Below are positions 1 through 64,000 of a stretch of 64,000 nucleotides of DNA, piece after piece (within the stretch, counting starts at the first letter, position 1; the number at the start of each line of letters is the position of its first letter). Under the pieces are notes generated by a model. It saw nothing but the letters and a program-made list of their open reading frames with translations. It searched no databases and had not been told where the DNA came from. Made by a program: the position numbers and the translations under genes. Origin of the DNA: Ulota crispa. Lineage: Eukaryota > Streptophyta > Bryopsida > Orthotrichales > Orthotrichaceae. Location of the stretch: contig OY987249.1 in the NCBI GenBank assembly GCA_963920765.1, positions 5,562,188 through 5,626,187 of the forward strand, given 5' to 3'.

Positions 1-813
1 AATGTATTCCTTGTGCGGAAACAGTAAGAATTCCTCTGTAAATCAAAGCTTTTGACACCTGCCCTAAGTTACATTCCTTTCAAGCAGGTGAACTCTGTAG
101 ATCTCATTGTGTAGTCCCACTGGATTAAGTTGCCCTTGATATGGCACGACAAAAGTAGAGCCTTGAAACAACTATTTTATTAAGATGGCAATATTTTCTT
201 GAAACGAAGCAAGGATTTTGGGAGGTGACAACTGACAAGGAGTGCTGCTGAAGTTGAAATTTTCATGATTATCTATGTTTACTAACATAGCCTCCATCTT
301 TTGCGCTTCAAACTGTTCAAAGCATCGTTAGACTTAATCCCCTCTTCTCTTCTCTTCTCACTATTCCTGCACTTGTGAAAATAGCGTCAAAACATTGTCA
401 TTCTAAAGAAGGGAGAATTTCATGGATACCCCTACAATATTTACATAGACACCCTTGCTTTTCAGAGATTGCACAAAAACTCTTGGATCAAAATTTCCAG
501 GCGTTTGTTTTGTTGTGCATGTCACTTCCCGTCTTCTTTTATGCGCACATTTTCTTTATGCGCACATTGTTTCTTTTTTGTTTCATTACATTCTCTTCTT
601 CAACCTTGGTCATGAAAAAAGTACAAGCACAACGAATAAATGCCTAATTTTTTTGATCCAATGTAATTTCTGAAAAAGCAGGGGTATTTACGTAAATATC
701 GTAAACTTCATGAAATTTTCCCTTTCAACAAATAGATGTTCCCTGTACTTGGGGCAAGATCTGGCAGATATAATGGCTTTTATCTTGAGTTATTAATTTG
801 ATGGAGCTCTAAG
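1..813. other. 5' end of window, mostly single-copy DNA
   Basis: No convincing gene. Bases 1-23 could be the tail of an exon cut by the window edge, since a good donor (GTAAGA) follows at base 24, but this is too short to judge. The palindromic Mutator-like element at 410-722 is listed separately. The rest has no repeats in this window that I can see. Confidence 0.4.
410..722. mobile_element. Mutator-like palindromic MITE, family S copy 1
   Basis: The ends are inverted copies: GGGAGAATTTCATGGATACC on the left, GAAATTTTCCC on the right. The interior shares the family's 'aggcgtttgttttgttgtgcatgtcacttcc' region in shorter blocks. Other copies are at about 21190, 21843, 54218 and 61281. No target duplication is recognisable at this copy; two others have perfect 9-bp duplications. 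Two short open frames inside are not genes. Confidence 0.7.
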
Positions 814-1702
814 AGCATGCCCACCGACCTGAATCCTAAAACTGTTCTGAACCTCAGAAAAGGAAACTTAATGCTATTGAGAGCCACAGATTTCTACAGG
901 GCGGTTGGGCAATACTCTAATCAACTAGCCATGGTTGTTAAGGTAGGAACACCCATAAACGTTAGTTTAAGGTTTTGAATATGATGACTATTAATAAACA
1001 TCTAGCAAATTATAGGATCTTATTAGCAACAGAGAAATGATGAGTTTGTACTTTCGAATGTATAACTTGGATACTGCAAAAATAAGTTGTGAATTTTTAA
1101 AGAGCAAATTGCAATTGTACCCATAACCAACACTAAGGTTTCATGTTCACATGTTGTACATTCTTGTAATTACATCTATTTACTTCTCCAAAATTCTCAA
1201 GATTTTAAAGGTGACGGTTATGGGGACTCTAACGCTTATGGGTGTTCCTACGTTACATCAAATTTTCGCCAGGTTCCGGGGTTGTTGAGCCATTGGCGGT
1301 CAGCCAGCTTTCAAGGCAGGTCCACTGTCTGATTTATACGACACATTAAAAACAATTGGTAACATGTACGAAGCACGTGAATACAACTTCCGGGCTGCTT
1401 TCACCGGAGCTTGTTGCATGTTAAATGCAGAATCGGTAAGATCATCCCCAAAGCCTTCAAGGATTGGCCGGTTTTCAGCCTAGCCTTGCATGATTCAAAC
1501 GACATTGCAACTGGAAATAAAATGGTAACGACTTAGAAGCCCAATCGAAAGGACGATGATGTGGATTCGGCAAAGGTGCCACAAATACCTACTGTTTTTT
1601 CAGCCAAATAACCGTGTGGTCTACAGAGATGAAAATCAAGCCAGCCAGATTCTTGAAGAGTCCAGCTTTTTTGATGCAGGACTTTTGTGTGAATGGCCTT
1701 GA
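814..1702 (+). CDS. possible small spliced gene or gene remnant, three candidate exons
   Basis: Three open segments can be joined in phase 0. Exon a is 814-942 (43 codons, begins S-M-P-T-D-L, followed by donor GTAGGA). Exon b is 1304-1435 (44 codons, contains DLYDTLKTIGNMYEAREY, followed by donor GTAAGA). Exon c is 1604-1702 (32 codons, contains NNRVVYRDENQ, ends at a TGA), preceded by a strong acceptor with a T tract. The composition looks protein-like and lacks the Lys/Phe/Asn bias of chance frames nearby. I do not recognise the family. No initiator is certain: the Met in exon a could serve, or further exons may lie upstream. The intron between a and b is mostly a miniature transposon (943-1251). 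This could equally be a decaying pseudogene or coincidence. Confidence 0.3.
943..1251. mobile_element. MITE family AA copy 1
   Basis: The terminal inverted repeats are GTAGGAACACCCATAA on the left and its complement at 1236-1251; similarity continues to CGTTAG. The same ends occur near 6889-7980 and at 47601. No clear target duplication. The left end coincides exactly with the candidate donor GT at 943. Confidence 0.6.
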
Positions 1703-2161
1703 AATTCGTGGCTTGTGATAGCCAAAATAATAAAGAGAATTGCTCAAAAATTAGATTCAAAAATTAAGAAATAATGTGTACATCGAAGTACAGTCCTGTG
1801 AGTTTGAGTGTTCCAGCAAGTAAACTTACGGCCCGATCTAGTTGGGGTCATATACAGTATTTAAGAATCCAGCTATTAAATTAAAAAAGGCTGGCGTTTC
1901 TGATGGAATCACTATGAATGTGCCGCCTAATGCTGACATTGTTATTGAAGTGTATTAATGTTTTCTCATGAAATCAGGCATGCGGATTTACTGCTTGGCC
2001 ACACTTCGATGGGACCAGTGCTGAAGAATCTCCGCTCCTAAGTTAGTTCAGTGGTTTCAGTAAAAGAGTCCTCTGATGCTGTCATCGGAGAGGTGCATGA
2101 GCTACTAAAACTAAGATGGTTAAATTTGCATTAGCAAAATTTTGAATCCTCCAAGACGCCC
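1703..2161. other. single-copy stretch
   Basis: No repeat found. A short open frame at 1858-1958 follows an AG and ends ...DIVIEVY-stop, but its phase does not fit exon c of the candidate gene upstream, so it is not joined to it. Confidence 0.3.
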
Positions 2162-2165
2162 TTAA

Positions 2166-3071
2166 CCCTTTAAGGTCCACGCGACCATATTTTGGTAGCC
2201 GGGACTGGTTTTTGGCCTGTGGGTTGAAATCACTCAATAATTTGGAATTTGGTCTTGAAGTACGCATGTGATCACAAGAATTTTGCATCCATCTAAAAAA
2301 TAACAATGCAATTGGGTATGTGAGTTGACAAATAATGGAGTTTATACGGCATGGCTTCAAAATACGTATCCAATTTTTGTCAAAGATGGATCAAAGCAAC
2401 AACACAATACATCAAGTATGCAAGAAGAATGTCAAATTTCAATTGCACAATTCTAAAAAATTTCAAATTGCTTAAGAAATATGCTTGTATTGTTTTCATA
2501 TATGGTAGTAGTATAATTGTAGTATTTGAAGATCTACTAAAATGTTGTTGTCATTTTGGCTTTAAAATACGTCATCCTACATTTAAGGCCAATTCTTGAT
2601 TGTTTTCACCAACTAGATTTTCTAGAATAATTATCAAATTTCTTGTAGAACCGTTTTAGGGTAACAAAGAAAGTGGGTTTTTTGACCCTTTTTGTCCACT
2701 TAGCTACACCTTGTGATTGCTATTTTTGTTTATTTCATGTGAAACTAGTCTTGTTGGAAAGGTGGGAAAGCCTGCTTTCTAGAAATGTAAGGCTCTTCTC
2801 AATCAAAGCTTGCATGAAAGGTTAACATTCAAAACTAAACAAGAATGAAACACAAGAGATTTTCCGCATACGGCTCACTCAATCATTATAATATTTCACC
2901 TCCAATAGTAGATCTAACTAAAATTTTGGTGCTTTATAGTAAACAAGGTGTACTTCCCATTTGTATGGTTGGATTATTGAAAATGGGTCCATATTTGAGT
3001 TAACTCCAAATCTAAGCTTATAGTCCATATTTTTAGTGGATTCTGTGAAAATGGGTGTGGTCGTTAAAGGG
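2166..3071. mobile_element. TTAA element family A, copy 1 (piggyBac/Kolobok-like, non-autonomous)
   Basis: It starts CCCTTTAAGGTCCACGCG after TTAA and ends with the inverted form TTAAAGGG before TTGA, a mutated TTAA. Near-identical copies of about 906 bp are at 19072-19978 and 42269-43174. A TTAA target and CCC...GGG ends fit piggyBac or Kolobok; no transposase is present. An 82-codon frame (2351-2599) is kept in all three copies. Confidence 0.8.
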
Positions 3072-3074
3072 TTG

Positions 3075-3900
3075 AGATTTGACACTATTAATATTTGTTG
3101 AACCTAGGCCAGGTACATTGGAAAGTGTGTGAAGTGTCTCTACCTTGTACGACTTTCCTATTGTACATCACAAAAAACTATGAATAGAAAATGGTAATCT
3201 AGTCCTTGTATGAAGGACCTTATCCAAATGCACAATCTAAGATAATACAAAAAGCATTGCATTGAACACCATATTAGGTGAATTGGGAAAACAGGGGGTC
3301 CCAATTTGTACATCACCTAAATCCAGAGAAGTCACCTTAAACCAGATTCAAAGGTGTCAGATTTAGTTTGAGCCACTAAGATTTTTTCCCTTGCAAATTC
3401 CTCCTCCAAGGTGACGACGTGTGTATTGGAAAAAAAGGCTAAGCTTGATTTTAGGTGATCACCTAAAACCTTCAAAAGTCTCAAAAAATACTCTTTTTCC
3501 CAATTTACCTAATATGATGTTATTGATAAAACATGTATATGAACTCACTAGTCACTATCCAAGTACTTCACTCATGTATACAAATAAAGCAAAATAGAAT
3601 TTATGGTTTTATTGTACCCACATCTTTGTTCAATTGGGATGCATTACAATATAACTTTCATGATTGCATTGAACTCAAAGAGTGGACAAAAATAGGGAAT
3701 TAGTGATCTGTTTGTAATAATAAGTACATGTCTTGGGATCCTTTTTGAGACTATTTATAAAGGGGCCACTTGGAGGGTTCAAAATTTTGCTAATGAATGT
3801 GCGGTTGTGCACCATATGATATAAGACTTTTTCATGCTCTAAATATTTTTAATATCATACTTATGATATTGCATTAAATGGATAAGCGAAGTGTAGTTAT
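3075..3900. repeat. repeat family K copy 1, interrupted by a 4-bp-TSD MITE
   Basis: About 3205-3790 matches 27460-27788 at moderate identity, ending in a GGAGGGTTCAAAA motif that forms an inverted terminus in the second copy. The second copy lacks the insertion at 3265-3521 and so shows the pre-insertion sequence. The left boundary is not resolved. Confidence 0.55.
3265..3521. mobile_element. MITE family M copy 1, TSD ATTG
   Basis: The terminal inverted repeats are AACACCATATTAGGTGAATT and the complement of AACATCATATTAGGTAAATT. The 4-bp target duplication ATTG is at 3261-3264 and 3522-3525. The related repeat at about 27520 carries the site uninterrupted with one copy of the target. The interior (257 bp total) has long stretches in common with the copies at 5722, 14141 and 53073. 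Confidence 0.85.
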
Positions 3901-4064
3901 TGTAGTATGAGAGTTGTAAATAATGCCACACCATATACAATGTGTCCACAACTCAACATGTATATTGGTGTTATGTGCATCCCCTGATGCAGCTTTTTTA
4001 CCTTTTAGCTATCAATGTCCTATGGTACTTTAGGTATCATTAAACCCATATATTTTATCGTTAA

Positions 4065-4974
4065 CCCCTAAAATTCTTTTGTGTTTAGAGGCCCAAAATT
4101 GTTTCAAAATACTAGTCTCTCAACTAGGGTCAAAATCTTCATTGAAATTTATTTTCTAATAAATCCAACCGTAGGATCTTTTGGTGGACTTGCCCAAGTA
4201 CATTGTCCCAAAATTTTAGAATGAATATCCCCACCAATTGCAAGATCAATGTGCCTAAACTTCAAAATGTAGGTCTTTCTAGTTCTTACAAAAGGTGAAG
4301 TTTTGATTTTCAAATTTTTTAGAAAAAAACAAGTATGTTGTATTCCTTGTGCAATTTTGGCAATATGTTGGAAAATAGATTGAAAGCATGTATAAAAAAT
4401 TTGAACCAAAAAAAAAATTTGGATTCATTTTTACAAAAATTGTAAAGTGAAAGGTATTGATGAATGAAAGATATAGCCAATATGCTAATAAGTTTTGGAA
4501 GAATTTGAAAATTGTTAATCTCAATGGTGAGAATGCTCTAATAGACAATTAGTAATTTTATTTTTCATTTTCATTTGAAAATTTTCAAAATTGAGAGTAA
4601 AATATAACTTTGTATGTTTTTTTTACCCTCTTCCTACCTTCATTGCCCGCAAAAGAAAAGTCCTTGTAACTCTTACCTCATTATTAGGAATTGAGTGATT
4701 TAATTTTTTTTGAGTAGGTATCAATCTATACAATTCTATAATAAAATTTAAAAGAAATTAGAAAATATTTTTTGCTGCCCGATTTGACATTGAAATTGAA
4801 AAAACCTTTTAACTTTCGCATTACTTATTGCAATGACATGAAATAAAGCTTCACATGTAGATTATGATGAGTAGCATCCATCCTAAAAGTTTCATGAAAA
4901 AATTCCAAATTATGAAGTCAATAGAGCCTGCTCAAGTTTTCATAAAGCCCAAAGGGTTCCTTGGGCTTTAGGGG
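4065..4974. mobile_element. TTAA element family C
   Basis: Flanked by TTAA at 4061-4064 and 4975-4978. The ends are CCCCTAAAATTC and ...GGGCTTTAGGGG (inverted). Size is 910 bp, AT-rich, without coding capacity. The interior resembles the E family loosely (GCCTGCC/TTGCTGCCC-type motifs). Confidence 0.75.
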
Positions 4975-5196
4975 TTAATTAATACATCATAAATTAACGA
5001 ACTTCCAAAAGTTATTTGTCTCAAGCATTGTCTTATGAAAAAAACGTTGCACACGTCACACCCCTCCCCATTTATGGATTTTCACTAGTGGTGTAAATCA
5101 CAGATTCACATGTGCAACAAACTAAAATCCCAACTTCAAAATCCACCAACAAGTTTTTCGCAGTTGAAGAATTTTCAAAGTAGTGGAGATGCCATT

Positions 5197-5297
5197 ACAC
5201 AGGAAAACTTTTCTCGGTTCCCGGGGTTGGAAACACTGGGAAACACCGGACTCACCGGGAATTCTCTCACCTGGAACCGAGAAAAGTTTTCCTGTGT
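5197..5297. mobile_element. short palindromic MITE
   Basis: The inverted repeats are perfect over about 26 bp (ACACAGGAAAACTTTTCTCG... and its complement). The short loop carries GGAAACACTGGGAAACACCGG-like direct repeats. No second copy was seen in the window. The frames on both strands are by-products of the palindrome. Confidence 0.6.
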
Positions 5298-5721
5298 TAT
5301 GTGACCAAACAAATGGCTGGTACAGATCATTGAAGGCAAAATAGATGAAATTGGCAAATTTTCAAATATTGAAATGAGATGCACAAGTCATTCTTCCTTT
5401 AAAAACGTGGGCGCTTCTCGGTTGCTTTTAAATCTCAGAACTTTACCCAAAAGAAAGGAAAAATGCCAACTCGACGAATATATTGATTGTGATTCCTATT
5501 AGACGACTGACGAGCACCTAATGAAGAGCACTTCAAGTGCCAATCTGCCATGTCAGCAAATACAACTATACGCTCTACTGCAGTGGTTGACCACAGACTT
5601 AGAGTGCTTCAAGAGGGAAAGCACTAAAATCTGACCTTAGCTGGAAATTCTGCAACGTTGCATTGCTGCAATAATTTTGAAAATTTCCCACAATTCGAGC
5701 AGAACCATAAGTGAAGTTGTT

Positions 5722-6646
5722 AACGCGTTATTCATTAAAATGGGAAAACGATGGGTACCATTTTGTACCTCACCTTAATCCAATAAAGCCACCTTAAACC
5801 AGATTTGAAGGTATCAAATTCAATCTGAGTCACTAAGTTTTTTTCCCTCTCAAATTTCTCCTCTCAAGTGAGGACACGTGTACCAAAAAAACGCTAAAGC
5901 TCGGGTTAAGGTGACCACCTTAATCCTTCAAAATTCCCAAAATGTACTCTTTTTCCCAATTTAACCCCTCAAGGCCCATGCACTTTCCCGAGTGTCTCAG
6001 AATCTACATGGATGAGCAAAATGTCAACATTCTGATAAATTGCATGAAATTTTTTAAAATTGTAACCGTACAAATTCAAACTAGATATGTTAGAGATCAC
6101 ATAGGAAAAGAAAACACAAAAATATCACTTATGGATTGAAAGATTATAATATTTGATCAAGAGGGTGTTAAAATTGTGAAAGTGATTTGAAGTCTTTCAA
6201 TCCTCTTTTCAAATCTCAAATTTAAAATTGAGGATACCAAAATTATGAGTATGTAAAGTACAATATATGTAACCCTAATCAATTTACAACTTCTTAATAT
6301 CTACTTTACAACTTCTTAATATCTACTTTACAACTTTTTAAATTAAGTTTCTAATGTGATTGTTTCTCCAAGTTCTAGTGTACTTTAGGCTCATTTTCAA
6401 GATCTCTCAACACTAGAAAGTGAAGATTTGCAATGGACACCCTTGCACAAAATCTTGAATAGAAAAATCATAATTAGTCATTTTCAAAATCAGACTTTTG
6501 ATACTAAAACAAGACTCCAACAAAAACTTTAAAATAATAATAATCATTGTAGTTAATCATGAAAAAAATTTAGGCATCCCAAATTACAAACAAGGAGGGA
6601 CAGTTTTGGTCCCCTTGGGCCTTGAGTTGTTAACGAATAACACGGT
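5722..6646. mobile_element. MITE family M copy 2, interrupted by a TTAA element; TSD TGTT
   Basis: The left end is AACGCGTTATTCATTAAAAT. The right terminal repeat is broken at its TTAA by the element at 5965-6629 and resumes at 6630 as TTAACGAATAACACGGT. The 4-bp target duplication TGTT is intact at 5718-5721 and 6647-6650. This fixes the order: the M element came first, the TTAA element second. Confidence 0.85.
5965..6629. mobile_element. TTAA element family D/H copy 1, nested
   Basis: It starts CCCCTCAAGGCCCATGC after TTAA (5961-5964) and ends GGGCCTTGAGTTG before TTAA (6630-6633). Its interior matches the copies at 33212 and 44480. Inside, 6289-6345 holds two and a half copies of a tandem unit of about 23 bp (TTTACAACTTCTTAATATC...). 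Confidence 0.85.
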
Positions 6647-6888
6647 TGTTAGTTTGTTACAAGGGACCCGCGGTTGCAAAAATGCAGGAATCCCTTCGCA
6701 AGCACTTTCACAGGCCTGGAAATATAACTTACTAGAGTGTACTGCAGAAACAACATTTATGCTGGAAAAGTACATGCACTGAACTTGGGTAATATAACAT
6801 AGTGCTGTATTGTACTAATTGATATAACTCTACATGTAGAGAAGCCAAGTTAAGATAACATGGTTAAAAAATTATGGATGGATCTCAA

Positions 6889-7980
6889 GTGGAAGTTCAA
6901 GGAGATCATTAGTTTATGTTTTACGAACCACTTGAGTTAAAAGATAGGGTCCACTTTATTCAAAGGACAATTTTTTTTAATAATATGTAGAGTTTCTATA
7001 GGGTCCATGAAATACTATATACTTTAGTATATATAAATTAGGGTATGTAACAACATTAGGTAGCAGGATTTTTTATTAATAAATTAGCCTTGACAAATAG
7101 GGATTGTAAAAAAAAATTGTGTTGTTTATTGCTCTCCATGATAAATTATTTTAAATACATGCCATAGAATTGAGAAATACTAAAAACTTGTTACTAAAAA
7201 CTTTCCACTTAGATAATAGTCCTTTAATTCATATGCTTGTTATTGGTTTCATGGTGAATACAATGTGTGTATATGTAATAGAAAGAAAGATGTTTTCTTT
7301 GATGAATAATGGAGACATGATAAGATTGGACAAACAAAATTTATATTTAAAATAACCCCGTTTAAAAACCAAATGAGTGAATTTATAAAAAACATGGGGT
7401 ACTAGAAATATGACTTCTGTAGCTTTTTTTTGATAAAAATATGGTTGTTTTAAATACCATATTTTAGATAAATAGCCCTACATCAAATACCCTCTTAACT
7501 CACATGTGTACCATAAAATTACAAGGAGTATTCTCCCCGAGGGTGGAAGCACCCATAGCTGATAACTGAAACCATTCAATGTGCAGCAAACTACAAAGAG
7601 TTTTAGGCAACAAATATTTTTTTCATGTAGGAAGAAAAGAAATATTGGGATTGCAAATTGTTCATAATTTTATTTGTAAAACTGAAATTACTTGTGAATT
7701 TTGGGAGTCAAAAAATGTTCTAAAGCCATGGCCAATGTTTAGACTTATGCAATTTGGATAATAACCAAACTACTTTCAACCCAGTACTTCCTACTTCACT
7801 TTGGGACATGAGACATGACTTAAGTGGTCTCATCCTTGAAAAGGACATAAGAACACATTCCAAAGTACTTATCAAAAAAGACATAAGAACGCATTTCAAA
7901 GCACCTATTCATGATGATGTTGGAAATAGCACACCCTACCAATTGGGTATGAGGAGTTGGTGTCTATGGGCGCTTCTACC
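6889..7980. mobile_element. MITE family AA copy 2, interrupted by a hAT-like element
   Basis: The right end is CTATGGGCGCTTCTACC. The left terminal repeat (GTGGAAG then GCACCCATAGC) is split by the element at 6896-7541, whose target duplication lies inside this terminal repeat. Without that insert it is about 440 bp. Frames inside are not genes. Confidence 0.55.
6896..7541 (-). mobile_element. hAT-like MITE family P copy 1, 8-bp TSD
   Basis: The ends are TTCAAGGAGATCATT and the complement of CTCGGGGAG. The 8-bp duplication is AGTGGAAG (6888-6895) and GGTGGAAG (7542-7549), 7 of 8 identical. It is an inverted copy of the element at 14447-15088. The duplication length is that of hAT; no transposase is encoded. 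Confidence 0.75.
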
Positions 7981-8154
7981 TTACTGACACACATCTCGTT
8001 TTGTTTTGTAATGCTTTTCTATAGGATTCCTACGTATTCCACGGTGACTCTACCAATTCAAAAATGAATTGCTCGGCAGTGTCAACAATAACAGTATGTT
8101 GAAAAGCTCTCCTTGAATAATTGATGTAGAACCAGGGGCACCATAAATGTAAAC

Positions 8155-8320
8155 TATATTATCCAAAGTATCTGGATATGAAGTAAATTGGGAAGAAATG
8201 CAATTTTGGGACTTTTGAATTTTATGTTCTTTAAAGTGCATTAAGTAAATCTTCTTCAAAAAATACAAAACCCAAAAGTCCCAAAATTGCATTTCTTCCC
8301 AATTTACTTAATATGGTGTT
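8155..8320. mobile_element. MITE family M, short palindromic variant
   Basis: It ends CCCAATTTACTTAATATGGTGTT. The left end is diverged (GGATATGAAGTAAATTGGG). The interior is a hairpin around TTTTGGGACTTTTGAATTTT. The left boundary is approximate. Confidence 0.6.
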
Positions 8321-8560
8321 AACTGTTCAGTGGAATATTTATCGATTGCATGCAAGTAAATTATTAAACTGGAAGCACACATTGTCTTACCTGCAGTCCA
8401 GTTCTGTGGTACAGAAGGAATCAGAATATTATATATGGTAAAGCTAAGCAGAGGAAAGTTCAATTCATCTACATGCAAGACAAATCATGCATGTACCCGT
8501 ACGTGGTTTCTGTATACCATATATCGCCAGAGATGTTAATTTAGTATTCTTTTTTCTTAA

Positions 8561-9475
8561 ACCTTAGAGGACCAAGCAAAGTTTTCACCAAAAACTCTTC
8601 AAAGCTGCCATTTTTAGAGCATCAACCAAATTTGAAAACAAAAACATTTTTATACATATGTGACCGTCAGATCTTGTAGAAGAATAGTTTTAGAAGATGT
8701 GGAAAAAAAATTAGAGTTTTTCACCACATGGATTGGAAGCTAGAATGGTTTGAATATTCAAAAATGTCTTGTGAAAAACTAGGCAGCTACCCTTCAAAAG
8801 GTGAAATTCCTAAGGAAAAAAGGCTATGTGGGTGGTGCTTCTCTAAATTCCTTATTCCACCTAAGTAAAGTACATGTCCAAAAAGTTTCAAATCATTTGG
8901 AGTTGTATAACATATGGAAAAAAATTAGTAAGTAAAAAGAAGTAGAGAATGATTTAAAACACCAATTTGTTAATAATTTAATTATGGATATGAAAAATGC
9001 CAATCCCAATGGTCATAATGTTGTCATAAACAATTCTCATCCTTTGGTTTTGTTTTTTTTTCCAAAATGTTGAAAATTGAGTAAAATAAAGGACTTTAAA
9101 GTTTATTTTGGAGTAGAGAATCCATAATTGCCTGCAAACAAAAAATCCTCATAACTTTCATCTTGTTGATCCAAACAGAACGATTCAAAGCTTCCTACAT
9201 TCACATAAATCTCCTAAACCCATCTAAAATTTTTGTTTTCAAAAAAAGTAAAATTTAAAAATCTGCCCAGGCTGCCCAACAAACGTAAGAAACAACATAT
9301 TAGGCCATAGCTTTTTACTCATAATTTCAAATGTCATGAAATTTAGTGCATATGAAAGATAAACCTTGTCCCCACATTCTATTAAAATTTCAACCTAAAA
9401 CATGAAATGCTCCAATCATAGGTACCTGCCCAAAATTGCTATGTTTCTAAAAAAGGGGGTCTGGTCCTTTTGGGG
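8561..9475. mobile_element. TTAA element family E copy 1
   Basis: Flanked by TTAA at 8557-8560 and 9476-9479. The ends are ACCTTAGAGGACCA and TGGTCCTTTTGGGG. Size is 915 bp. A diverged second copy runs from 26626 to about 27970. No coding capacity. Confidence 0.75.
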
Positions 9476-10243
9476 TTAAAACTGTACCTACAGCTGTGAC
9501 AATCTCTAAATTTGCAGATAGGCGTTTTTGTTTGTAACTCTCATATCTTCTTTGATGACTTTGTGTCAGTCCACTTCAAAAGTGATTCTTATGCAGAGAT
9601 AATTGTCGTAGTTTCAGACAGTTGAATGACAACCCTGGACTACTTTCCTCCTTCCTATTCAACATGTATTGTGGAGAGTGTTGAGCGTTGCAAACTACAG
9701 TTTTGCATAATATTACTCTAAAAGAAATTGAATCTTTTGAGTTCACGTAGTATTAAGAAAGTCATCTCAACCAAAACTACTCTCAGTCTCTCACTGATAA
9801 ATTGCTTTGTTACTTGTTAGTGATATGTAGTATGATTGGTTATACTTGTTCACAAGGTATGTTTTGAAATATCAAAATTGTGACATGAAAATGCAGATTA
9901 GAACTCTACAAACTGTAAGTAAGAACCAGAAACATGTTACATATGAGGTCCTAGATAGGTAATTGAATAAGTGCCAGCTTCGTGAGATTTGCCAATTAAA
10001 CGAGCATTTGTGACAATCTATTACAACGTGAATTGTTGGATCCTAATACTCTCCAAATATATGCCAGTGAGGGTCACACACTAGATTTCTCTTAGTTTCC
10101 TGTAGTTGCTAGCAATATGAACCCTGAAGTTACTCAGAGTTAAATGATTTCAACAAAGTCTCAATTAATATTTTATCTGATTTTGATGAGTTATCATTGT
10201 TTGAAGAAATCAGAAGTGAACGATAAGTTTGTATATAAGTTAG
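9476..10243. other. single-copy stretch, no gene assigned
   Basis: No repeat seen. An open frame of about 40 codons near 9500-9630 follows TTTGCAG and ends ...IIVVVSDS-stop. It has no neighbour in phase and is not called as an exon. Confidence 0.3.
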
Positions 10244-10393
10244 AACAGGCTATTCATTAAATTGGGAAAAAGTGACATTTTGGGACTTTTTGATTTTGTG
10301 CTTTTTTAAGAGTGTTCATTGAACACTCTTTAAAAAATATAAAATCCAAAAGTCCCAAAATGTCACTATTTCCCAATTTAATGAATAATGCGT
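10244..10393. mobile_element. MITE family M, palindromic variant, TSD TTAG
   Basis: The left end is AACAGGCTATTCATTAAATT; the right is its diverged complement ending AATGCGT. The duplication TTAG is at 10240-10243 and 10394-10397. The interior is a hairpin around TTTTGGGACTTTTTGATTTT with a GAGTGTTCATTGAACACTC centre. Confidence 0.8.
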
Positions 10394-10888
10394 TTAGTAC
10401 TACTGTAAACAGATCGTGATAGAAGTAGCATGTTTCTAAAGCCAAAGTTCAGACTTAGAAAGTCAATACTGTTCACAAGCTTAGCTATTAAGTAGTGTCA
10501 CATGCGGAATTAAGTGAGGGATGATCTTTAGTTTTAGTTTAGTACTCACATGAACACGAAGCCATGAAGGTCATAATATTTGCATTCTCATGTATGTTAG
10601 AATTTATCTTTCCATTCTGGTCCCTCAAGAATTTGCAGTATTTTGTTGATCCTCAACTGACATATATGGCATGAATCTTTTTCAAAACTAATTACCGTAC
10701 CTTCCCAGTTTCGGCACAAATTAATTATTTAAATATTTGCCTAATTTTTTTGGAAATTATACAAATTTATTGCCTAAAATTTGTGAAATAAAAATAGAAT
10801 AATGCCTTAAAAAACAAACACAGAAAAGTCCAAGTAGGATAAAAAACCATTGTGTTCCATATTAAGAACTTGGTATGCAAAAACTTAG

Positions 10889-11008
10889 AACACCATATTC
10901 ATTAAATTGGGAAAACGAGATTCCCAAGTTGTAATGTAATGGTCGGTTTAAGTTGGTCAACTTAATCCCACAATGTCACAAAATTCCCAATCGAATGAAT
11001 ATGGTGTT
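10889..11008. mobile_element. MITE family M, 120-bp variant, TSD TTAG
   Basis: The ends are AACACCATATTCATTAAATT and its complement, the right inner part being slightly diverged. The duplication TTAG is at 10885-10888 and 11009-11012. Confidence 0.85.
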
Positions 11009-11410
11009 TTAGTGTTTTCAATTGTACTATAAATACATTTTTTGTAACAAATGCCCAAAAGTTGGCTAATTTTGTGACAGCAATGTTTTAGTATTATAAA
11101 AGGACATGCTTGTCATATCAAGTATTTTATTGCAAATAAATGATGATCATACCGGTATCAATCAAATCAAATATTTTGGCTCAGTTACTAAGTCTAACTA
11201 GAGTAATGCCTAAATGTTACAGAATTTTACCTCATAAGTGACTAAAATTTGTATATTATTTTTTCAACTGCCTAAGCTTATTTTTGAATTTTAAATAATT
11301 ATTAGGCATTGAAGTGCCGAACTTGCTAAGAATGTATGGTAGTAGTCTAGTACCCTAAAATCATAGAAGAGATGTGTGTCTCTTTTCCTATTATCACAAA
11401 GGGAACTTAA

Positions 11411-11571
11411 AACACAATAAGAAAATTGGGAAAAAGTGGCATTTTGGGACTCGTGGATATTATGTTCTTTAAAGAGTATTCAAAGAGCATACATTGAATA
11501 CTCTTTAAAAAACATAAAATCCACTAGCCCCAAAATGCTACTTCCTCCCAATTTTCTTAGTAATTATCGTT
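11411..11571. mobile_element. MITE family M, palindromic variant
   Basis: It starts AACACAATAAGAAAATTGGG and ends in the inverted form before TTCTG. The right half is repeated at about 23490-23579, in the duplicated locus. Confidence 0.6.
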
Positions 11572-11581
11572 TTCTGTAAAT

Positions 11582-12603
11582 AACCCAATATTCGTTAATT
11601 TGGAAAAAATAGGTGTCCCACTTTGTATTCCACCTAAAACCCAAAAATTTACTTTAAACTAGATTCAAAGGTATCATATTCAACCTGAGCCAGTAAGATT
11701 TTTTCCCTCGCAAATTCCTCCTCTCAGGTGAGGACACATGTAGGTTTTAGGAGGCCACCTAAAACCTTCATATCAAATTTTGAAAGTCCAAAAATGTACA
11801 ATTTTTCCCAAATTAACCCCTAAATCCCTGAGTGTCCCCTCCAGGTACAAATGAGATTTCGAGCAGGTACCTATGACTAAACTACTTAGTGTGATTTTTT
11901 GAAACTTTTATGGAAGATGGGGAACTCAAAGATCCATGTGCACATCTAATTTTTTTTCATTCTGACATTATTTGATGAAGTAAAAAATGAATTTCTGAAT
12001 TTTTTTTGGAGATGGGGCAATCTGGGCAGCCAAAATTTTTTTTTTTGTAATTTACATTTTCTTGAAATAAAAATCTGAAATTGGTTCTTTGAGTTTATAT
12101 ATACGTGGGAAGCTTTGAATCACTCGTTTCTAGCAAATGAAATGAAAGTTATGAGGACTTTTAGTTACCTAGTACATATGGAGCCATATCTACAAGGTAA
12201 CTAAAAGTCCTCATAACTTTCATTTCATTTGCTAGAAACGAGTGATTCAAAGCTTCCCACGTATATATAAACTCAAAGAACCAATTTCAGATTTTTGTTT
12301 CAAAAAAATGTAAATTTAAAAAAAGTTTTTGGGCTGCCCGAACTGCCCCGTCTCCAAATAAATTCAGAAATTCATTTTTTACTTCTTCAATCTCCAAATA
12401 AATTCAAAAATTCATTTTTTACTTCTCCAAAAACTGTTAGAATGAAAAAAAAATTAGATGTGCACACGGATCTTTGAATTCCCTATCTTCCATAAATGTT
12501 TCAAAAAATCACACAAAGTAGTTTAGTCATAGGTACTTGCCTGAAATCTCATTTGTCCCCCAAGGGGACAATCAAGGATTTAGGGGTTAACAAATATCGA
12601 GTT
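11582..12603. mobile_element. MITE family M copy 3, interrupted by a fold-back TTAA element; TSD AAAT
   Basis: The left end is AACCCAATATTCGTTAATTT. The right terminal repeat is split at its TTAA by the element at 11817-12586 and resumes as TTAACAAATATCGAGTT. The 4-bp target AAAT (11578-11581) reappears at the right junction, itself split by the next TTAA element (12606-13530). The duplicated locus near 23580 has the unfilled site with AAAG. Confidence 0.8.
11817..12586. mobile_element. 770-bp fold-back TTAA element (family F)
   Basis: Flanked by TTAA at 11813-11816 and 12587-12590. It is a nearly complete palindrome: arms run from both ends to a loop of about 24 nt at 12171-12194. The 88 nt on each side of the loop are perfectly complementary, and the next 20 differ at one base. 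Transcription of either strand would give a long hairpin RNA. The short open frames inside are by-products. A related, non-palindromic element starts at 24842. Confidence 0.85.
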
Positions 12604-12605
12604 AA

Positions 12606-13530
12606 CCCCTCCCTAATTGTCCCCTCAGGGGACAAATGGGATTTTGGGCAGGTACCTACAACCTCAATTTTTTTCTAGATTTTTTGAAACCTTTTTTGAA
12701 GATAGTAAAACACATTAGCTTTTGGGGAATCTAATTTTTATTCCAATCACTGCCCAAAAGCAAAAGTTATGCCTAGATAAGCACAAAATTATGCAAATTG
12801 GGCAGCAAAAAAAATTTACAAAAACTTGATTTTTTTTTATTTTTTATAGTTTATTTATTTTGTCATAGGTTATATTTTTGTCTACATTTGAAGCTTTGAT
12901 TAAATTCATGTGGACTAGTTATGAGAAAGTTATGGACAATCTTGTTTTTTGGGCACCTCAAGCATCTTCTTGAAAAAATTACTTATAAACTTCATTTCTA
13001 AATGCAAGTTTAACATTTTTTCAAAAAAAATTGTTGGAGAGGGTGAAATTTGCTTGCTAGAACAACCTCACCATTGGGATTATTGAGTTTCAATTCCATT
13101 GCAAGGTTATTAGCAATTTAAGTTTTGGTTCAATCTCATACCTTCTTCTACCTAATGTTTTTTTGAAGAATGAAAATTAAGTTTTTTTTGTTTTGATTTT
13201 TTTCCAAAGATTCTCAACTCAATTTCCCACCATACAAAAATAAACCTCAAAACTATGTGGTGCAAAAATTTGAAGTTAAAAAAGTTCAAAGTCAAATAGT
13301 CTAGTCAATCAAGGTGCAAAAAAGTCAATTTTTTACACTTTGAATGCAAATATCTTGCAATTTGTGCGCACAAAGTTTTTGAATTTTTGTTCCACATTCG
13401 TATACTAGTTTAGTACAAGATCCTAGGGTTAAATATGCAAAAAGACCAATTTTCAAAAAAATTACTCTTTGCAATAGAAATGACAATTTTAAGTGTTTTT
13501 TGACAGAATAAAGGCCCAGGGATTTAGGGG
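12606..13530 (+). mobile_element. TTAA element family G copy 1
   Basis: Flanked by TTAA at 12602-12605 and 13531-13534. The ends are CCCCTCCCTAATTGTCCCC and ...CAGGGATTTAGGGG. The 925-bp sequence is closely matched at 33818-34735 (same orientation) and 22127-23046 (inverted). No transposase. Confidence 0.85.
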
Positions 13531-13536
13531 TTAAAT

Positions 13537-14052
13537 TTTTCCATCTCACTTTTAACTTTTCTTCCTGAGCATAAATCTCTCTTGAGTTTAAGATCTTAAA
13601 ATAAAAAGCCAGGATGTAACTTACTAGTCAAATATTCAAATAACTAAGAATTAAAACTATCTCTCTGAAATTGAAGCATTCATCATAATATTCTATTCTA
13701 GAATATGAAGAGAAGGTAATTTAACGCTAATTTTGTTAATTTGGCTGTATGTCATTAACTTGGCAACACTTGAAGTTGCACGCTCTAAATCCAAAATCTG
13801 TACCTTTTTTGGGTTTTTGAACTAAGATCAGACCTTTGTAAAAATTATGTCACTGATTGGACAAGTGAATATAATTATGATTTTATGATAACAAAACTGA
13901 TGTTCATAGTAAGATCTTATAATTCACTAAACTATCATATTTCAAGCCTTTTTATTACAAATCAGGAAGAGCTTGTTTCAAGAGGAAAACCTAATAAACG
14001 TCAACAACAATCAATTCAGACAAAATTACAAAACTTACTGTAGTTAACAACG
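13537..14052 (+). repeat. segmental duplication, copy 1
   Basis: About 515 bp nearly identical to 23588-24108, single-copy in character, no gene seen. Together with the half element to its left it shows that the transposon stack 11582-13534 is absent from the other copy. Confidence 0.85.
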
Positions 14053-14140
14053 CTTAACAAACACCTAAGAATGCATGTTGAATATACGTGAACAGCCATA
14101 AAGGGTCATCTCTTAACTGTTCTGAACAACTATAGTCTAT

Positions 14141-14387
14141 ATCACCATATTCATTAAATTGGGAAAAAGAGGTATCCCCCTTTGTTTTCCCCTCAAACCC
14201 AAAAAGTTACTTCAAATCAGATTCAAAGGTATCAAATTTAGTCAAAGTCAATAAGATTTTTTCTCTTGCAAATTCTTCATCTCAGGTGAGGGCACGTGTA
14301 CTAAAAAAACGCTACACGCTCAGTTTGAGATGATTACCTCAAAGTCCCAAAATATACTCTTTTTCCCAATTTAATGAATATGGTGTT
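14141..14387. mobile_element. MITE family M copy 4, TSD CTAT
   Basis: The ends are ATCACCATATTCATTAAATT and the complement of AACACCATATTCATTAAATT. CTAT is duplicated at 14137-14140 and 14388-14391. The interior matches the copies at 3265 and 5722. Confidence 0.85.
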
Positions 14388-14446
14388 CTATAGTTTCTAT
14401 CGGCTCTCGAGCTGCTAGATTGGAGAGGAATGTACAATACAACATC

Positions 14447-15088
14447 CTCGGGGAGATCACTCCTTGTGATTTTATGGTATACACGTGAGTTAAGAGGGAA
14501 TTTGATGTAGGGCTATTTATCTAAAATATGGTATTTAAAGTGACCGTATTTTTATATAAAAAGTTATGCGGATCATATTTCTAATACCCTATTTTTCTTT
14601 ATAAATTCATTCATTTGGTTTTTAAATGGGGCTATTATTTGCATAAATTTTGTTTGTCCAATTTTATCCTATCTCCGTTATTCATCAAAAAAAATCTTAC
14701 TTTCTATTACATATACACACATGGTATTCACCATGAAACCAATAACAAGCATATGAATTAGAGGGCTATTGTCTAAGTGAAATTTTTTAGTAACAAGTTC
14801 TTAGTATTTCTCAATTCTATGGCATGTATTTAAAACAATTTAACATGGAGAGCAGCAAACAACACTAAAATTTTTTACAACCCCTATTTGTCAAGGCTAA
14901 TTTATTAATAAAAAATCCTACTACCTAATGTTTTTACATACCCTAATTTATATATACTAAAATATATAGTATTTCATGAACCCTATAGAAGGTCTACATA
15001 TTTTATAAATTTTTTGTCCTTTGAACAAAATGGACCGTATCTTTTAACGCACGTGGTTCCTAAAACATAGGCTAGTGATCTCCCCAAG
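14447..15088 (+). mobile_element. hAT-like MITE family P copy 2, perfect 8-bp TSD
   Basis: The ends are CTCGGGGAGATCACT and AGTGATCTCCCCAAG. ACAACATC is duplicated at 14439-14446 and 15089-15096. It is an inverted, well-conserved copy of 6896-7541. Confidence 0.85.
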
Positions 15089-15096
15089 ACAACATC

Positions 15097-15940
15097 ATCA
15101 AATTGCAAGTACTTTTCTGAGTTTTCTCATCGGTACGACTAGTATTTCTATCTCAGTCCCTTGAAAGAAATTGATCAACTGAGACTCAGGTTTGATTTTC
15201 ACTTCGATTCAAATGATCTGACATTACTTTACTTAATTTTCAGGCTGTCTACAGCAGTAATCCTTAAAACTGGCTAAATTATTCAGGATTGCTATCAAAA
15301 ATTATGCAACTAAAGAAACTTGTGAACTTTACAGTGTTAAATTTGCTGTGATTTTTTTTTTAAAATTTTTTTTTTCTCACTTGAGCTAAAAGTGAACATC
15401 ATAATTGGGATTACATGGTTTATCATGGTTGTTACGTTGGACCATCTGTATATTTGCTTGCCGTAGCAACTGTATGCCCCAAGTGTCTGATTGAGCTCAT
15501 GGTTTGTCCAATGTAGTCAACTCATAGCTGACTTCAAGAAATGATTAAAAATGACAAGAAAAACTTACTTCATACATCTTAGTGACACTCATTAATGCCA
15601 ACATAAAGTCAAAATGTGAATTTAAAGTTTAAGATCATATCACGTATACAGTAAAAACAAAAAATAACAATTTGATACTTCTTTTTTCAAATCAAAAACT
15701 CTAAAAATACCCTTAAAAAACTTAAGAGGACAAACACTTCCATTTGTGCCGTCCATTTAGTGCATCCACCATCCAAATTTTGTCCAAAGTAACAACCATG
15801 TGGTTGACAGATTGTGAAAGGTATTGGCAGGGTAGCATGGTCACCAAACTGGATTTGACTGAACCTGATTTAGCCTTGCTAAATCTAAGTGGGTTGCTAA
15901 TTTGCAAGCATCTTTTTTAAACTTATAAAAGATTAAAAGT
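15097..15940. other. single-copy AT-rich stretch
   Basis: No repeat or gene recognised. A 61-codon frame on the minus strand (15722-15907) has nothing to support it. Confidence 0.3.
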
Positions 15941-15944
15941 CCAT

Positions 15945-16681
15945 AATGCCATATTCGTCAATTTGGGAAAACAATGGGTACTATTTTGTACCTCACCTCA
16001 ATCCAAAATAGCCACCTTAATTTAATTAAGGAGGTCACCTTAATTCTAGTTAATGAATTTTTGTACAAAATTTCAGAAGTTAATGAACTTCTTGTTCAAA
16101 AAGAGCATATTTTTGAAAGGCATACATCTCATTTCATTGGAAAATAGTCAACGGACTCCCAATTCAATGAATATGACATTCTCTGGATTAAAAAAAAGCT
16201 AGAAATCATTAAAGGAAAAATGAGCTCAAGAGAAGGTCATTATGGGAAGTGGTTGGAGGGGTTAAAAGCATTTAAATGTAATGTCCTTTTTCAAATAAAA
16301 AGAGACTAATCCCTATACTCACTTACAAGTACTTCATGAGAATAATTTCTTTTTACAATATCATATGCTTTTTGTTTGATGAGTGTCCTTGTTTGATTGG
16401 GAATTTTAGTCCTAGTTTATTCTTGTGTTCCTCTAAAGGTCCTTGCATTTGTCATTGTCATGTTATAATATTGTTTTCCATCATCAATCCTTTTGTTATG
16501 TACCATGATACACTTGAGTAGTTCACACAAGGTAGAGACACTTGTGTAGGTACTTTACCTATGCTTCTTTTACCTACATAAATAGGGTGGTTTGTCAAGG
16601 TTGGGAGGCCTTCTATTGAGCTCATTTTTCCTCTAGTGCCCACTTTGTACATTTTTTCCCAAAATTAACAAATATGGCATT
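15945..16681. mobile_element. MITE family M composite, TSD CCAT
   Basis: The outer ends are AATGCCATATTCGTCAATTT and AAATTAACAAATATGGCATT. CCAT is duplicated at 15941-15944 and 16682-16685. Inside lie a further M-type right end (to 16183) and an N element (16214-16631), so this is a nested stack. Confidence 0.7.
16214..16631. mobile_element. MITE family N copy 1
   Basis: The inverted ends are GGAAAAATGAGCTCAAGAGA and its diverged complement. About 418 bp. Related copies are at 17171-17599 (inverted) and 17934-18357. The 60-codon frames on both strands are chance. Confidence 0.65.
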
Positions 16682-16685
16682 CCAT

Positions 16686-17170
16686 ATGACCATCGAATAC
16701 TATCAGCAAGCAGTTTAAGGTAGACACTCATTTTCAAGCGGCACCTTGAAGCGCACTCTAGATTTGAGGGTTTCACCAATCACTCTTGAACCCAAAGTGA
16801 AACAGTGAACATTGCTTGCACAAGCAAGTCTTACCACATGTCAATTGCTAAGTTATTTTGGGATTGTTGGAATTGGAACCATCCAAGCATCCAGTGCTGG
16901 TATAGGAACACATTCAAGAAATTTCAAGGTTAGTCTAGAGTTGCTACTAGGTACCCTATGAGCTACAACTTTGCCCTTTAATATAAAAGATTCTACAATA
17001 CTTCTTTCTATAAAAATGACATTCCATGATAGCTTGTTAAAAAGTTAACACTAAGGATTTTTTTTCTTGAATTTTCCTAAACCTTGAGGTACCCCAAACC
17101 TTTAAATAGTTGGGTATGAGTCCATTTCCCTTATGTTTTGTTCAACATTAGAGGAAAATGCCATTTTTCT
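16686..17170. other. stretch without recognised features
   Basis: No gene or repeat recognised. It contains fragments such as 'ttgtgcaagcaagtc' with no coding frame. Confidence 0.3.
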
Positions 17171-17599
17171 AAAAATGAGTTTAAGAGAAGGCCTCCCAAT
17201 CTTGACACATCACCCTCTTTATTGAGGTAGGAGAAGTATAGGTAGGGTACCTACACAAGGGTCTATACCTTGTGTGAAGTACTCAAATGTACCATGCTAC
17301 ATGACAATAGGATTTGATGTGCAAAGCAATATTATAACATGACAGTTACTAAGGCAAGGACTTCTAGTAGGATTCATTAATAAACTATAATTAGAACTCC
17401 CAATCAAACAAGGATACTCTTCAAACAAAGAAAGTATAATATTGTTAAAAAATTTTATCTTCATGAAGTACTACATCACGAGCTGCAAGTGGGTAGAAGG
17501 CATTAGTCTCTTTTTATTTGAAAAAAGACATTACATTCAAATGCTTTTGATCCCTCTAGCCACCTCCGTGGAGGGGCCTTCTCTTGAGCTCATTTTTCC
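17171..17599 (-). mobile_element. MITE family N copy 2
   Basis: It starts AAAAATGAGTTTAAGAGAAG and ends CTTGAGCTCATTTTTCC. It is inverted relative to copies 1 and 3 (its poly-purine start aligns with their ends). Confidence 0.6.
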
Positions 17600-17603
17600 T
17601 CTA

Positions 17604-17926
17604 AACACCATATTTGTTATAATGAGAGTTTTCTAGTGAATTGAGAGGTAAATTACCCATAATTCAAAAAAAAAGGTCAATTTGACGAAAGGTTTTAGGA
17701 ATTTAGCTTGATTTGAGCTGAATTGACATAAAACCTTTCATATTTGACATAATACTGAATAGTTTTAGGTGCTTGAATCAAGTTGAATTGACACAAAACC
17801 TTTCAAATTTGACCTAATATTGAAAGAGTTTATGTCAATTTAGCACAATTCGAGCTGTTTTTGGTCAAAATCTAACATGTTTAATTTGAGAACTCCCCAT
17901 TCTCTCATTATAACAAATATGGTGTT
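17604..17926. mobile_element. MITE family M variant between two N elements
   Basis: The terminal inverted repeats are AACACCATATTTGTTATAAT and its exact complement, about 25 bp perfect. A TCTA repeat flanks it with a one-base offset. The interior holds diverged copies of 'gaattgacataaaacctttca'. Confidence 0.7.
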
Positions 17927-17933
17927 TTCTAAT

Positions 17934-18357
17934 GGAGCTCAAGAGAAGGCCCCTCAAGGTAGGTGGCTAGAGGTGTCAAAAGCATTTAAATATCATGTCC
18001 TTTTTCAAGTCAAAATAGATTAATGCCCTATACTTGCTTGCAACTTATGATATAGGACTTCATGAGGATACTTTCCTTTTCCAATATGACATTCTCTTTG
18101 TTTGATGAGTGCCCTTGTTTGATTGGGAATTCTAATTATAGTTTATTAATGTATCTTGCTAGAGGTCCTTTCATTAGTAATTGTCATTTTATAATATTAC
18201 TTTACATCATCAAATCCTATTGTCATGTAGCATGATACATTGAGTACTTCACACAAGGTAGAGACCCTTGTGCAGGTATCTTGTCCAATACTTCTCCTAC
18301 CTCAATAAATATGATAATATGTCAAAATTGGAAGACCTTCTCTTGAGCTCATTTTCC
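17934..18357 (+). mobile_element. MITE family N copy 3
   Basis: It starts GGAGCTCAAGAGAAGGCC and ends CCTTCTCTTGAGCTCATTTT. The interior matches copy 1, including AAAGCATTTAAAT. Confidence 0.6.
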
Positions 18358-19067
18358 CTCCAATGTCAATTTTTGATGCATGAATAATTGCTCCCGGCCA
18401 CTCTCTTTTCTAGACTCTAGCTGACAAAACAATCATAGATCAATTCTATACGTACTGATGAAACCTTTATTCACTTATCTTCATGACACGAGAACAAAAA
18501 ATATGTATTTCCTTGCAAGACAGAGCAATAGGTGCAACCAAATGTGAGACATAGTGAGGGCCAGTGTTTCCTACACTGATTAAATTTAGCAGGATTGCTA
18601 ACAATTTTTCCATGCAGCTAAAAAAATGTGAACTTTCCAGTGTTAAATTTGAAAATTTTAGCTTTTTTAGCAATGTTTTTAACCACTAGCGCTAAAAGTG
18701 AAAATCATATTAGGGATCACTGGTGAGGACTGAGGGATACTAAAGTCGACTGTCCTGAGATTGAATTTGAAACCCCTTTGATAGTACAAGCACAGTCATG
18801 TTAAACGAGGTTGCGTAACGGCTTTGATATGAGCATGTGCCTGATGGTTGGGGACTTCAGCATAATCTCACGAGAGATGAATCGATTCTTTTCTGTTATA
18901 CATTCAAACTCGGTAAAGTTTTTTTTGTCAGGTTCTCCAGTGTATAGTGCATGACTCTTATAACCAACAACTACTGACCCAATAAGAAATATTAAAGTAC
19001 AGCACACATACCCATTAGTTCAAAAGCAATTCCACCATCAAGTGGGATACACCAAGTGGAATAGATC
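18358..19067. other. single-copy stretch
   Basis: No repeat recognised. Two 68-codon minus-strand frames (18467-18673, 18801-19007) have no other support. Confidence 0.3.
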
Positions 19068-19071
19068 TTAA

Positions 19072-19978
19072 CCCTTTAAGGACCACTCGACTATATTTTG
19101 GTCGCTGGAAGTGGTTTTTGGCTTGTAGGTTGAAATCACTCAATTAATTTGGAATTTGGTCTTGAAGTATGCATGTGATCACAAGAACTTTGCATCCATC
19201 TAAAAAAATAACAATGCAATCGGGTATGTGAGTTGACAAATAATGATGTTTATATGGCATGGCTTCAAAATATGTATCCATTTTTTGTCAAAGATGGATC
19301 AAAGCAACAACACAATACATCAAGCATCCAAGAAGAATGTCAAGTTTCAATTGCATAATTCTAAAAAAATTTAAATTGCTTAAGAAATATGCTTGTATTG
19401 TTTTCATATATGGTAGTAGTATAATTGTAGTATTTGAAAATCTACTAAAATGGTGTTGTCATTTTGGCTTTAAAATACGTCATCCTACATTTAAGGCCAA
19501 TTCTTGATTGCTTTCACCAATCAGATTTCCATAACAATTATCAAATTTCTTGTAGAATTGTTTTAGGGTAGCAAAGAAAATGGGATTTTTGACTCTTTTT
19601 GTCCCCTTAGCTACACCTTGTGATTGCTATTTTTGTCTATTTTGTGTGAAACTAGTCTTGTTGGAAAGGTGGGAAAGCCTCCTTTCTAGAAATGTAAGGC
19701 TCTTTTCAATCAAAGCTTGCAAGAAGCGGTAACATTCAAAACCACACAAGCATGAAACACTAAAGATTTTCTGCATACCGGTCACTCAATCATTATAATG
19801 TTTCACCTCCAACGGTAGATCTAGCAAAAATTTTGGTGCTTTAAAGCAAACAAGGTGTACTACCCATTTGTACGGTTGGATTACTGGAAATGGGTCCATA
19901 TTTGAGTTAATTGCACATTTAAGCTTACAACCCATGTTTTTAGTGGATTTTGTGAAAATGGGTGTGGTCCTTAAAGAG
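19072..19978. mobile_element. TTAA element family A, copy 2
   Basis: Flanked by TTAA at 19068-19071 and 19979-19982. It starts CCCTTTAAGGACCACTCG. Close to copies 1 and 3. The 82-codon frame is at 19259-19507. Confidence 0.8.
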
Positions 19979-21190
19979 TTAAGCTTCATCTTGATGGTCC
20001 TGAATTTTTGATATATATTTATTTGACAAAGCCTTTGGCTAGCCGCTTGAATTGGGAGTTGTTGGTTATAAGTGTCATGCACCGTAGATCCTCCAGAAAA
20101 AATCACTGCAATACTGTGTACGTACGTCTGGCATGGTATACTTAACTAGTATTTTAGATTAAATTGATCCTAGTACTAGTGAAGTTTGTACAAGTTATAA
20201 AGAGTCGCTGGCGTTGGTCTACAAGTGAGCTCGAAGGTTCTGTCAAGCTTAGAAGATTTGATCCATTCTGGAACCTTGCCGAGGCTGTGAGAGGAAGCTA
20301 TCATGTAGTTCAGCTCAGCTCCTTGTGTGAGAGATTTATTTCTTTGACAAAGCATGGATCCAGCAGTTCCGGGTACTCTTTTCAAGGGTAGCGAATGTAT
20401 CAGGCTCTGCAAATTCACCGCTCGGCCTCTCTCAAGTTAGTCGTGTCACATGCACAGCCCTGCCAAGTTATGTGATATATCAATCCTCCTTCTGGCAAAG
20501 AGCTGTGCCTGTGCACGATAATCTCGAGAGATGCCAGCCATTTACTGAGAAATCAAAACAGTCAAAACTTTTCTTTTAGTGGTTTGAGTCCCGAAGTTGG
20601 GTAAAGTTTTCAAGGTTGAACTCTAGGAGAGTCGAGCTTGAGGACGTTGAGGAACAGGAGGAGTGAAGGCACATGCTTAATTAGCTTGTGAATTTCTCAA
20701 ATGTTCTTCAAAGATAACTCTCAGTTGCTGTGTTTTTTATTTTTGGCTTTTTATTTTGCTATTCATTGTGACTTAGTGAGGCTCTTTTCGCAAACTCTGT
20801 GTGAAATCCACTGAAATTTTCATAAAAATAAGAATTTGCCTTCATCCAGGAGATCAGAACGTGCCTAAGTTCAAAGATTTTTGGACGATAAATTGTGGTG
20901 GTGTCCACTTACAGCTAACACTAATTAGTATTTATCTCAGGTACTGTGGTTTGTAATCTCCATCGTTCATGCTTCTATAAGAAACTGGTTGATGTGGAAT
21001 ACTTGAACCTCATTGAGTCCCAGCTGAAATACCAATGGTTGTTTCTGATAGAGGTTCTGCGTAATTTTTCTGGTACATATCAATGTTGTAGAAAATGAAT
21101 TTCTTATAATTCTTTCACAACTGTTTACACTACGTAACCCTCAAAGAAGAAAACTTGTAATTGTGATTCATCAACTTCGTTTTCGATGTT
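19979..21190. other. single-copy, less AT-rich stretch with possible exon remnants
   Basis: Plus-strand frame 20329-20578 is open for 83 codons (contains FDKAWIQQFRVLFSRVAN). A second segment, 20580-20664, follows a strong acceptor (TTTTCTTTTAG) and reads WFESRSWVKFSRLN...EDVEEQEE to a stop. I cannot join the two in a consistent way or recognise a family. The local composition differs from the surrounding transposons, so an old gene remnant or a non-coding transcript are both possible. Confidence 0.2.
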
Positions 21191-21530
21191 TAGAGAAATT
21201 TTAATGGATGTTCCTGAAGGTTGAAGTTTGAATGTGATATTTGTACAAATGTCCTTGGTTTTTCAGAAATTGCACAAATATGGTAGGATCATAATTTTCA
21301 AGTAGGTGTTTGTTTTTTTGTGCATGTCACTTCCTTCTCCAGGCTTTGTGTGCACGTTGAATAGGAAAAGAAACAGCATACGTGATTAAAGGGAGAAAGA
21401 AGTGCTGTGCACAACAAAACCAATACCTAAAAATTGTGGCCAAAGGGTGTTTGTGCAATTTCTGAAAAATCAAGGACATCTATACAAATACTGCAAAATT
21501 TTAGGGGTATTCATCAGATTTTCTCTTTGA
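21191..21530. mobile_element. Mutator-like MITE family S copy 2, diverged
   Basis: It contains the family's 'tgttttttgtgcatgtcacttcc' core and 'caatttctgaaaaat' block, with degenerate ends. Boundaries are approximate. Confidence 0.55.
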
Positions 21531-21842
21531 TTAATGTTCTGTTGTTGGAGTAATCTATTTGTTTGATATTGGAAAGAAGCCGTATACAGAGTTGCAGTGA
21601 GCTTGAGTTGAATTTGTGTGCATAGTGTTTCAATCTCTTGTGTTTACAATACTTTTCGTTTTTATTTCTTATATTCTCTCTATTTTTACACAATATTCAA
21701 ACTCTTTCACATAGATGAATGCTCTCTTGCAATGAGTTTTTTTGATAATGTTACATGAAAATTGATTACCCCTTCTCAGAAATTTCTTCAACTTCTTTTT
21801 GTTGCAAAACCATTCCAAATACGTGAAGAGGAATATTAAAAA

Positions 21843-22120
21843 GGGAAAATTTCATGGATACCCCTGAAGTTTGTAATATTTTCTTAGATACCCTTGCTTT
21901 TAGGCGTTTTTTTTGTTATGCATGTCACTTCCTTCTCCCTTTGTGCGCATACTACTTTCTTGTTATGTAGTGCGCACAATGGAAAGAAGGGAAGTGGCAT
22001 GCACAACAAAATAAAAAATGCCTAAATTTTTTGGTCCAAGGGTATTTGTGATATTTCTGAAAAAGTACGGGCATCTATGAAAATATTGCAAACTTCAGGT
22101 TTATTCATGAAATTTTCCCT
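21843..22120. mobile_element. Mutator-like MITE family S copy 3, 9-bp TSD split by a later insertion
   Basis: The ends are GGGAAAATTTCATGGATACC and GAAATTTTCCC. The left target copy is TATTAAAAA (21834-21842). The right copy is TATTAA (22121-22126) continued by AAA at 23051-23053, because the TTAA element at 22127-23046 inserted inside it. The 9-bp length is typical of Mutator. Confidence 0.85.
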
Positions 22121-22126
22121 ATTAAC

Positions 22127-23046
22127 TCCTAAAGGACCATGGCCTTTATTTTGTCAAAAGACACTCAAAACTGCCACCTCTATGGCAAAAGAGTAAAAAA
22201 GTTTGAAAATCAAGCATTTTGCATATTTGACCATAGGATCTTGTGCTAGACTATTATAAGAACGTATCATTTAAAACTCAAGAACTTTGACTGCACAAAT
22301 TGGAAGATATATGCATTCAAAGTGTAAAAAAATTCTTTTTTTGCACCTAGCTTGACTAGAATTTTTAACTTTGAACAGTTTTAACTTAAATTTTTTGCAC
22401 CATAGAGTTTGGAATTCTATTTTTGCATGGTGGGAAGTTGAGTTGGGAATCTTGGGAAATATTTAAAAAAAAAAATACTTAATTTTCATTCTTTAAAAAA
22501 ACATTAGGTAAAAGAAGGTATGAGATTGAACCAAAACTTAAATTGCTAATAACCTTGCAATGGAATTGAAATGCAGTAATCCCAACGGTGAGATTGTTTT
22601 AGAGAGCAAACTTCACCCTCTCCAACAATTTCTTTTGAAAAGATGTTAAAGCTGCATTCAAAAATGAAGTTTATAAGTTATTTTTTCAAGAAGATGCTTG
22701 AGGTGCCCAAAAAATAAGATTGTCCATAACTTTCTCATAACTAGTCCAAATGGAATGAATCAAAGCTTCAGATGTAGACAAAGATATAATTTGTAAGAAA
22801 AAAAAGTAAATTTTTTTTTCAATTTTTTATAAGAATTTTTTTTGCTGCCCCTAGTCCCCAAATTTGTGCTTATTTGAGCATAACTTTTGCTCCCTGGCAT
22901 CAATTGGAATAAAAATTATGTTTCCCAAAAACTAATGTGTCTTCCTATTTTCAAAAAAAATTCAAAAAATTAAGACAAATATTGAGGCCGTAGGTACATG
23001 CCCAAAATCCCATTTGTCCCCCGTACGGACAATGGTCCTTTAGGGG
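22127..23046 (-). mobile_element. TTAA element family G copy 2
   Basis: Inverted relative to copies 1 and 3. It starts CTCCTAAAGGACCATGG after TTAA and ends TGGTCCTTTAGGGG before TTAA. It sits in the target duplication of the S element immediately to its left. Confidence 0.85.
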
Positions 23047-23050
23047 TTAA

Positions 23051-23489
23051 AAATGGCTTTCCTAATAGGAAAAATTTAAGTATTGGCATAGGATTGTCCT
23101 TTTTGTGACAAATGTCCTCAGAACAACAACTTAATAGCTACGCCCAGAAAATCTAACCACATCTCGATCCGTTGAGCCATTGATTTAAAATAGAAAACGT
23201 CATTAAATTGGTCCAACTAGTACCATGCCACATCTAACTCGATATGGACTAACCTAGTCCAGAAACTGCTTTTGTTTACAAAGTTTTGGGAGGTACTTGC
23301 AAAACGTCCACAGACGTGTTCAAATCAAAAAAATATGCAAAAACCTCTAGAAAAAGGTATTCAAAAGTATTGGATTTTTTAAATGTTTGAGAAAGTCCTT
23401 AGTTATTTGAATAGTCCATAAGTAGTTAACAGGGATTACATTTATCTCAAAAAAACAATGAACGAATAGTCGTGAACGAGATTTTGATC
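23051..23489. other. stretch without recognised features
   Basis: Nothing recognised apart from the last bases of the S-element target duplication. Confidence 0.3.
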
Positions 23490-24108
23490 ACTGGTAATAC
23501 TCTTTAAACCGTTGAAGAACATAAAATCCACGAGTCCCCAAAATGCCACTTTTTCCCAATTTACTTAATATCGCGTTTTCTGTAAAGTTTTCCATCTCAC
23601 TTTTAACTTTTCTTCCTGAGCATAAATCTCTCTTGAGTTTAAGATCTTAAAATAAAAAGCCAGGATGTAACTTACTAGTCAAATGTTCACATAACTAAGA
23701 ATAAAAACTACCTCTCTGAAATTGAAGCATTCATCATAATATTCTATTCTAGAATATGAAGAGAAGGTAATTTAACGCTAGTTTTGTTAATTTGGCTGTA
23801 TGTCATTAACTTGGCAACACTTGAAGTTGCACGCTCTAAATCCAAAATCTGTACCTTTTTTGGGTTTTTGAACTAAGATCAGACCTTTGTAAAAATTATG
23901 TCACTAATTGGACAAGTGAATATAATTATGATTTTATGATAACAAAACTGATGTAAATAGTAAGATCTTATAATTCACTAAACTATCATATTTCAAGCCT
24001 TTTTATTACAAATTAAGAAGAGCTTGTTTCAAGAGGAAAACCTAACAAACGTCAACAACAATCAATTCAGACAAAATTACAAAACTTGCTGTAGTTAACA
24101 ACGCTTAA
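23490..24108 (+). repeat. segmental duplication, copy 2 (insertion-free site)
   Basis: The left part (to about 23579) matches the end of the MITE at 11411-11571; from 23588 it matches 13537-14052. Between them there is only TGTAAAG, where the other copy holds about 2 kb of transposons. It ends at TTAA where the next element is inserted; copy 1 has that TTAA unfilled. Confidence 0.85.
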
Positions 24109-24838
24109 CCCTTAAAGGACGGGCCTACAATCATGGATTTTACGTAGAATTGCAATCATCTTCTAGGAGTTATTTGGAGTTATTTTGGCAATGCAGTCAA
24201 CATCAAAATTCAATATTTTAATTTTAGTAGAAGAAGGTATGTGCATACTACATGTATAAAAAATGTTCATAAATTTTGGGGAAATTTGACATTATTGTAA
24301 AATTTTGAAGCAAATGCTAAAGAAATTCATATTAATTTTAAATGTATTCAATTATGCCAAATTTTTTATTGTGGATGTGAATCATGATGAAGATCATTGT
24401 GATGGAATTTTTCTTCCCATGTTGGTATAATTAAAAAAAGTAACCATTCCTTGGTAATAGGTACTCAACTTTTGACAGTAATAAAAGTTTCAAAACTTAA
24501 ATTTTTTCAAAATCTTAAAGTATAAGGAGAAACTGGATTTGGCAAACTTTATGTAGCTTGTTATGCTCAAACTAAAAACACATGATTTTATTAACTCATA
24601 TTCAGTTTTGGTAAAGAGATCCTCAAAATTCAAAATACACTACATGGTGGTGCATCTTTACTACTCAATTGGCAAGTGGGACCCTTTTGTAAACATTATG
24701 CATGCAAAAGCTATCTATCTACATGCTTTAGATTGCACTATTCATATCTCAACGGAATCTTAGATGAAAAAAAATGTTGTTCCACTATCAGAGCACTTTT
24801 CAGTCATCCAAAAGCCACAAAATGGCTTCCTTGACGTT
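24109..24838. mobile_element. TTAA element family I copy 1, 3' end lost
   Basis: It starts CCCTTAAAGGACGGGCC after TTAA (24105-24108). The right end shares CCTTGACGTTTA with 29879-29890 but lacks the final AGGGG, replaced by the start of the next element. A 66-codon frame at 24563 is probably chance. Confidence 0.6.
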
Positions 24839-24841
24839 TAA

Positions 24842-25930
24842 CCCCTAAAGGACCACTTGTCCATACGAGGGACAAATGGGATTTTGGACATGTACTTATG
24901 GCTAAACTATTTTGTGTAATTTTTTGAAACTTTTATGGAAGACGGAGAATTCAAAGATCTGTGTGGGCATCTAAATTTTTCCTCATTTCGACATTTATTG
25001 AAGAAGTTAAAAATGAATTTATGAGAATTTTTGTTCAACGGGCAATCCAAAAACTTCTTTAAAAATTGCATTTTTTTAAAATAAAAATTTGAGGTTAGTT
25101 CTTTGGACTTACATAAATGTGGGAAGCATTGAATCATTCAATTCTAATTGATGAGGTGAAAGTTATGAGAATGGAGGAGAGCAAGTAACCCAAAAACTCC
25201 TTTAAATTTGCATTTAAAAAAAATAAAAATCTACAATTAGTTCTTTAGATTTATATGTACGTGGGCTACTTCAAATCATTCAATTTTGATTGATGAGATG
25301 AAAGTTATGAGGAGTTTTAGTTTGTGAGTAGGTATGGGACTCCCAAACCTCCATTTATTTTGCCCCTTGTAAAACTTGGTGCTCTACTTTTTTTAGCTCT
25401 TTGTGTATTCATTTTTTGACATTTTTTTTCCAAGTTGTAGTAGATTAAGATTCTTTGGTTTTCACCATTTGGATCAAAGTAATTCAGATTTCCAAATTTT
25501 ACATAAATCCTCCAATTTTGCCTAGTGTATATGCAAATTTCATGGCCTTAAGGCATTGCAAGATTTTACAAAGTATGATGCACTTATCCAATTCATTTGA
25601 GATTTCTCTCACACATACCTAACTTGGTCTTTTGCATGAAAAAAATAAACTTGAACTTTGCGTAGAGCAATTTTTTGATACAGGAGAGGTCAAAGGCTTC
25701 TAAAAAATTTGGGCAGCAGGAAAAAGAACCTTTTTTGCACTGCAAATGTCAATATCTCACTCCTCTACATCTAGGATGAGCTGATGTTTTTTCCACAAGT
25801 ACCTCTCATAGTTTAGAACAGTATCCTATAATTGGATTTTTTTTTTAAAATTCCTACCTTTGTACTCATTCCCCCAAAAGTGGCAGTTTTTAGTGACTTT
25901 CACAAAAAAAAGGGCTTGGGCCTTTAGGGG
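24842..25930. mobile_element. TTAA element family F/J, 1.09 kb
   Basis: The left flank is TTAA (24838-24841), the right flank TTTA. The ends are CCCCTAAAGGACCACTTG and GGGCCTTTAGGGG. The left part is related to one arm of the fold-back at 11817. A segment of about 150 bp (about 25060-25320) is present twice in tandem. Confidence 0.7.
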
Positions 25931-26625
25931 TTTACTTGTCCCCATGAGATCATTGAACGTGACAAACAATTTCTTAGCATTTGAAATCAGCAAAATGGAG
26001 TTTTTCACTGCTACAAGAAATATGTCTGATTTGGACATTTTTAGAGGGACAAAGGGAGTAATAATCAATCATTGTTTTTCCAAAAAATAAGAAACAAAAA
26101 CTTGAATTATAAATTCTATATTTGTAAAACTTGTTAATCAAAAACTCCAAAATTTTTGAATTACAAAAAAATAGTATTTTCGTGTAACTTTGACCTAAAT
26201 AAATTATTCAATATACGAGTCAAAATCTATCTAGTTTTTTATGAAAAACTAGAAATAAAAGTAAAAATAGGCTTTAAGAGAAATTTGATTAATTACAAAG
26301 TGACCCTCTTCTAGGTCTCCCATAGAAAGCTCTAGAGGATCTAGAGGGTCTAGGAGGGTTCGACTCCTTTAATTCCCATTTGGCTTCTAAACATCTAGGA
26401 GTCCCATGGCAAGCTGCTCTAAGGCAATAGAGCAATTAGCAAGTATTCTTTGGTTTTTGTGTTGACCAATCCAATTGTTTGCTTTGCCAAGACAATAGAT
26501 TTTGGCCACATTGAGAAGTCTTTGTGCAAAGAAATAACTTTACAAACCTCACTATTTAATTGCAGTTCAATGGCGCTTGATGTCCTTCTCAAGAGGTATA
26601 GTCACAATTTGAAATGCTTACTTAA
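25931..26625. other. stretch without recognised features
   Basis: No gene or clear element. A short repeated CTAGAGG motif occurs at about 26330-26360. Confidence 0.3.
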
Positions 26626-27970
26626 CTCCTCAAGGACCAAGCTAAGTTTTCACCAAAACCAATCCAAAACCACCACATCTAATACAAGCACCAAATTTTA
26701 AATTTTTTTTGACACATGTAATTGTAAGATCTTGTAGTACACTAGTTCCAAAAGATACAAATAAAATCTCAGAATTCCCACATGTCAATTTTAAGATATA
26801 TGAGTTTGAATTAACAAAAAGGCATTTTATGTCCTTGCAAAAACCTAGGCAGCTGTACTTCACAAGGTCAAATTTGTATGAATGTTTTTCCAAAATAGTT
26901 GTAACTCTTTGGAATCAAACTTCAAGGCAAATTGGATATATGTTTGAAATTTTTTAAATCATTTGGAAATGTACAACTCATAGAAAAACAATGGTTAGCA
27001 AAAAGAAGTACAAAATGATTATTGGTGAGAATTTAATGATGGAAGTAAAAGATGCCAAGCTCAACAGTTGTAATGTTGTGATAAAAAATCTACATTCTTG
27101 GGGGGGTTTTTTTTCAAAAAATTGAAAATTGAATAAAACAAAGGACTTCAAAGTTTGTTTTTGAGTAGAGAATTCATAATAGCTTGCATATAAAAACTAA
27201 TCATAACTTTCATCTCATTGATCAAAAATAGAATGATTCAAAAGTTTCCACATATACGTAAATCTCCTAACCAAATTTTCAATTTTTGTTTATGAAAAAG
27301 TGATTTTTTCTAATATGCCTGAATTGCCTGCTCAAGGAAAAAAGCAATTATTAGAGACATTTTGAGCCCTCCATGAACCCTCCAGTATTTGACAAAGCAC
27401 AGTATTATTTGGAGGCTAGGCATGTTAGTGTGAGTACACAAAAAATCACCCATATCTACTTATATCTTGTATGAAGGACCTTAACCACATGCACAATCTA
27501 AAATGATACAAAAGGTATTGCACTCATAAAATATGTAAATAAACTCACTAGTCATAATCCAAGTACTTCACTCATCTATACAAATAGAGTAAAATAGAAC
27601 TTATGGTTCTACTATACCCACATTTTTGTCCAATTGGGATGGCATAAGGATTTAACTTTCATGATTACATTAAATTCAAAAGGTGGAAAAAAAATAGGAG
27701 ATTGTAGATTTGTTTGTTGCAATAAGTACATATTTTTAAATCATTTTTGAAACTTTGGAGGAGCTCTAGGAGGGCTCAATTTTTTTTAGTGATATTAACC
27801 CATAGAATTTTATTTATAATTCCAAACATCATGAAATTTAGTCCATATGAAAGATTTTCCTCATTTCTACCTTCTTTTAGAATTTCAGCCTAAAATGTGA
27901 AATTCTCCAATCATAGAGACTTGCCCAAATTGCCATGTTGCCAAAAAATACAGCTTAGTCATTTATGAGA
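26626..27970. mobile_element. TTAA element family E copy 2, interrupted and decayed
   Basis: It starts CTCCTCAAGGACCAAGC after TTAA. The interior parallels 8561-9475. The right end is degenerate, without an intact TTAA. Interrupted at 27359-27788 by the K element. Confidence 0.65.
27359..27788. mobile_element. element family K copy 2, nested
   Basis: The inverted ends are TTTTGAGCCCTCCATGAACC and the complement of AATTGAGCCCTCCTAGAGC. It matches 3205-3790 without the M insertion found there. A possible target duplication contains ATTA, but its length is unclear. Confidence 0.6.
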
Positions 27971-28117
27971 GAATAGATATCATTCATTGTATAGTTTGAT
28001 TTGTACCTCAAAGATCTAGCTTGTAGCTTGATTTTCATATTTGTGGTTTTTTGCAAAACTAGAATCAGAAAGAACAAAAAATCACTTTTTCATCTACCTT
28101 GCATCCACTACTTTAAA

Positions 28118-28278
28118 CCTTACCCATTGAGAACTCCAAGCCTTTTCCATTGAAAATTTCAAGCTTTGTCTATTGATAACTCCAAATCTTGTCCATTCAT
28201 AACTCCGAGTCTTGTCTATTAAAAACTCAAAGCCTAGTTTGCCCATTGAAAACTCCAAGCTTTGTCCATTGAATTTTT
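28118..28278. repeat. minisatellite, unit about 25-30 bp
   Basis: About six imperfect copies of CTTGTCCATTGAAAACTCCA. The 63-codon minus-strand frame across it results from the repeat. Confidence 0.75.
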
Positions 28279-28398
28279 TTGCCATTAGAAGTTGGTTTTA
28301 TCCACATTTTTAGAAATTATAAACCAATTTGATTGGTTTATGACCAATAAAATAATCACAAAATGATTGTAAAGGAGTATCAAACTCCAAGTTTCCAG

Positions 28399-28401
<3 letters not shown>

Positions 28402-28489
<88 letters not shown>
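28402..28489. repeat. (TA)n microsatellite, about 88 bp
   Basis: Uninterrupted TA dinucleotide. It creates a false 141-codon minus-strand frame with a Tyr-Ile run. Confidence 0.95.
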
Positions 28490-28492
<3 letters not shown>

Positions 28493-28594
28493 GAATGCAA
28501 TTTTAAATTGTATCCGTGGTGGTTAGTCAGATGAAAAACAAATGAATGAAAACTTAGTTTGGTTTTTAACAAATTTTTGTAACTAAATTTTGGC

Positions 28595-28715
28595 TTGGGA
28601 TTATGGGGATGGGGGCACGGGGATGCATGGAGGGCTAGAGGTCTGGGAACGAGGGTTGCATGCGAGATGGGGATGCATGGAGATAGGGGCCATGGGATGG
28701 GCATTTTCAATTGGG
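28595..28715. repeat. G-rich degenerate repeat
   Basis: Repeated GGGGATGCATGGAG and GGGGGCA blocks on the plus strand, strongly strand-asymmetric. No gene. Confidence 0.55.
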
Positions 28716-28719
28716 GGCA

Positions 28720-29545
28720 TGGGGGACATAACCAGTCAGTACGACGAGAAAGAAAGACTTGTATAATATAAAAGACTATAAGTGATCTAAAAGCAGATTT
28801 TGAAAATCCATTGCCTACTACTTGTACATAAAATATGACATGATATTAATAAAGCTTTTTATAACTTATATCCTTACAGCCTTCAAAGAATGTGAGAATA
28901 TCAAAAAGTTCTTGGATGTCCGTCACAAGTACAATCAAATAACAAACATATACTTCACCTCCATCAATCTACTCCAAAGCGTCAAAAATGGCCTTTAGTT
29001 TCATATTTCAAGAACCTCCTCTTGAATGCTCATATTTGGCAAGACTACAAAAAAAATGTGGCCATGAATGACTGAACGTTATTTCTATATTGAGACTCCT
29101 TTACAACAAAACATGTCAAAAATATTTGACATACTGCCATCCATATGTGTGCATTGATTTTTCTTTGTAAATGCCCTCTTCATGTTTGTTGCAAAATACT
29201 TTTTCTGCAAAGTATGCATAAAGGCATCACACACTGCACAAATCATATTTAGAAGGTCTTTGGAATCCAAGCTCTTGTAGAAACTTTTCACAAAAAAATA
29301 ATAGTGAAGTGGTAGTTTCATCTTGGAACAACTAGTGAAGTGGTAGTTTAGCTCCATGAGTAGGCGTACTCACTCCTGCTTCCTATTGTCTAGTCATTTT
29401 TTACTTGTTTCTAAAACAAGAGCTTTGTCCACCCAATTCTTCAACTCTAGTTAACCAATTTTTTTCTTTTTTGCAAACTTATCCCCCACTATTGCCTTAT
29501 ATAAATACAGTAATGTTTTCTACTAAGCAACTTACAATTTCTTTA
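28720..29545. other. AT-rich stretch without recognised features
   Basis: Only chance frames of up to 90 codons. Nothing else seen. Confidence 0.3.
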
Positions 29546-29546
29546 A

Positions 29547-29894
29547 CCCTTAGAGGATGGATGGATCACCATGGCTTGCCCTGTCTGTAGCATTCTACAA
29601 TGTTTTGCACATGGGCACCAATAGTATTGCTTCAAAAAGTTGGAAAAGTAAATAGTGCATGGTGCCCTCACAAAAATTGCAAGAAGGGCAACTCAGGAGC
29701 TAACACCATGTATCACAATTTGGATTACAAAAGAAATTGATTACATCTTAAGAGGTAATTTTTTGTCTTCCATGATGGACCATGTGTGTATGGTCACTTC
29801 TGAAAAAAATCAGATGAAAAATGACTTTATTCTGAATCTCAGAATTGTTTTTTAGAGCCGGAGGACATTTTTTGTCCTCCTTGACGTTTAGGGG
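29547..29894. mobile_element. TTAA element family I copy 2, 348 bp
   Basis: Flanked by TTAA at 29543-29546 and 29895-29898. The ends are CCCTTAGAGGATGG and CCTTGACGTTTAGGGG. The end sequence is shared with 24109-24838, the middle is not. Confidence 0.7.
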
Positions 29895-30338
29895 TTAACA
29901 ATTGAGTAGTTCATTTTTCATCAATCTTATTAGTTTATTTTTATTTTTCATAATTAACAACAACTTCATCATTGCCACTCTACTCTCAATGGATGCACCT
30001 AAATGTTTAATCAAACAACTATGATATATTGCTGCTCTATGGAAATCTATTGCTCTACAATTGTGTTGTCCTCCTCATAAAGCAAAAACAAACTAGTATT
30101 TATGATCTCCAACTTTTTACGGTGATAAAAATTGAAGCCAAGCAAGAAGCCAAGGTTGCAAAAAATCTTATATAGCAAAACAATATCTTCTTATTGATAA
30201 TGTTTGAAAAACATGTCACTTATAGAAACCTTTCAATATTTAATATTGAAAGATGTGTAATTATAGAAGAAAGTAATCAAAGCTTAATACTCACCAAATA
30301 CGTTGAAGTGTGTTGACGGCCAAGAAGTTTTGGTTTAA

Positions 30339-31227
30339 CCCTTGGGTGCCCTAGCGCCTCATATATCGCCTCACATGATTTCAAAGCCTTGGTTTGAGGC
30401 ACTGGATCTAACTTTTTGATCTTGATATGAACTACAACTATGAAGGCATTCAAGTTGTCCATGCCAATGGAGAAATGGTGAAGAAAGCCAAATGTTGTAC
30501 AAGTGCTGCAAGAGATTTGATTGGGTGAAACACCATATGAGGCGTGGTGACAAGCAGCATTTTATAAACTGCAATTGGTCAACATCTCTTACAAACTTCC
30601 TTGTGTAAGCTTTGTGGTAGCGGGAAAGTTGTTGGCAAGGGTTCAAGCAAGTTCTAGACCCTTATTACAAATTTACGGCAACTGTCACCAATTGTGCTGG
30701 TCATTGTTTTCAGTGCAATAGCAATTTGAAGCCCTAAAACTCAACATAAAAAAAGTGCAATCTTCAATAATTTACAAGTGTGTGCATTCACATGTAATCT
30801 TGATGCTCACTAAATTTAAAATGAATCATAGGCTTATAGAATTTTGTAAAAAATATCAAGTAGCAACTACCTACCAAAAAATGAGATTTTACACGTCATT
30901 ACATGTTGTTTGATCAAATGTTATAATCTCCCATCTCCCTCGATCAGTTGTTCCCAAAATTTGCAAGCCATTTTCTAAGTAGGTGTTCCACCACTACGGG
31001 GAAACCATGGTCAAATCTACAACAAGTTGACAAAAAAATGTGACCTAATCTATAGTAATTGTAGATTAGGTCACATTTTTTTGTCAATTTGTTGTAGATT
31101 CGACCGTAGTGCACTATTTTCAATGGTTACTTTTTGTGGATCATCTGATTGACTGAGACACAATGCATCAAAGTTGTCGGCCTCCAGAAACCCTGATTTT
31201 GGTGAAAACAGCTTGGGCGCTCAGAGG
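30339..31227. mobile_element. TTAA element family L, with nested CACTA-like hairpin
   Basis: Flanked by TTAA at 30335-30338 and 31228-31231. The ends are CCCTTGGGTGCCCTAGCGCC and GCTTGGGCGCTCAGAGG. 889 bp including the hairpin at 30992-31111. The minus-strand frames inside have no support. Confidence 0.65.
30992..31111. mobile_element. CACTA-like hairpin MITE, 3-bp TSD
   Basis: It starts CACTACGGGGAAACC and ends GACCGTAGTG. CAC is duplicated on both sides. The arms around GTGACCTAATCTA are nearly perfect. A 3-bp duplication and CACTA ends are the hallmarks of that superfamily. Confidence 0.8.
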
Positions 31228-31231
31228 TTAA

Positions 31232-33211
31232 GCATGTGGAGTTGTTTCCATTTCAAACGGACATGCATAAGCTGCATAAAAAAACTATGCTTCTTATCTT
31301 GCTCCGGCTTAAAAGCTTTTGTAAATTCTAAAGCCAATACTTGGTGTTAACGGCCATATTTTTGTAGTTTGCATCAGTAATTGTACAATGTTTTTGGAAA
31401 TACTTAATTTTAACTCATTTCAATAATTCTATAGTAATAAGATACAATACCAGAGGATTTAAGAAATATGTAGTTAAATCCAATTTTGAAAAAAAAAATC
31501 AATAATACCACCAACATTGTTATAGAATTTCTCTATTTGCTCCATTATGCAAACAAAATGATATAAAGTTCATGAATACCGTGTAACATCTATAATATTT
31601 TTGCAGACACTATATGAACATATTCTCTACTAGGCAATGATTTTTATCAAAGGTTTTTGCCTACTCCGTTTAAAGCATTGGTTTTTTTTATATCAAAGAC
31701 ATCCATTATGCAAGGGGCAATGCAAACTAAAATATTTTAAGCTATATTTTAGTTTAAAATATCAAATCTAGAATTGGCGCTACAAAAAATTTTGGTTCAA
31801 ATAGCTGTTCTTCCAATATATCACCATTTTTTTGATACTCACATTAGCGAACCATTAAAAAAGACCACAACCGTTTTTGAATTTCTTAGTTAATAGGCTA
31901 GCACCTTCTTTTTTTAATGCAATGGCAATTCTGATGGGTGTAACGTAATGGAATTTGCTTAAATCCTCACCATTTAAAGTTTTTTGCAAGCATTACATGA
32001 GTTGAATTTCATCTTCTCTATTTGTTTTTCAATTCCAAAGATGGTAAATGTAACAATTCATTGAATCATATACTATAAGAAAAACATGGTTGAATCTACA
32101 AAAAGTTAACAAAAATTATGACCTAATCTACAGTATATTGTAAATTAGGTCACAATTTTTGTCAACTTTTTGTAACTTCAACCATGATTTTCTTGTAGAT
32201 ATATAAATGCCTCCTTCCTATCTTTTTTTTAATAAAATAAAATTTCTAATTTTTTTGGGAAGCCCATGGTTCTTTTTCAATACGTCTTCATCATAAAAAC
32301 ATTTAGAATAAGGTCCAAAAAGACACACAAGGTAATGCGCATGCCTCGGTGCACAAATATCATATAAATTTTTTATTGCTCTTTCAACATTTTAAATTTG
32401 TTTTTGTGCTCTTTATACCAAATTTCCTCAAACTCGTTTACGGTTTGGTTCCACTTCTCTAAACTTTAACATCTGATTGTACAAATCAGCTAACAAGAGC
32501 TTTTTGTTTTTCTCTTCGAACATATTATACTTTCCAAGTACGCATATTATTATGAAGAGAAAGTCTCTACTCTCTCACCAAGGGAACGCATGCGCATTTG
32601 AATCATTGAAAATGTCTTACACGTTGTTATAGTCAAGTTTAAAGTCAATTAATTCTCATACAAGAACGTTGACAAAACTCCAAAGTTTTAGAATTGTTTA
32701 TGGTATTCTTCCGCTTTTGTTTGAAGAAATTCTACTATCAACGCTTGTATTTTTCCACTCCATTGAATTCTTAAATGCTGATGAAGAAACCATATTCTTA
32801 AAGTTTCAAAACACATTTTTCCAAAAAAATACATGTGAACCGAACATCACCAATTTACATAGTGAAAAATATGAATGACAACGTAGTTTATAAAGACAAA
32901 AAGATAAAATAAATAAATAAACTTAGACTTCCAAGGATGCAAGTTTCCTAACATTGAATTGTGAAAATAGTCTAAGCATTAAAAATAAAGACTTTTGCAA
33001 AAGCTTCCTTAAGCTTCTATTGCAAAATCACCTTTTAGTTGTGAATGTACCTAAATTCACGATGTCCTAAAATAATTGGGCACAAATAATCTTATTAATA
33101 AGCTTCTAAAATATAACGAGCATCTACAAGTTTCAGAAATATTGCTTCATGTTCTATATTATGACAACCTAAATTCATTTATTACAAATTTTAGTAAGCA
33201 AATATCATTAA
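31232..33211. other. AT-rich stretch, one hairpin, no gene
   Basis: Apart from the hairpin at 32073-32198 nothing is recognised. A 69-codon plus-strand frame at 32669-32878 is of chance length for this composition. Confidence 0.3.
32073..32198. mobile_element. CACTA-like hairpin MITE, diverged ends
   Basis: Related to the hairpin at 30992 (shared GACCTAATCTAC and GTCAACTTTTTGTA blocks). The ends are ACTATAAGAAAA and TTTTCTTGTAG. Boundaries are within a few bases. Confidence 0.65.
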
Positions 33212-34771
33212 CCCCTAAATGCCCAAGCCCTATCTAGGCTTCTTGGACTTTCCATGAAAGTGAACAAATCAACCTTTTCCCTAAATCCATCAAGTTTTTT
33301 TCAATTGTAACCATACAAATTTAAACTAAACATGTTAGAGATTACATGGAAAAAGAAAACATATCAATATCACTTGTAGTTTGAAAGATTATAATGTTTG
33401 AACATGAGGGTGTTAAAAGTGCAAAAGTGACTTAAAGCTTTCTAATCCTCATTCACATGTCAAATATGAAAAGTTGGTCACTAAAAAAATATGAGGTTTA
33501 AGGTCATTACATGTCTAACTCTAATCTATTTACAATTTTTAAAATCTACTCTTACATTTTTTTTAAAGGGATTTCTAATGTGGTTTTTTCTCTAAGCTCT
33601 AGTTTATTTAAGGCTCATTTTCAAGATCTTCTAACACTAGAAAACTCAAGATTGTAGTGGACACCCTTGTACAAAATCTTGAGTAGAAAAATCATCAACC
33701 TTCATTTTCAAAATCAGTTTTTTGATGTTGAAAGTACACTTCAAAACAAACATATATTGAAAGAAACACTAAAAATAATGATTTGATAAGGTTTTATTCA
33801 TCTTCAAAGTTTTGTAACCCCTAAATCCTTGAGTGTCCCCTTGGGGGACAAATGGGATTTCAGGCAGGTACCTACGGCCTCAATTTTTGTCTTGATTTTT
33901 TGAAACTTTTTTTGTAGATAGAAAAACACATTAGCTTTTGGGGAATCTAATTTTTATTCCAATCTATGAGCAAAAGCAAAAGTTATGCCTAGATAAGCAA
34001 AAATTTATGGGGATCAGGCAAAAATTTTGTTCTTACAATTTCTTTATTTTTTATTTTTTCTTCTCATAGGTTATAGATTTTCCTACATCTGAAGCTTTGA
34101 TTCATTCCATTTGGACTAGTTATGAGAAAGTTATGGACAATCTTGTTTTTTGGGCACCTCAAGCATCTTCTTGAAAAAATTACTTATAAACTTCATTTTT
34201 GAATACAATTTTAACATCTTTTCAAAAAAGATTGTTGGAAATGGTGAGGTTTGCTTGCTAGAACAATCTCACCATTGGGATTATTGAGTTTCAATTCCAT
34301 TGCAAGGTTATTAGCAATTTAAGTTTTGGTTCAATCTCATACCTTCTTCTACCTAATGTTTTTTTGAAGAATGAAAATTAAGTTTTTTTTGTTTTGATTT
34401 TTTTCCAAAGATTCTCAACTCAATTTCCCACCATACAAAAATAAACCTCAAAACTATGTGGTGCAAAAATTTGAAGTTAAAAAAGTTCAAAGTCAAATAG
34501 TCTAGTCAATCAAGGTGCAAAAAAGTCAGTTTTTTACACTTTGAATGGAAATATCTTGCAATCTGTGTGGACAAAGTTTTTGAATTTTTGTTTCCACATT
34601 CTTATACTAGTCTAGTACAAGATTCTATGATTAGATATGCAAAAAGATCACTTTTCAAACTTCTTTACTCTTTGCAATAAAAATGGCAGTTTTGAGTGTT
34701 TTTTGACAAAATGAAAGCCCTAGAGATTTAGGGGGTAAAGACCCAAATCTAGTTGCTTGGGCATTTAGGGG
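33212..34771. mobile_element. TTAA element family D/H copy 2, with nested G element
   Basis: Flanked by TTAA at 33208-33211 and 34772-34775. The ends are CCCCTAAATGCCCAAGC and GCTTGGGCATTTAGGGG. The interior matches 5965-6629 and 44480 onward. Interrupted near its right end by 33818-34735. Confidence 0.8.
33818..34735 (+). mobile_element. TTAA-type element family G copy 3, at a GTAA site
   Basis: It starts CCCCTAAATCCTTGAGTG and ends GAGATTTAGGGG. Both flanks read GTAA (33814-33817 and 34736-34739), so the 4-bp duplication is intact but the target is not TTAA. It sits inside the H element. Confidence 0.85.
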
Positions 34772-34858
34772 TTAATAACTTGTAAATGCTCACACCATTA
34801 TAGGGCCAAAAAACACCAAAATTTGTGTGTCAGTCCCTTTGTAAAAAGCTCGCCAAAC

Positions 34859-35095
34859 ATTAGCAAAATTCAGAGCCCTCTAGAAGGCCCTTATGAATGT
34901 GTTCCAACTACATAACAAAGGTAAAAAAAAAACAATAATTTTTTTTTTTTTTTTAATGGTTCGTATAGTGTGTCATATGATCTGACTATGTGACAAAGGT
35001 CAGATTTGACCTCTAAAATTTTCTCTATATGCACATTGGGCAAGGATTCATAAGGGCCCTCTAGAGGGCTCAAATTTTTCCTAATGGAAAAAAGT
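34859..35095. mobile_element. palindromic MITE with GAGCCCTCTAGA ends
   Basis: Inverted ends ATTAGCAAAATTCAGAGCCC and the complement of ATTAGGAAAAATTTGAGCCC; similarity extends to AAGGGCC-TTATGAAT. The middle has an A10 and a T16 tract. Ends resemble family K. Confidence 0.7.
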
Positions 35096-36317
35096 AACAA
35101 GTAATCCTTAGAAAATAATTTGTTTGAAATGGAAGAATATAATTTTTCTTGTTCTCACCTTCAAAGCTTTCTTATGTCTAACTTACAAATTTTGAAATTA
35201 GTCGCAAAGAACATATCTGATAGTTGACTCTTTTGCCTTAGAATCCAGCATGCTCAATGTCATTGAAAAGCTACTAACGCACAGAAGAATCTCACAAAGT
35301 ATCCAAAAATAAAAATAAAAATAAAATAAACAAAAAGCAAATGAAATAAGCTAATACTGAATGGAAGTAACTTTTATTTAAACAAATTTTGACATAGCTT
35401 TGCCTTACAAATTAAAATTAAAATTAAAAATCACCCTTGCGTCTTTATCCTTGAGTACAAAGGTCCATGAGTGATGGCCCTATATTCCACCCTGTAAACT
35501 ACGAACCTAATTTCAATCAAGGATTTCCATTGAGTTTGAAACTACAACCCAATAGTAGGGTTGATTGTTTTTATAACTGAAAAGATAATGTGTTTTTGGC
35601 AAATTTAACATCAGAAACGTGTTTAAAACACTTTTGTATCCCAATATAGACTACTTACATGCAAAAATTCAAAATTTGAAACATTCAAAATAAACTAACA
35701 TGTAAATTATAAAACCTTAATTTTTAATATTTGAAATTTTGAATGCACTAAATTATTTTAGAAGGAACAGATGAGATTTTGTTTTTTGGTCTTCTATCTT
35801 CAAAATAAACTAAAAATATTGATACAGTTAACATTTTTTTGGAACATGGTTCTTTTTAACATTCAAAAGCTTCAATCATAGTTTTTCAACTATCATTATC
35901 TTCTTTTTATAATATTTTTATTGTACCAAAATTTAGCCTTCTAAACTTTTCATGATTGATAAAAAATCTAAGGTGATCAAGCTTAGAAATGCTTTAAAAA
36001 AAGAGCCAAAGTAAATTTATGCTAAATCTTATTTTTACATGTGTTATAATTCAATGATTATAATCATTGTTTGCATCAAAACTTAAGTTTAATAAAATAA
36101 CATTTAAATTCCAAAATTGTTGTGAATTTGATCATAACAAACGCTACCTTCATCATATCTATATTAAACTTTTCATTATCATAGCATTAGATTTTTTTTT
36201 TGTGATTTTTCAAAAAACCAAAAGAAAAATATAAATCTCAAAAAATGCATAACTCTCAATTGATATTTTGGACTAGTACAAGATTTTAGTTTTGGATTGC
36301 ATGAATTTCATAATACA
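35096..36317. other. AT-rich stretch without recognised features
   Basis: Very AT-rich. Short A/T runs and imperfect AAAATTA repeats near 35410. No gene. Confidence 0.3.
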
Positions 36318-36647
36318 TTAGGAAAAATATGGGGCCCCAATAAGGCCCTGAGTTTGGGGGGTCCCTAGCCACGGGAACCAAGTCCCTAATAAAATCATGC
36401 GTAGGCTGATGTGGCATCATTGATGCCACGTCAACTTTTTTGATTTTTTTAATTTAAAAAATAAAATAAAATAAATAATCATACAAGTTTCTTATTTTTA
36501 TTAAGACATTTTTTTTGATTTTTCAGATTTTTTTAATTATTATTTTTTTGTTCATTAGCAGGGGCTGGTTCCCCACATCAGGAACCAAATAAATGGAGGG
36601 CTGGAATTGTTTATAAAGGCCTTATTGAGGCCACATATTTTTCCTAA
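36318..36647. mobile_element. MITE with 30-bp terminal inverted repeats
   Basis: The ends are TTAGGAAAAATATGGGGCCC and the complement of TTAGGAAAAATATGTGGCCT; 28 of 30 terminal bases pair. The interior includes GATGTGGCATC-ATT-GATGCCACGTC, a smaller hairpin. Target duplication not identified. Confidence 0.75.
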
Positions 36648-38200
36648 TTTATTCAACTACTTTTATCTTATCTTTATTTTATCATTGTTTTTTAAAACAT
36701 TCTTTTAGATTTGTAAAGCAATTTAGAAATTTACAACCTTCATTCCGAAATTAAAAAATAATAATAATAGAAAATTGATTTTGATAAAAGAAGGTAATAA
36801 TTTATCAAATACAAAAAGTTACTTGACCTAAAATAATGCCAATTGGTTTTGAGAAGTTGAGTGGTTAATTATTCTATAATATTTAGATAAATTAAAATTG
36901 TAATCCGGTGAGGGGAATTTATTAAGATGATATTTTTTTCTTGTTCAAAAAAAATTGACTATCTTTTAGGTTTCTTTTAAAACCAATTTAAGACTGAAAA
37001 ATCAAATCGACATCATTATCCATTGAATTAAGATTTTTGAAACTTGATACTAAAAAATCAATTGACAAATATGCACAATTAAATAAAGATGCTATTAGTG
37101 ATGTTCTAATTTATACTTATCGGAGTATATCAATAAACAGAAACTTCAATGTAAATTTTAGATTGCAATTTCAACTCATTAATATTTAATGTTTAAATAA
37201 ATAAAATTTACAATAGAATTTTATTAATTTTGCAATTACTATCAGAGTATGTAATTAGCTTTTAATGATAATAACTTTTATGAAACAAACCAATCTAAAA
37301 CAAATAGGGCGATCATAAAATATTTTTGTGATCTTTGTATTAATAGTAATTTTAATTGAAAGTTCTCTTGCGTTTAAGTTTTGTTAAGTCATTGTAACAG
37401 TTGTTTAATTGAGTGCAAGTTTGTGCAAGTTTGTCACTACTTATTTATGATTGCAAAACAATGAAAATATAAGTACAATGAATGATTTTGTAGTTGATTA
37501 CAATTGTAATGCGGTTATTTATGCAATTGTATATTTTTCACTTTTCATTTAATTACAAAACAATCATAGCACATTTATAATTGATAGTATTGCAATTTAT
37601 TGCAATCGTAGTACAATCACTATTGGCAGTATGCTATGATGTTTGCAATGCTTCACATTACAATTTTTTTTATTATAAATAACATCATATACTTGCAACA
37701 CGTAGAAGTTGAAAATAAATATTAATCTAAGTGTTGAATTTTTTAAACAATGGGTAAATTTAAAAGAGAAGAAGGAGTTAACATAATGAATGTTAAAAGC
37801 ATGAATTTTTTGTTAATATGTAAAAAAATCTCAAAAAACATTGCGTCGTTTGAAGATGAAAGCTTTCAAAAATTCCTTTTAAGCAGAACGGAGTGATAAT
37901 AGGGTAAACCACCAGTATGCTCTTTCTATTCTCTAACCACAACATCAAGCCATCTCTCTTAATAAAAAAAATCAGTCAGATGTAGAGTTTGGAAGAATTC
38001 TAAAAATAAAATTCAAGTAGCAAAATCACCTCTTTTTCTCAAAAAAATACATTTTGAGAAAAAAAGTGCCAAAAATCATAGGCATATAAATATCACCTGC
38101 ACAATACAAGGGTATCAAAGAATTAACTGGCTACTTTTCATAATGGGAAAAAAATAAAAGACTAAAAAAAGGATTAAAATAAGATTCAAAAAATAGCGAA
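36648..38200. other. AT-rich upstream region of the acyl-CoA-binding gene
   Basis: No repeat or gene recognised. Composition changes sharply at about 38210, where the gene's 5' region begins. Confidence 0.35.
38084..38090 (+). promoter_or_regulatory. possible TATA box
   Basis: A TATAAAT about 375 bp before the inferred start codon, next to the AT/GC composition step. A plausible core promoter, without other proof. Confidence 0.25.
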
Positions 38201-38463
38201 AAAGAGAGAAACTATGGGCATATGCGGTTGGCACTCCCATTTATCAAAGAAATGGGGGTGGATCCGACGTCGAGGGAACGTGCGAACGCGAAATCCACAA
38301 CGGGGAGGAAGTTTGGGAACACGAGAGCGCCAGAGGGAACCGCGTAGGGAACATCGTCTCTCTCATTTGAGAGGGGCAGCCCAAAAGCCCAGGTTGCCCT
38401 TGTGTTGTTGGAGCTCCTGCCGAGCTGGGGATTGAGCGTCGATCGATCTCGGAGGGCTCGACC

Positions 38464-41400
38464 ATGGACACCGCGGCCATGGCGCAGCTGCCATATCCGG
38501 AGCGCTTCTACGCTGCCGCGGCGTTTGCCGGCTTCTCGTCCTCGACTGCACCGTCGTCCCCCGCTTCCGCTCGCTCTCTGTAAGGTCTCCATCCATCCTC
38601 TCCGTTTGCAATGCAGGTGTCCGATCGCACAGTTTCTGCACATGTAGTAATCCACCTGAAAAAGAACCAAAACAAAAATCTTCCTGAGTCGGTTTTGAGT
38701 TTCTCGGGTAATTTTTAGGGTGCATTGTAGTGATCGCGACGGTGATAGGACGTCTTTTGCGCTGATTGGAAATCTGGGATCCTGTTTCTTCGGTTGCACT
38801 GCAAAAGCTTGGGTAGCACAAGAAAAAGATGGCATTGTGATTGAGGGTTCCGATCTAGCTTACATATAAACTCTTTTCGACAGTACCAGATTTTCAGCAT
38901 CTGAGATTGATTTTCTAGGGTTGCGATTGTTACAGCTCGCCTAATGGAGTAGTTAACCCTTAAAGGACTATGAAGCCCAAACTGGATCTCATGCTTATTA
39001 TATATCAGCTTTGAGTTGGGAATTATTTCTTTGGGTCCATCTTTTATTTATTGAGGTGCAATGTTTTTCACTGATTCTGGTGTTGTAAAGATTGACACCG
39101 TTTGAATCATGTCTTTGAAAATATGGTCAATCTTAATTCTAGGTCCTTCTGGTAATCACTGAGTTACTGAACTTTTGTGGACCTTGAATCCTCGCTATTG
39201 TTTTCTTTGGACATATCCGTTAACGAGCTGGCATTGCTTATGCAGTCTAGGTAGCTCACTCAAGGAGCTCTCTTAGCGTCACAGTAATTTTTGTCCTTTT
39301 TTTTATCGGATAATTGATGATTTGCTTGCCGACCTTAGAACAAGATCTGTCGGTATGAAGCAACAGGGGAAGCTGATGTATTAATAAAGCAGAGGACTCA
39401 TTCCTGTGTCTGTGGCTTTCAGTTGTTTTGACTGGTTTCCATGATTAGAATGGAATCATTTAGGGTTATTTTGCCTCATTTTCAAGAGAATTCGATTGTA
39501 CTATACTATTGTATAAGAAAGTGATGAAGTGTTGAAGTTTGAAGGAGTAGTAGGGTTTAAACCTCATGCTTCAACTACCCTTGAATATGATTTCGTTTGC
39601 ATTTTAGGGTTTCTGATCAAATTGTGGGGTTACAGTTCCAAGAATCGACTACCAGAGGATTTACCAGATGAGACGCGGCTAATCTTCTTCGCGCTCTACA
39701 AGCAGGCAACGTTAGGGCCGTGCACGTTGAAGAAGCCATGGGGATGGAACATGGTCGAGCATGCAAAATGGACAAGCTGGACACACTTGGGAAACTTGAA
39801 CTCGCTGGAAGCGATGAGGCTCTTCGTTCGGACGCTCGAGGAAGTAGACCCCAATTGGTGTGCAAAGTCGCAGTTTCAAACTGTGGAGGTTGTAGAAGAC
39901 AGAGCTGCAGTCGAGTCAGCATCGAAGGAGCTCACCAAGCTACTGTTAGAGAAAGACGTGCCGTCTCCACCAAAAGCGGCGGATCCAGTGGCGACTACGA
40001 ATGGAAAGCACTCGGAACAGGAGGAGAAGGAGGAGTTGACATTTGCGGAGGAGAAGCTCGAATTGAAGGACAGCGAGACACCGAAGATGGCTGAAACCAC
40101 GCAGCAGCAGAACGCAGTGGCGGAAGGCGTGGACGCAATCACGAGCTACCATGAGTGGGTACCGGTCATGGTAACGGGTCGAAAGCCGCTGGCGCGGTAC
40201 AAGCATGCAGCGGCGATAGTGGAAGGGAAGTTGTACGTGATCGGAGGGAACCACAACGGCCGCTACTTGAACGATGTGCAGGTGTTGGATTTGAAGAAGC
40301 TGAGCTGGTCGAAGGTGGACACCAAAGTCTCGCAGTCTCCACTGTCCGCGCACCGGGAATCTCTGCAGCCCTGGTTCCCTCCTTGTGCTGGACACCGGCT
40401 CATTCGATGGGGACGGCAGCTGCTTGCTGTGGCGGGCCATGCAAAAGACGGTCCTGAGACGGTTGCCGTGCATGCTTTCGACACGCATTCCTTGGCGTGG
40501 ACGAAGATGGAGGTGTTCGGGCAAGCACCTGTTGCGCGTGGTGGGCAGTCGGTGACGTTGATAGGGTCCCAGCTGTACTTGTTCGGAGGCGAAGACTCGA
40601 AGCGACGCGTGTTGAATGACCTCAACGTTCTGGACTTGGAAACCATGACGTGGGAAACGCCGGCCGCGTCGGGAGTCTGTCCGTCTCCCCGGTCCGACCA
40701 TGTCGCGACGGCATACTGTGAGAAGTACATCTTCGTTTTCGGAGGCAGCTCACACTCGGATTGCTACAACGACCTGCACGTGCTCGACCTGGAAACGATG
40801 GAGTGGTCGCCGGTGGAAACGCAAGGGCTCGTGCCGCGGCCGAGGGCAGGGCACGCTGGTTTGACAGTCGGTGACAGCTGGTTTGTGACTGGAGGTGGAG
40901 ACAACAAGGGAGCGATTTCGGAGACGTTGGTCCTGAGCTTGACCACGTTGTCCTGGTCCCTGGAGGCCACTGTGGAGGTGCTCACTCCCGTTGCCAGCGA
41001 GGGCTTGAGTTTGTTGGTTTCAGGCGACACTCTCCTGGCGTTTGGTGGATACAATGGCTACTTCACCAACGAGGTGCACGCGTACAAGCTGGGACTCCCT
41101 CAGTTACTCCAAGTAGCCAAACTGAAGCCTCTGGTGGTGATGGAGGACACAGAGCCAGCACTCAACGGTGACGAAGACACTTCGTTCGTGGAGATCGCTC
41201 GGGAAGAAGAAGACTCAGATTCCACACCTGAAGAACTGAAATCGGTCGTGGAATTGGACTCACCAGCCACGTCAGGGACGTCAAGGAGAGCCAGTTTTCT
41301 CACCGACGAAGTGGAGCAAATGCGGGTCACCACTGCGGCTGCGCAGGCTGAGATTGAGAAACTCAAGGTGGAGAACGCTGCGGCTCTCTCGTCTTTGGCC

Positions 41401-41661
41401 GATGTGGAGCAGGAGCTTCTGTCGGTTCGCAGTCAGCTGCAGGGCGAGCAGACTAGATCTTTCCAGCTTGAAGTGGAGATTGCTGAGTTGAGACAGAAAC
41501 TGAGTTCCATGGAGGCTTTACAGAAGGAGGTCGACCTGCTGCAGCGACAAAAAACTGCTTCTGAAAAAGCTGTGAATGAAGTATCAGTACACCGTGAAAG
41601 CAGTGGTGTTTGGGGCTGGCTTGCTGGCGCTCCTCCTACTCCTCCCACTTACGATTCGTAG
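38464..41661 (+). CDS. ACBP: acyl-CoA-binding protein with Kelch repeats (plant class IV ACBP)
   Basis: Two exons: 38464-38579 and 39636-41661, joined across a GT-AG intron (38580-39635, 1056 bp) in phase 2, giving 713 residues. The intron splits the acyl-CoA-binding domain: exon 1 gives its first helix (YPERFYAAAAF, from residue 11), exon 2 the rest, with ALYKQAT (58-64), KKPWGW, AKWTSW (Lys83) and LEAMRLFV. Six Kelch-type blades follow at about 227, 292, 339, 391, 442 and 494, with GG and YxxDLxxLDLxxxxW motifs. A coiled coil spans about 596-695; the C-terminus has GVWGWLAG, as in plant ACBP4/5 relatives. No signal peptide, so probably cytosolic. The family binds long-chain acyl-CoA esters; Kelch blades and coiled coil usually mediate protein contacts. 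The start lies in a good context (ACCATGG); Met6 is an alternative. An open frame reading into exon 2 from 39529 is intron. Coding GC is far above the flanks. Confidence 0.93.
38580..39635 (+). other. intron of the acyl-CoA-binding gene
   Basis: Donor GTAAGG, acceptor TTACAG. At about 38955 it has TTAACCCTTAAAGGAC, the typical start of a TTAA element, but no matching right end, so it may be a solo terminus. Confidence 0.85.
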
Positions 41662-42264
41662 ATAGCATTGCACTGGAGGTATTCTACACTTAAAGGTGCC
41701 GTTCACTGCCCCTGTCTCAGCAACAGATTGCTCTTTCTAGTTCCCTTCTAATCCTTTCTAGTTCCCTTCTAATCCTTTCTAGTCCCTTCTAGCTCCTTCT
41801 GATAGGGTTTGGTATATACTCAGGCAATTTAGCACGAGCAATCGGATTTGCTCCATTTATGGCGGTCTATGAAGCAGCCAACAAAAACGAAGGAATACTG
41901 TTATTTTTTCTTTTAGGTTGGCAGATTACCTTCTGAGATTAGGTTAGGTATTTTCGTGTACTCGAAATATTGGATGACATAACAAATTGTTGAATGTCAA
42001 TATAGGACTAGAGTTTAGAGTTGCTTTTGCAGTTTCACATCGTAGGACTAATTTTGACTACTTGGATCAATAATCTTAAATTTCGTGGCTCGCTGCGTCT
42101 TGAGAGACACTACACTGTTGATGCTTGGAATTGCATTCACCAATCTGTGATATTGCTTCTTGAGGATCTCTTGGCTTTTTTTTTGTTTCAGTTGTTCCAG
42201 TTGACAACCCTTTAGTAATGAAGTTTGATGAGCTTCCGCGATCCAGAAGAGTCATGAAACTTGC
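41662..42264 (+). other. 3' untranslated/downstream region of the acyl-CoA-binding gene
   Basis: Just after the stop, 41733-41800 carries three to four pyrimidine-rich tandem units (TTTCTAGTTCCCTTCTAATC). No clear polyadenylation site could be fixed. Confidence 0.5.
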
Positions 42265-42268
42265 TTAA

Positions 42269-43174
42269 CCCTTTAAGGACCACGCGACCATATTTTGGTC
42301 GCTGGGAGTGGTTTTTGGCCTGTAGGTTGAAATCACTCAATTAATTTGGAATTTGGTCTTGAGGTATGCATGTGATCACAAGAATTTTGCATCCATCTAA
42401 AAAATAACAATGCAATCAGGTATGTGAGTCGACAAATAATGATGTTTATATGGCATGGCTTCAAAATATGTATCCATTTTTTGTCAAAGATGGATCAAAG
42501 CAACAACACAATACATCAAGCATCCAAGAAGAATGTCAAGTTTCAATTGCACAATTCTAAAAAAATTTAAATTGCTTAAGAAATATGCTTGTATTGTTTT
42601 CCTATACGGTAGTAGTATAATTGTAGTATTTGAAGATCTATTGAAATGGTGTTGTCATTTTGGCTTTAAAATACGTCATCCTACATTTAAGGCCAATTCT
42701 TGATTGCTTTCACCGATCAGATTTTCCATACCAATTATCAAATTTCTTGTAGAATTGTTTTAGGGTAGCAAAGAAAATGAGATTTTTACCCTTTTTGTCC
42801 ACTTAGCTACACCTTGTGATTGCTATTTTTGTCTATTTTGTGTGCAATTAGTCTTGTTGGAAAGGTGGGAGAGCTTGCTTTCTAGAAATGTAAGGCTCTT
42901 TTCAATCAAAGCTTGCATGAAGCGGTAACATTCAAAGCCACACAAGCATGAAACACTAAAGATTTTCCGCATACGGGTCACTCAATCATTATAATGTTTC
43001 ACCTACAACAGTAGATCTAGCAAAAATTTTGGTGCTTTAAAGCGAACAAGGTGTACTACCCATTTGTACGGTTGGATTATTGAAAATGGGTCCATATTTG
43101 AGTTAATTGCACATTTAAGCTTACAACCCATGTTTTTAGTGAATTTTGTGAAAATGGGTGTGGTCCTTAAAGGG
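42269..43174. mobile_element. TTAA element family A, copy 3 (best-preserved ends)
   Basis: Flanked by TTAA at 42265-42268 and 43175-43178. The terminal repeats CCCTTTAAGGACCAC and GTGGTCCTTAAAGGG are exact complements. The 82-codon frame is at 42455-42703. Confidence 0.85.
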
Positions 43175-43390
43175 TTAATGTAGAGGAAGCTACATTTTGC
43201 AACTTTGAGCATGTTCATACAGCTGAGATAGAAGATACTCTTTGCATCACTTTTACCCATTGAAGCATTTAAATCAGCGTATTAGAGTGATTTTTGAGAG
43301 ATGTGTAGAGTTGTTTAGAATTCTTTGGGTACAAGAGGATTCAATTTCCACCATTATGTATGATTTTTTATACAATCATTTAAAGATTTA

Positions 43391-44328
43391 GCCCTTAAAG
43401 GACCAAGTGGTTGTTCAACATCCACTTCAAAACTCAAGTAGGGTCATATGGAATCAATTTTTTTTGGATGTTCTCAAAATTATTGCACAAGGTGCATAAA
43501 TGTGTCCTCTAAGTGGGAATCTAATTTTTTCCCAATCTGATGCCCGATTCAAAAGTCATGTTGCTCGAAAGAAATTGGGCAGTTTGGGCAGTTTGAGCAT
43601 CTTTGGAGAATCTTATGCTAAAACTCCATCGACTTTTGAAATTTGGCAAATATGTAACTAAAAAAACATGCTGTACAATTGTCAAAAAAAAAAAAAAGCT
43701 CTCCCATCACATTTTGAAGGGAGTCAAACTTTGTTAACTATATTTGAGCAGTTTCAAGAAAAAAAAATTCCCCTAACTACAAGCCCTATTATCTTTCAAT
43801 CTATGAATCCAAAGTGCTTGAATCTTTTTTTCACATATTTCAAATGTTTGTCTCCAACTTTTCACTATTCAAATTTCAAATAAAAGACTTCCACATTATA
43901 CAAGAAATCATGAAAGAATGACTACTATATTGGCAATTCACTAAACCTCCTTGCATTGGAGGGTGATTTAGAATAAGCTAGACTCTATATTTGCATCTGA
44001 AAATTTTCATGAGTGAACCTAACATCATATGAATGGTCAAAAAGCTCAAATTTGAGTAGAGTAAAAATCTTACTCTAGGAAGGCTCAAAGTTTGTTAACC
44101 TTATTTTGCAAGAATGAAAAAAGGTTGTCTTCTCACTTCAAACGTTATAAGCTTACAATGCGCGTTGTCAAATGGGCTGAAATTTTTTGCACGCATTGGT
44201 TTATTGGTTTTACAAACGTTTGTACGGTTGAAATTGAGAAAAAAGGTTTTTATTTCTGATTTTGAGCAACACACTAAAAGTTGGCAGTTTCTGAGATTTT
44301 TTCTCAAAAAACACCCTTGGTTTAGGGG
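43391..44328. mobile_element. TTAA element family U copy 1
   Basis: The left flank is TTTA, the right TTAA (44329-44332). It starts GCCCTTAAAGGACCAAG and ends CCTTGGTTTAGGGG. Matches 52006-52870 in inverted orientation over most of its length. Confidence 0.75.
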
Positions 44329-44479
44329 TTAAGTGAGTACATCTCTTTCTATTCAAAGTACTGTATACGGGACATAAACATTTAGCCTAATCATAAGTTC
44401 AAATATCCTGTCTTATTCCGCAGGCCTGTGCTGTTCTTCTATGACAAAATCATTCTTGTTGGAATATTTAACCCCTTAA

Positions 44480-45852
44480 CCCCAAAACGACCCTGGAAAT
44501 TCTTGTGCTTCTAGGAATTTGCTCTAATCTGAACAAAATGCCAATATTTTGATAAATTCTATAAATTCTTTTGAATTGTAACCATATAAAATCAAACTAA
44601 ACATGTTAAAAATAACATGAGAAAAGAAAATAGAACAATATCATTTATGGATTGAAAGATTATACTCTTTGATCAAGAGGGTGTTAAAACCGTGAACATG
44701 ACTTGAAGTCTTTCAATCATTTTTTCACATGTCAAATCTAAAAAAATGGTCACATGAAAAATACGGGGTTAAAGGGCATAACATACGTAACTCCAATCAA
44801 TTTACGGCTTTTCAAAACCTCCTCTACAATTTTTCAATAAATTTCTAGTGTAAATTTTCCTCCAAGGTCTAGTGCATTTGAGGCTCATTTCTAAGAGCTC
44901 TCAACACTAAAAAAGTTAAGACTGCAATAGAAACCCTTACACAAAATTTTGAATAGAAAAATCATAATCAATCATTTACAAATCTGATTTTTTGGTGCTA
45001 AAACTAGACTTCAAAAAGAATAGTCAAAAAAAATATATACTAAAAATAACAACTTAGGTAGGATTTATAGAAGGGTGATTGCAAGAAACACTTGTACTAT
45101 TTCTTATCCTCTTCACCTCGTGCAAGTGCTTTTTGGCTTGTAACTTGTGCACAACAAGTTCTTTTGAGCTGAAATTATAGAGGGAGGTACATGTCATAGT
45201 TACAAACATTCCATAATTTTTGAGGGTTTTTTATAGTTATTTTACTATTTTTAAACAGCCCCCAAATAGGGGTCTACCTTGGCCATTTTGGAGGTTTTTA
45301 GTACTATTTTGGGTCCAAAAAAGCTTTTCTAGGGCTATAAATTAAGGATGTTGTTTATGGAGCATGCTTACAGGCATTTCTAGAAGGGTTTTGCAAAATT
45401 ATAAATTCCATGGCATCTACATTGTCTCAAAGTGGGCATTCCATCTCCCTTCATTGGCAAAATGCAAAGAAATTCCTCATCAAAGCAATTGTACCATGTG
45501 AATGTGTTTAATGGGTTCTCAAATGGCCAGTTTTTATTTCATTTTTTTGAATTATTTTACTATTTTCAAAAAAGCAAGAAAGAAACTGGCATTTTGTTGG
45601 TGATTTTGTTTTGCGCATAACTTTTAGAATAAAAAATTCCTAGGTCTAAATTTCACAAGTATGCTATTTTAAGTGCTTTACAAATTTTCCAAATTTTTTT
45701 TTTTTTTTAAAATTATTCCAAAAGCTTGGTAGTATTACTAGTACTCACAGTACTATTGGTGTTTGAGACAAAATTGTGAAGTGTTTCTTGCAATCACCTA
45801 GAAGTTCAAAGTATTATCAACACCATAATGTGGTGCCATGGGCATTTAGGGG
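44480..45852. mobile_element. TTAA element family D/H copy 3, with nested 725-bp element
   Basis: Preceded by TTAACCCCTTAA, so the true left end may be 44472. Ends GGGCATTTAGGGG before TTAA (45853-45856). The interior matches 5965-6629 and 33212-33811. Confidence 0.75.
45074..45798. mobile_element. DNA transposon-like element with 20-bp TIRs and 6-bp TSD
   Basis: The ends are GGTGATTGCAAGAAACACTT and its exact complement. TAGAAG is duplicated at 45068-45073 and 45799-45804. 725 bp, no transposase; a 62-codon frame inside is unlikely to be real. I cannot assign it: 6 bp is unusual among plant superfamilies. Confidence 0.8.
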
Positions 45853-45856
45853 TTAA

Positions 45857-47385
45857 GGATGTTGTTTTGTACATGCTCTCCCGTGTTGTATACAGATGGG
45901 GCACTTGGGTAGCACATGAATCCCATTGGAGTTGTAAATTTCAAGCAAAGTCATATGCATACTATTGGTCAATTAGGAATTTTTGAAGAATTTTTGATAT
46001 TTGTCATACATCCATTTTTTCAAGTACTAAACAATCCTTGGAGGAATATAGCCAACTCTTTTGGTAGGCAACATCCTTAAGAGGTTAAGGAATGTTTGAT
46101 ACCATAGCCAATCAAAAGACTCTAAAGTGGTTTGATTATTGGAAAGTTTATTGTCATGAAAGGATTTTTTTCAATTAAAGAGTAGCATTTTGATGAAAGC
46201 AATTGCTATTTTTAGTTTCAAAAAATAACCAAAATGACAGTGCATTAAGGTTAAATTCTAAACCAATTGTGAGATATTGATTTTTTTGTAAAGCACAGTA
46301 TATGATTCTAGATCAATTCATTTATGAGATATGGATTTTTTGTAAAATTAAATGTTGCATTACCCATATATGTCCAACTCATGCAAAGATGTGCCCATAT
46401 TCTAATTATATTATAAGTGTAGAAAATACCCTATGCAATCCAGTGAAATACCGGTTGAAAATGGGAAATGCTGGATTTTAGACGGTGAAGTCAAATTTCT
46501 CCCCCAAATGCTAGGTAGAATTCGAATGTTTTGCTAAATCGTTTGCCCCATTGGAAACAGAGGAACACAAGTGTGCATGAGAGTGTAAGTAAAACAATTG
46601 CAAAACTGGCATCACACGGCAAGGCAAGGCACGACAATAGCGTTTAATTTTCTGGCAAAAATTTGCATAAATCTTACCTTAAAACTTGTGTGGCGATACT
46701 AACACTAGAAAAATCCTGAAAAAATGGATGAATTTGCCAAATCCCTCCCCACATTTGCACCAAATTTGCCAACTTTTGAATAAAAGTTATTAATATAAGT
46801 AGGTTTCTTGAAGGAATGTACATAAGTCATTGATTCTATGTAATTCTATCCAAATTTTCCTGCTGGCATGGTGGGGTGCGTGACTGCGTGTTACTCTACT
46901 GGGGCAAAACCAAAAATTAAACGAGGCACGGCACAGCACGGCAAGGCATGCGCGTGGAGCACACGACTGTTGTGCAGTTCTTCCCGGTGGCACCCAAAGT
47001 TAGAGACGTACGGATGGAATTGGCAGGCCCACCATTTCTAGCACTCGCCTGCAGCAGTGCAGACACGTAGCCTTTAAATTCTTCTTTTTTAATTGGTCGC
47101 TCTACAGGCACTGAACAATGCAAGAAACATTTGGACAGAAAGGGATAGAATCATCGACTTGTATATGTTTGTCCACAAAATATTCTTGTTTTAGTAGCTT
47201 TCATCCAATTTTTGGCAAACGTTGTGATTACTTGAGGAGGGACTTGGTGATTTTCATCCATTTTTCACATGATTTTTCTAGTGTTACAATAGTTAGTCCA
47301 AGATTGAGGTAAGATTGAGGCAAAAATTTGTCAAGAATTTAAAGGCTGTAGCCATGCTTTGTCCTCTAGTTCTCTCTCCTCATGA
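45857..47385. other. stretch with GC-rich repeated patches, no gene
   Basis: Short GCACGGCAAGGCA repeats occur at about 46618 and 46925, near inverted CGTTTAATTTT blocks, suggesting a degenerate element of about 350 bp. A segment at about 46450 resembles 48125-48190. Confidence 0.4.
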
Positions 47386-47540
47386 CACTAGTAGAAAATT
47401 GCAATAGAATTTATGTTTTCATGTAATGTAGTTTTTGTTGAGTTCCTTATTTCCAAAACAGAATCTGTGTTGGAAACTAGGAACTCAACAAAAACTACGT
47501 TACATGAAAACATAGATTCTGATGCGGTTTTCTACTAGTG
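47386..47540. mobile_element. CACTA-like hairpin MITE
   Basis: The ends are CACTAGTAGAAAA and TTTTCTACTAGTG. The arms of about 65 bp around GTTGAGTTCC are mostly complementary. No clear 3-bp duplication (TGA against ATC). Confidence 0.75.
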
Positions 47541-47600
47541 ATCAAGGCCAAAAAATTTGAATTTGTTTTTGAGGCTAATAGAAAACAAGATCTAATATAA

Positions 47601-47985
47601 GGTAGTAGCACCCATAAGCGTCAAACTAAGGATTTTGGAGTAGAAAAATCAATTGATGAACTTTGACATAATATTGTCAAGGTAGGAAGAGGAAACCAAA
47701 AATGTGAGCATCAATATCAAAGTTCCAATTGCAAGCATTTGTTCACAAAGATTTCTCAAAGTCCAAAATCACTAAAATTGTATGGTTTATGTGTAAAAGA
47801 TGCTAAAAACAATGTTTATTGGTTTTTAAATAGTGAGATAAGACACTCAAAATGATCATGTTAGTCACCCAAAACCACCACTTTATCACCCACAACCATC
47901 ACTTTGTCACTCATAACCATTTTTTTGTATATTTGTCAATGCCAAGTGATGCTCATGGGGACATGACATAGATGGGTGTTGCCAA
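47601..47985. mobile_element. MITE family AA copy 3, right end uncertain
   Basis: The left end GGTAGTAGCACCCATAAGCG matches the copies at 943 and 6889. A weak right end, ATGGGTGTTGCC, is at about 47972. Confidence 0.4.
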
Positions 47986-48861
47986 TGAACAGAGAGAGCC
48001 AAAAAACAATAGAAAGTCAACGAAATAAAATGTGCAAAAAATCGATTAAATTCTCAATTTACCGGCTAAAAACCAATTGCATTTCTGAAAAAATTCTAAG
48101 TATATAGGAAATAGCCGGTGCATCCACTGAAAAAACTGGATGAAAATGAGAAATGTAGGCTCTATGCCGAAGGAGCTCAAAATCTCCCCGCATACTGTGT
48201 TGCTACCTTAGCCCCAACTCCAAGAATTATGCCCGCCAAGAATAAAAAGGCGTATTTATTGCCTTGTAACCATGTTCAAAATCCATCAAATTATAAACAC
48301 TTAATTTAGTACATATGTAATTTATTGGAATTTCTACGTTGCACAATGGATGTAGAATTGTAATGGCTTTACTTCATCTCCTTTTTATACTAATTCTTCC
48401 AAAAAAGTCAAGGTTTGTAGTCATAACCTCAATTTTTTTTTGAGTGTGAGCCTTTAAAGATGGGAAAAATACAAATCTTCTTACACGTTTTTCATGTGAG
48501 GGTTTGGAGCAATTCTTGAGGCTGTTTTTGAGGATGTCACATTTAAATAAAGATGGATTACCCGAAGTCCAATATGATAACCATCAATCTAGTCTAATTT
48601 GCAAAACACTAGTTGGTATTAACAAAACATTAGAAGGTGCTCCCAAATCATAAAGAGGGAAATCCAGATTAGAAAAGATGCAAAATTTTGAAAATAATAT
48701 GTGCTCAAAAGCCTAAGAAATCTTCAATATTGGAGAACACAAAATATCTATATTACCATGAATAGTTCATATTTAGTTAATGTGACATGAGGGTCATATA
48801 GGCTAAATTTTTGGATTTTGGATGTAACCACCTCAAGGTTTGATGACCTACACTCTTTTTA

Positions 48862-48866
<5 letters not shown>

Positions 48867-48896
<30 letters not shown>
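48867..48896. repeat. poly-T tract of about 30 bases
   Basis: Followed by CTTTCTTTC. It could mark the tail of a minus-strand retroposon, but none was recognised. Confidence 0.85.
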
Positions 48897-50691
48897 CTTT
48901 CTTTCTTGTAGCTTGCATGTGACAACTAAACACATGGCCACAATGGAACCATTGAAGAATGCTATAAAGTGAGCAGGGATCTATGAGTCATGAGTAGGTT
49001 TCATTTTCTGGCGATTTGGGGCAAAATAGCACCATTTTTTTTTGACTAGCACTAAGCCTATAGAAAAAAAACACACACAATTACTTGGATGAGATTGCCA
49101 AAAAAGCTTCAAACCTTTAAAAAAACTTGGATGAAATTGCCAAAGTGTGGATGAAAACCAAATTATAGACATGTAATATGTGCTAATGTGATATTCTCTA
49201 TCCAATATGTGGATGAATGTTGAAATACAGAGCACCACTATAACATTTTAAATTGCCACTTTGGCAGTTCTTTAAAATTGAAAAAAAGAAACCGTGAGGA
49301 GGAGTGAGCTTGGATTTCTTGTCAAAATATTAAATTCCACTTATAACAGTGTACATAGGGACCTATAATTATGCATCTTAAACTTCCGTCTTTTGAAAAA
49401 CTTGCTACTTTTTTAGCTTTTTCCATTGATTTTGAGTTGACTATCAATTTTTGCTCATGAAATCTTGGCTCACAGCTTATGGGTCACCATTTTACACTCA
49501 CAAAATAGCATTATCTGGAACCCATTTTTGTATTAGAAATGGCAATCATTGAACAAAGAGAGGCTTGTTAGTTTACAAAATGGGCCATGTTAATTATGTA
49601 GCAAAAAATATGCATATTGTTTTCCAAATAGGCCCCTGGGGAGGGGATTGTGGCCAAAATTTGGTCACCTTGATTTATGAGCTTGGAAATACAGTTCGTT
49701 TCCCCAACATGGCCGACAGGAGGCACCAGACGGCCCTGCTGCATCGTGCCCCTAAAGGGACTGGTATTTCGAGTTCCCAGTTCCCAATAAGCCCCCCACA
49801 ATAATGTCACAAAGTATATCCTTGGGCCACCTTATCCACTGAGCTTCTAGAATGTTCTTCTCTACCTGAAAGGCTGAAACAGCAATTTTCTAGTTTTTTC
49901 TCCAAATTTCCAAAAGTAACTTTCGTTCCTTTTAGTAGGACTACTGTAATGGCCTTGTGCACTTTGCGCTCTTTCACATGCTTTTTTTTCCTCTCTTTTT
50001 GCAACTTTTCACCCTCTCTTACCCTCCCTTTTTCTCTCCCCTCTCTTTTAGATTTCCAATGACAAACAAACACCCAATGCTTTATTGAATAAAATATTCC
50101 AGATTATTTTAGTTATATTTCTGTTACATTTGCTATACTTCAAGCTTATTATTTATCTTTCTTTTGTAGCAAATGGACTAGTTGCTTCTACAACGCACAT
50201 TGATAGCAAGAGCCGTTTGGCTAGAATTCTCGTAGTTTTTCTTACCATGATTTGCAACAGATCATTCTTGTTCTAAAATTTTCCATATACCTGGGTCATT
50301 CTTGTGTCATAACACAAGTAAAAATTTACTTGATTTTTATTCTTGTTATGTAAAAAATTTCACAAAAACTCATTAGCAAAGTTTATTTAGTATCTTTGCG
50401 GTGGCAATAGGTGACTACGAATTGTTGAAATTTTTTGCACAATGCACGTGTGAGGAAAATTTGATTAATTTAGGCGACCAGGTAATTTGGATGAATATAA
50501 GCATTTATACTGTACCTCTTAAAGAGGTATTAATATTAAAAACTTGGAGATATGTTAGAAAGTACAATCCTTCAATATAACCAAGCAATTGCTATTTAAC
50601 AAAATACTTAAGTTAGAACTCATAAATCATTTCCTAACAATTGGATTTATAACTGCACTCTCCTATTAGTATTGAAACAAATAAAGTGAAT

Positions 50692-50922
50692 AACACCATG
50701 ATGTTAGTTAAATTGGAAAAATGATACATTTTGGAACTTCTAAATTTTGTATTTTTGAGAGTTATAGTAAATTTTATGACGATTTTTTCAAGATCTTACG
50801 TCAAAGATGTAGGTTTTGGAATTATCATAAAACTCATTTTGAATTGCCAAAACACTCTCACAAGCGCAAAATTTAGAACTCCTAAAATGTGATCTTTTTC
50901 CCAATTTAACAAAAATGGAGTT
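50692..50922. mobile_element. MITE family M, diverged copy
   Basis: The ends are AACACCATGATGTTAGTTAA and the complement of AACTCCATTTTTGTTAAATT. GAAT and GATA flank it, so the duplication is not intact. Confidence 0.6.
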
Positions 50923-50967
50923 GATATGGTTTCTAAAACCAATTGTGGATTTTTGGAGTATTTAATT

Positions 50968-51790
50968 AGGATAGCTTTATATTACAAGTCTAGGCTGGTT
51001 TTCAACCCTTCGGATACTCCCAACGCTAACATCTCGTTGGTTAATTTTTTAAAAGCTAGCTCAAGGCCTTTACGCTAAGAGTCAAGGGGTCAAATTTTTA
51101 GAGCTTATTTTAGTATTTAAAAAACAAGGTTTAACACGGCCCAAACTCCAAAATTCTTGACCCAATAGTCATAATCAAATTTTATTAAAAGTTCGTTTTT
51201 TGAATATAAAATACTCTTTCGAGATAGTCACCATTGTAGAATGGAACAATGATCTCTCAACAACTTTACTTGATCTTTTTTATTTTATCCCTTTTCTCCT
51301 AAATTTGCAAGGTTTATTCTAGTGACCTCAACTTTTTGGTTTTGAAACCTTTACACATAAGAGATTGAATCCTATTAGGGCTGCTTTACACTACACATTG
51401 AGGCTAGTTTCCAACCTCTGACACGCTCTACTAGAATACCTAGTTGATTCATATTATAAAAACACCCTCAAGGTCATTTACACAAGGAGTCAAGGATAAA
51501 TTTTTAGAACATGTTTTAATATTTACAAAACAAGATTTTACATGGTCCGAACTCTAAAAATTGGGTCTCCTAAAAATGTGAAGTCAATTCTTGGCCCTAG
51601 GGCCATTTTTGGATTTTATTAAAATATGATTTTTCGAATTAAAAACATTGTTTTGAGATACCCAACATTGTAGGATGGAGTAAAAATATCAATGGTTATC
51701 CTTAGTTTCTCTTTTTATCCCTTTTTTCACGAAATTTTCAAAATTTACTCTATTGGCCTCAACTTGTTGGCCTCAAGGCCTTTACAAACA
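50968..51790. repeat. tandem duplication, unit about 407 bp
   Basis: Two diverged direct copies, recognisable by GAGTCAAGG at about 51081 and 51490 and AGGCTGGTTTTCAACC against AGGCTAGTTTCCAACC (50991 and 51399). Shorter related units follow to 52001. Confidence 0.7.
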
Positions 51791-52005
51791 AGTGAGTTAC
51801 CTCCCACTATACTTGTATTATAATGAATACTTGGGGCCGTTCTGGAGGCCATTTGGGCTGAAATTTTGCCTAAAATGACCCCAAGTTTTCATGGCCTTGA
51901 CTCCTAGTGTAAAGCAGCCCATGTACTCATATTATAGTGGGTGCTTGGAACAATTCTTGAAGCCATTTAAGCTGAAATTTTGATCAGAATGGCCCCAAGT
52001 TTTAA

Positions 52006-52870
52006 TCCCTAAAACCCAGAGGGTAAGCGTTGCTAAGAAAAATAAGACCAAAACTGCCATTTTTGATGATTTATTTGGAATGCAAAATAAAAACTTCTTT
52101 TTTGAGTTTCAACCTGACAAAAGTGTAATAAACAAGTAAGGCAATGTGTGGAAAAAAATTCAGCACATTTGATCGCGTAGATTGTAAGGTTATCATGTTT
52201 GAAGTGAGAAAAACAACTTTTTTTCATTACTGCAAAACAAGGTCAGCAAACTTCAAGCCCTCCTAAAGTAATTTTTGCTATACACAAAAGCAAGAATTTT
52301 GATCATTCACAACTCACAAGTATATGATGTTAGGTTCACTTATGAAAATTTTTAGAAGCAAATATAGAATCTAGCTTAATCTAAATCATCTTGCAATGCA
52401 AGGAGGTTAAGTGAATTGGCAATACACTAGTCATTTTTCCATGGTTTCTAGTACAATGAAGTTTTTTATTTGAAATCCAAATGGTGAAAAGTTAGAGGCA
52501 ACCATTTTGAATGTGTGAAAAAAGTTTCAATAACTTTAAATTTATAGAATGCAAGATAATAGGGCTTGAAGCTTGAATGTTTTTGAAAATTGTATACCAT
52601 ATTTTATTAGTTACATGCATGCCAAGTTTCAAAAGTTGTTGAGAGTTTTAGCATAAGATTCTCCAAAGATGCCCAATTGCCCAAGGTGCCCAAATTTTTT
52701 TGGGCAACATAAATTTTTACTCTAACATCCAATCAAAGTTTTTATTTTTTTCACGCATTCATTGTGTGCACCTTGTTTTCTAATTTCAAAAACATCCACC
52801 AAAATTTGACTTCATAGAAACCTACCCCAACTTTCAACCAACTATTGAACAAACTTTTATGGTTTAGGGG
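52006..52870. mobile_element. TTAA element family U copy 2
   Basis: Flanked by TTAA at 52002-52005 and 52871-52874. Ends TCCCTAAAACCC and GGTTTAGGGG. It interrupts a repeat unit (CCCCAAGTTTT then GACCTTGACTCC) whose uninterrupted form is seen at about 51880-51905. Confidence 0.8.
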
Positions 52871-52919
52871 TTAATGACCTTGACTCCTAATGGAAAGCAA
52901 CCCTAAGTCAAAAGCCTCA

Positions 52920-53473
52920 TAGCATCTCCACCAATGGCTCTAGCTTGCTCAAAGTGGATGAAAAGTAGCCAAGCCCTACTTAGGCCCCTCTCAAACTCTC
53001 TTATTTGGCAAGTCTAGCAAGCCAGTCTCCAAGCCACTATTCACCCTAAGTTTAGTGAGTTTTATTCTCTACAACACCATATTAGTTAAATTGCGAATAA
53101 CAATATATTTTGGGACTTTTGAAGGATTAAGATGATTACCTTAATCCGAGCTCCAACATTTTTTTTGGTACACATGCCCTCACCTGAGAGGAGGAATTTG
53201 GGAGGGAAAAAATCTTAGTGGCTTAGACTGAATCTAATACTTTTGAATCTGGTTTAAGGTAACTTTTTGGGTTTAAGGTGGAGTACAAAATGGGACCCTT
53301 GCTTTCCCCAATTTAACTAATATAGTGTTCTACTTCCCTAAATAAGTGGTCAACTACTTATTTATGGGGTATATTTGAATGTAAGGCCACCTTTTCAAAG
53401 AGCATGGGTGGAGATTGAGAACCTGAAGGCCTCGCCAAATCAGATGGAAAACTTTGGACCGGTGGAGATGCTC
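52920..53473. mobile_element. Harbinger-like MITE family BB copy 1, TSD TCA, with nested M element
   Basis: The ends are TAGCATCTCCACC and GGTGGAGATGCTC. TCA is duplicated at 52917-52919 and 53474-53476. Copy 2, with TTA, lies in the subtilase gene at 60113-60445. GRGCATCTCC ends with a 3-bp duplication fit PIF/Harbinger. Confidence 0.65.
53073..53329. mobile_element. MITE family M copy 5, TSD CTAC
   Basis: The ends are AACACCATATTAGTTAAATT and its near complement. CTAC is duplicated at 53069-53072 and 53330-53333. 257 bp, the interior inverted relative to the copy at 3265. Nested in the Harbinger-like element. Confidence 0.85.
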
Positions 53474-53476
53474 TCA

Positions 53477-54217
53477 AACCCCAGAAGTAAAGCTTGTTCA
53501 TTTCTCTCGATTTGGTCGAAGTTTGCGGAGAGGATATTAAAAATAGAAACCAAAGAAACCCCACCACAAGAGGAACTTTCATGAGAAGGGAATATAATAA
53601 TGCACCTATCCAGTAGAATGATACTCCTCATTCCTCATGACAGTTTGCCAGTAAAGTTGTCACGACCCTGTCGACGACCAGAGATTTCCTTAGGAGATTC
53701 TTCACAAAATTTGCCTCGGTTGTTTTTGGAAAATACCGTACCGCGACAAGGCCCGCCGAACCATCGTCTGGAAATACCTTCCCCTTTCATAGTTCCATCT
53801 ACAACAGATTTAAAGCACCACAAATTCATGCAAGTTTATTATTTATTACTATCATATTTAGTTTTACAGTATTGTTGCTTTCTGTTAGCATGAAACTATC
53901 CATCCACCAAGGCCAGAGAATATTCCCATTGTTTCGGTGAGATTTTGCAATGGACAACATCTGTGATCGACGACTTGCAGAGAAATGAGAGAACATAAAT
54001 TAATCTGAGAACGGAATTGACTACAGAACTAAGAACTCAGTCGTGGCTGCACTTTGAGTTGACATGGCACTACGACGACCAGGCATCTCGATTATTACGC
54101 TTCGTCCAAAGTCCAGATTCCAGACTCCAGACTCCAGATCCAGAGGGAGGTTTTTCATTCTCCATTATGTCTAGATACTCGATATAACATTGTGATTAGA
54201 CATATAAAAAACCAAAA
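53477..54217. other. less AT-rich stretch, no gene assigned
   Basis: Overlapping frames of 60-97 codons on both strands (53600-53893 and 53640-53829) but no splice-compatible gene or known motif. A short tandem CCAGACT repeat is at 54111-54145. Confidence 0.3.
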
Positions 54218-54576
54218 GGGAAAATTTCATGGATACCCCTGAAGTTTGCCATATTTCCATATTAGATACCCCTGGTTTTTCAGAAATTACACAAATATTA
54301 TTGGTCCACAAATTTGAGGCGTCTGTTTTGTTATGCAAGCTATTTTTTTCATGATCAATGTTAAAATAAGGAGTGCAATAGAACGGAGAAGAAGCAACGT
54401 GCACACAGGGGAGAAAGAAATGATATGCACATTTGTAAATTATGGTCCAAGGATATTTGTGTAATTTCTGAAAAAGCAGGGGTATCTTAGTATCTATGTA
54501 AATAGGGCAAACTTCAGGAGTTCAGGCGTACCTATGTAATTATGGCAAACTTCAGAGGTATCCATGAAATTTTCCC
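54218..54576. mobile_element. Mutator-like MITE family S copy 4
   Basis: The ends are GGGAAAATTTCATGGATACC and its complement, with near-palindromic subterminal blocks. No target duplication is recognisable. Confidence 0.75.
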
Positions 54577-54577
54577 T

Positions 54578-55701
54578 AGAAAAATTTATATGGCCGGTTT
54601 TTAATCTGTAGTTGTTTCAATGGTTAACCGGTGTTTTTTGGCATTTGCACCGGCTAACTGCCGGTGCTTCTCGAACATTGCTGAGAAGGATCATCAAGAG
54701 AGACAAGATTTTTCGTGGATGACTACTAAAATACATCGATCAGTGCTGTGGGAATCTCATTCGTTTGTGTAGTCATCTTGCGAGAAATAGAAGGTTTACT
54801 GTTTCCACCCAATTTTTTTGTTTAGCGAAAATAGACTTTACTAATCTACTGTAGTTAGAGGTGATCGAATTTACAGGTCGAGGCTAGTATACTCCGGTAG
54901 ATCGCTTTTGGGTGTCGGAGGAACAGCCGATCAAAGCCACTGACAGCGTTCGTGTCAACTTTGCTTCGAGATGATTAAACCACTTTCCGTAAGTGTTGTT
55001 GTCGTGGTGGCTGTGGACCAGAGATTGAACAGGTGAACCGAAGACGAGGGCTTAGTCGAGTGATGAGTGGGGCCAGAACGAAGCTCTAGGGGGATGCTTT
55101 ACTTTGTGTAGTGCACAGTACAATGATTTGCAGGACGTTCGTGGGACCACGTAACGCTGCGACGTCATTTCAACTCTTCAACCACACTTGATGGTCGCCG
55201 TGATAGTTGAAATGGTGGTAGAATTGAGCTTGCTTGTCATAATCGTTCAGTCAGAAGCAGCAATCTGTGTCAAATCAGGAGTTGAATTAGCTAGATTCAG
55301 TCGCTGGTTGAAATTAGTACAACTGTAGATGTTAGACACGAGAACTCGGGTAACGTTGCAGGTTTTCGATCAAACGCTGGAGCTAGCTAGCTAGCCAGTT
55401 GCCCAGTTGTGCAAGCAAGGTGCTGGAATGTCGGTATACATTTGTAAAAGACTCGAAGAGTTTTGCTTGAGATGCCGCCGCTGTGGTTTTTGAAGTTGTG
55501 GTTGAAGACTTGCTTGAATTTGTGGAGATTCATGTCAAAGTTACAATTCTGGCAAGTTGAGGTTTGCTCCTAAGTGGAGGTGGTGTATGAATTTAAAAAT
55601 TTTAGCAGCACAAGAGCTTGAATTTGTGGCAGTCAATAAGGAGTCTGGCTGGCTAAGTGGCAGGAGCAAATTTAGGTTGAATTCTCAGTGATAGTGTTAA
55701 A
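54578..55701 (+). promoter_or_regulatory. 5' flank of the subtilase gene
   Basis: Single-copy, not transposon-like, with CCGGT inverted motifs at 54593-54666. It should hold the promoter and 5' untranslated region. I could not fix a TATA box or transcription start. Confidence 0.4.
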
Positions 55702-58700
55702 ATGGCGAGGAAGAAGTTGGAAGGCGAATACGGATATCAATCAATGCGTCTGCTGTATTGTGTTCTAGCAACGTGGTGTTTGAGTGTTACGAATGCCGAT
55801 GTGTACATGGTCACGTTCAACGAGTAAGTCGATCTCTCTTCGCTCATCCAGTTTTTCTGACTGAAACTCTAAGCTAGTGGAGACGGCAACTACTGAGGTG
55901 GAATCTAGAGTGGCTTGCACATCCAGAGAAAAACAGCTTGATTTAGAGGCGGTGTTCGTTCTCGTCACATGAAAAGAGCTATCTATCTGGAGCAGAATCG
56001 CTTCAAAGTCCGACCTATTTCTGTGACTGATCCACTAGTCCTGATATATCTTGCTGCGCTTCGTATTATAAGATTCTACGGTCCTCTTTACCAGTATCAA
56101 TGCTAGATTCGCCATGAACACTGAGGTTCTTTGTTCTGATACGTGCACCGCAGACAAGGATTCTCGGAGCTGGTCACGGTGATGGGAGTGGACGGAATGG
56201 ACGTGAGTGCGCAGCACGACGTCATGCTAGACTCGTGGCTCGGCGTGGCGAGCACCAACAATTACCACAAGATTCACGACTACAGCCGCGTCTTCAGTGG
56301 CGTAGCGGTCGACTTAACAGAATCTCAGGTACAGTGCCACCGCTCACACTCTCTCGTATACAATCGAATTAATTTTCATAAGGTAGGTAGGAGGATCTGA
56401 AATGGTGCACCTCCTCAAATGTAATCGATTTGTACATGTTGTACAATGTACATGTGAGGAGGTGTACCATTTTAGAGACCTTTCCACTTCAAAATTTCAT
56501 AACTAATTTTACAAAGCTTCAAAAAATATGAAACAACTTGGGTCAGATGCCAATTTCTCTTGTCTTCCAAGAAAAATTTACTGAAAATTATTCCAAGAAG
56601 TTTCATTTTCAGCCCTTAAATTATCCATTATTTAGAACCTCCTACCTTATACAAAGAGTCGCCCGAACAATTAATGAGTACAGTTAAGCTGAGAGGAGAG
56701 GATTGGGAACCCGGGATGATGTGTGAAGGTGGCGATGTTGAGGAGCAACGGCAGGGCGGTGAGGCGAGTGGAGAAGGATGGCAGAATGCGCATGAGCACG
56801 ACCCACTCTCCGGACTACTTGCAGCTGCCGCAAGGGGCGTGGAACACGTCTACAGGCGGAGTGAACCACTCCGGCGAGAACGTGGTGATCGGCATTGTGG
56901 ACTCGGGGATCTACCCCGACCATCCCAGCTTCGCCAATTCCACGGCGAACCCGTACTCTCCGCACCCCACCTTTAGAGCCCCGTGCGACACCGACTCTCG
57001 TGTGCCGAACGGGTTCTGTAACGGGAAGATCGTGGGCGCGCAGCACTTCTTCGCTTCGGCTGTCTTGGCGGGGAGCATATCGCCGCTCGATGCGAGCAGC
57101 CCCTTGGACGGAGCCGGCCATGGCTCGTGAGTATGCCCTCCCTGGCTTTGTCTTCCCCTGGTTTTGTTGTCTTGAAAGCAGCTGCTGCTGTGAGAATGGA
57201 GCAAATCTGCATGAGTTTGTTTAGGGCCGCTTCACACGCTAAAGCAACCTTACCTATACCCGAGCGTTTAAGGGTTTAGGGTACTTCAAGGTCTCCAAAA
57301 AAATTCAGGAATTTTTTTAGTTCAACAAGCTATCATGGCACGTTGTTTTTGTGGAAAAAAGTATTGTAGAATATTTTATATTAAAGGGTAAAGTTGTAGC
57401 TCATAGGGTCCTTAAAAGCAACTCTAAACTAACCTTGGAATTGTTTAACAGTCCCAATTCCAACCCTTCCAAAGCAGCTTAGCAATTGACGTGCTCCACT
57501 TTGGGTTTATTAGTGAACTATGAAACCCTCAAATTTAGGGTGCAAAATTAAGTGCTGCTTGAGATTGGGTGTGTTTACCTTATGGCCAACCAAGTTGAGA
57601 GGCCATCACATTGAGTGGCCAAACTTTGTTGAGAGGCCAAGAAAATGGGCTAAAAATAGGTAATAAATGCTAAAACTAACAACCTCTCTACCATAGTTTG
57701 GGTCTCCATTTTTGCTTGACCCAAACCTCCCTTTGAGAGGCCGTCTATTTGGATGATAAAGTGCTATAGGCGGTTTGATGGATGACAAATTTTAGACTTT
57801 GGCCTCTAGTTAAGAATGAAGGGTCAAGAGGCCAAACTCTTTATTTCTTGCAATTTGATTGGTGGAAATTAATGACCTCTCAACCTTTGGCCATAGTGTG
57901 AAGTGGCTCTTAAAGGCTCAACTTTTGAACCACTTGGGTAGGGGATGTTTGGATACAATTACATCAAGGAAAAATAACACCTTACCTTTTGGGAGGGGCG
58001 TAATAATCCTACTTGGCTTTCCCTCCAATCTCATCTCAATCCTCCTTCATAATAAGGTAGTCGCTCTAAAACCATCACTTTTTAAGGGCTGTTCTGGATT
58101 TTCATGTGCTTTTCAAGACATGAAGATTTTCTGCCTAATTTTCTTTCAAAGAGAAATGGATGCTAAATGTAACCCAATTTTTTCCATATTTTTTGAAGCA
58201 TTATTGAATTGTTGATGAATTTTCAAAGTTTTTTGTAGTAGGCACCTATCTGTGATCCTAGGTCTCCCATAAAGCGTCCCCTTGCAACTTGGAAAGAGAT
58301 CAAGTGAATAGAGGGGTATGATTGGCTCTTGCCATAAAATACACCGTTTCTTTTAAGGTTAAGAAGGGTCCATTCAAGAACCATCTCATATCCATTCTTG
58401 GACAGGCTATGGATTGCTTTAAATGTGAGGGTCGCAATTAGAGCCGACTACCTTAAGTCAACAATCTTTGTTGATACATTTTCTTACTCACTTTAAACTT
58501 GTTAAAATGGTGCCGTTGAGTCCAAGAATGCTGTAAAGTTATCAAAGTTGAAAATCGCTAATTTTACGAAGAATAGTACATGGTTAATCATGAGTGTAGT
58601 ATGTAAATGGACTTGCTCCAATATAATAATGAGAGATGATATCTAGAATGGCAAAAGAATACAACCTAATCGTAAGGTTTCTTTGACTCATTATTTCTTT

Positions 58701-61700
58701 ATTGATCCTTTCTTATTATACACATCCATGACTTTAGAGTGTTGTGCTTTCCATGTTCACCTATTCCTACGAAGAGGATGTGTCCTTTTGAAAGTTTTTC
58801 TTAGTTAGTGCTTTTGTTGAGATTGGTCAAAACTCCAATTCATCAAACATCTCTATAAAAAAGAATGCCAAAGTTGCACATTCTCCACCAAGTAACAAAA
58901 TGGAAATGTGGCTTCTTTAGAATCCTTTAGCTTTCAATGAACTAGTTGAACCTCAACTCATTGACCATTTGTAGAAAGATACATTCTAATCATGATTTAT
59001 GCTTTGCTCTCTTTCTTCATTGTGGAAATCAAAGATGAGGGTTTCAAGAGTGTATATGCATTCAGGCAATTGACGAAAGCAGTTCCATTGAGTATTGGAC
59101 ACTAAAGAGTGTGCACAGACAATGCACTAGAGCTTGCCATCCAACCTTCTATATCTAAGAATTCTAAGAAGGATAAAATGTAGAACTTGCTATGAATGTC
59201 AACTATTGGATACAAAAGACGGACACAAAAGATGAGAGATTTAGGAGATTTTCATGGAGAAGGCCTTAAAATTTTCTAGCCAAGAAATCAGGAACCAAGT
59301 GCACTGATATCTGTTTGGCTTTCCACTCACCGTTCTTTCTGCCAGGCATTGTGCAGGTACTGCTGCAGGTAACCATGGAGTGCCGGTGATTGTGAACGGC
59401 CAGGACTTCGGCAACGCTAGCGGCATTGCCCCCAGAGCTCGGTGAGAGTCTTCTTCACTGCACACAAGATGTTCATAATGCAAATGAGGCAGAATTCAGT
59501 GCAATTCTAACACTGTAAAAAAAGATTCACATTCTTTTTCTTGATTGCAGTATTTCAGTTTACAAGGGGTTGGATAAGACGGGTAGTGGATACACCTCAG
59601 ACATCATTGCTGCAATTGACAAGGTCCCCATCTCTCTCTCCTCCCCTTAGAACCGAGATAATTTTTAGGGTGTGAGAAGGCTGGACGTTCTGCTTGTGGA
59701 GGTTTATTAAAGTGACGTAAAGACGCAAGGAATCTGAGGTGTTTGTTGCGTTGGGGTTGACCTGTCAGGCTGTTGGTGATGGAGTCGATGTGCTCAGTTT
59801 GTCGCTGGGCCAAGAGGAAGTCGAGGCGGGCGAATCCACCTACTCGCAGAGCTTTATGGATGCTTGTTTGGGAGCTGTCAAAGGCAACGTGTTCGTTGCG
59901 CATGCTGCTGGAAACACCGGGCCGGGAGCGTCCACGGTCACGTCGTGGAGTACGTGGGTGACATCTGTGGGTGCTACCACCACAGATCGCACGTACCCGG
60001 GCTACTTGATCACCGGCGATGGCACCAACTTCACCGGATACGGCCTCTCTCGTAAGAGCTCACATTCCCCCTCTTGAAACCCTAACCCTAACCCTAATTG
60101 CTTGTGTCATTAGGGCTTCTCCAGCCTTGCACTGGCAGGGTCTGCCACACGCCAAGCACGGATGAGAAAAGCTCATGGCCCCTCAAAATTCTCTCATGGC
60201 ACTCCATTCTAGTGAGTCAAAGCAATGACCCTTCAAAACACTATTCATCCTAAGTTTAGTGAGCTTTATCCTATGTTTCCTTTGGTGAATGATCAAATTC
60301 CTATTTATGGGGAACTCTTAAAGTGCAAGGGCCATGTTTGAAGTGCATGACTAGAGACCAAGAATTTTGAGGGCCCTTCAAAAGTAGATGTAGTATTGTA
60401 ATGGTCTTGAAGTGTCAAGTTTGAAGTGTAAGGCTGGAGATGTTCTTAGCCTGCATGAAGAATGGCAATGGCGGACATGGAGTAAGTGCAAGTCCCGTTC
60501 ACCTGATTGTGTGCACTGTGTGTGTCAGCTCCAACACCTGGCGCTACGAGTTACCCTTTGATTAGTGCAAGCGATGTGGTGGCCGCTGGTAACGTTGCGA
60601 ACGCCGACTTCGATTGCGCTGATGTGTCGGTTCTCAACACGGTGCCTCTCAAGGGCAAGATCTTGGTGTGTACGTGGAACGGCTTTAGTTTCACAGGCTC
60701 GACTGTAGCCAACCGGTCTTACACTACGGCAGTGACGTCGGGTGCTGTTGGAGTGGTGCTGTTGCTTAGCGTTGGAATTCTCGACACGCTCAGCCCTTCG
60801 TATTGGAACTTCCAAGATTTTCCAGCTCTTGTCATCACGGGAGCAACACAGTTTCAGGTAACTTGACAAAGCTTTTTGATGGTAAAAAAAGGGGTTGCAT
60901 TCTTGAGTTTCAAACCCCATATTTGAACAATCTGGAGTTGCATGTTATATATGGAGTGTCTCTGGACATCGCATTGGTCCAGATACACTCCATATATAAC
61001 ATGCAACTCCATATTGATCAAATATGGGGTGAATCACCTTCAGTTTTCATCTTCCAACCTTCGTGCTTCTTTAGTGCTAGATCTGACTAAAGACCGAGAT
61101 CTCAAACCATTTGAATTTTCAAGGACACTCATATCTAGAGGTGCAAGTGGCAGTGTGGTAAACCGATTTCCATCTTTTCACTGATGTTGTTCACCTTTGA
61201 TGTTTGATGTGTGATTTGATTGGAAATTTGTTCTAATGTCCTTGACGATTTTCAAAAGAATGTAAAGCCGTTTGAAATAAGGGTAAATTTCATGGATACC
61301 CTGAAGTTTGCAATATTTTCATAGATACCCCTGCTTTTTCAGAAATATCACAAATACCCTTGGACCAAAAAATTTAGGCGTTTGTTTTGTTGTGCATGCC
61401 ACTTCCCTTCTTCCTTTGTGCCAAGCATAACAAGAAAGAAGTAGTGTGCACACAAAGGGAGAAGGAAGTGACATGCACAACAAAACAAATGCCTAATTTT
61501 TTTGGTCCAAGGGTATTTGTGATATTTCTGAAAAAGCAGGGGTATCTATGAAAGTATTGCAAACTTCCTTGAAATAACCAGCGAGTCTGGTTGTGGAGAA
61601 ATTGGTTCTGTAAAGCGTAGCTAACACGATATTTTTGCACTTGACAGTCATTTCAGTCGTTCTACGCAGCTGCGAAGCTAAATGCAGTGGGTCCAACAGG

Positions 61701-63728
61701 AAGGTTGAGTGGAAACAAGGCACACTACTCCCAATTGCCGCCCAAGGTTGCTTCATTCTCTGCTCGAGGGCCTGATATTTCCTTGAAACTGGAGACATCG
61801 CTCCCCACTGATGAACCCGTGGCTGATGTTTTGAAGCCCAACATCGTTGCCCCAGGTGTTGATATTTGGGCGGCTTGGACTCCTCTGGCCTCATCCGAGC
61901 TTGCTCTTTTCCGAGGTAAATGGGGTCACAGACAAAAATACATTCCTGCAATACTTTGGTTTATTTGGGAATGTGAGATGAATTGCCTTCTAGTGCAAAG
62001 TTTTACTCTTATTTTGCTTTTCTTACTACTTTATGCCTTAAGGCCAAGAATCTTGTCCTAGAAATACTACGCCTGCATAGAGTTTTGAAATTGCTTTGAA
62101 GAGTAGCCTGTACTTGCGAACACGTCTATTTTGCTTCAAAAGCAAGTGTGTTCCAACTTTGCTTTTTTGGATTGATTTGTGGACAGGTGAAAAATGGGCA
62201 ATGATTAGTGGAACCAGTATGGCAACCCCACACATCGCAGGAATTGCAGCCATTATTAAGCAAAACCACCCTACGTGGAGTCCTTCTGCTATTGCATCTG
62301 CTCTCAGCACGACAGCCTCCCCTGTAGATTCTACTAATACTCCTCTCGTTGCTTACGATTTCGAATTGGGCGACATTGGCATCCCAACCCAATTCACGAG
62401 GCCTGGCAATGCATTCGACTTCGGAAATGGCTTTGTTGATGCCAATGCTGCTCTCGACCCTGGTTTGATCTTCGATGCAAGTAAGTGCCCTCTTCCCCTC
62501 AACTATTTCGATCAGCTTTTCTTATCACTCTTGAACCAGTTGGAAAATAATCACCCTTCTAGGAAGAAACCATGTACAAGCTTGCGATAAAAAAAATCAT
62601 AAAATAAGATCTTCCTTCTAGGAAGAAACCACCTGTAGGTTTATGTAAAAAAGGGTTATGTTAAAATGGATAACAGAGATGATTGTACAACAATCAAATG
62701 GCTAGGAGAGGATGGTTAAACAACATGTTAAAACCAAAAAAAAAAAAACTTTATATAAAAAGGATTCTCTGTAGGGGATGGTAAACAATCACAGGAGTAC
62801 CAACCCTGGCAAACCTTGCTCTACAGTTTCTCAAGCTCGTTAACAAGTTTGGCACACTGCAGTTCTTCTTTCCTCAAAGTACTTGCTCCTTCATAGAGGT
62901 TTGGACAGGCTAACTGTGACAGCCCCTTGAGTATTAGTAGGAATTTTTTTAGCAGCGTTTCGATAAAATAGATATATCTACAACCGGTCAGTTAATATGT
63001 CTAGCCAATACAATTGAGAATCAATGCTAAATGCATGTGTTTTACTTGTTGAAAACCTCTCTGCTCCTAGGCAGGGCCATCTTTGATAAACAGGAACTTG
63101 GATATTCAGAGGTGAAAATTTTCAAAGATGTCGGTATCTGCTGGTATGACCATACAAGAAAAACTGTCCGCATTGACACGTCCGAATTGACTGTCCAAAT
63201 TGACAAAAATATGTCCGAATTAGCAGAAAATTGTCCGAATCAGGGTGGCCTAATTGACTAAAAATGTCCAAATTGACACTGGTCCCTTGGGCTAACAAGC
63301 AAGGTCGGGTTTGGTGTGCAGCGTATACCGACTACATCACATTCTTGTGTGCCGAAAGAGTTGCAGTATCAAACATTACAACAGTAACATGTCCGGCAGA
63401 TCCGGGATTGGCCTCGGATCTTAACATGCCAAGCATAACAATAGGCAAGCTTGTAACTTCTCGAATAGTTCCACGGACGGTGACGAACGTGGGTGGTGCC
63501 AACGAGACTTACACTGCAGTCATCACCAAACCGAAAGGCGTGGACGTCGCAGTTGCTCCTCCAACTTTCGTTATTGCTCCTGCAGCGACGCAGTTGTTGA
63601 CAGTCACGCTCACAGCTCTCAACACCTCCATTTACGTCAACCAAACCAGCTTCGGAAGCATTTATCTCACTGGAAGCTTAGGCCACAAGGTGCAGATTCC
63701 TGTGACCGTGACTTACAAACAAATATAG
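55702..63728 (+). CDS. SBT2: subtilisin-like serine protease, plant SBT2 type
   Basis: Ten inferred exons: 55702-55823, 56154-56328, 56729-57126, 59346-59441, 59551-59623, 59769-60051, 60529-60857, 61648-61915, 62187-62480, 63322-63728; phases agree throughout, giving 814 residues. Order: signal peptide (MRLLYCVLATWCLSV, possible start at Met15; cleavage near Ala32); inhibitor-I9 prodomain (33 to about 120, mature start near TTHSPDYLQLP); S8 protease with Asp157 (IVDSGIYPDHP), His230 (GHGSHCAG), Asn337 (AAGNTGPG) and Ser592 (SGTSMATPHIAG); a PA insertion (about 383-492, exon 7); a C-terminal fibronectin-III-like domain ending VTYKQI. Residue spacing, PYSPHP...CNGKIVGAQHF and GNHGVPVIVNGQDFGNASG are SBT2-like. 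Several N-glycosylation sequons fit secretion to the apoplast. HGSH replaces the usual HGTH. Weak sites: the intron 2 acceptor lacks a pyrimidine tract and the intron 5 donor is GTCCCC. The substrate is unknown. Confidence 0.92.
56378..56652. mobile_element. MITE filling most of subtilase intron 2
   Basis: The ends are ATAAGGTAGGTAGGAGG and CCTCCTACCTTAT. Inside, AAATGGTGCACCTCCTCA and its complement form a further hairpin around a TGTACA-rich loop. Intron 2 is 56329-56728, so the element accounts for about two thirds of it. Confidence 0.65.
57127..59345 (+). other. subtilase intron 3, 2.2 kb
   Basis: GTGAGT to GCCAG. The first half has sequence typical of intergenic repeats (GAGGCCA blocks at 57600-57880). 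Around 59120 one frame reads RVCTDNALELA, reminiscent of the TDNG motif in Copia integrase, but stops abound and the match is weak. Confidence 0.5.
60077..60097 (+). repeat. telomere-like motif (CCCTAA)3 in subtilase intron 6
   Basis: Reads AAACCCTAA followed by two more ACCCTAA units, 26 bases after the exon 6 donor. AAACCCTAA is the plant telo-box, normally near promoters; the unit here is the 6-base form. Confidence 0.8.
60113..60445. mobile_element. Harbinger-like MITE family BB copy 2, TSD TTA, in subtilase intron 6
   Basis: The ends are GGGCTTCTCCAGCCTTGCAC and the complement of GAACATCTCCAGCCTTACAC. TTA is duplicated at 60110-60112 and 60446-60448. The middle resembles 53000-53070 plus 53330-53400. 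Confidence 0.75.
60914..61030. repeat. hairpin in subtilase intron 7
   Basis: Arms of about 50 bp, almost perfectly complementary (ACCCCATATTTGA, GGAGTTGCATGTTATATATG), around a loop at CATCGCATTGG. It could be a small MITE or a microRNA-like precursor; no second copy seen. Confidence 0.75.
61281..61568. mobile_element. Mutator-like MITE family S copy 5, perfect 9-bp TSD, in subtilase intron 7
   Basis: It starts GGGTAAATTTCATGGATACC. The right end stops at GCAAACTTCC, about 21 bases short of a full terminal repeat, yet TTGAAATAA is duplicated at 61272-61280 and 61569-61577. The 152-codon minus-strand frame across it is not a gene. Confidence 0.85.
63166..63284 (+). repeat. degenerate minisatellite in subtilase intron 9
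   Basis: About six copies of (T)GTCCGAATTGAC, spaced 12-34 bases, just upstream of exon 10 (which starts at 63322). It keeps a frame open into exon 10, but the acceptor TGTGCAG and domain alignment place it in the intron. Confidence 0.75.
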
Positions 63729-64000
63729 AGATAAGTGAAACATGATTCTTTTGTTTCCATTCTTACGAAGAGGCAAGATGTGTCTGTCTGTCGTTTTTGG
63801 AGTCGATGCTCAAGGAATTTTTGTAGGTAGAGAGGGCATTCTGTGTGAGGTGACATGTGCTGTATCCTTTTGTTGAGGATATGCTGCCGCCCACGCGTTG
63901 AGAATAAGACCAGCAATTGCTGATTGTAAATTTTAAGGTGGCCTTGAAGAAGAGGATGTAACATTCTTCAGAGTTGTTTTCTTTGTAAGTTTGTTGTACC
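63729..64000 (+). other. 3' untranslated/flanking region of the subtilase gene
   Basis: T- and G-rich sequence after the stop (TAG at 63726), with no repeat or further gene. The minus-strand frame 63713-63964 is chance. Confidence 0.5.

Follow-up and report, generated by a model that had tools for sequence, protein, structure and literature searches.

The window, the whole 64-kb stretch of Ulota crispa DNA that was analysed, was scanned with AACACCATATTNNNTAAATTGGGA, and the scan recovered the copies of the first-pass annotation (Table 1). The AACACCATATT...AATTGGG short repeats are non-autonomous cut-and-paste TIR transposons that duplicate 4 target bases. The family ends are AACACC...GGTGTT and inverted.

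Table 1. Copies of the miniature family in the window
Feature	Position	Target and remarks
Type-A MITE, 257 bp	3265..3521	ATTG; empty site at window 27466-27674
Type-A MITE split by nested TTAA-target element	5722..6646	TGTT; right end from loose pattern
151-bp copy, decayed left end	8170..8320	Flanks match at 3 of 4 bases
151-bp copy	10244..10394	TTAG; right side offset by one base
120-bp copy	10889..11008	TTAG, exact
Type-A MITE with nested TTAA-target element	11582..12603	AAAT only if a second junction insert is allowed
Type-A MITE, 247 bp	14141..14387	CTAT, exact
Copy with extra internal DNA, 737 bp	15945..16681	CCAT, exact
Type-B MITE, 323 bp	17604..17926	TCTA on both sides only after a shift of one base
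Type-A MITE, 257 bp	53073..53329	CTAC, exact; empty site in L023

In the copy at 11582, the second TTAA insert seems to lie on the junction, and its far side could be either at 13426 or at 13528. For the copy at 15945, the nearest partner end (16180) gave no flank match. The farther pair 10244-11008 is probably two elements.

A second family, with ends CCCCT.../CCCTT..., was inserted at TTAA inside the MITEs. It was seen at about 5980-6630 and at 11800-13534 in the window, and in the sampled loci L009, L012, L014, and L029.

Abundance and Diversity of the Family

In the 275-Mb genome, the 11-mer end was present at 6,850 places (about 25 per Mb), against 245 for the reversed control, and a 28-bp end was present at 1,477 places, against 0 in the control. 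The MITE family is not an artefact of the window. At the loose threshold of 7 mismatches, shuffled sequence yielded 15-33 matches, and weak matches at that level were given no weight. The copies were short and numerous, with inverted ends and a target duplication and without a transposase gene, as is characteristic of MITEs. Among the 21 pairs with exact flanks, 16 were 119-337 bp in size and five were 737-1,395 bp.

At least two interior types were present, as proposed from the window. Type A was about 247-259 bp, with ends ...TAAATTGGGAAAAA, and also occurred in forms with a reduced interior, of 120 and 150 bp. The type-B ends, ...TTATAATGAGAG, were present at 518 genome places with at most 2 mismatches, against 0 in the control. 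Mean pairwise identity was 72% (42-90%) among 14 copies that were 230-310 bp long and had three or four matching flank bases; two of these copies aligned to the reference only in part. The MITE family is diverse and mostly old.

Target Site Duplications and Empty Sites

Among the nearest end pairs of the window and the sampled loci, 18 of 40 had identical 4-bp flanks. When the right flanks were re-dealt, the mean was 0.8 exact pairs, with a maximum of 5 over 2,000 deals. All 43 scored pairs, which include three farther pairs kept only for their matching flanks, gave 21 exact matches at 4 bp and six at three of four bases; the non-matching pairs include decayed and mis-paired ends. None of the 43 pairs had matching flanks of 5 bp or more. 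The targets varied without a TTAA requirement, in agreement with the first-pass annotation. Of the eight duplications listed there, five (ATTG, TTAG at 10889, CTAT, CCAT, and CTAC) were exact and TTAG at 10244 was one base off, while TGTT at 5722 and AAAT at 11582 are less firmly supported, the right end of each copy being broken up by TTAA-target elements.

For each of the 21 exact copies, the two flanks were joined without the element and compared with the window and the sampled loci. This gave 13 spanning matches for six copies, of which eight were aligned. The alignment was gapless with one 4-bp target in five of the six copies (3265 and 53073 in the window, L004, L007, and L012). These empty sites are paralogous. 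At the empty site of 3265, the target differed at two of its four positions, and the evidence there is the register of the alignment; at that of 53073, one target base differed. In a second match for L012, a gap of 2 bases fell at the target; the L029 alignment was ambiguous. Pair scoring, re-dealing, and empty sites thus bore out a miniature inverted-repeat family with 4-bp duplications.

DUF7869 Genes and the Ends Beside Them

Locus L024, sampled for an unpaired end, contained a broken gene with the domain PF25273 (DUF7869; E 1.9e-30), whose frames ran towards the family end at L024:321. Pfam lists DUF7869 as a domain of unknown function. The genome had at least 157 matches to PF25273 (246 candidates, 150 scored) and at least 151 to the L024 protein. 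Most of the gene copies were old and broken; the C8 copy had an open frame of 607 codons. A CACTA-like insert with ends CACTAGTAGAAAA split the L024 gene at about 1403-4577 and was absent from the other copies. L026 contained a Transposase_21 gene at 2252-3220.

Because the ends are so common that the L024 case could be chance, 40 stretches 3' of other DUF7869 copies were sampled for family ends. An end in the expected orientation was found in 25 of the 40. In the close copies, it was present in 6 of 6, with 1-5 mismatches, at 1,417-1,433 or about 1,860 bp from the gene; in copies chosen for diversity, it was present in 2 of 9. A further 20 stretches gave 17 ends with 0-3 mismatches at 1,739-1,890 bp, and the best opposite-strand match in the same 20 stretches had 6-9 mismatches. 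The last five stretches (L068-L072, 401 bp each searched) gave none. The distant PF25273 groups were rejected as the source of the ends, as L042-L047 and these five short stretches were without them.

When the copies were sorted by identity to the L024 protein, the end was present in 24 of the 26 with 52% or more, and in 1 of 14 copies below 52% or outside the match list of that protein; this line was drawn after the result was seen. A variant end in L041, AACTCCATATT, lay at the edge of the threshold and was excluded from the count as palindromic. Of the two misses among the 26 copies, L061 had an exact end just beyond the sampled stretch (C11:1282341), and L048 showed only an 11-mer with one mismatch. 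Seven of the 17 end-bearing copies (L053-L058 and L062) shared the outer flank caagg and were no farther than about 0.5 Mb from contig ends; they probably represent a single duplicated, subtelomeric segment. Counted once, this group gives 11 of 14 instead of 17 of 20.

The 28-bp end AACACCATATTCATTAAAATGGGAGTTT had eight exact places in the genome, three of which were the copies used to choose it. Among the other five, three were located 3' of a gene copy in the right orientation, two of them at distances of 1.7 and 2.2 kb and the third at 4.9 kb; the remaining two had no listed copy near.

The L024 end lies at 9581 in the orientation of the gene. DNA similarity to L024 stopped at 9581 in L030, at 9584 in the C8 copy, and at 9576 in L031, L032, and L033, that is, within 5 bp of the end in five of the six close copies.

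In L034, similarity to L024 broke off at 9212, apart from a short piece that extended to 9581. The long alignment of L031-L033 ran only as far as a decayed inner end; the last 50-77 bp then matched again at an outer end about 440 bp further on.

Of at most 157 PF25273 matches, 31 (counted by eye) were on contig C11 (6.3 Mb, 2.3% of the assembly). C11 may represent a sex chromosome or heterochromatin.

Similarity of the Gene-Side Ends to the Window Copies

In a window-only search, the end of L059 (52% protein identity) had its best match in the left end of the copy at 5722, with 84% identity over 61 bp (E 6e-14). It also matched the copies at 11582, 14141, and 15945 and the right end at 53329 (76-77%), and the copy at 3265 (72%). 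Weaker matches to several window ends were obtained with the end of L067 (47% protein identity; best E 6e-7). For type B, the last (right) 46 bp of the copy at 17604-17926 were 85% identical to the L024 end. As L059 and L067 match type-A ends and L024 matches a type-B end, sequence similarity indicates that both types have gene-bearing relatives, type A through these two gene copies only.

Search for a Complete Element

Searches for 5' ends in the sampled DNA and by pattern yielded no gene copy flanked by two family ends, and hence no gene-bearing element with a target duplication. L024 and L038 shared up to 3.8 kb upstream, with no inverted end seen beyond the similarity. Part of this sequence is a dispersed repeat, also present at 33208-33817 in the window; therefore, the similarity there is no proof of a shared element. 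The closest copy, L037, aligned for only about 1.06 kb upstream. The long copy with a transposase, which the first-pass annotation had proposed to look for, was found in part: transposase-like gene remnants carried family ends, and the ends seen were 3' ends only.

The long copies L009, L012, L014, and L029 were rejected as autonomous elements; their ORFs were short, and most of the extra length was read as nested inserts. A scan of viral contigs with the C8 protein gave three pattern matches and no relative, and the best match in a PDB sequence search had an E of 0.54.

Proposed Transposase and Alternative Explanations

The family moved by cut and paste; inverted ends, 4-bp duplications of varied targets, empty sites, and, in this genome, gene remnants with like 3' ends were all observed. 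The mechanism is ordinary, that of a cut-and-paste TIR transposon with MITE offspring. We consider it probable that DUF7869 is the transposase and that the window copies are its deletion derivatives. The PF25273 gene would encode a DDE/D-type transposase, whose candidate acidic residues were read by eye on two proteins and lie in HDKMD, MDN, and GHTHDDID. This enzyme would bind the AACACC ends and insert with a 4-bp stagger. The MITEs would be internal-deletion derivatives that keep at least one end of a gene-bearing element, and the subfamilies (types A, B, and others) would follow several transposase lineages. The enzyme assignment of DUF7869 is probably unreported so far; no mention of DUF7869 or PF25273 was found in the literature search.

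On this assignment, an orphan MITE family gains a testable candidate enzyme, and a job is suggested for a Pfam domain of unknown function. Should the link prove true in other plants, DUF7869 could serve to classify MITEs that make 4-bp duplications and at present have no assigned class.

The elements may belong to Sola, DUF7869 being the core of the Sola transposase under a Pfam name and only the family of this species being new; we regard this as evenly balanced. Sola, compared here by its published description, is the best-fitting known superfamily, and nothing in this comparison spoke against the placement. According to the available parts of PMC10741241 and PMC9033089, Sola elements duplicate 4 bp, have a DDD transposase, and have been reported in Physcomitrella and Capsicum. 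Sola (Sola1) resembles the present elements in the 4-bp duplication, the inverted ends, a three-acidic-residue transposase (here a candidate), and its occurrence in land plants, but those parts of the two papers do not mention a high-copy MITE family with these ends. Alternatively, DUF7869 may define a plant DNA transposon superfamily of its own, distinct from Sola and all other known plant superfamilies and characterised by 4-bp duplications and ends of the AACACC type. It would have seeded hundreds to thousands of MITEs here and may be the source of some unclassified plant MITE families. We put this forward tentatively, as the less probable placement.

If DUF7869 were an accessory protein or a passenger host gene, another protein would move the MITEs. 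A second gene could sit in the 5' part of the gene-bearing copies, which was never seen whole, but the DUF7869 domain has spaced acidic motifs (by eye), and no other transposase domain was found in the three L024 pieces and five further stretches scanned, all of them incomplete; we consider this explanation improbable. That the ends beside the DUF7869 genes are chance MITE insertions, the two families being unrelated, is very improbable and nearly refuted: MITE ends are common and most gene copies are decayed, but distance and orientation were fixed in 24 of the 26 copies that form one clade, the opposite strand had no match of that quality in any of 20 stretches, and similarity to L024 stopped at the end.

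Comparison with Known Superfamilies

The first-pass annotation had assigned the family to no named plant superfamily, and by duplication length none of the five superfamilies usual among plant MITEs fits. CACTA elements have CACTA ends and a 3-bp duplication; both differ here, and CACTA was rejected. PF10551 (MULE) genes exist, with 54 matches in the genome. The piggyBac transposase domain PF13843 had at least 120 genome matches (528 candidates, 116 scored), which looks unusual for a plant.

Apart from the abundance of this domain in Ulota crispa, piggyBac shares the 4-bp duplication with the present family; it was rejected, since it is described as TTAA-specific (PMC7351741, available part) and the targets here vary. 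By the values in the available parts of PMC10741241 and PMC6593561, Tc1/mariner (TA duplication; both papers), PIF/Harbinger (3-bp TWA duplication; PMC6593561), and hAT (8-bp duplication; PMC6593561) were rejected, no pair here matching at 5 bp or more in the last case. Mutator/MULE as the source was rejected on duplication length only (7-12 bp; PMC10741241, available part). Ginger/GingerRoot, also found in plants, has duplications of 4-6 bp (PMC10741241, available part); it was rejected, since its termini are TG...CA and it has a Gypsy-like integrase, whereas the ends here are 5'-AA...TT-3' (AACACC...GGTGTT) and the scanned stretches contained no integrase domain.

Unclassified (DTx) plant MITEs are likewise short, high in copy number, and without a superfamily; the present family differs in that its ends are associated with a candidate transposase. 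Such families are common, with 40 of 232 in mulberry (PMC6593561, available part), and PMC12550479 recognises a 'special group' of MITEs. Among the matches listed in a literature search for the terminal strings, none was on plant transposons by title, and no description of this MITE family was seen among the matches listed; it may be undescribed, as the first-pass annotation suggested.

Palindromic elements with ends AACyCCATATT were found between subtilase-exon-like stretches at 60913-61031 in the window, in L005, and in L041. A similar end was present beside the DUF7869 gene of L041 (46% identity); therefore, these elements may be a related subfamily.
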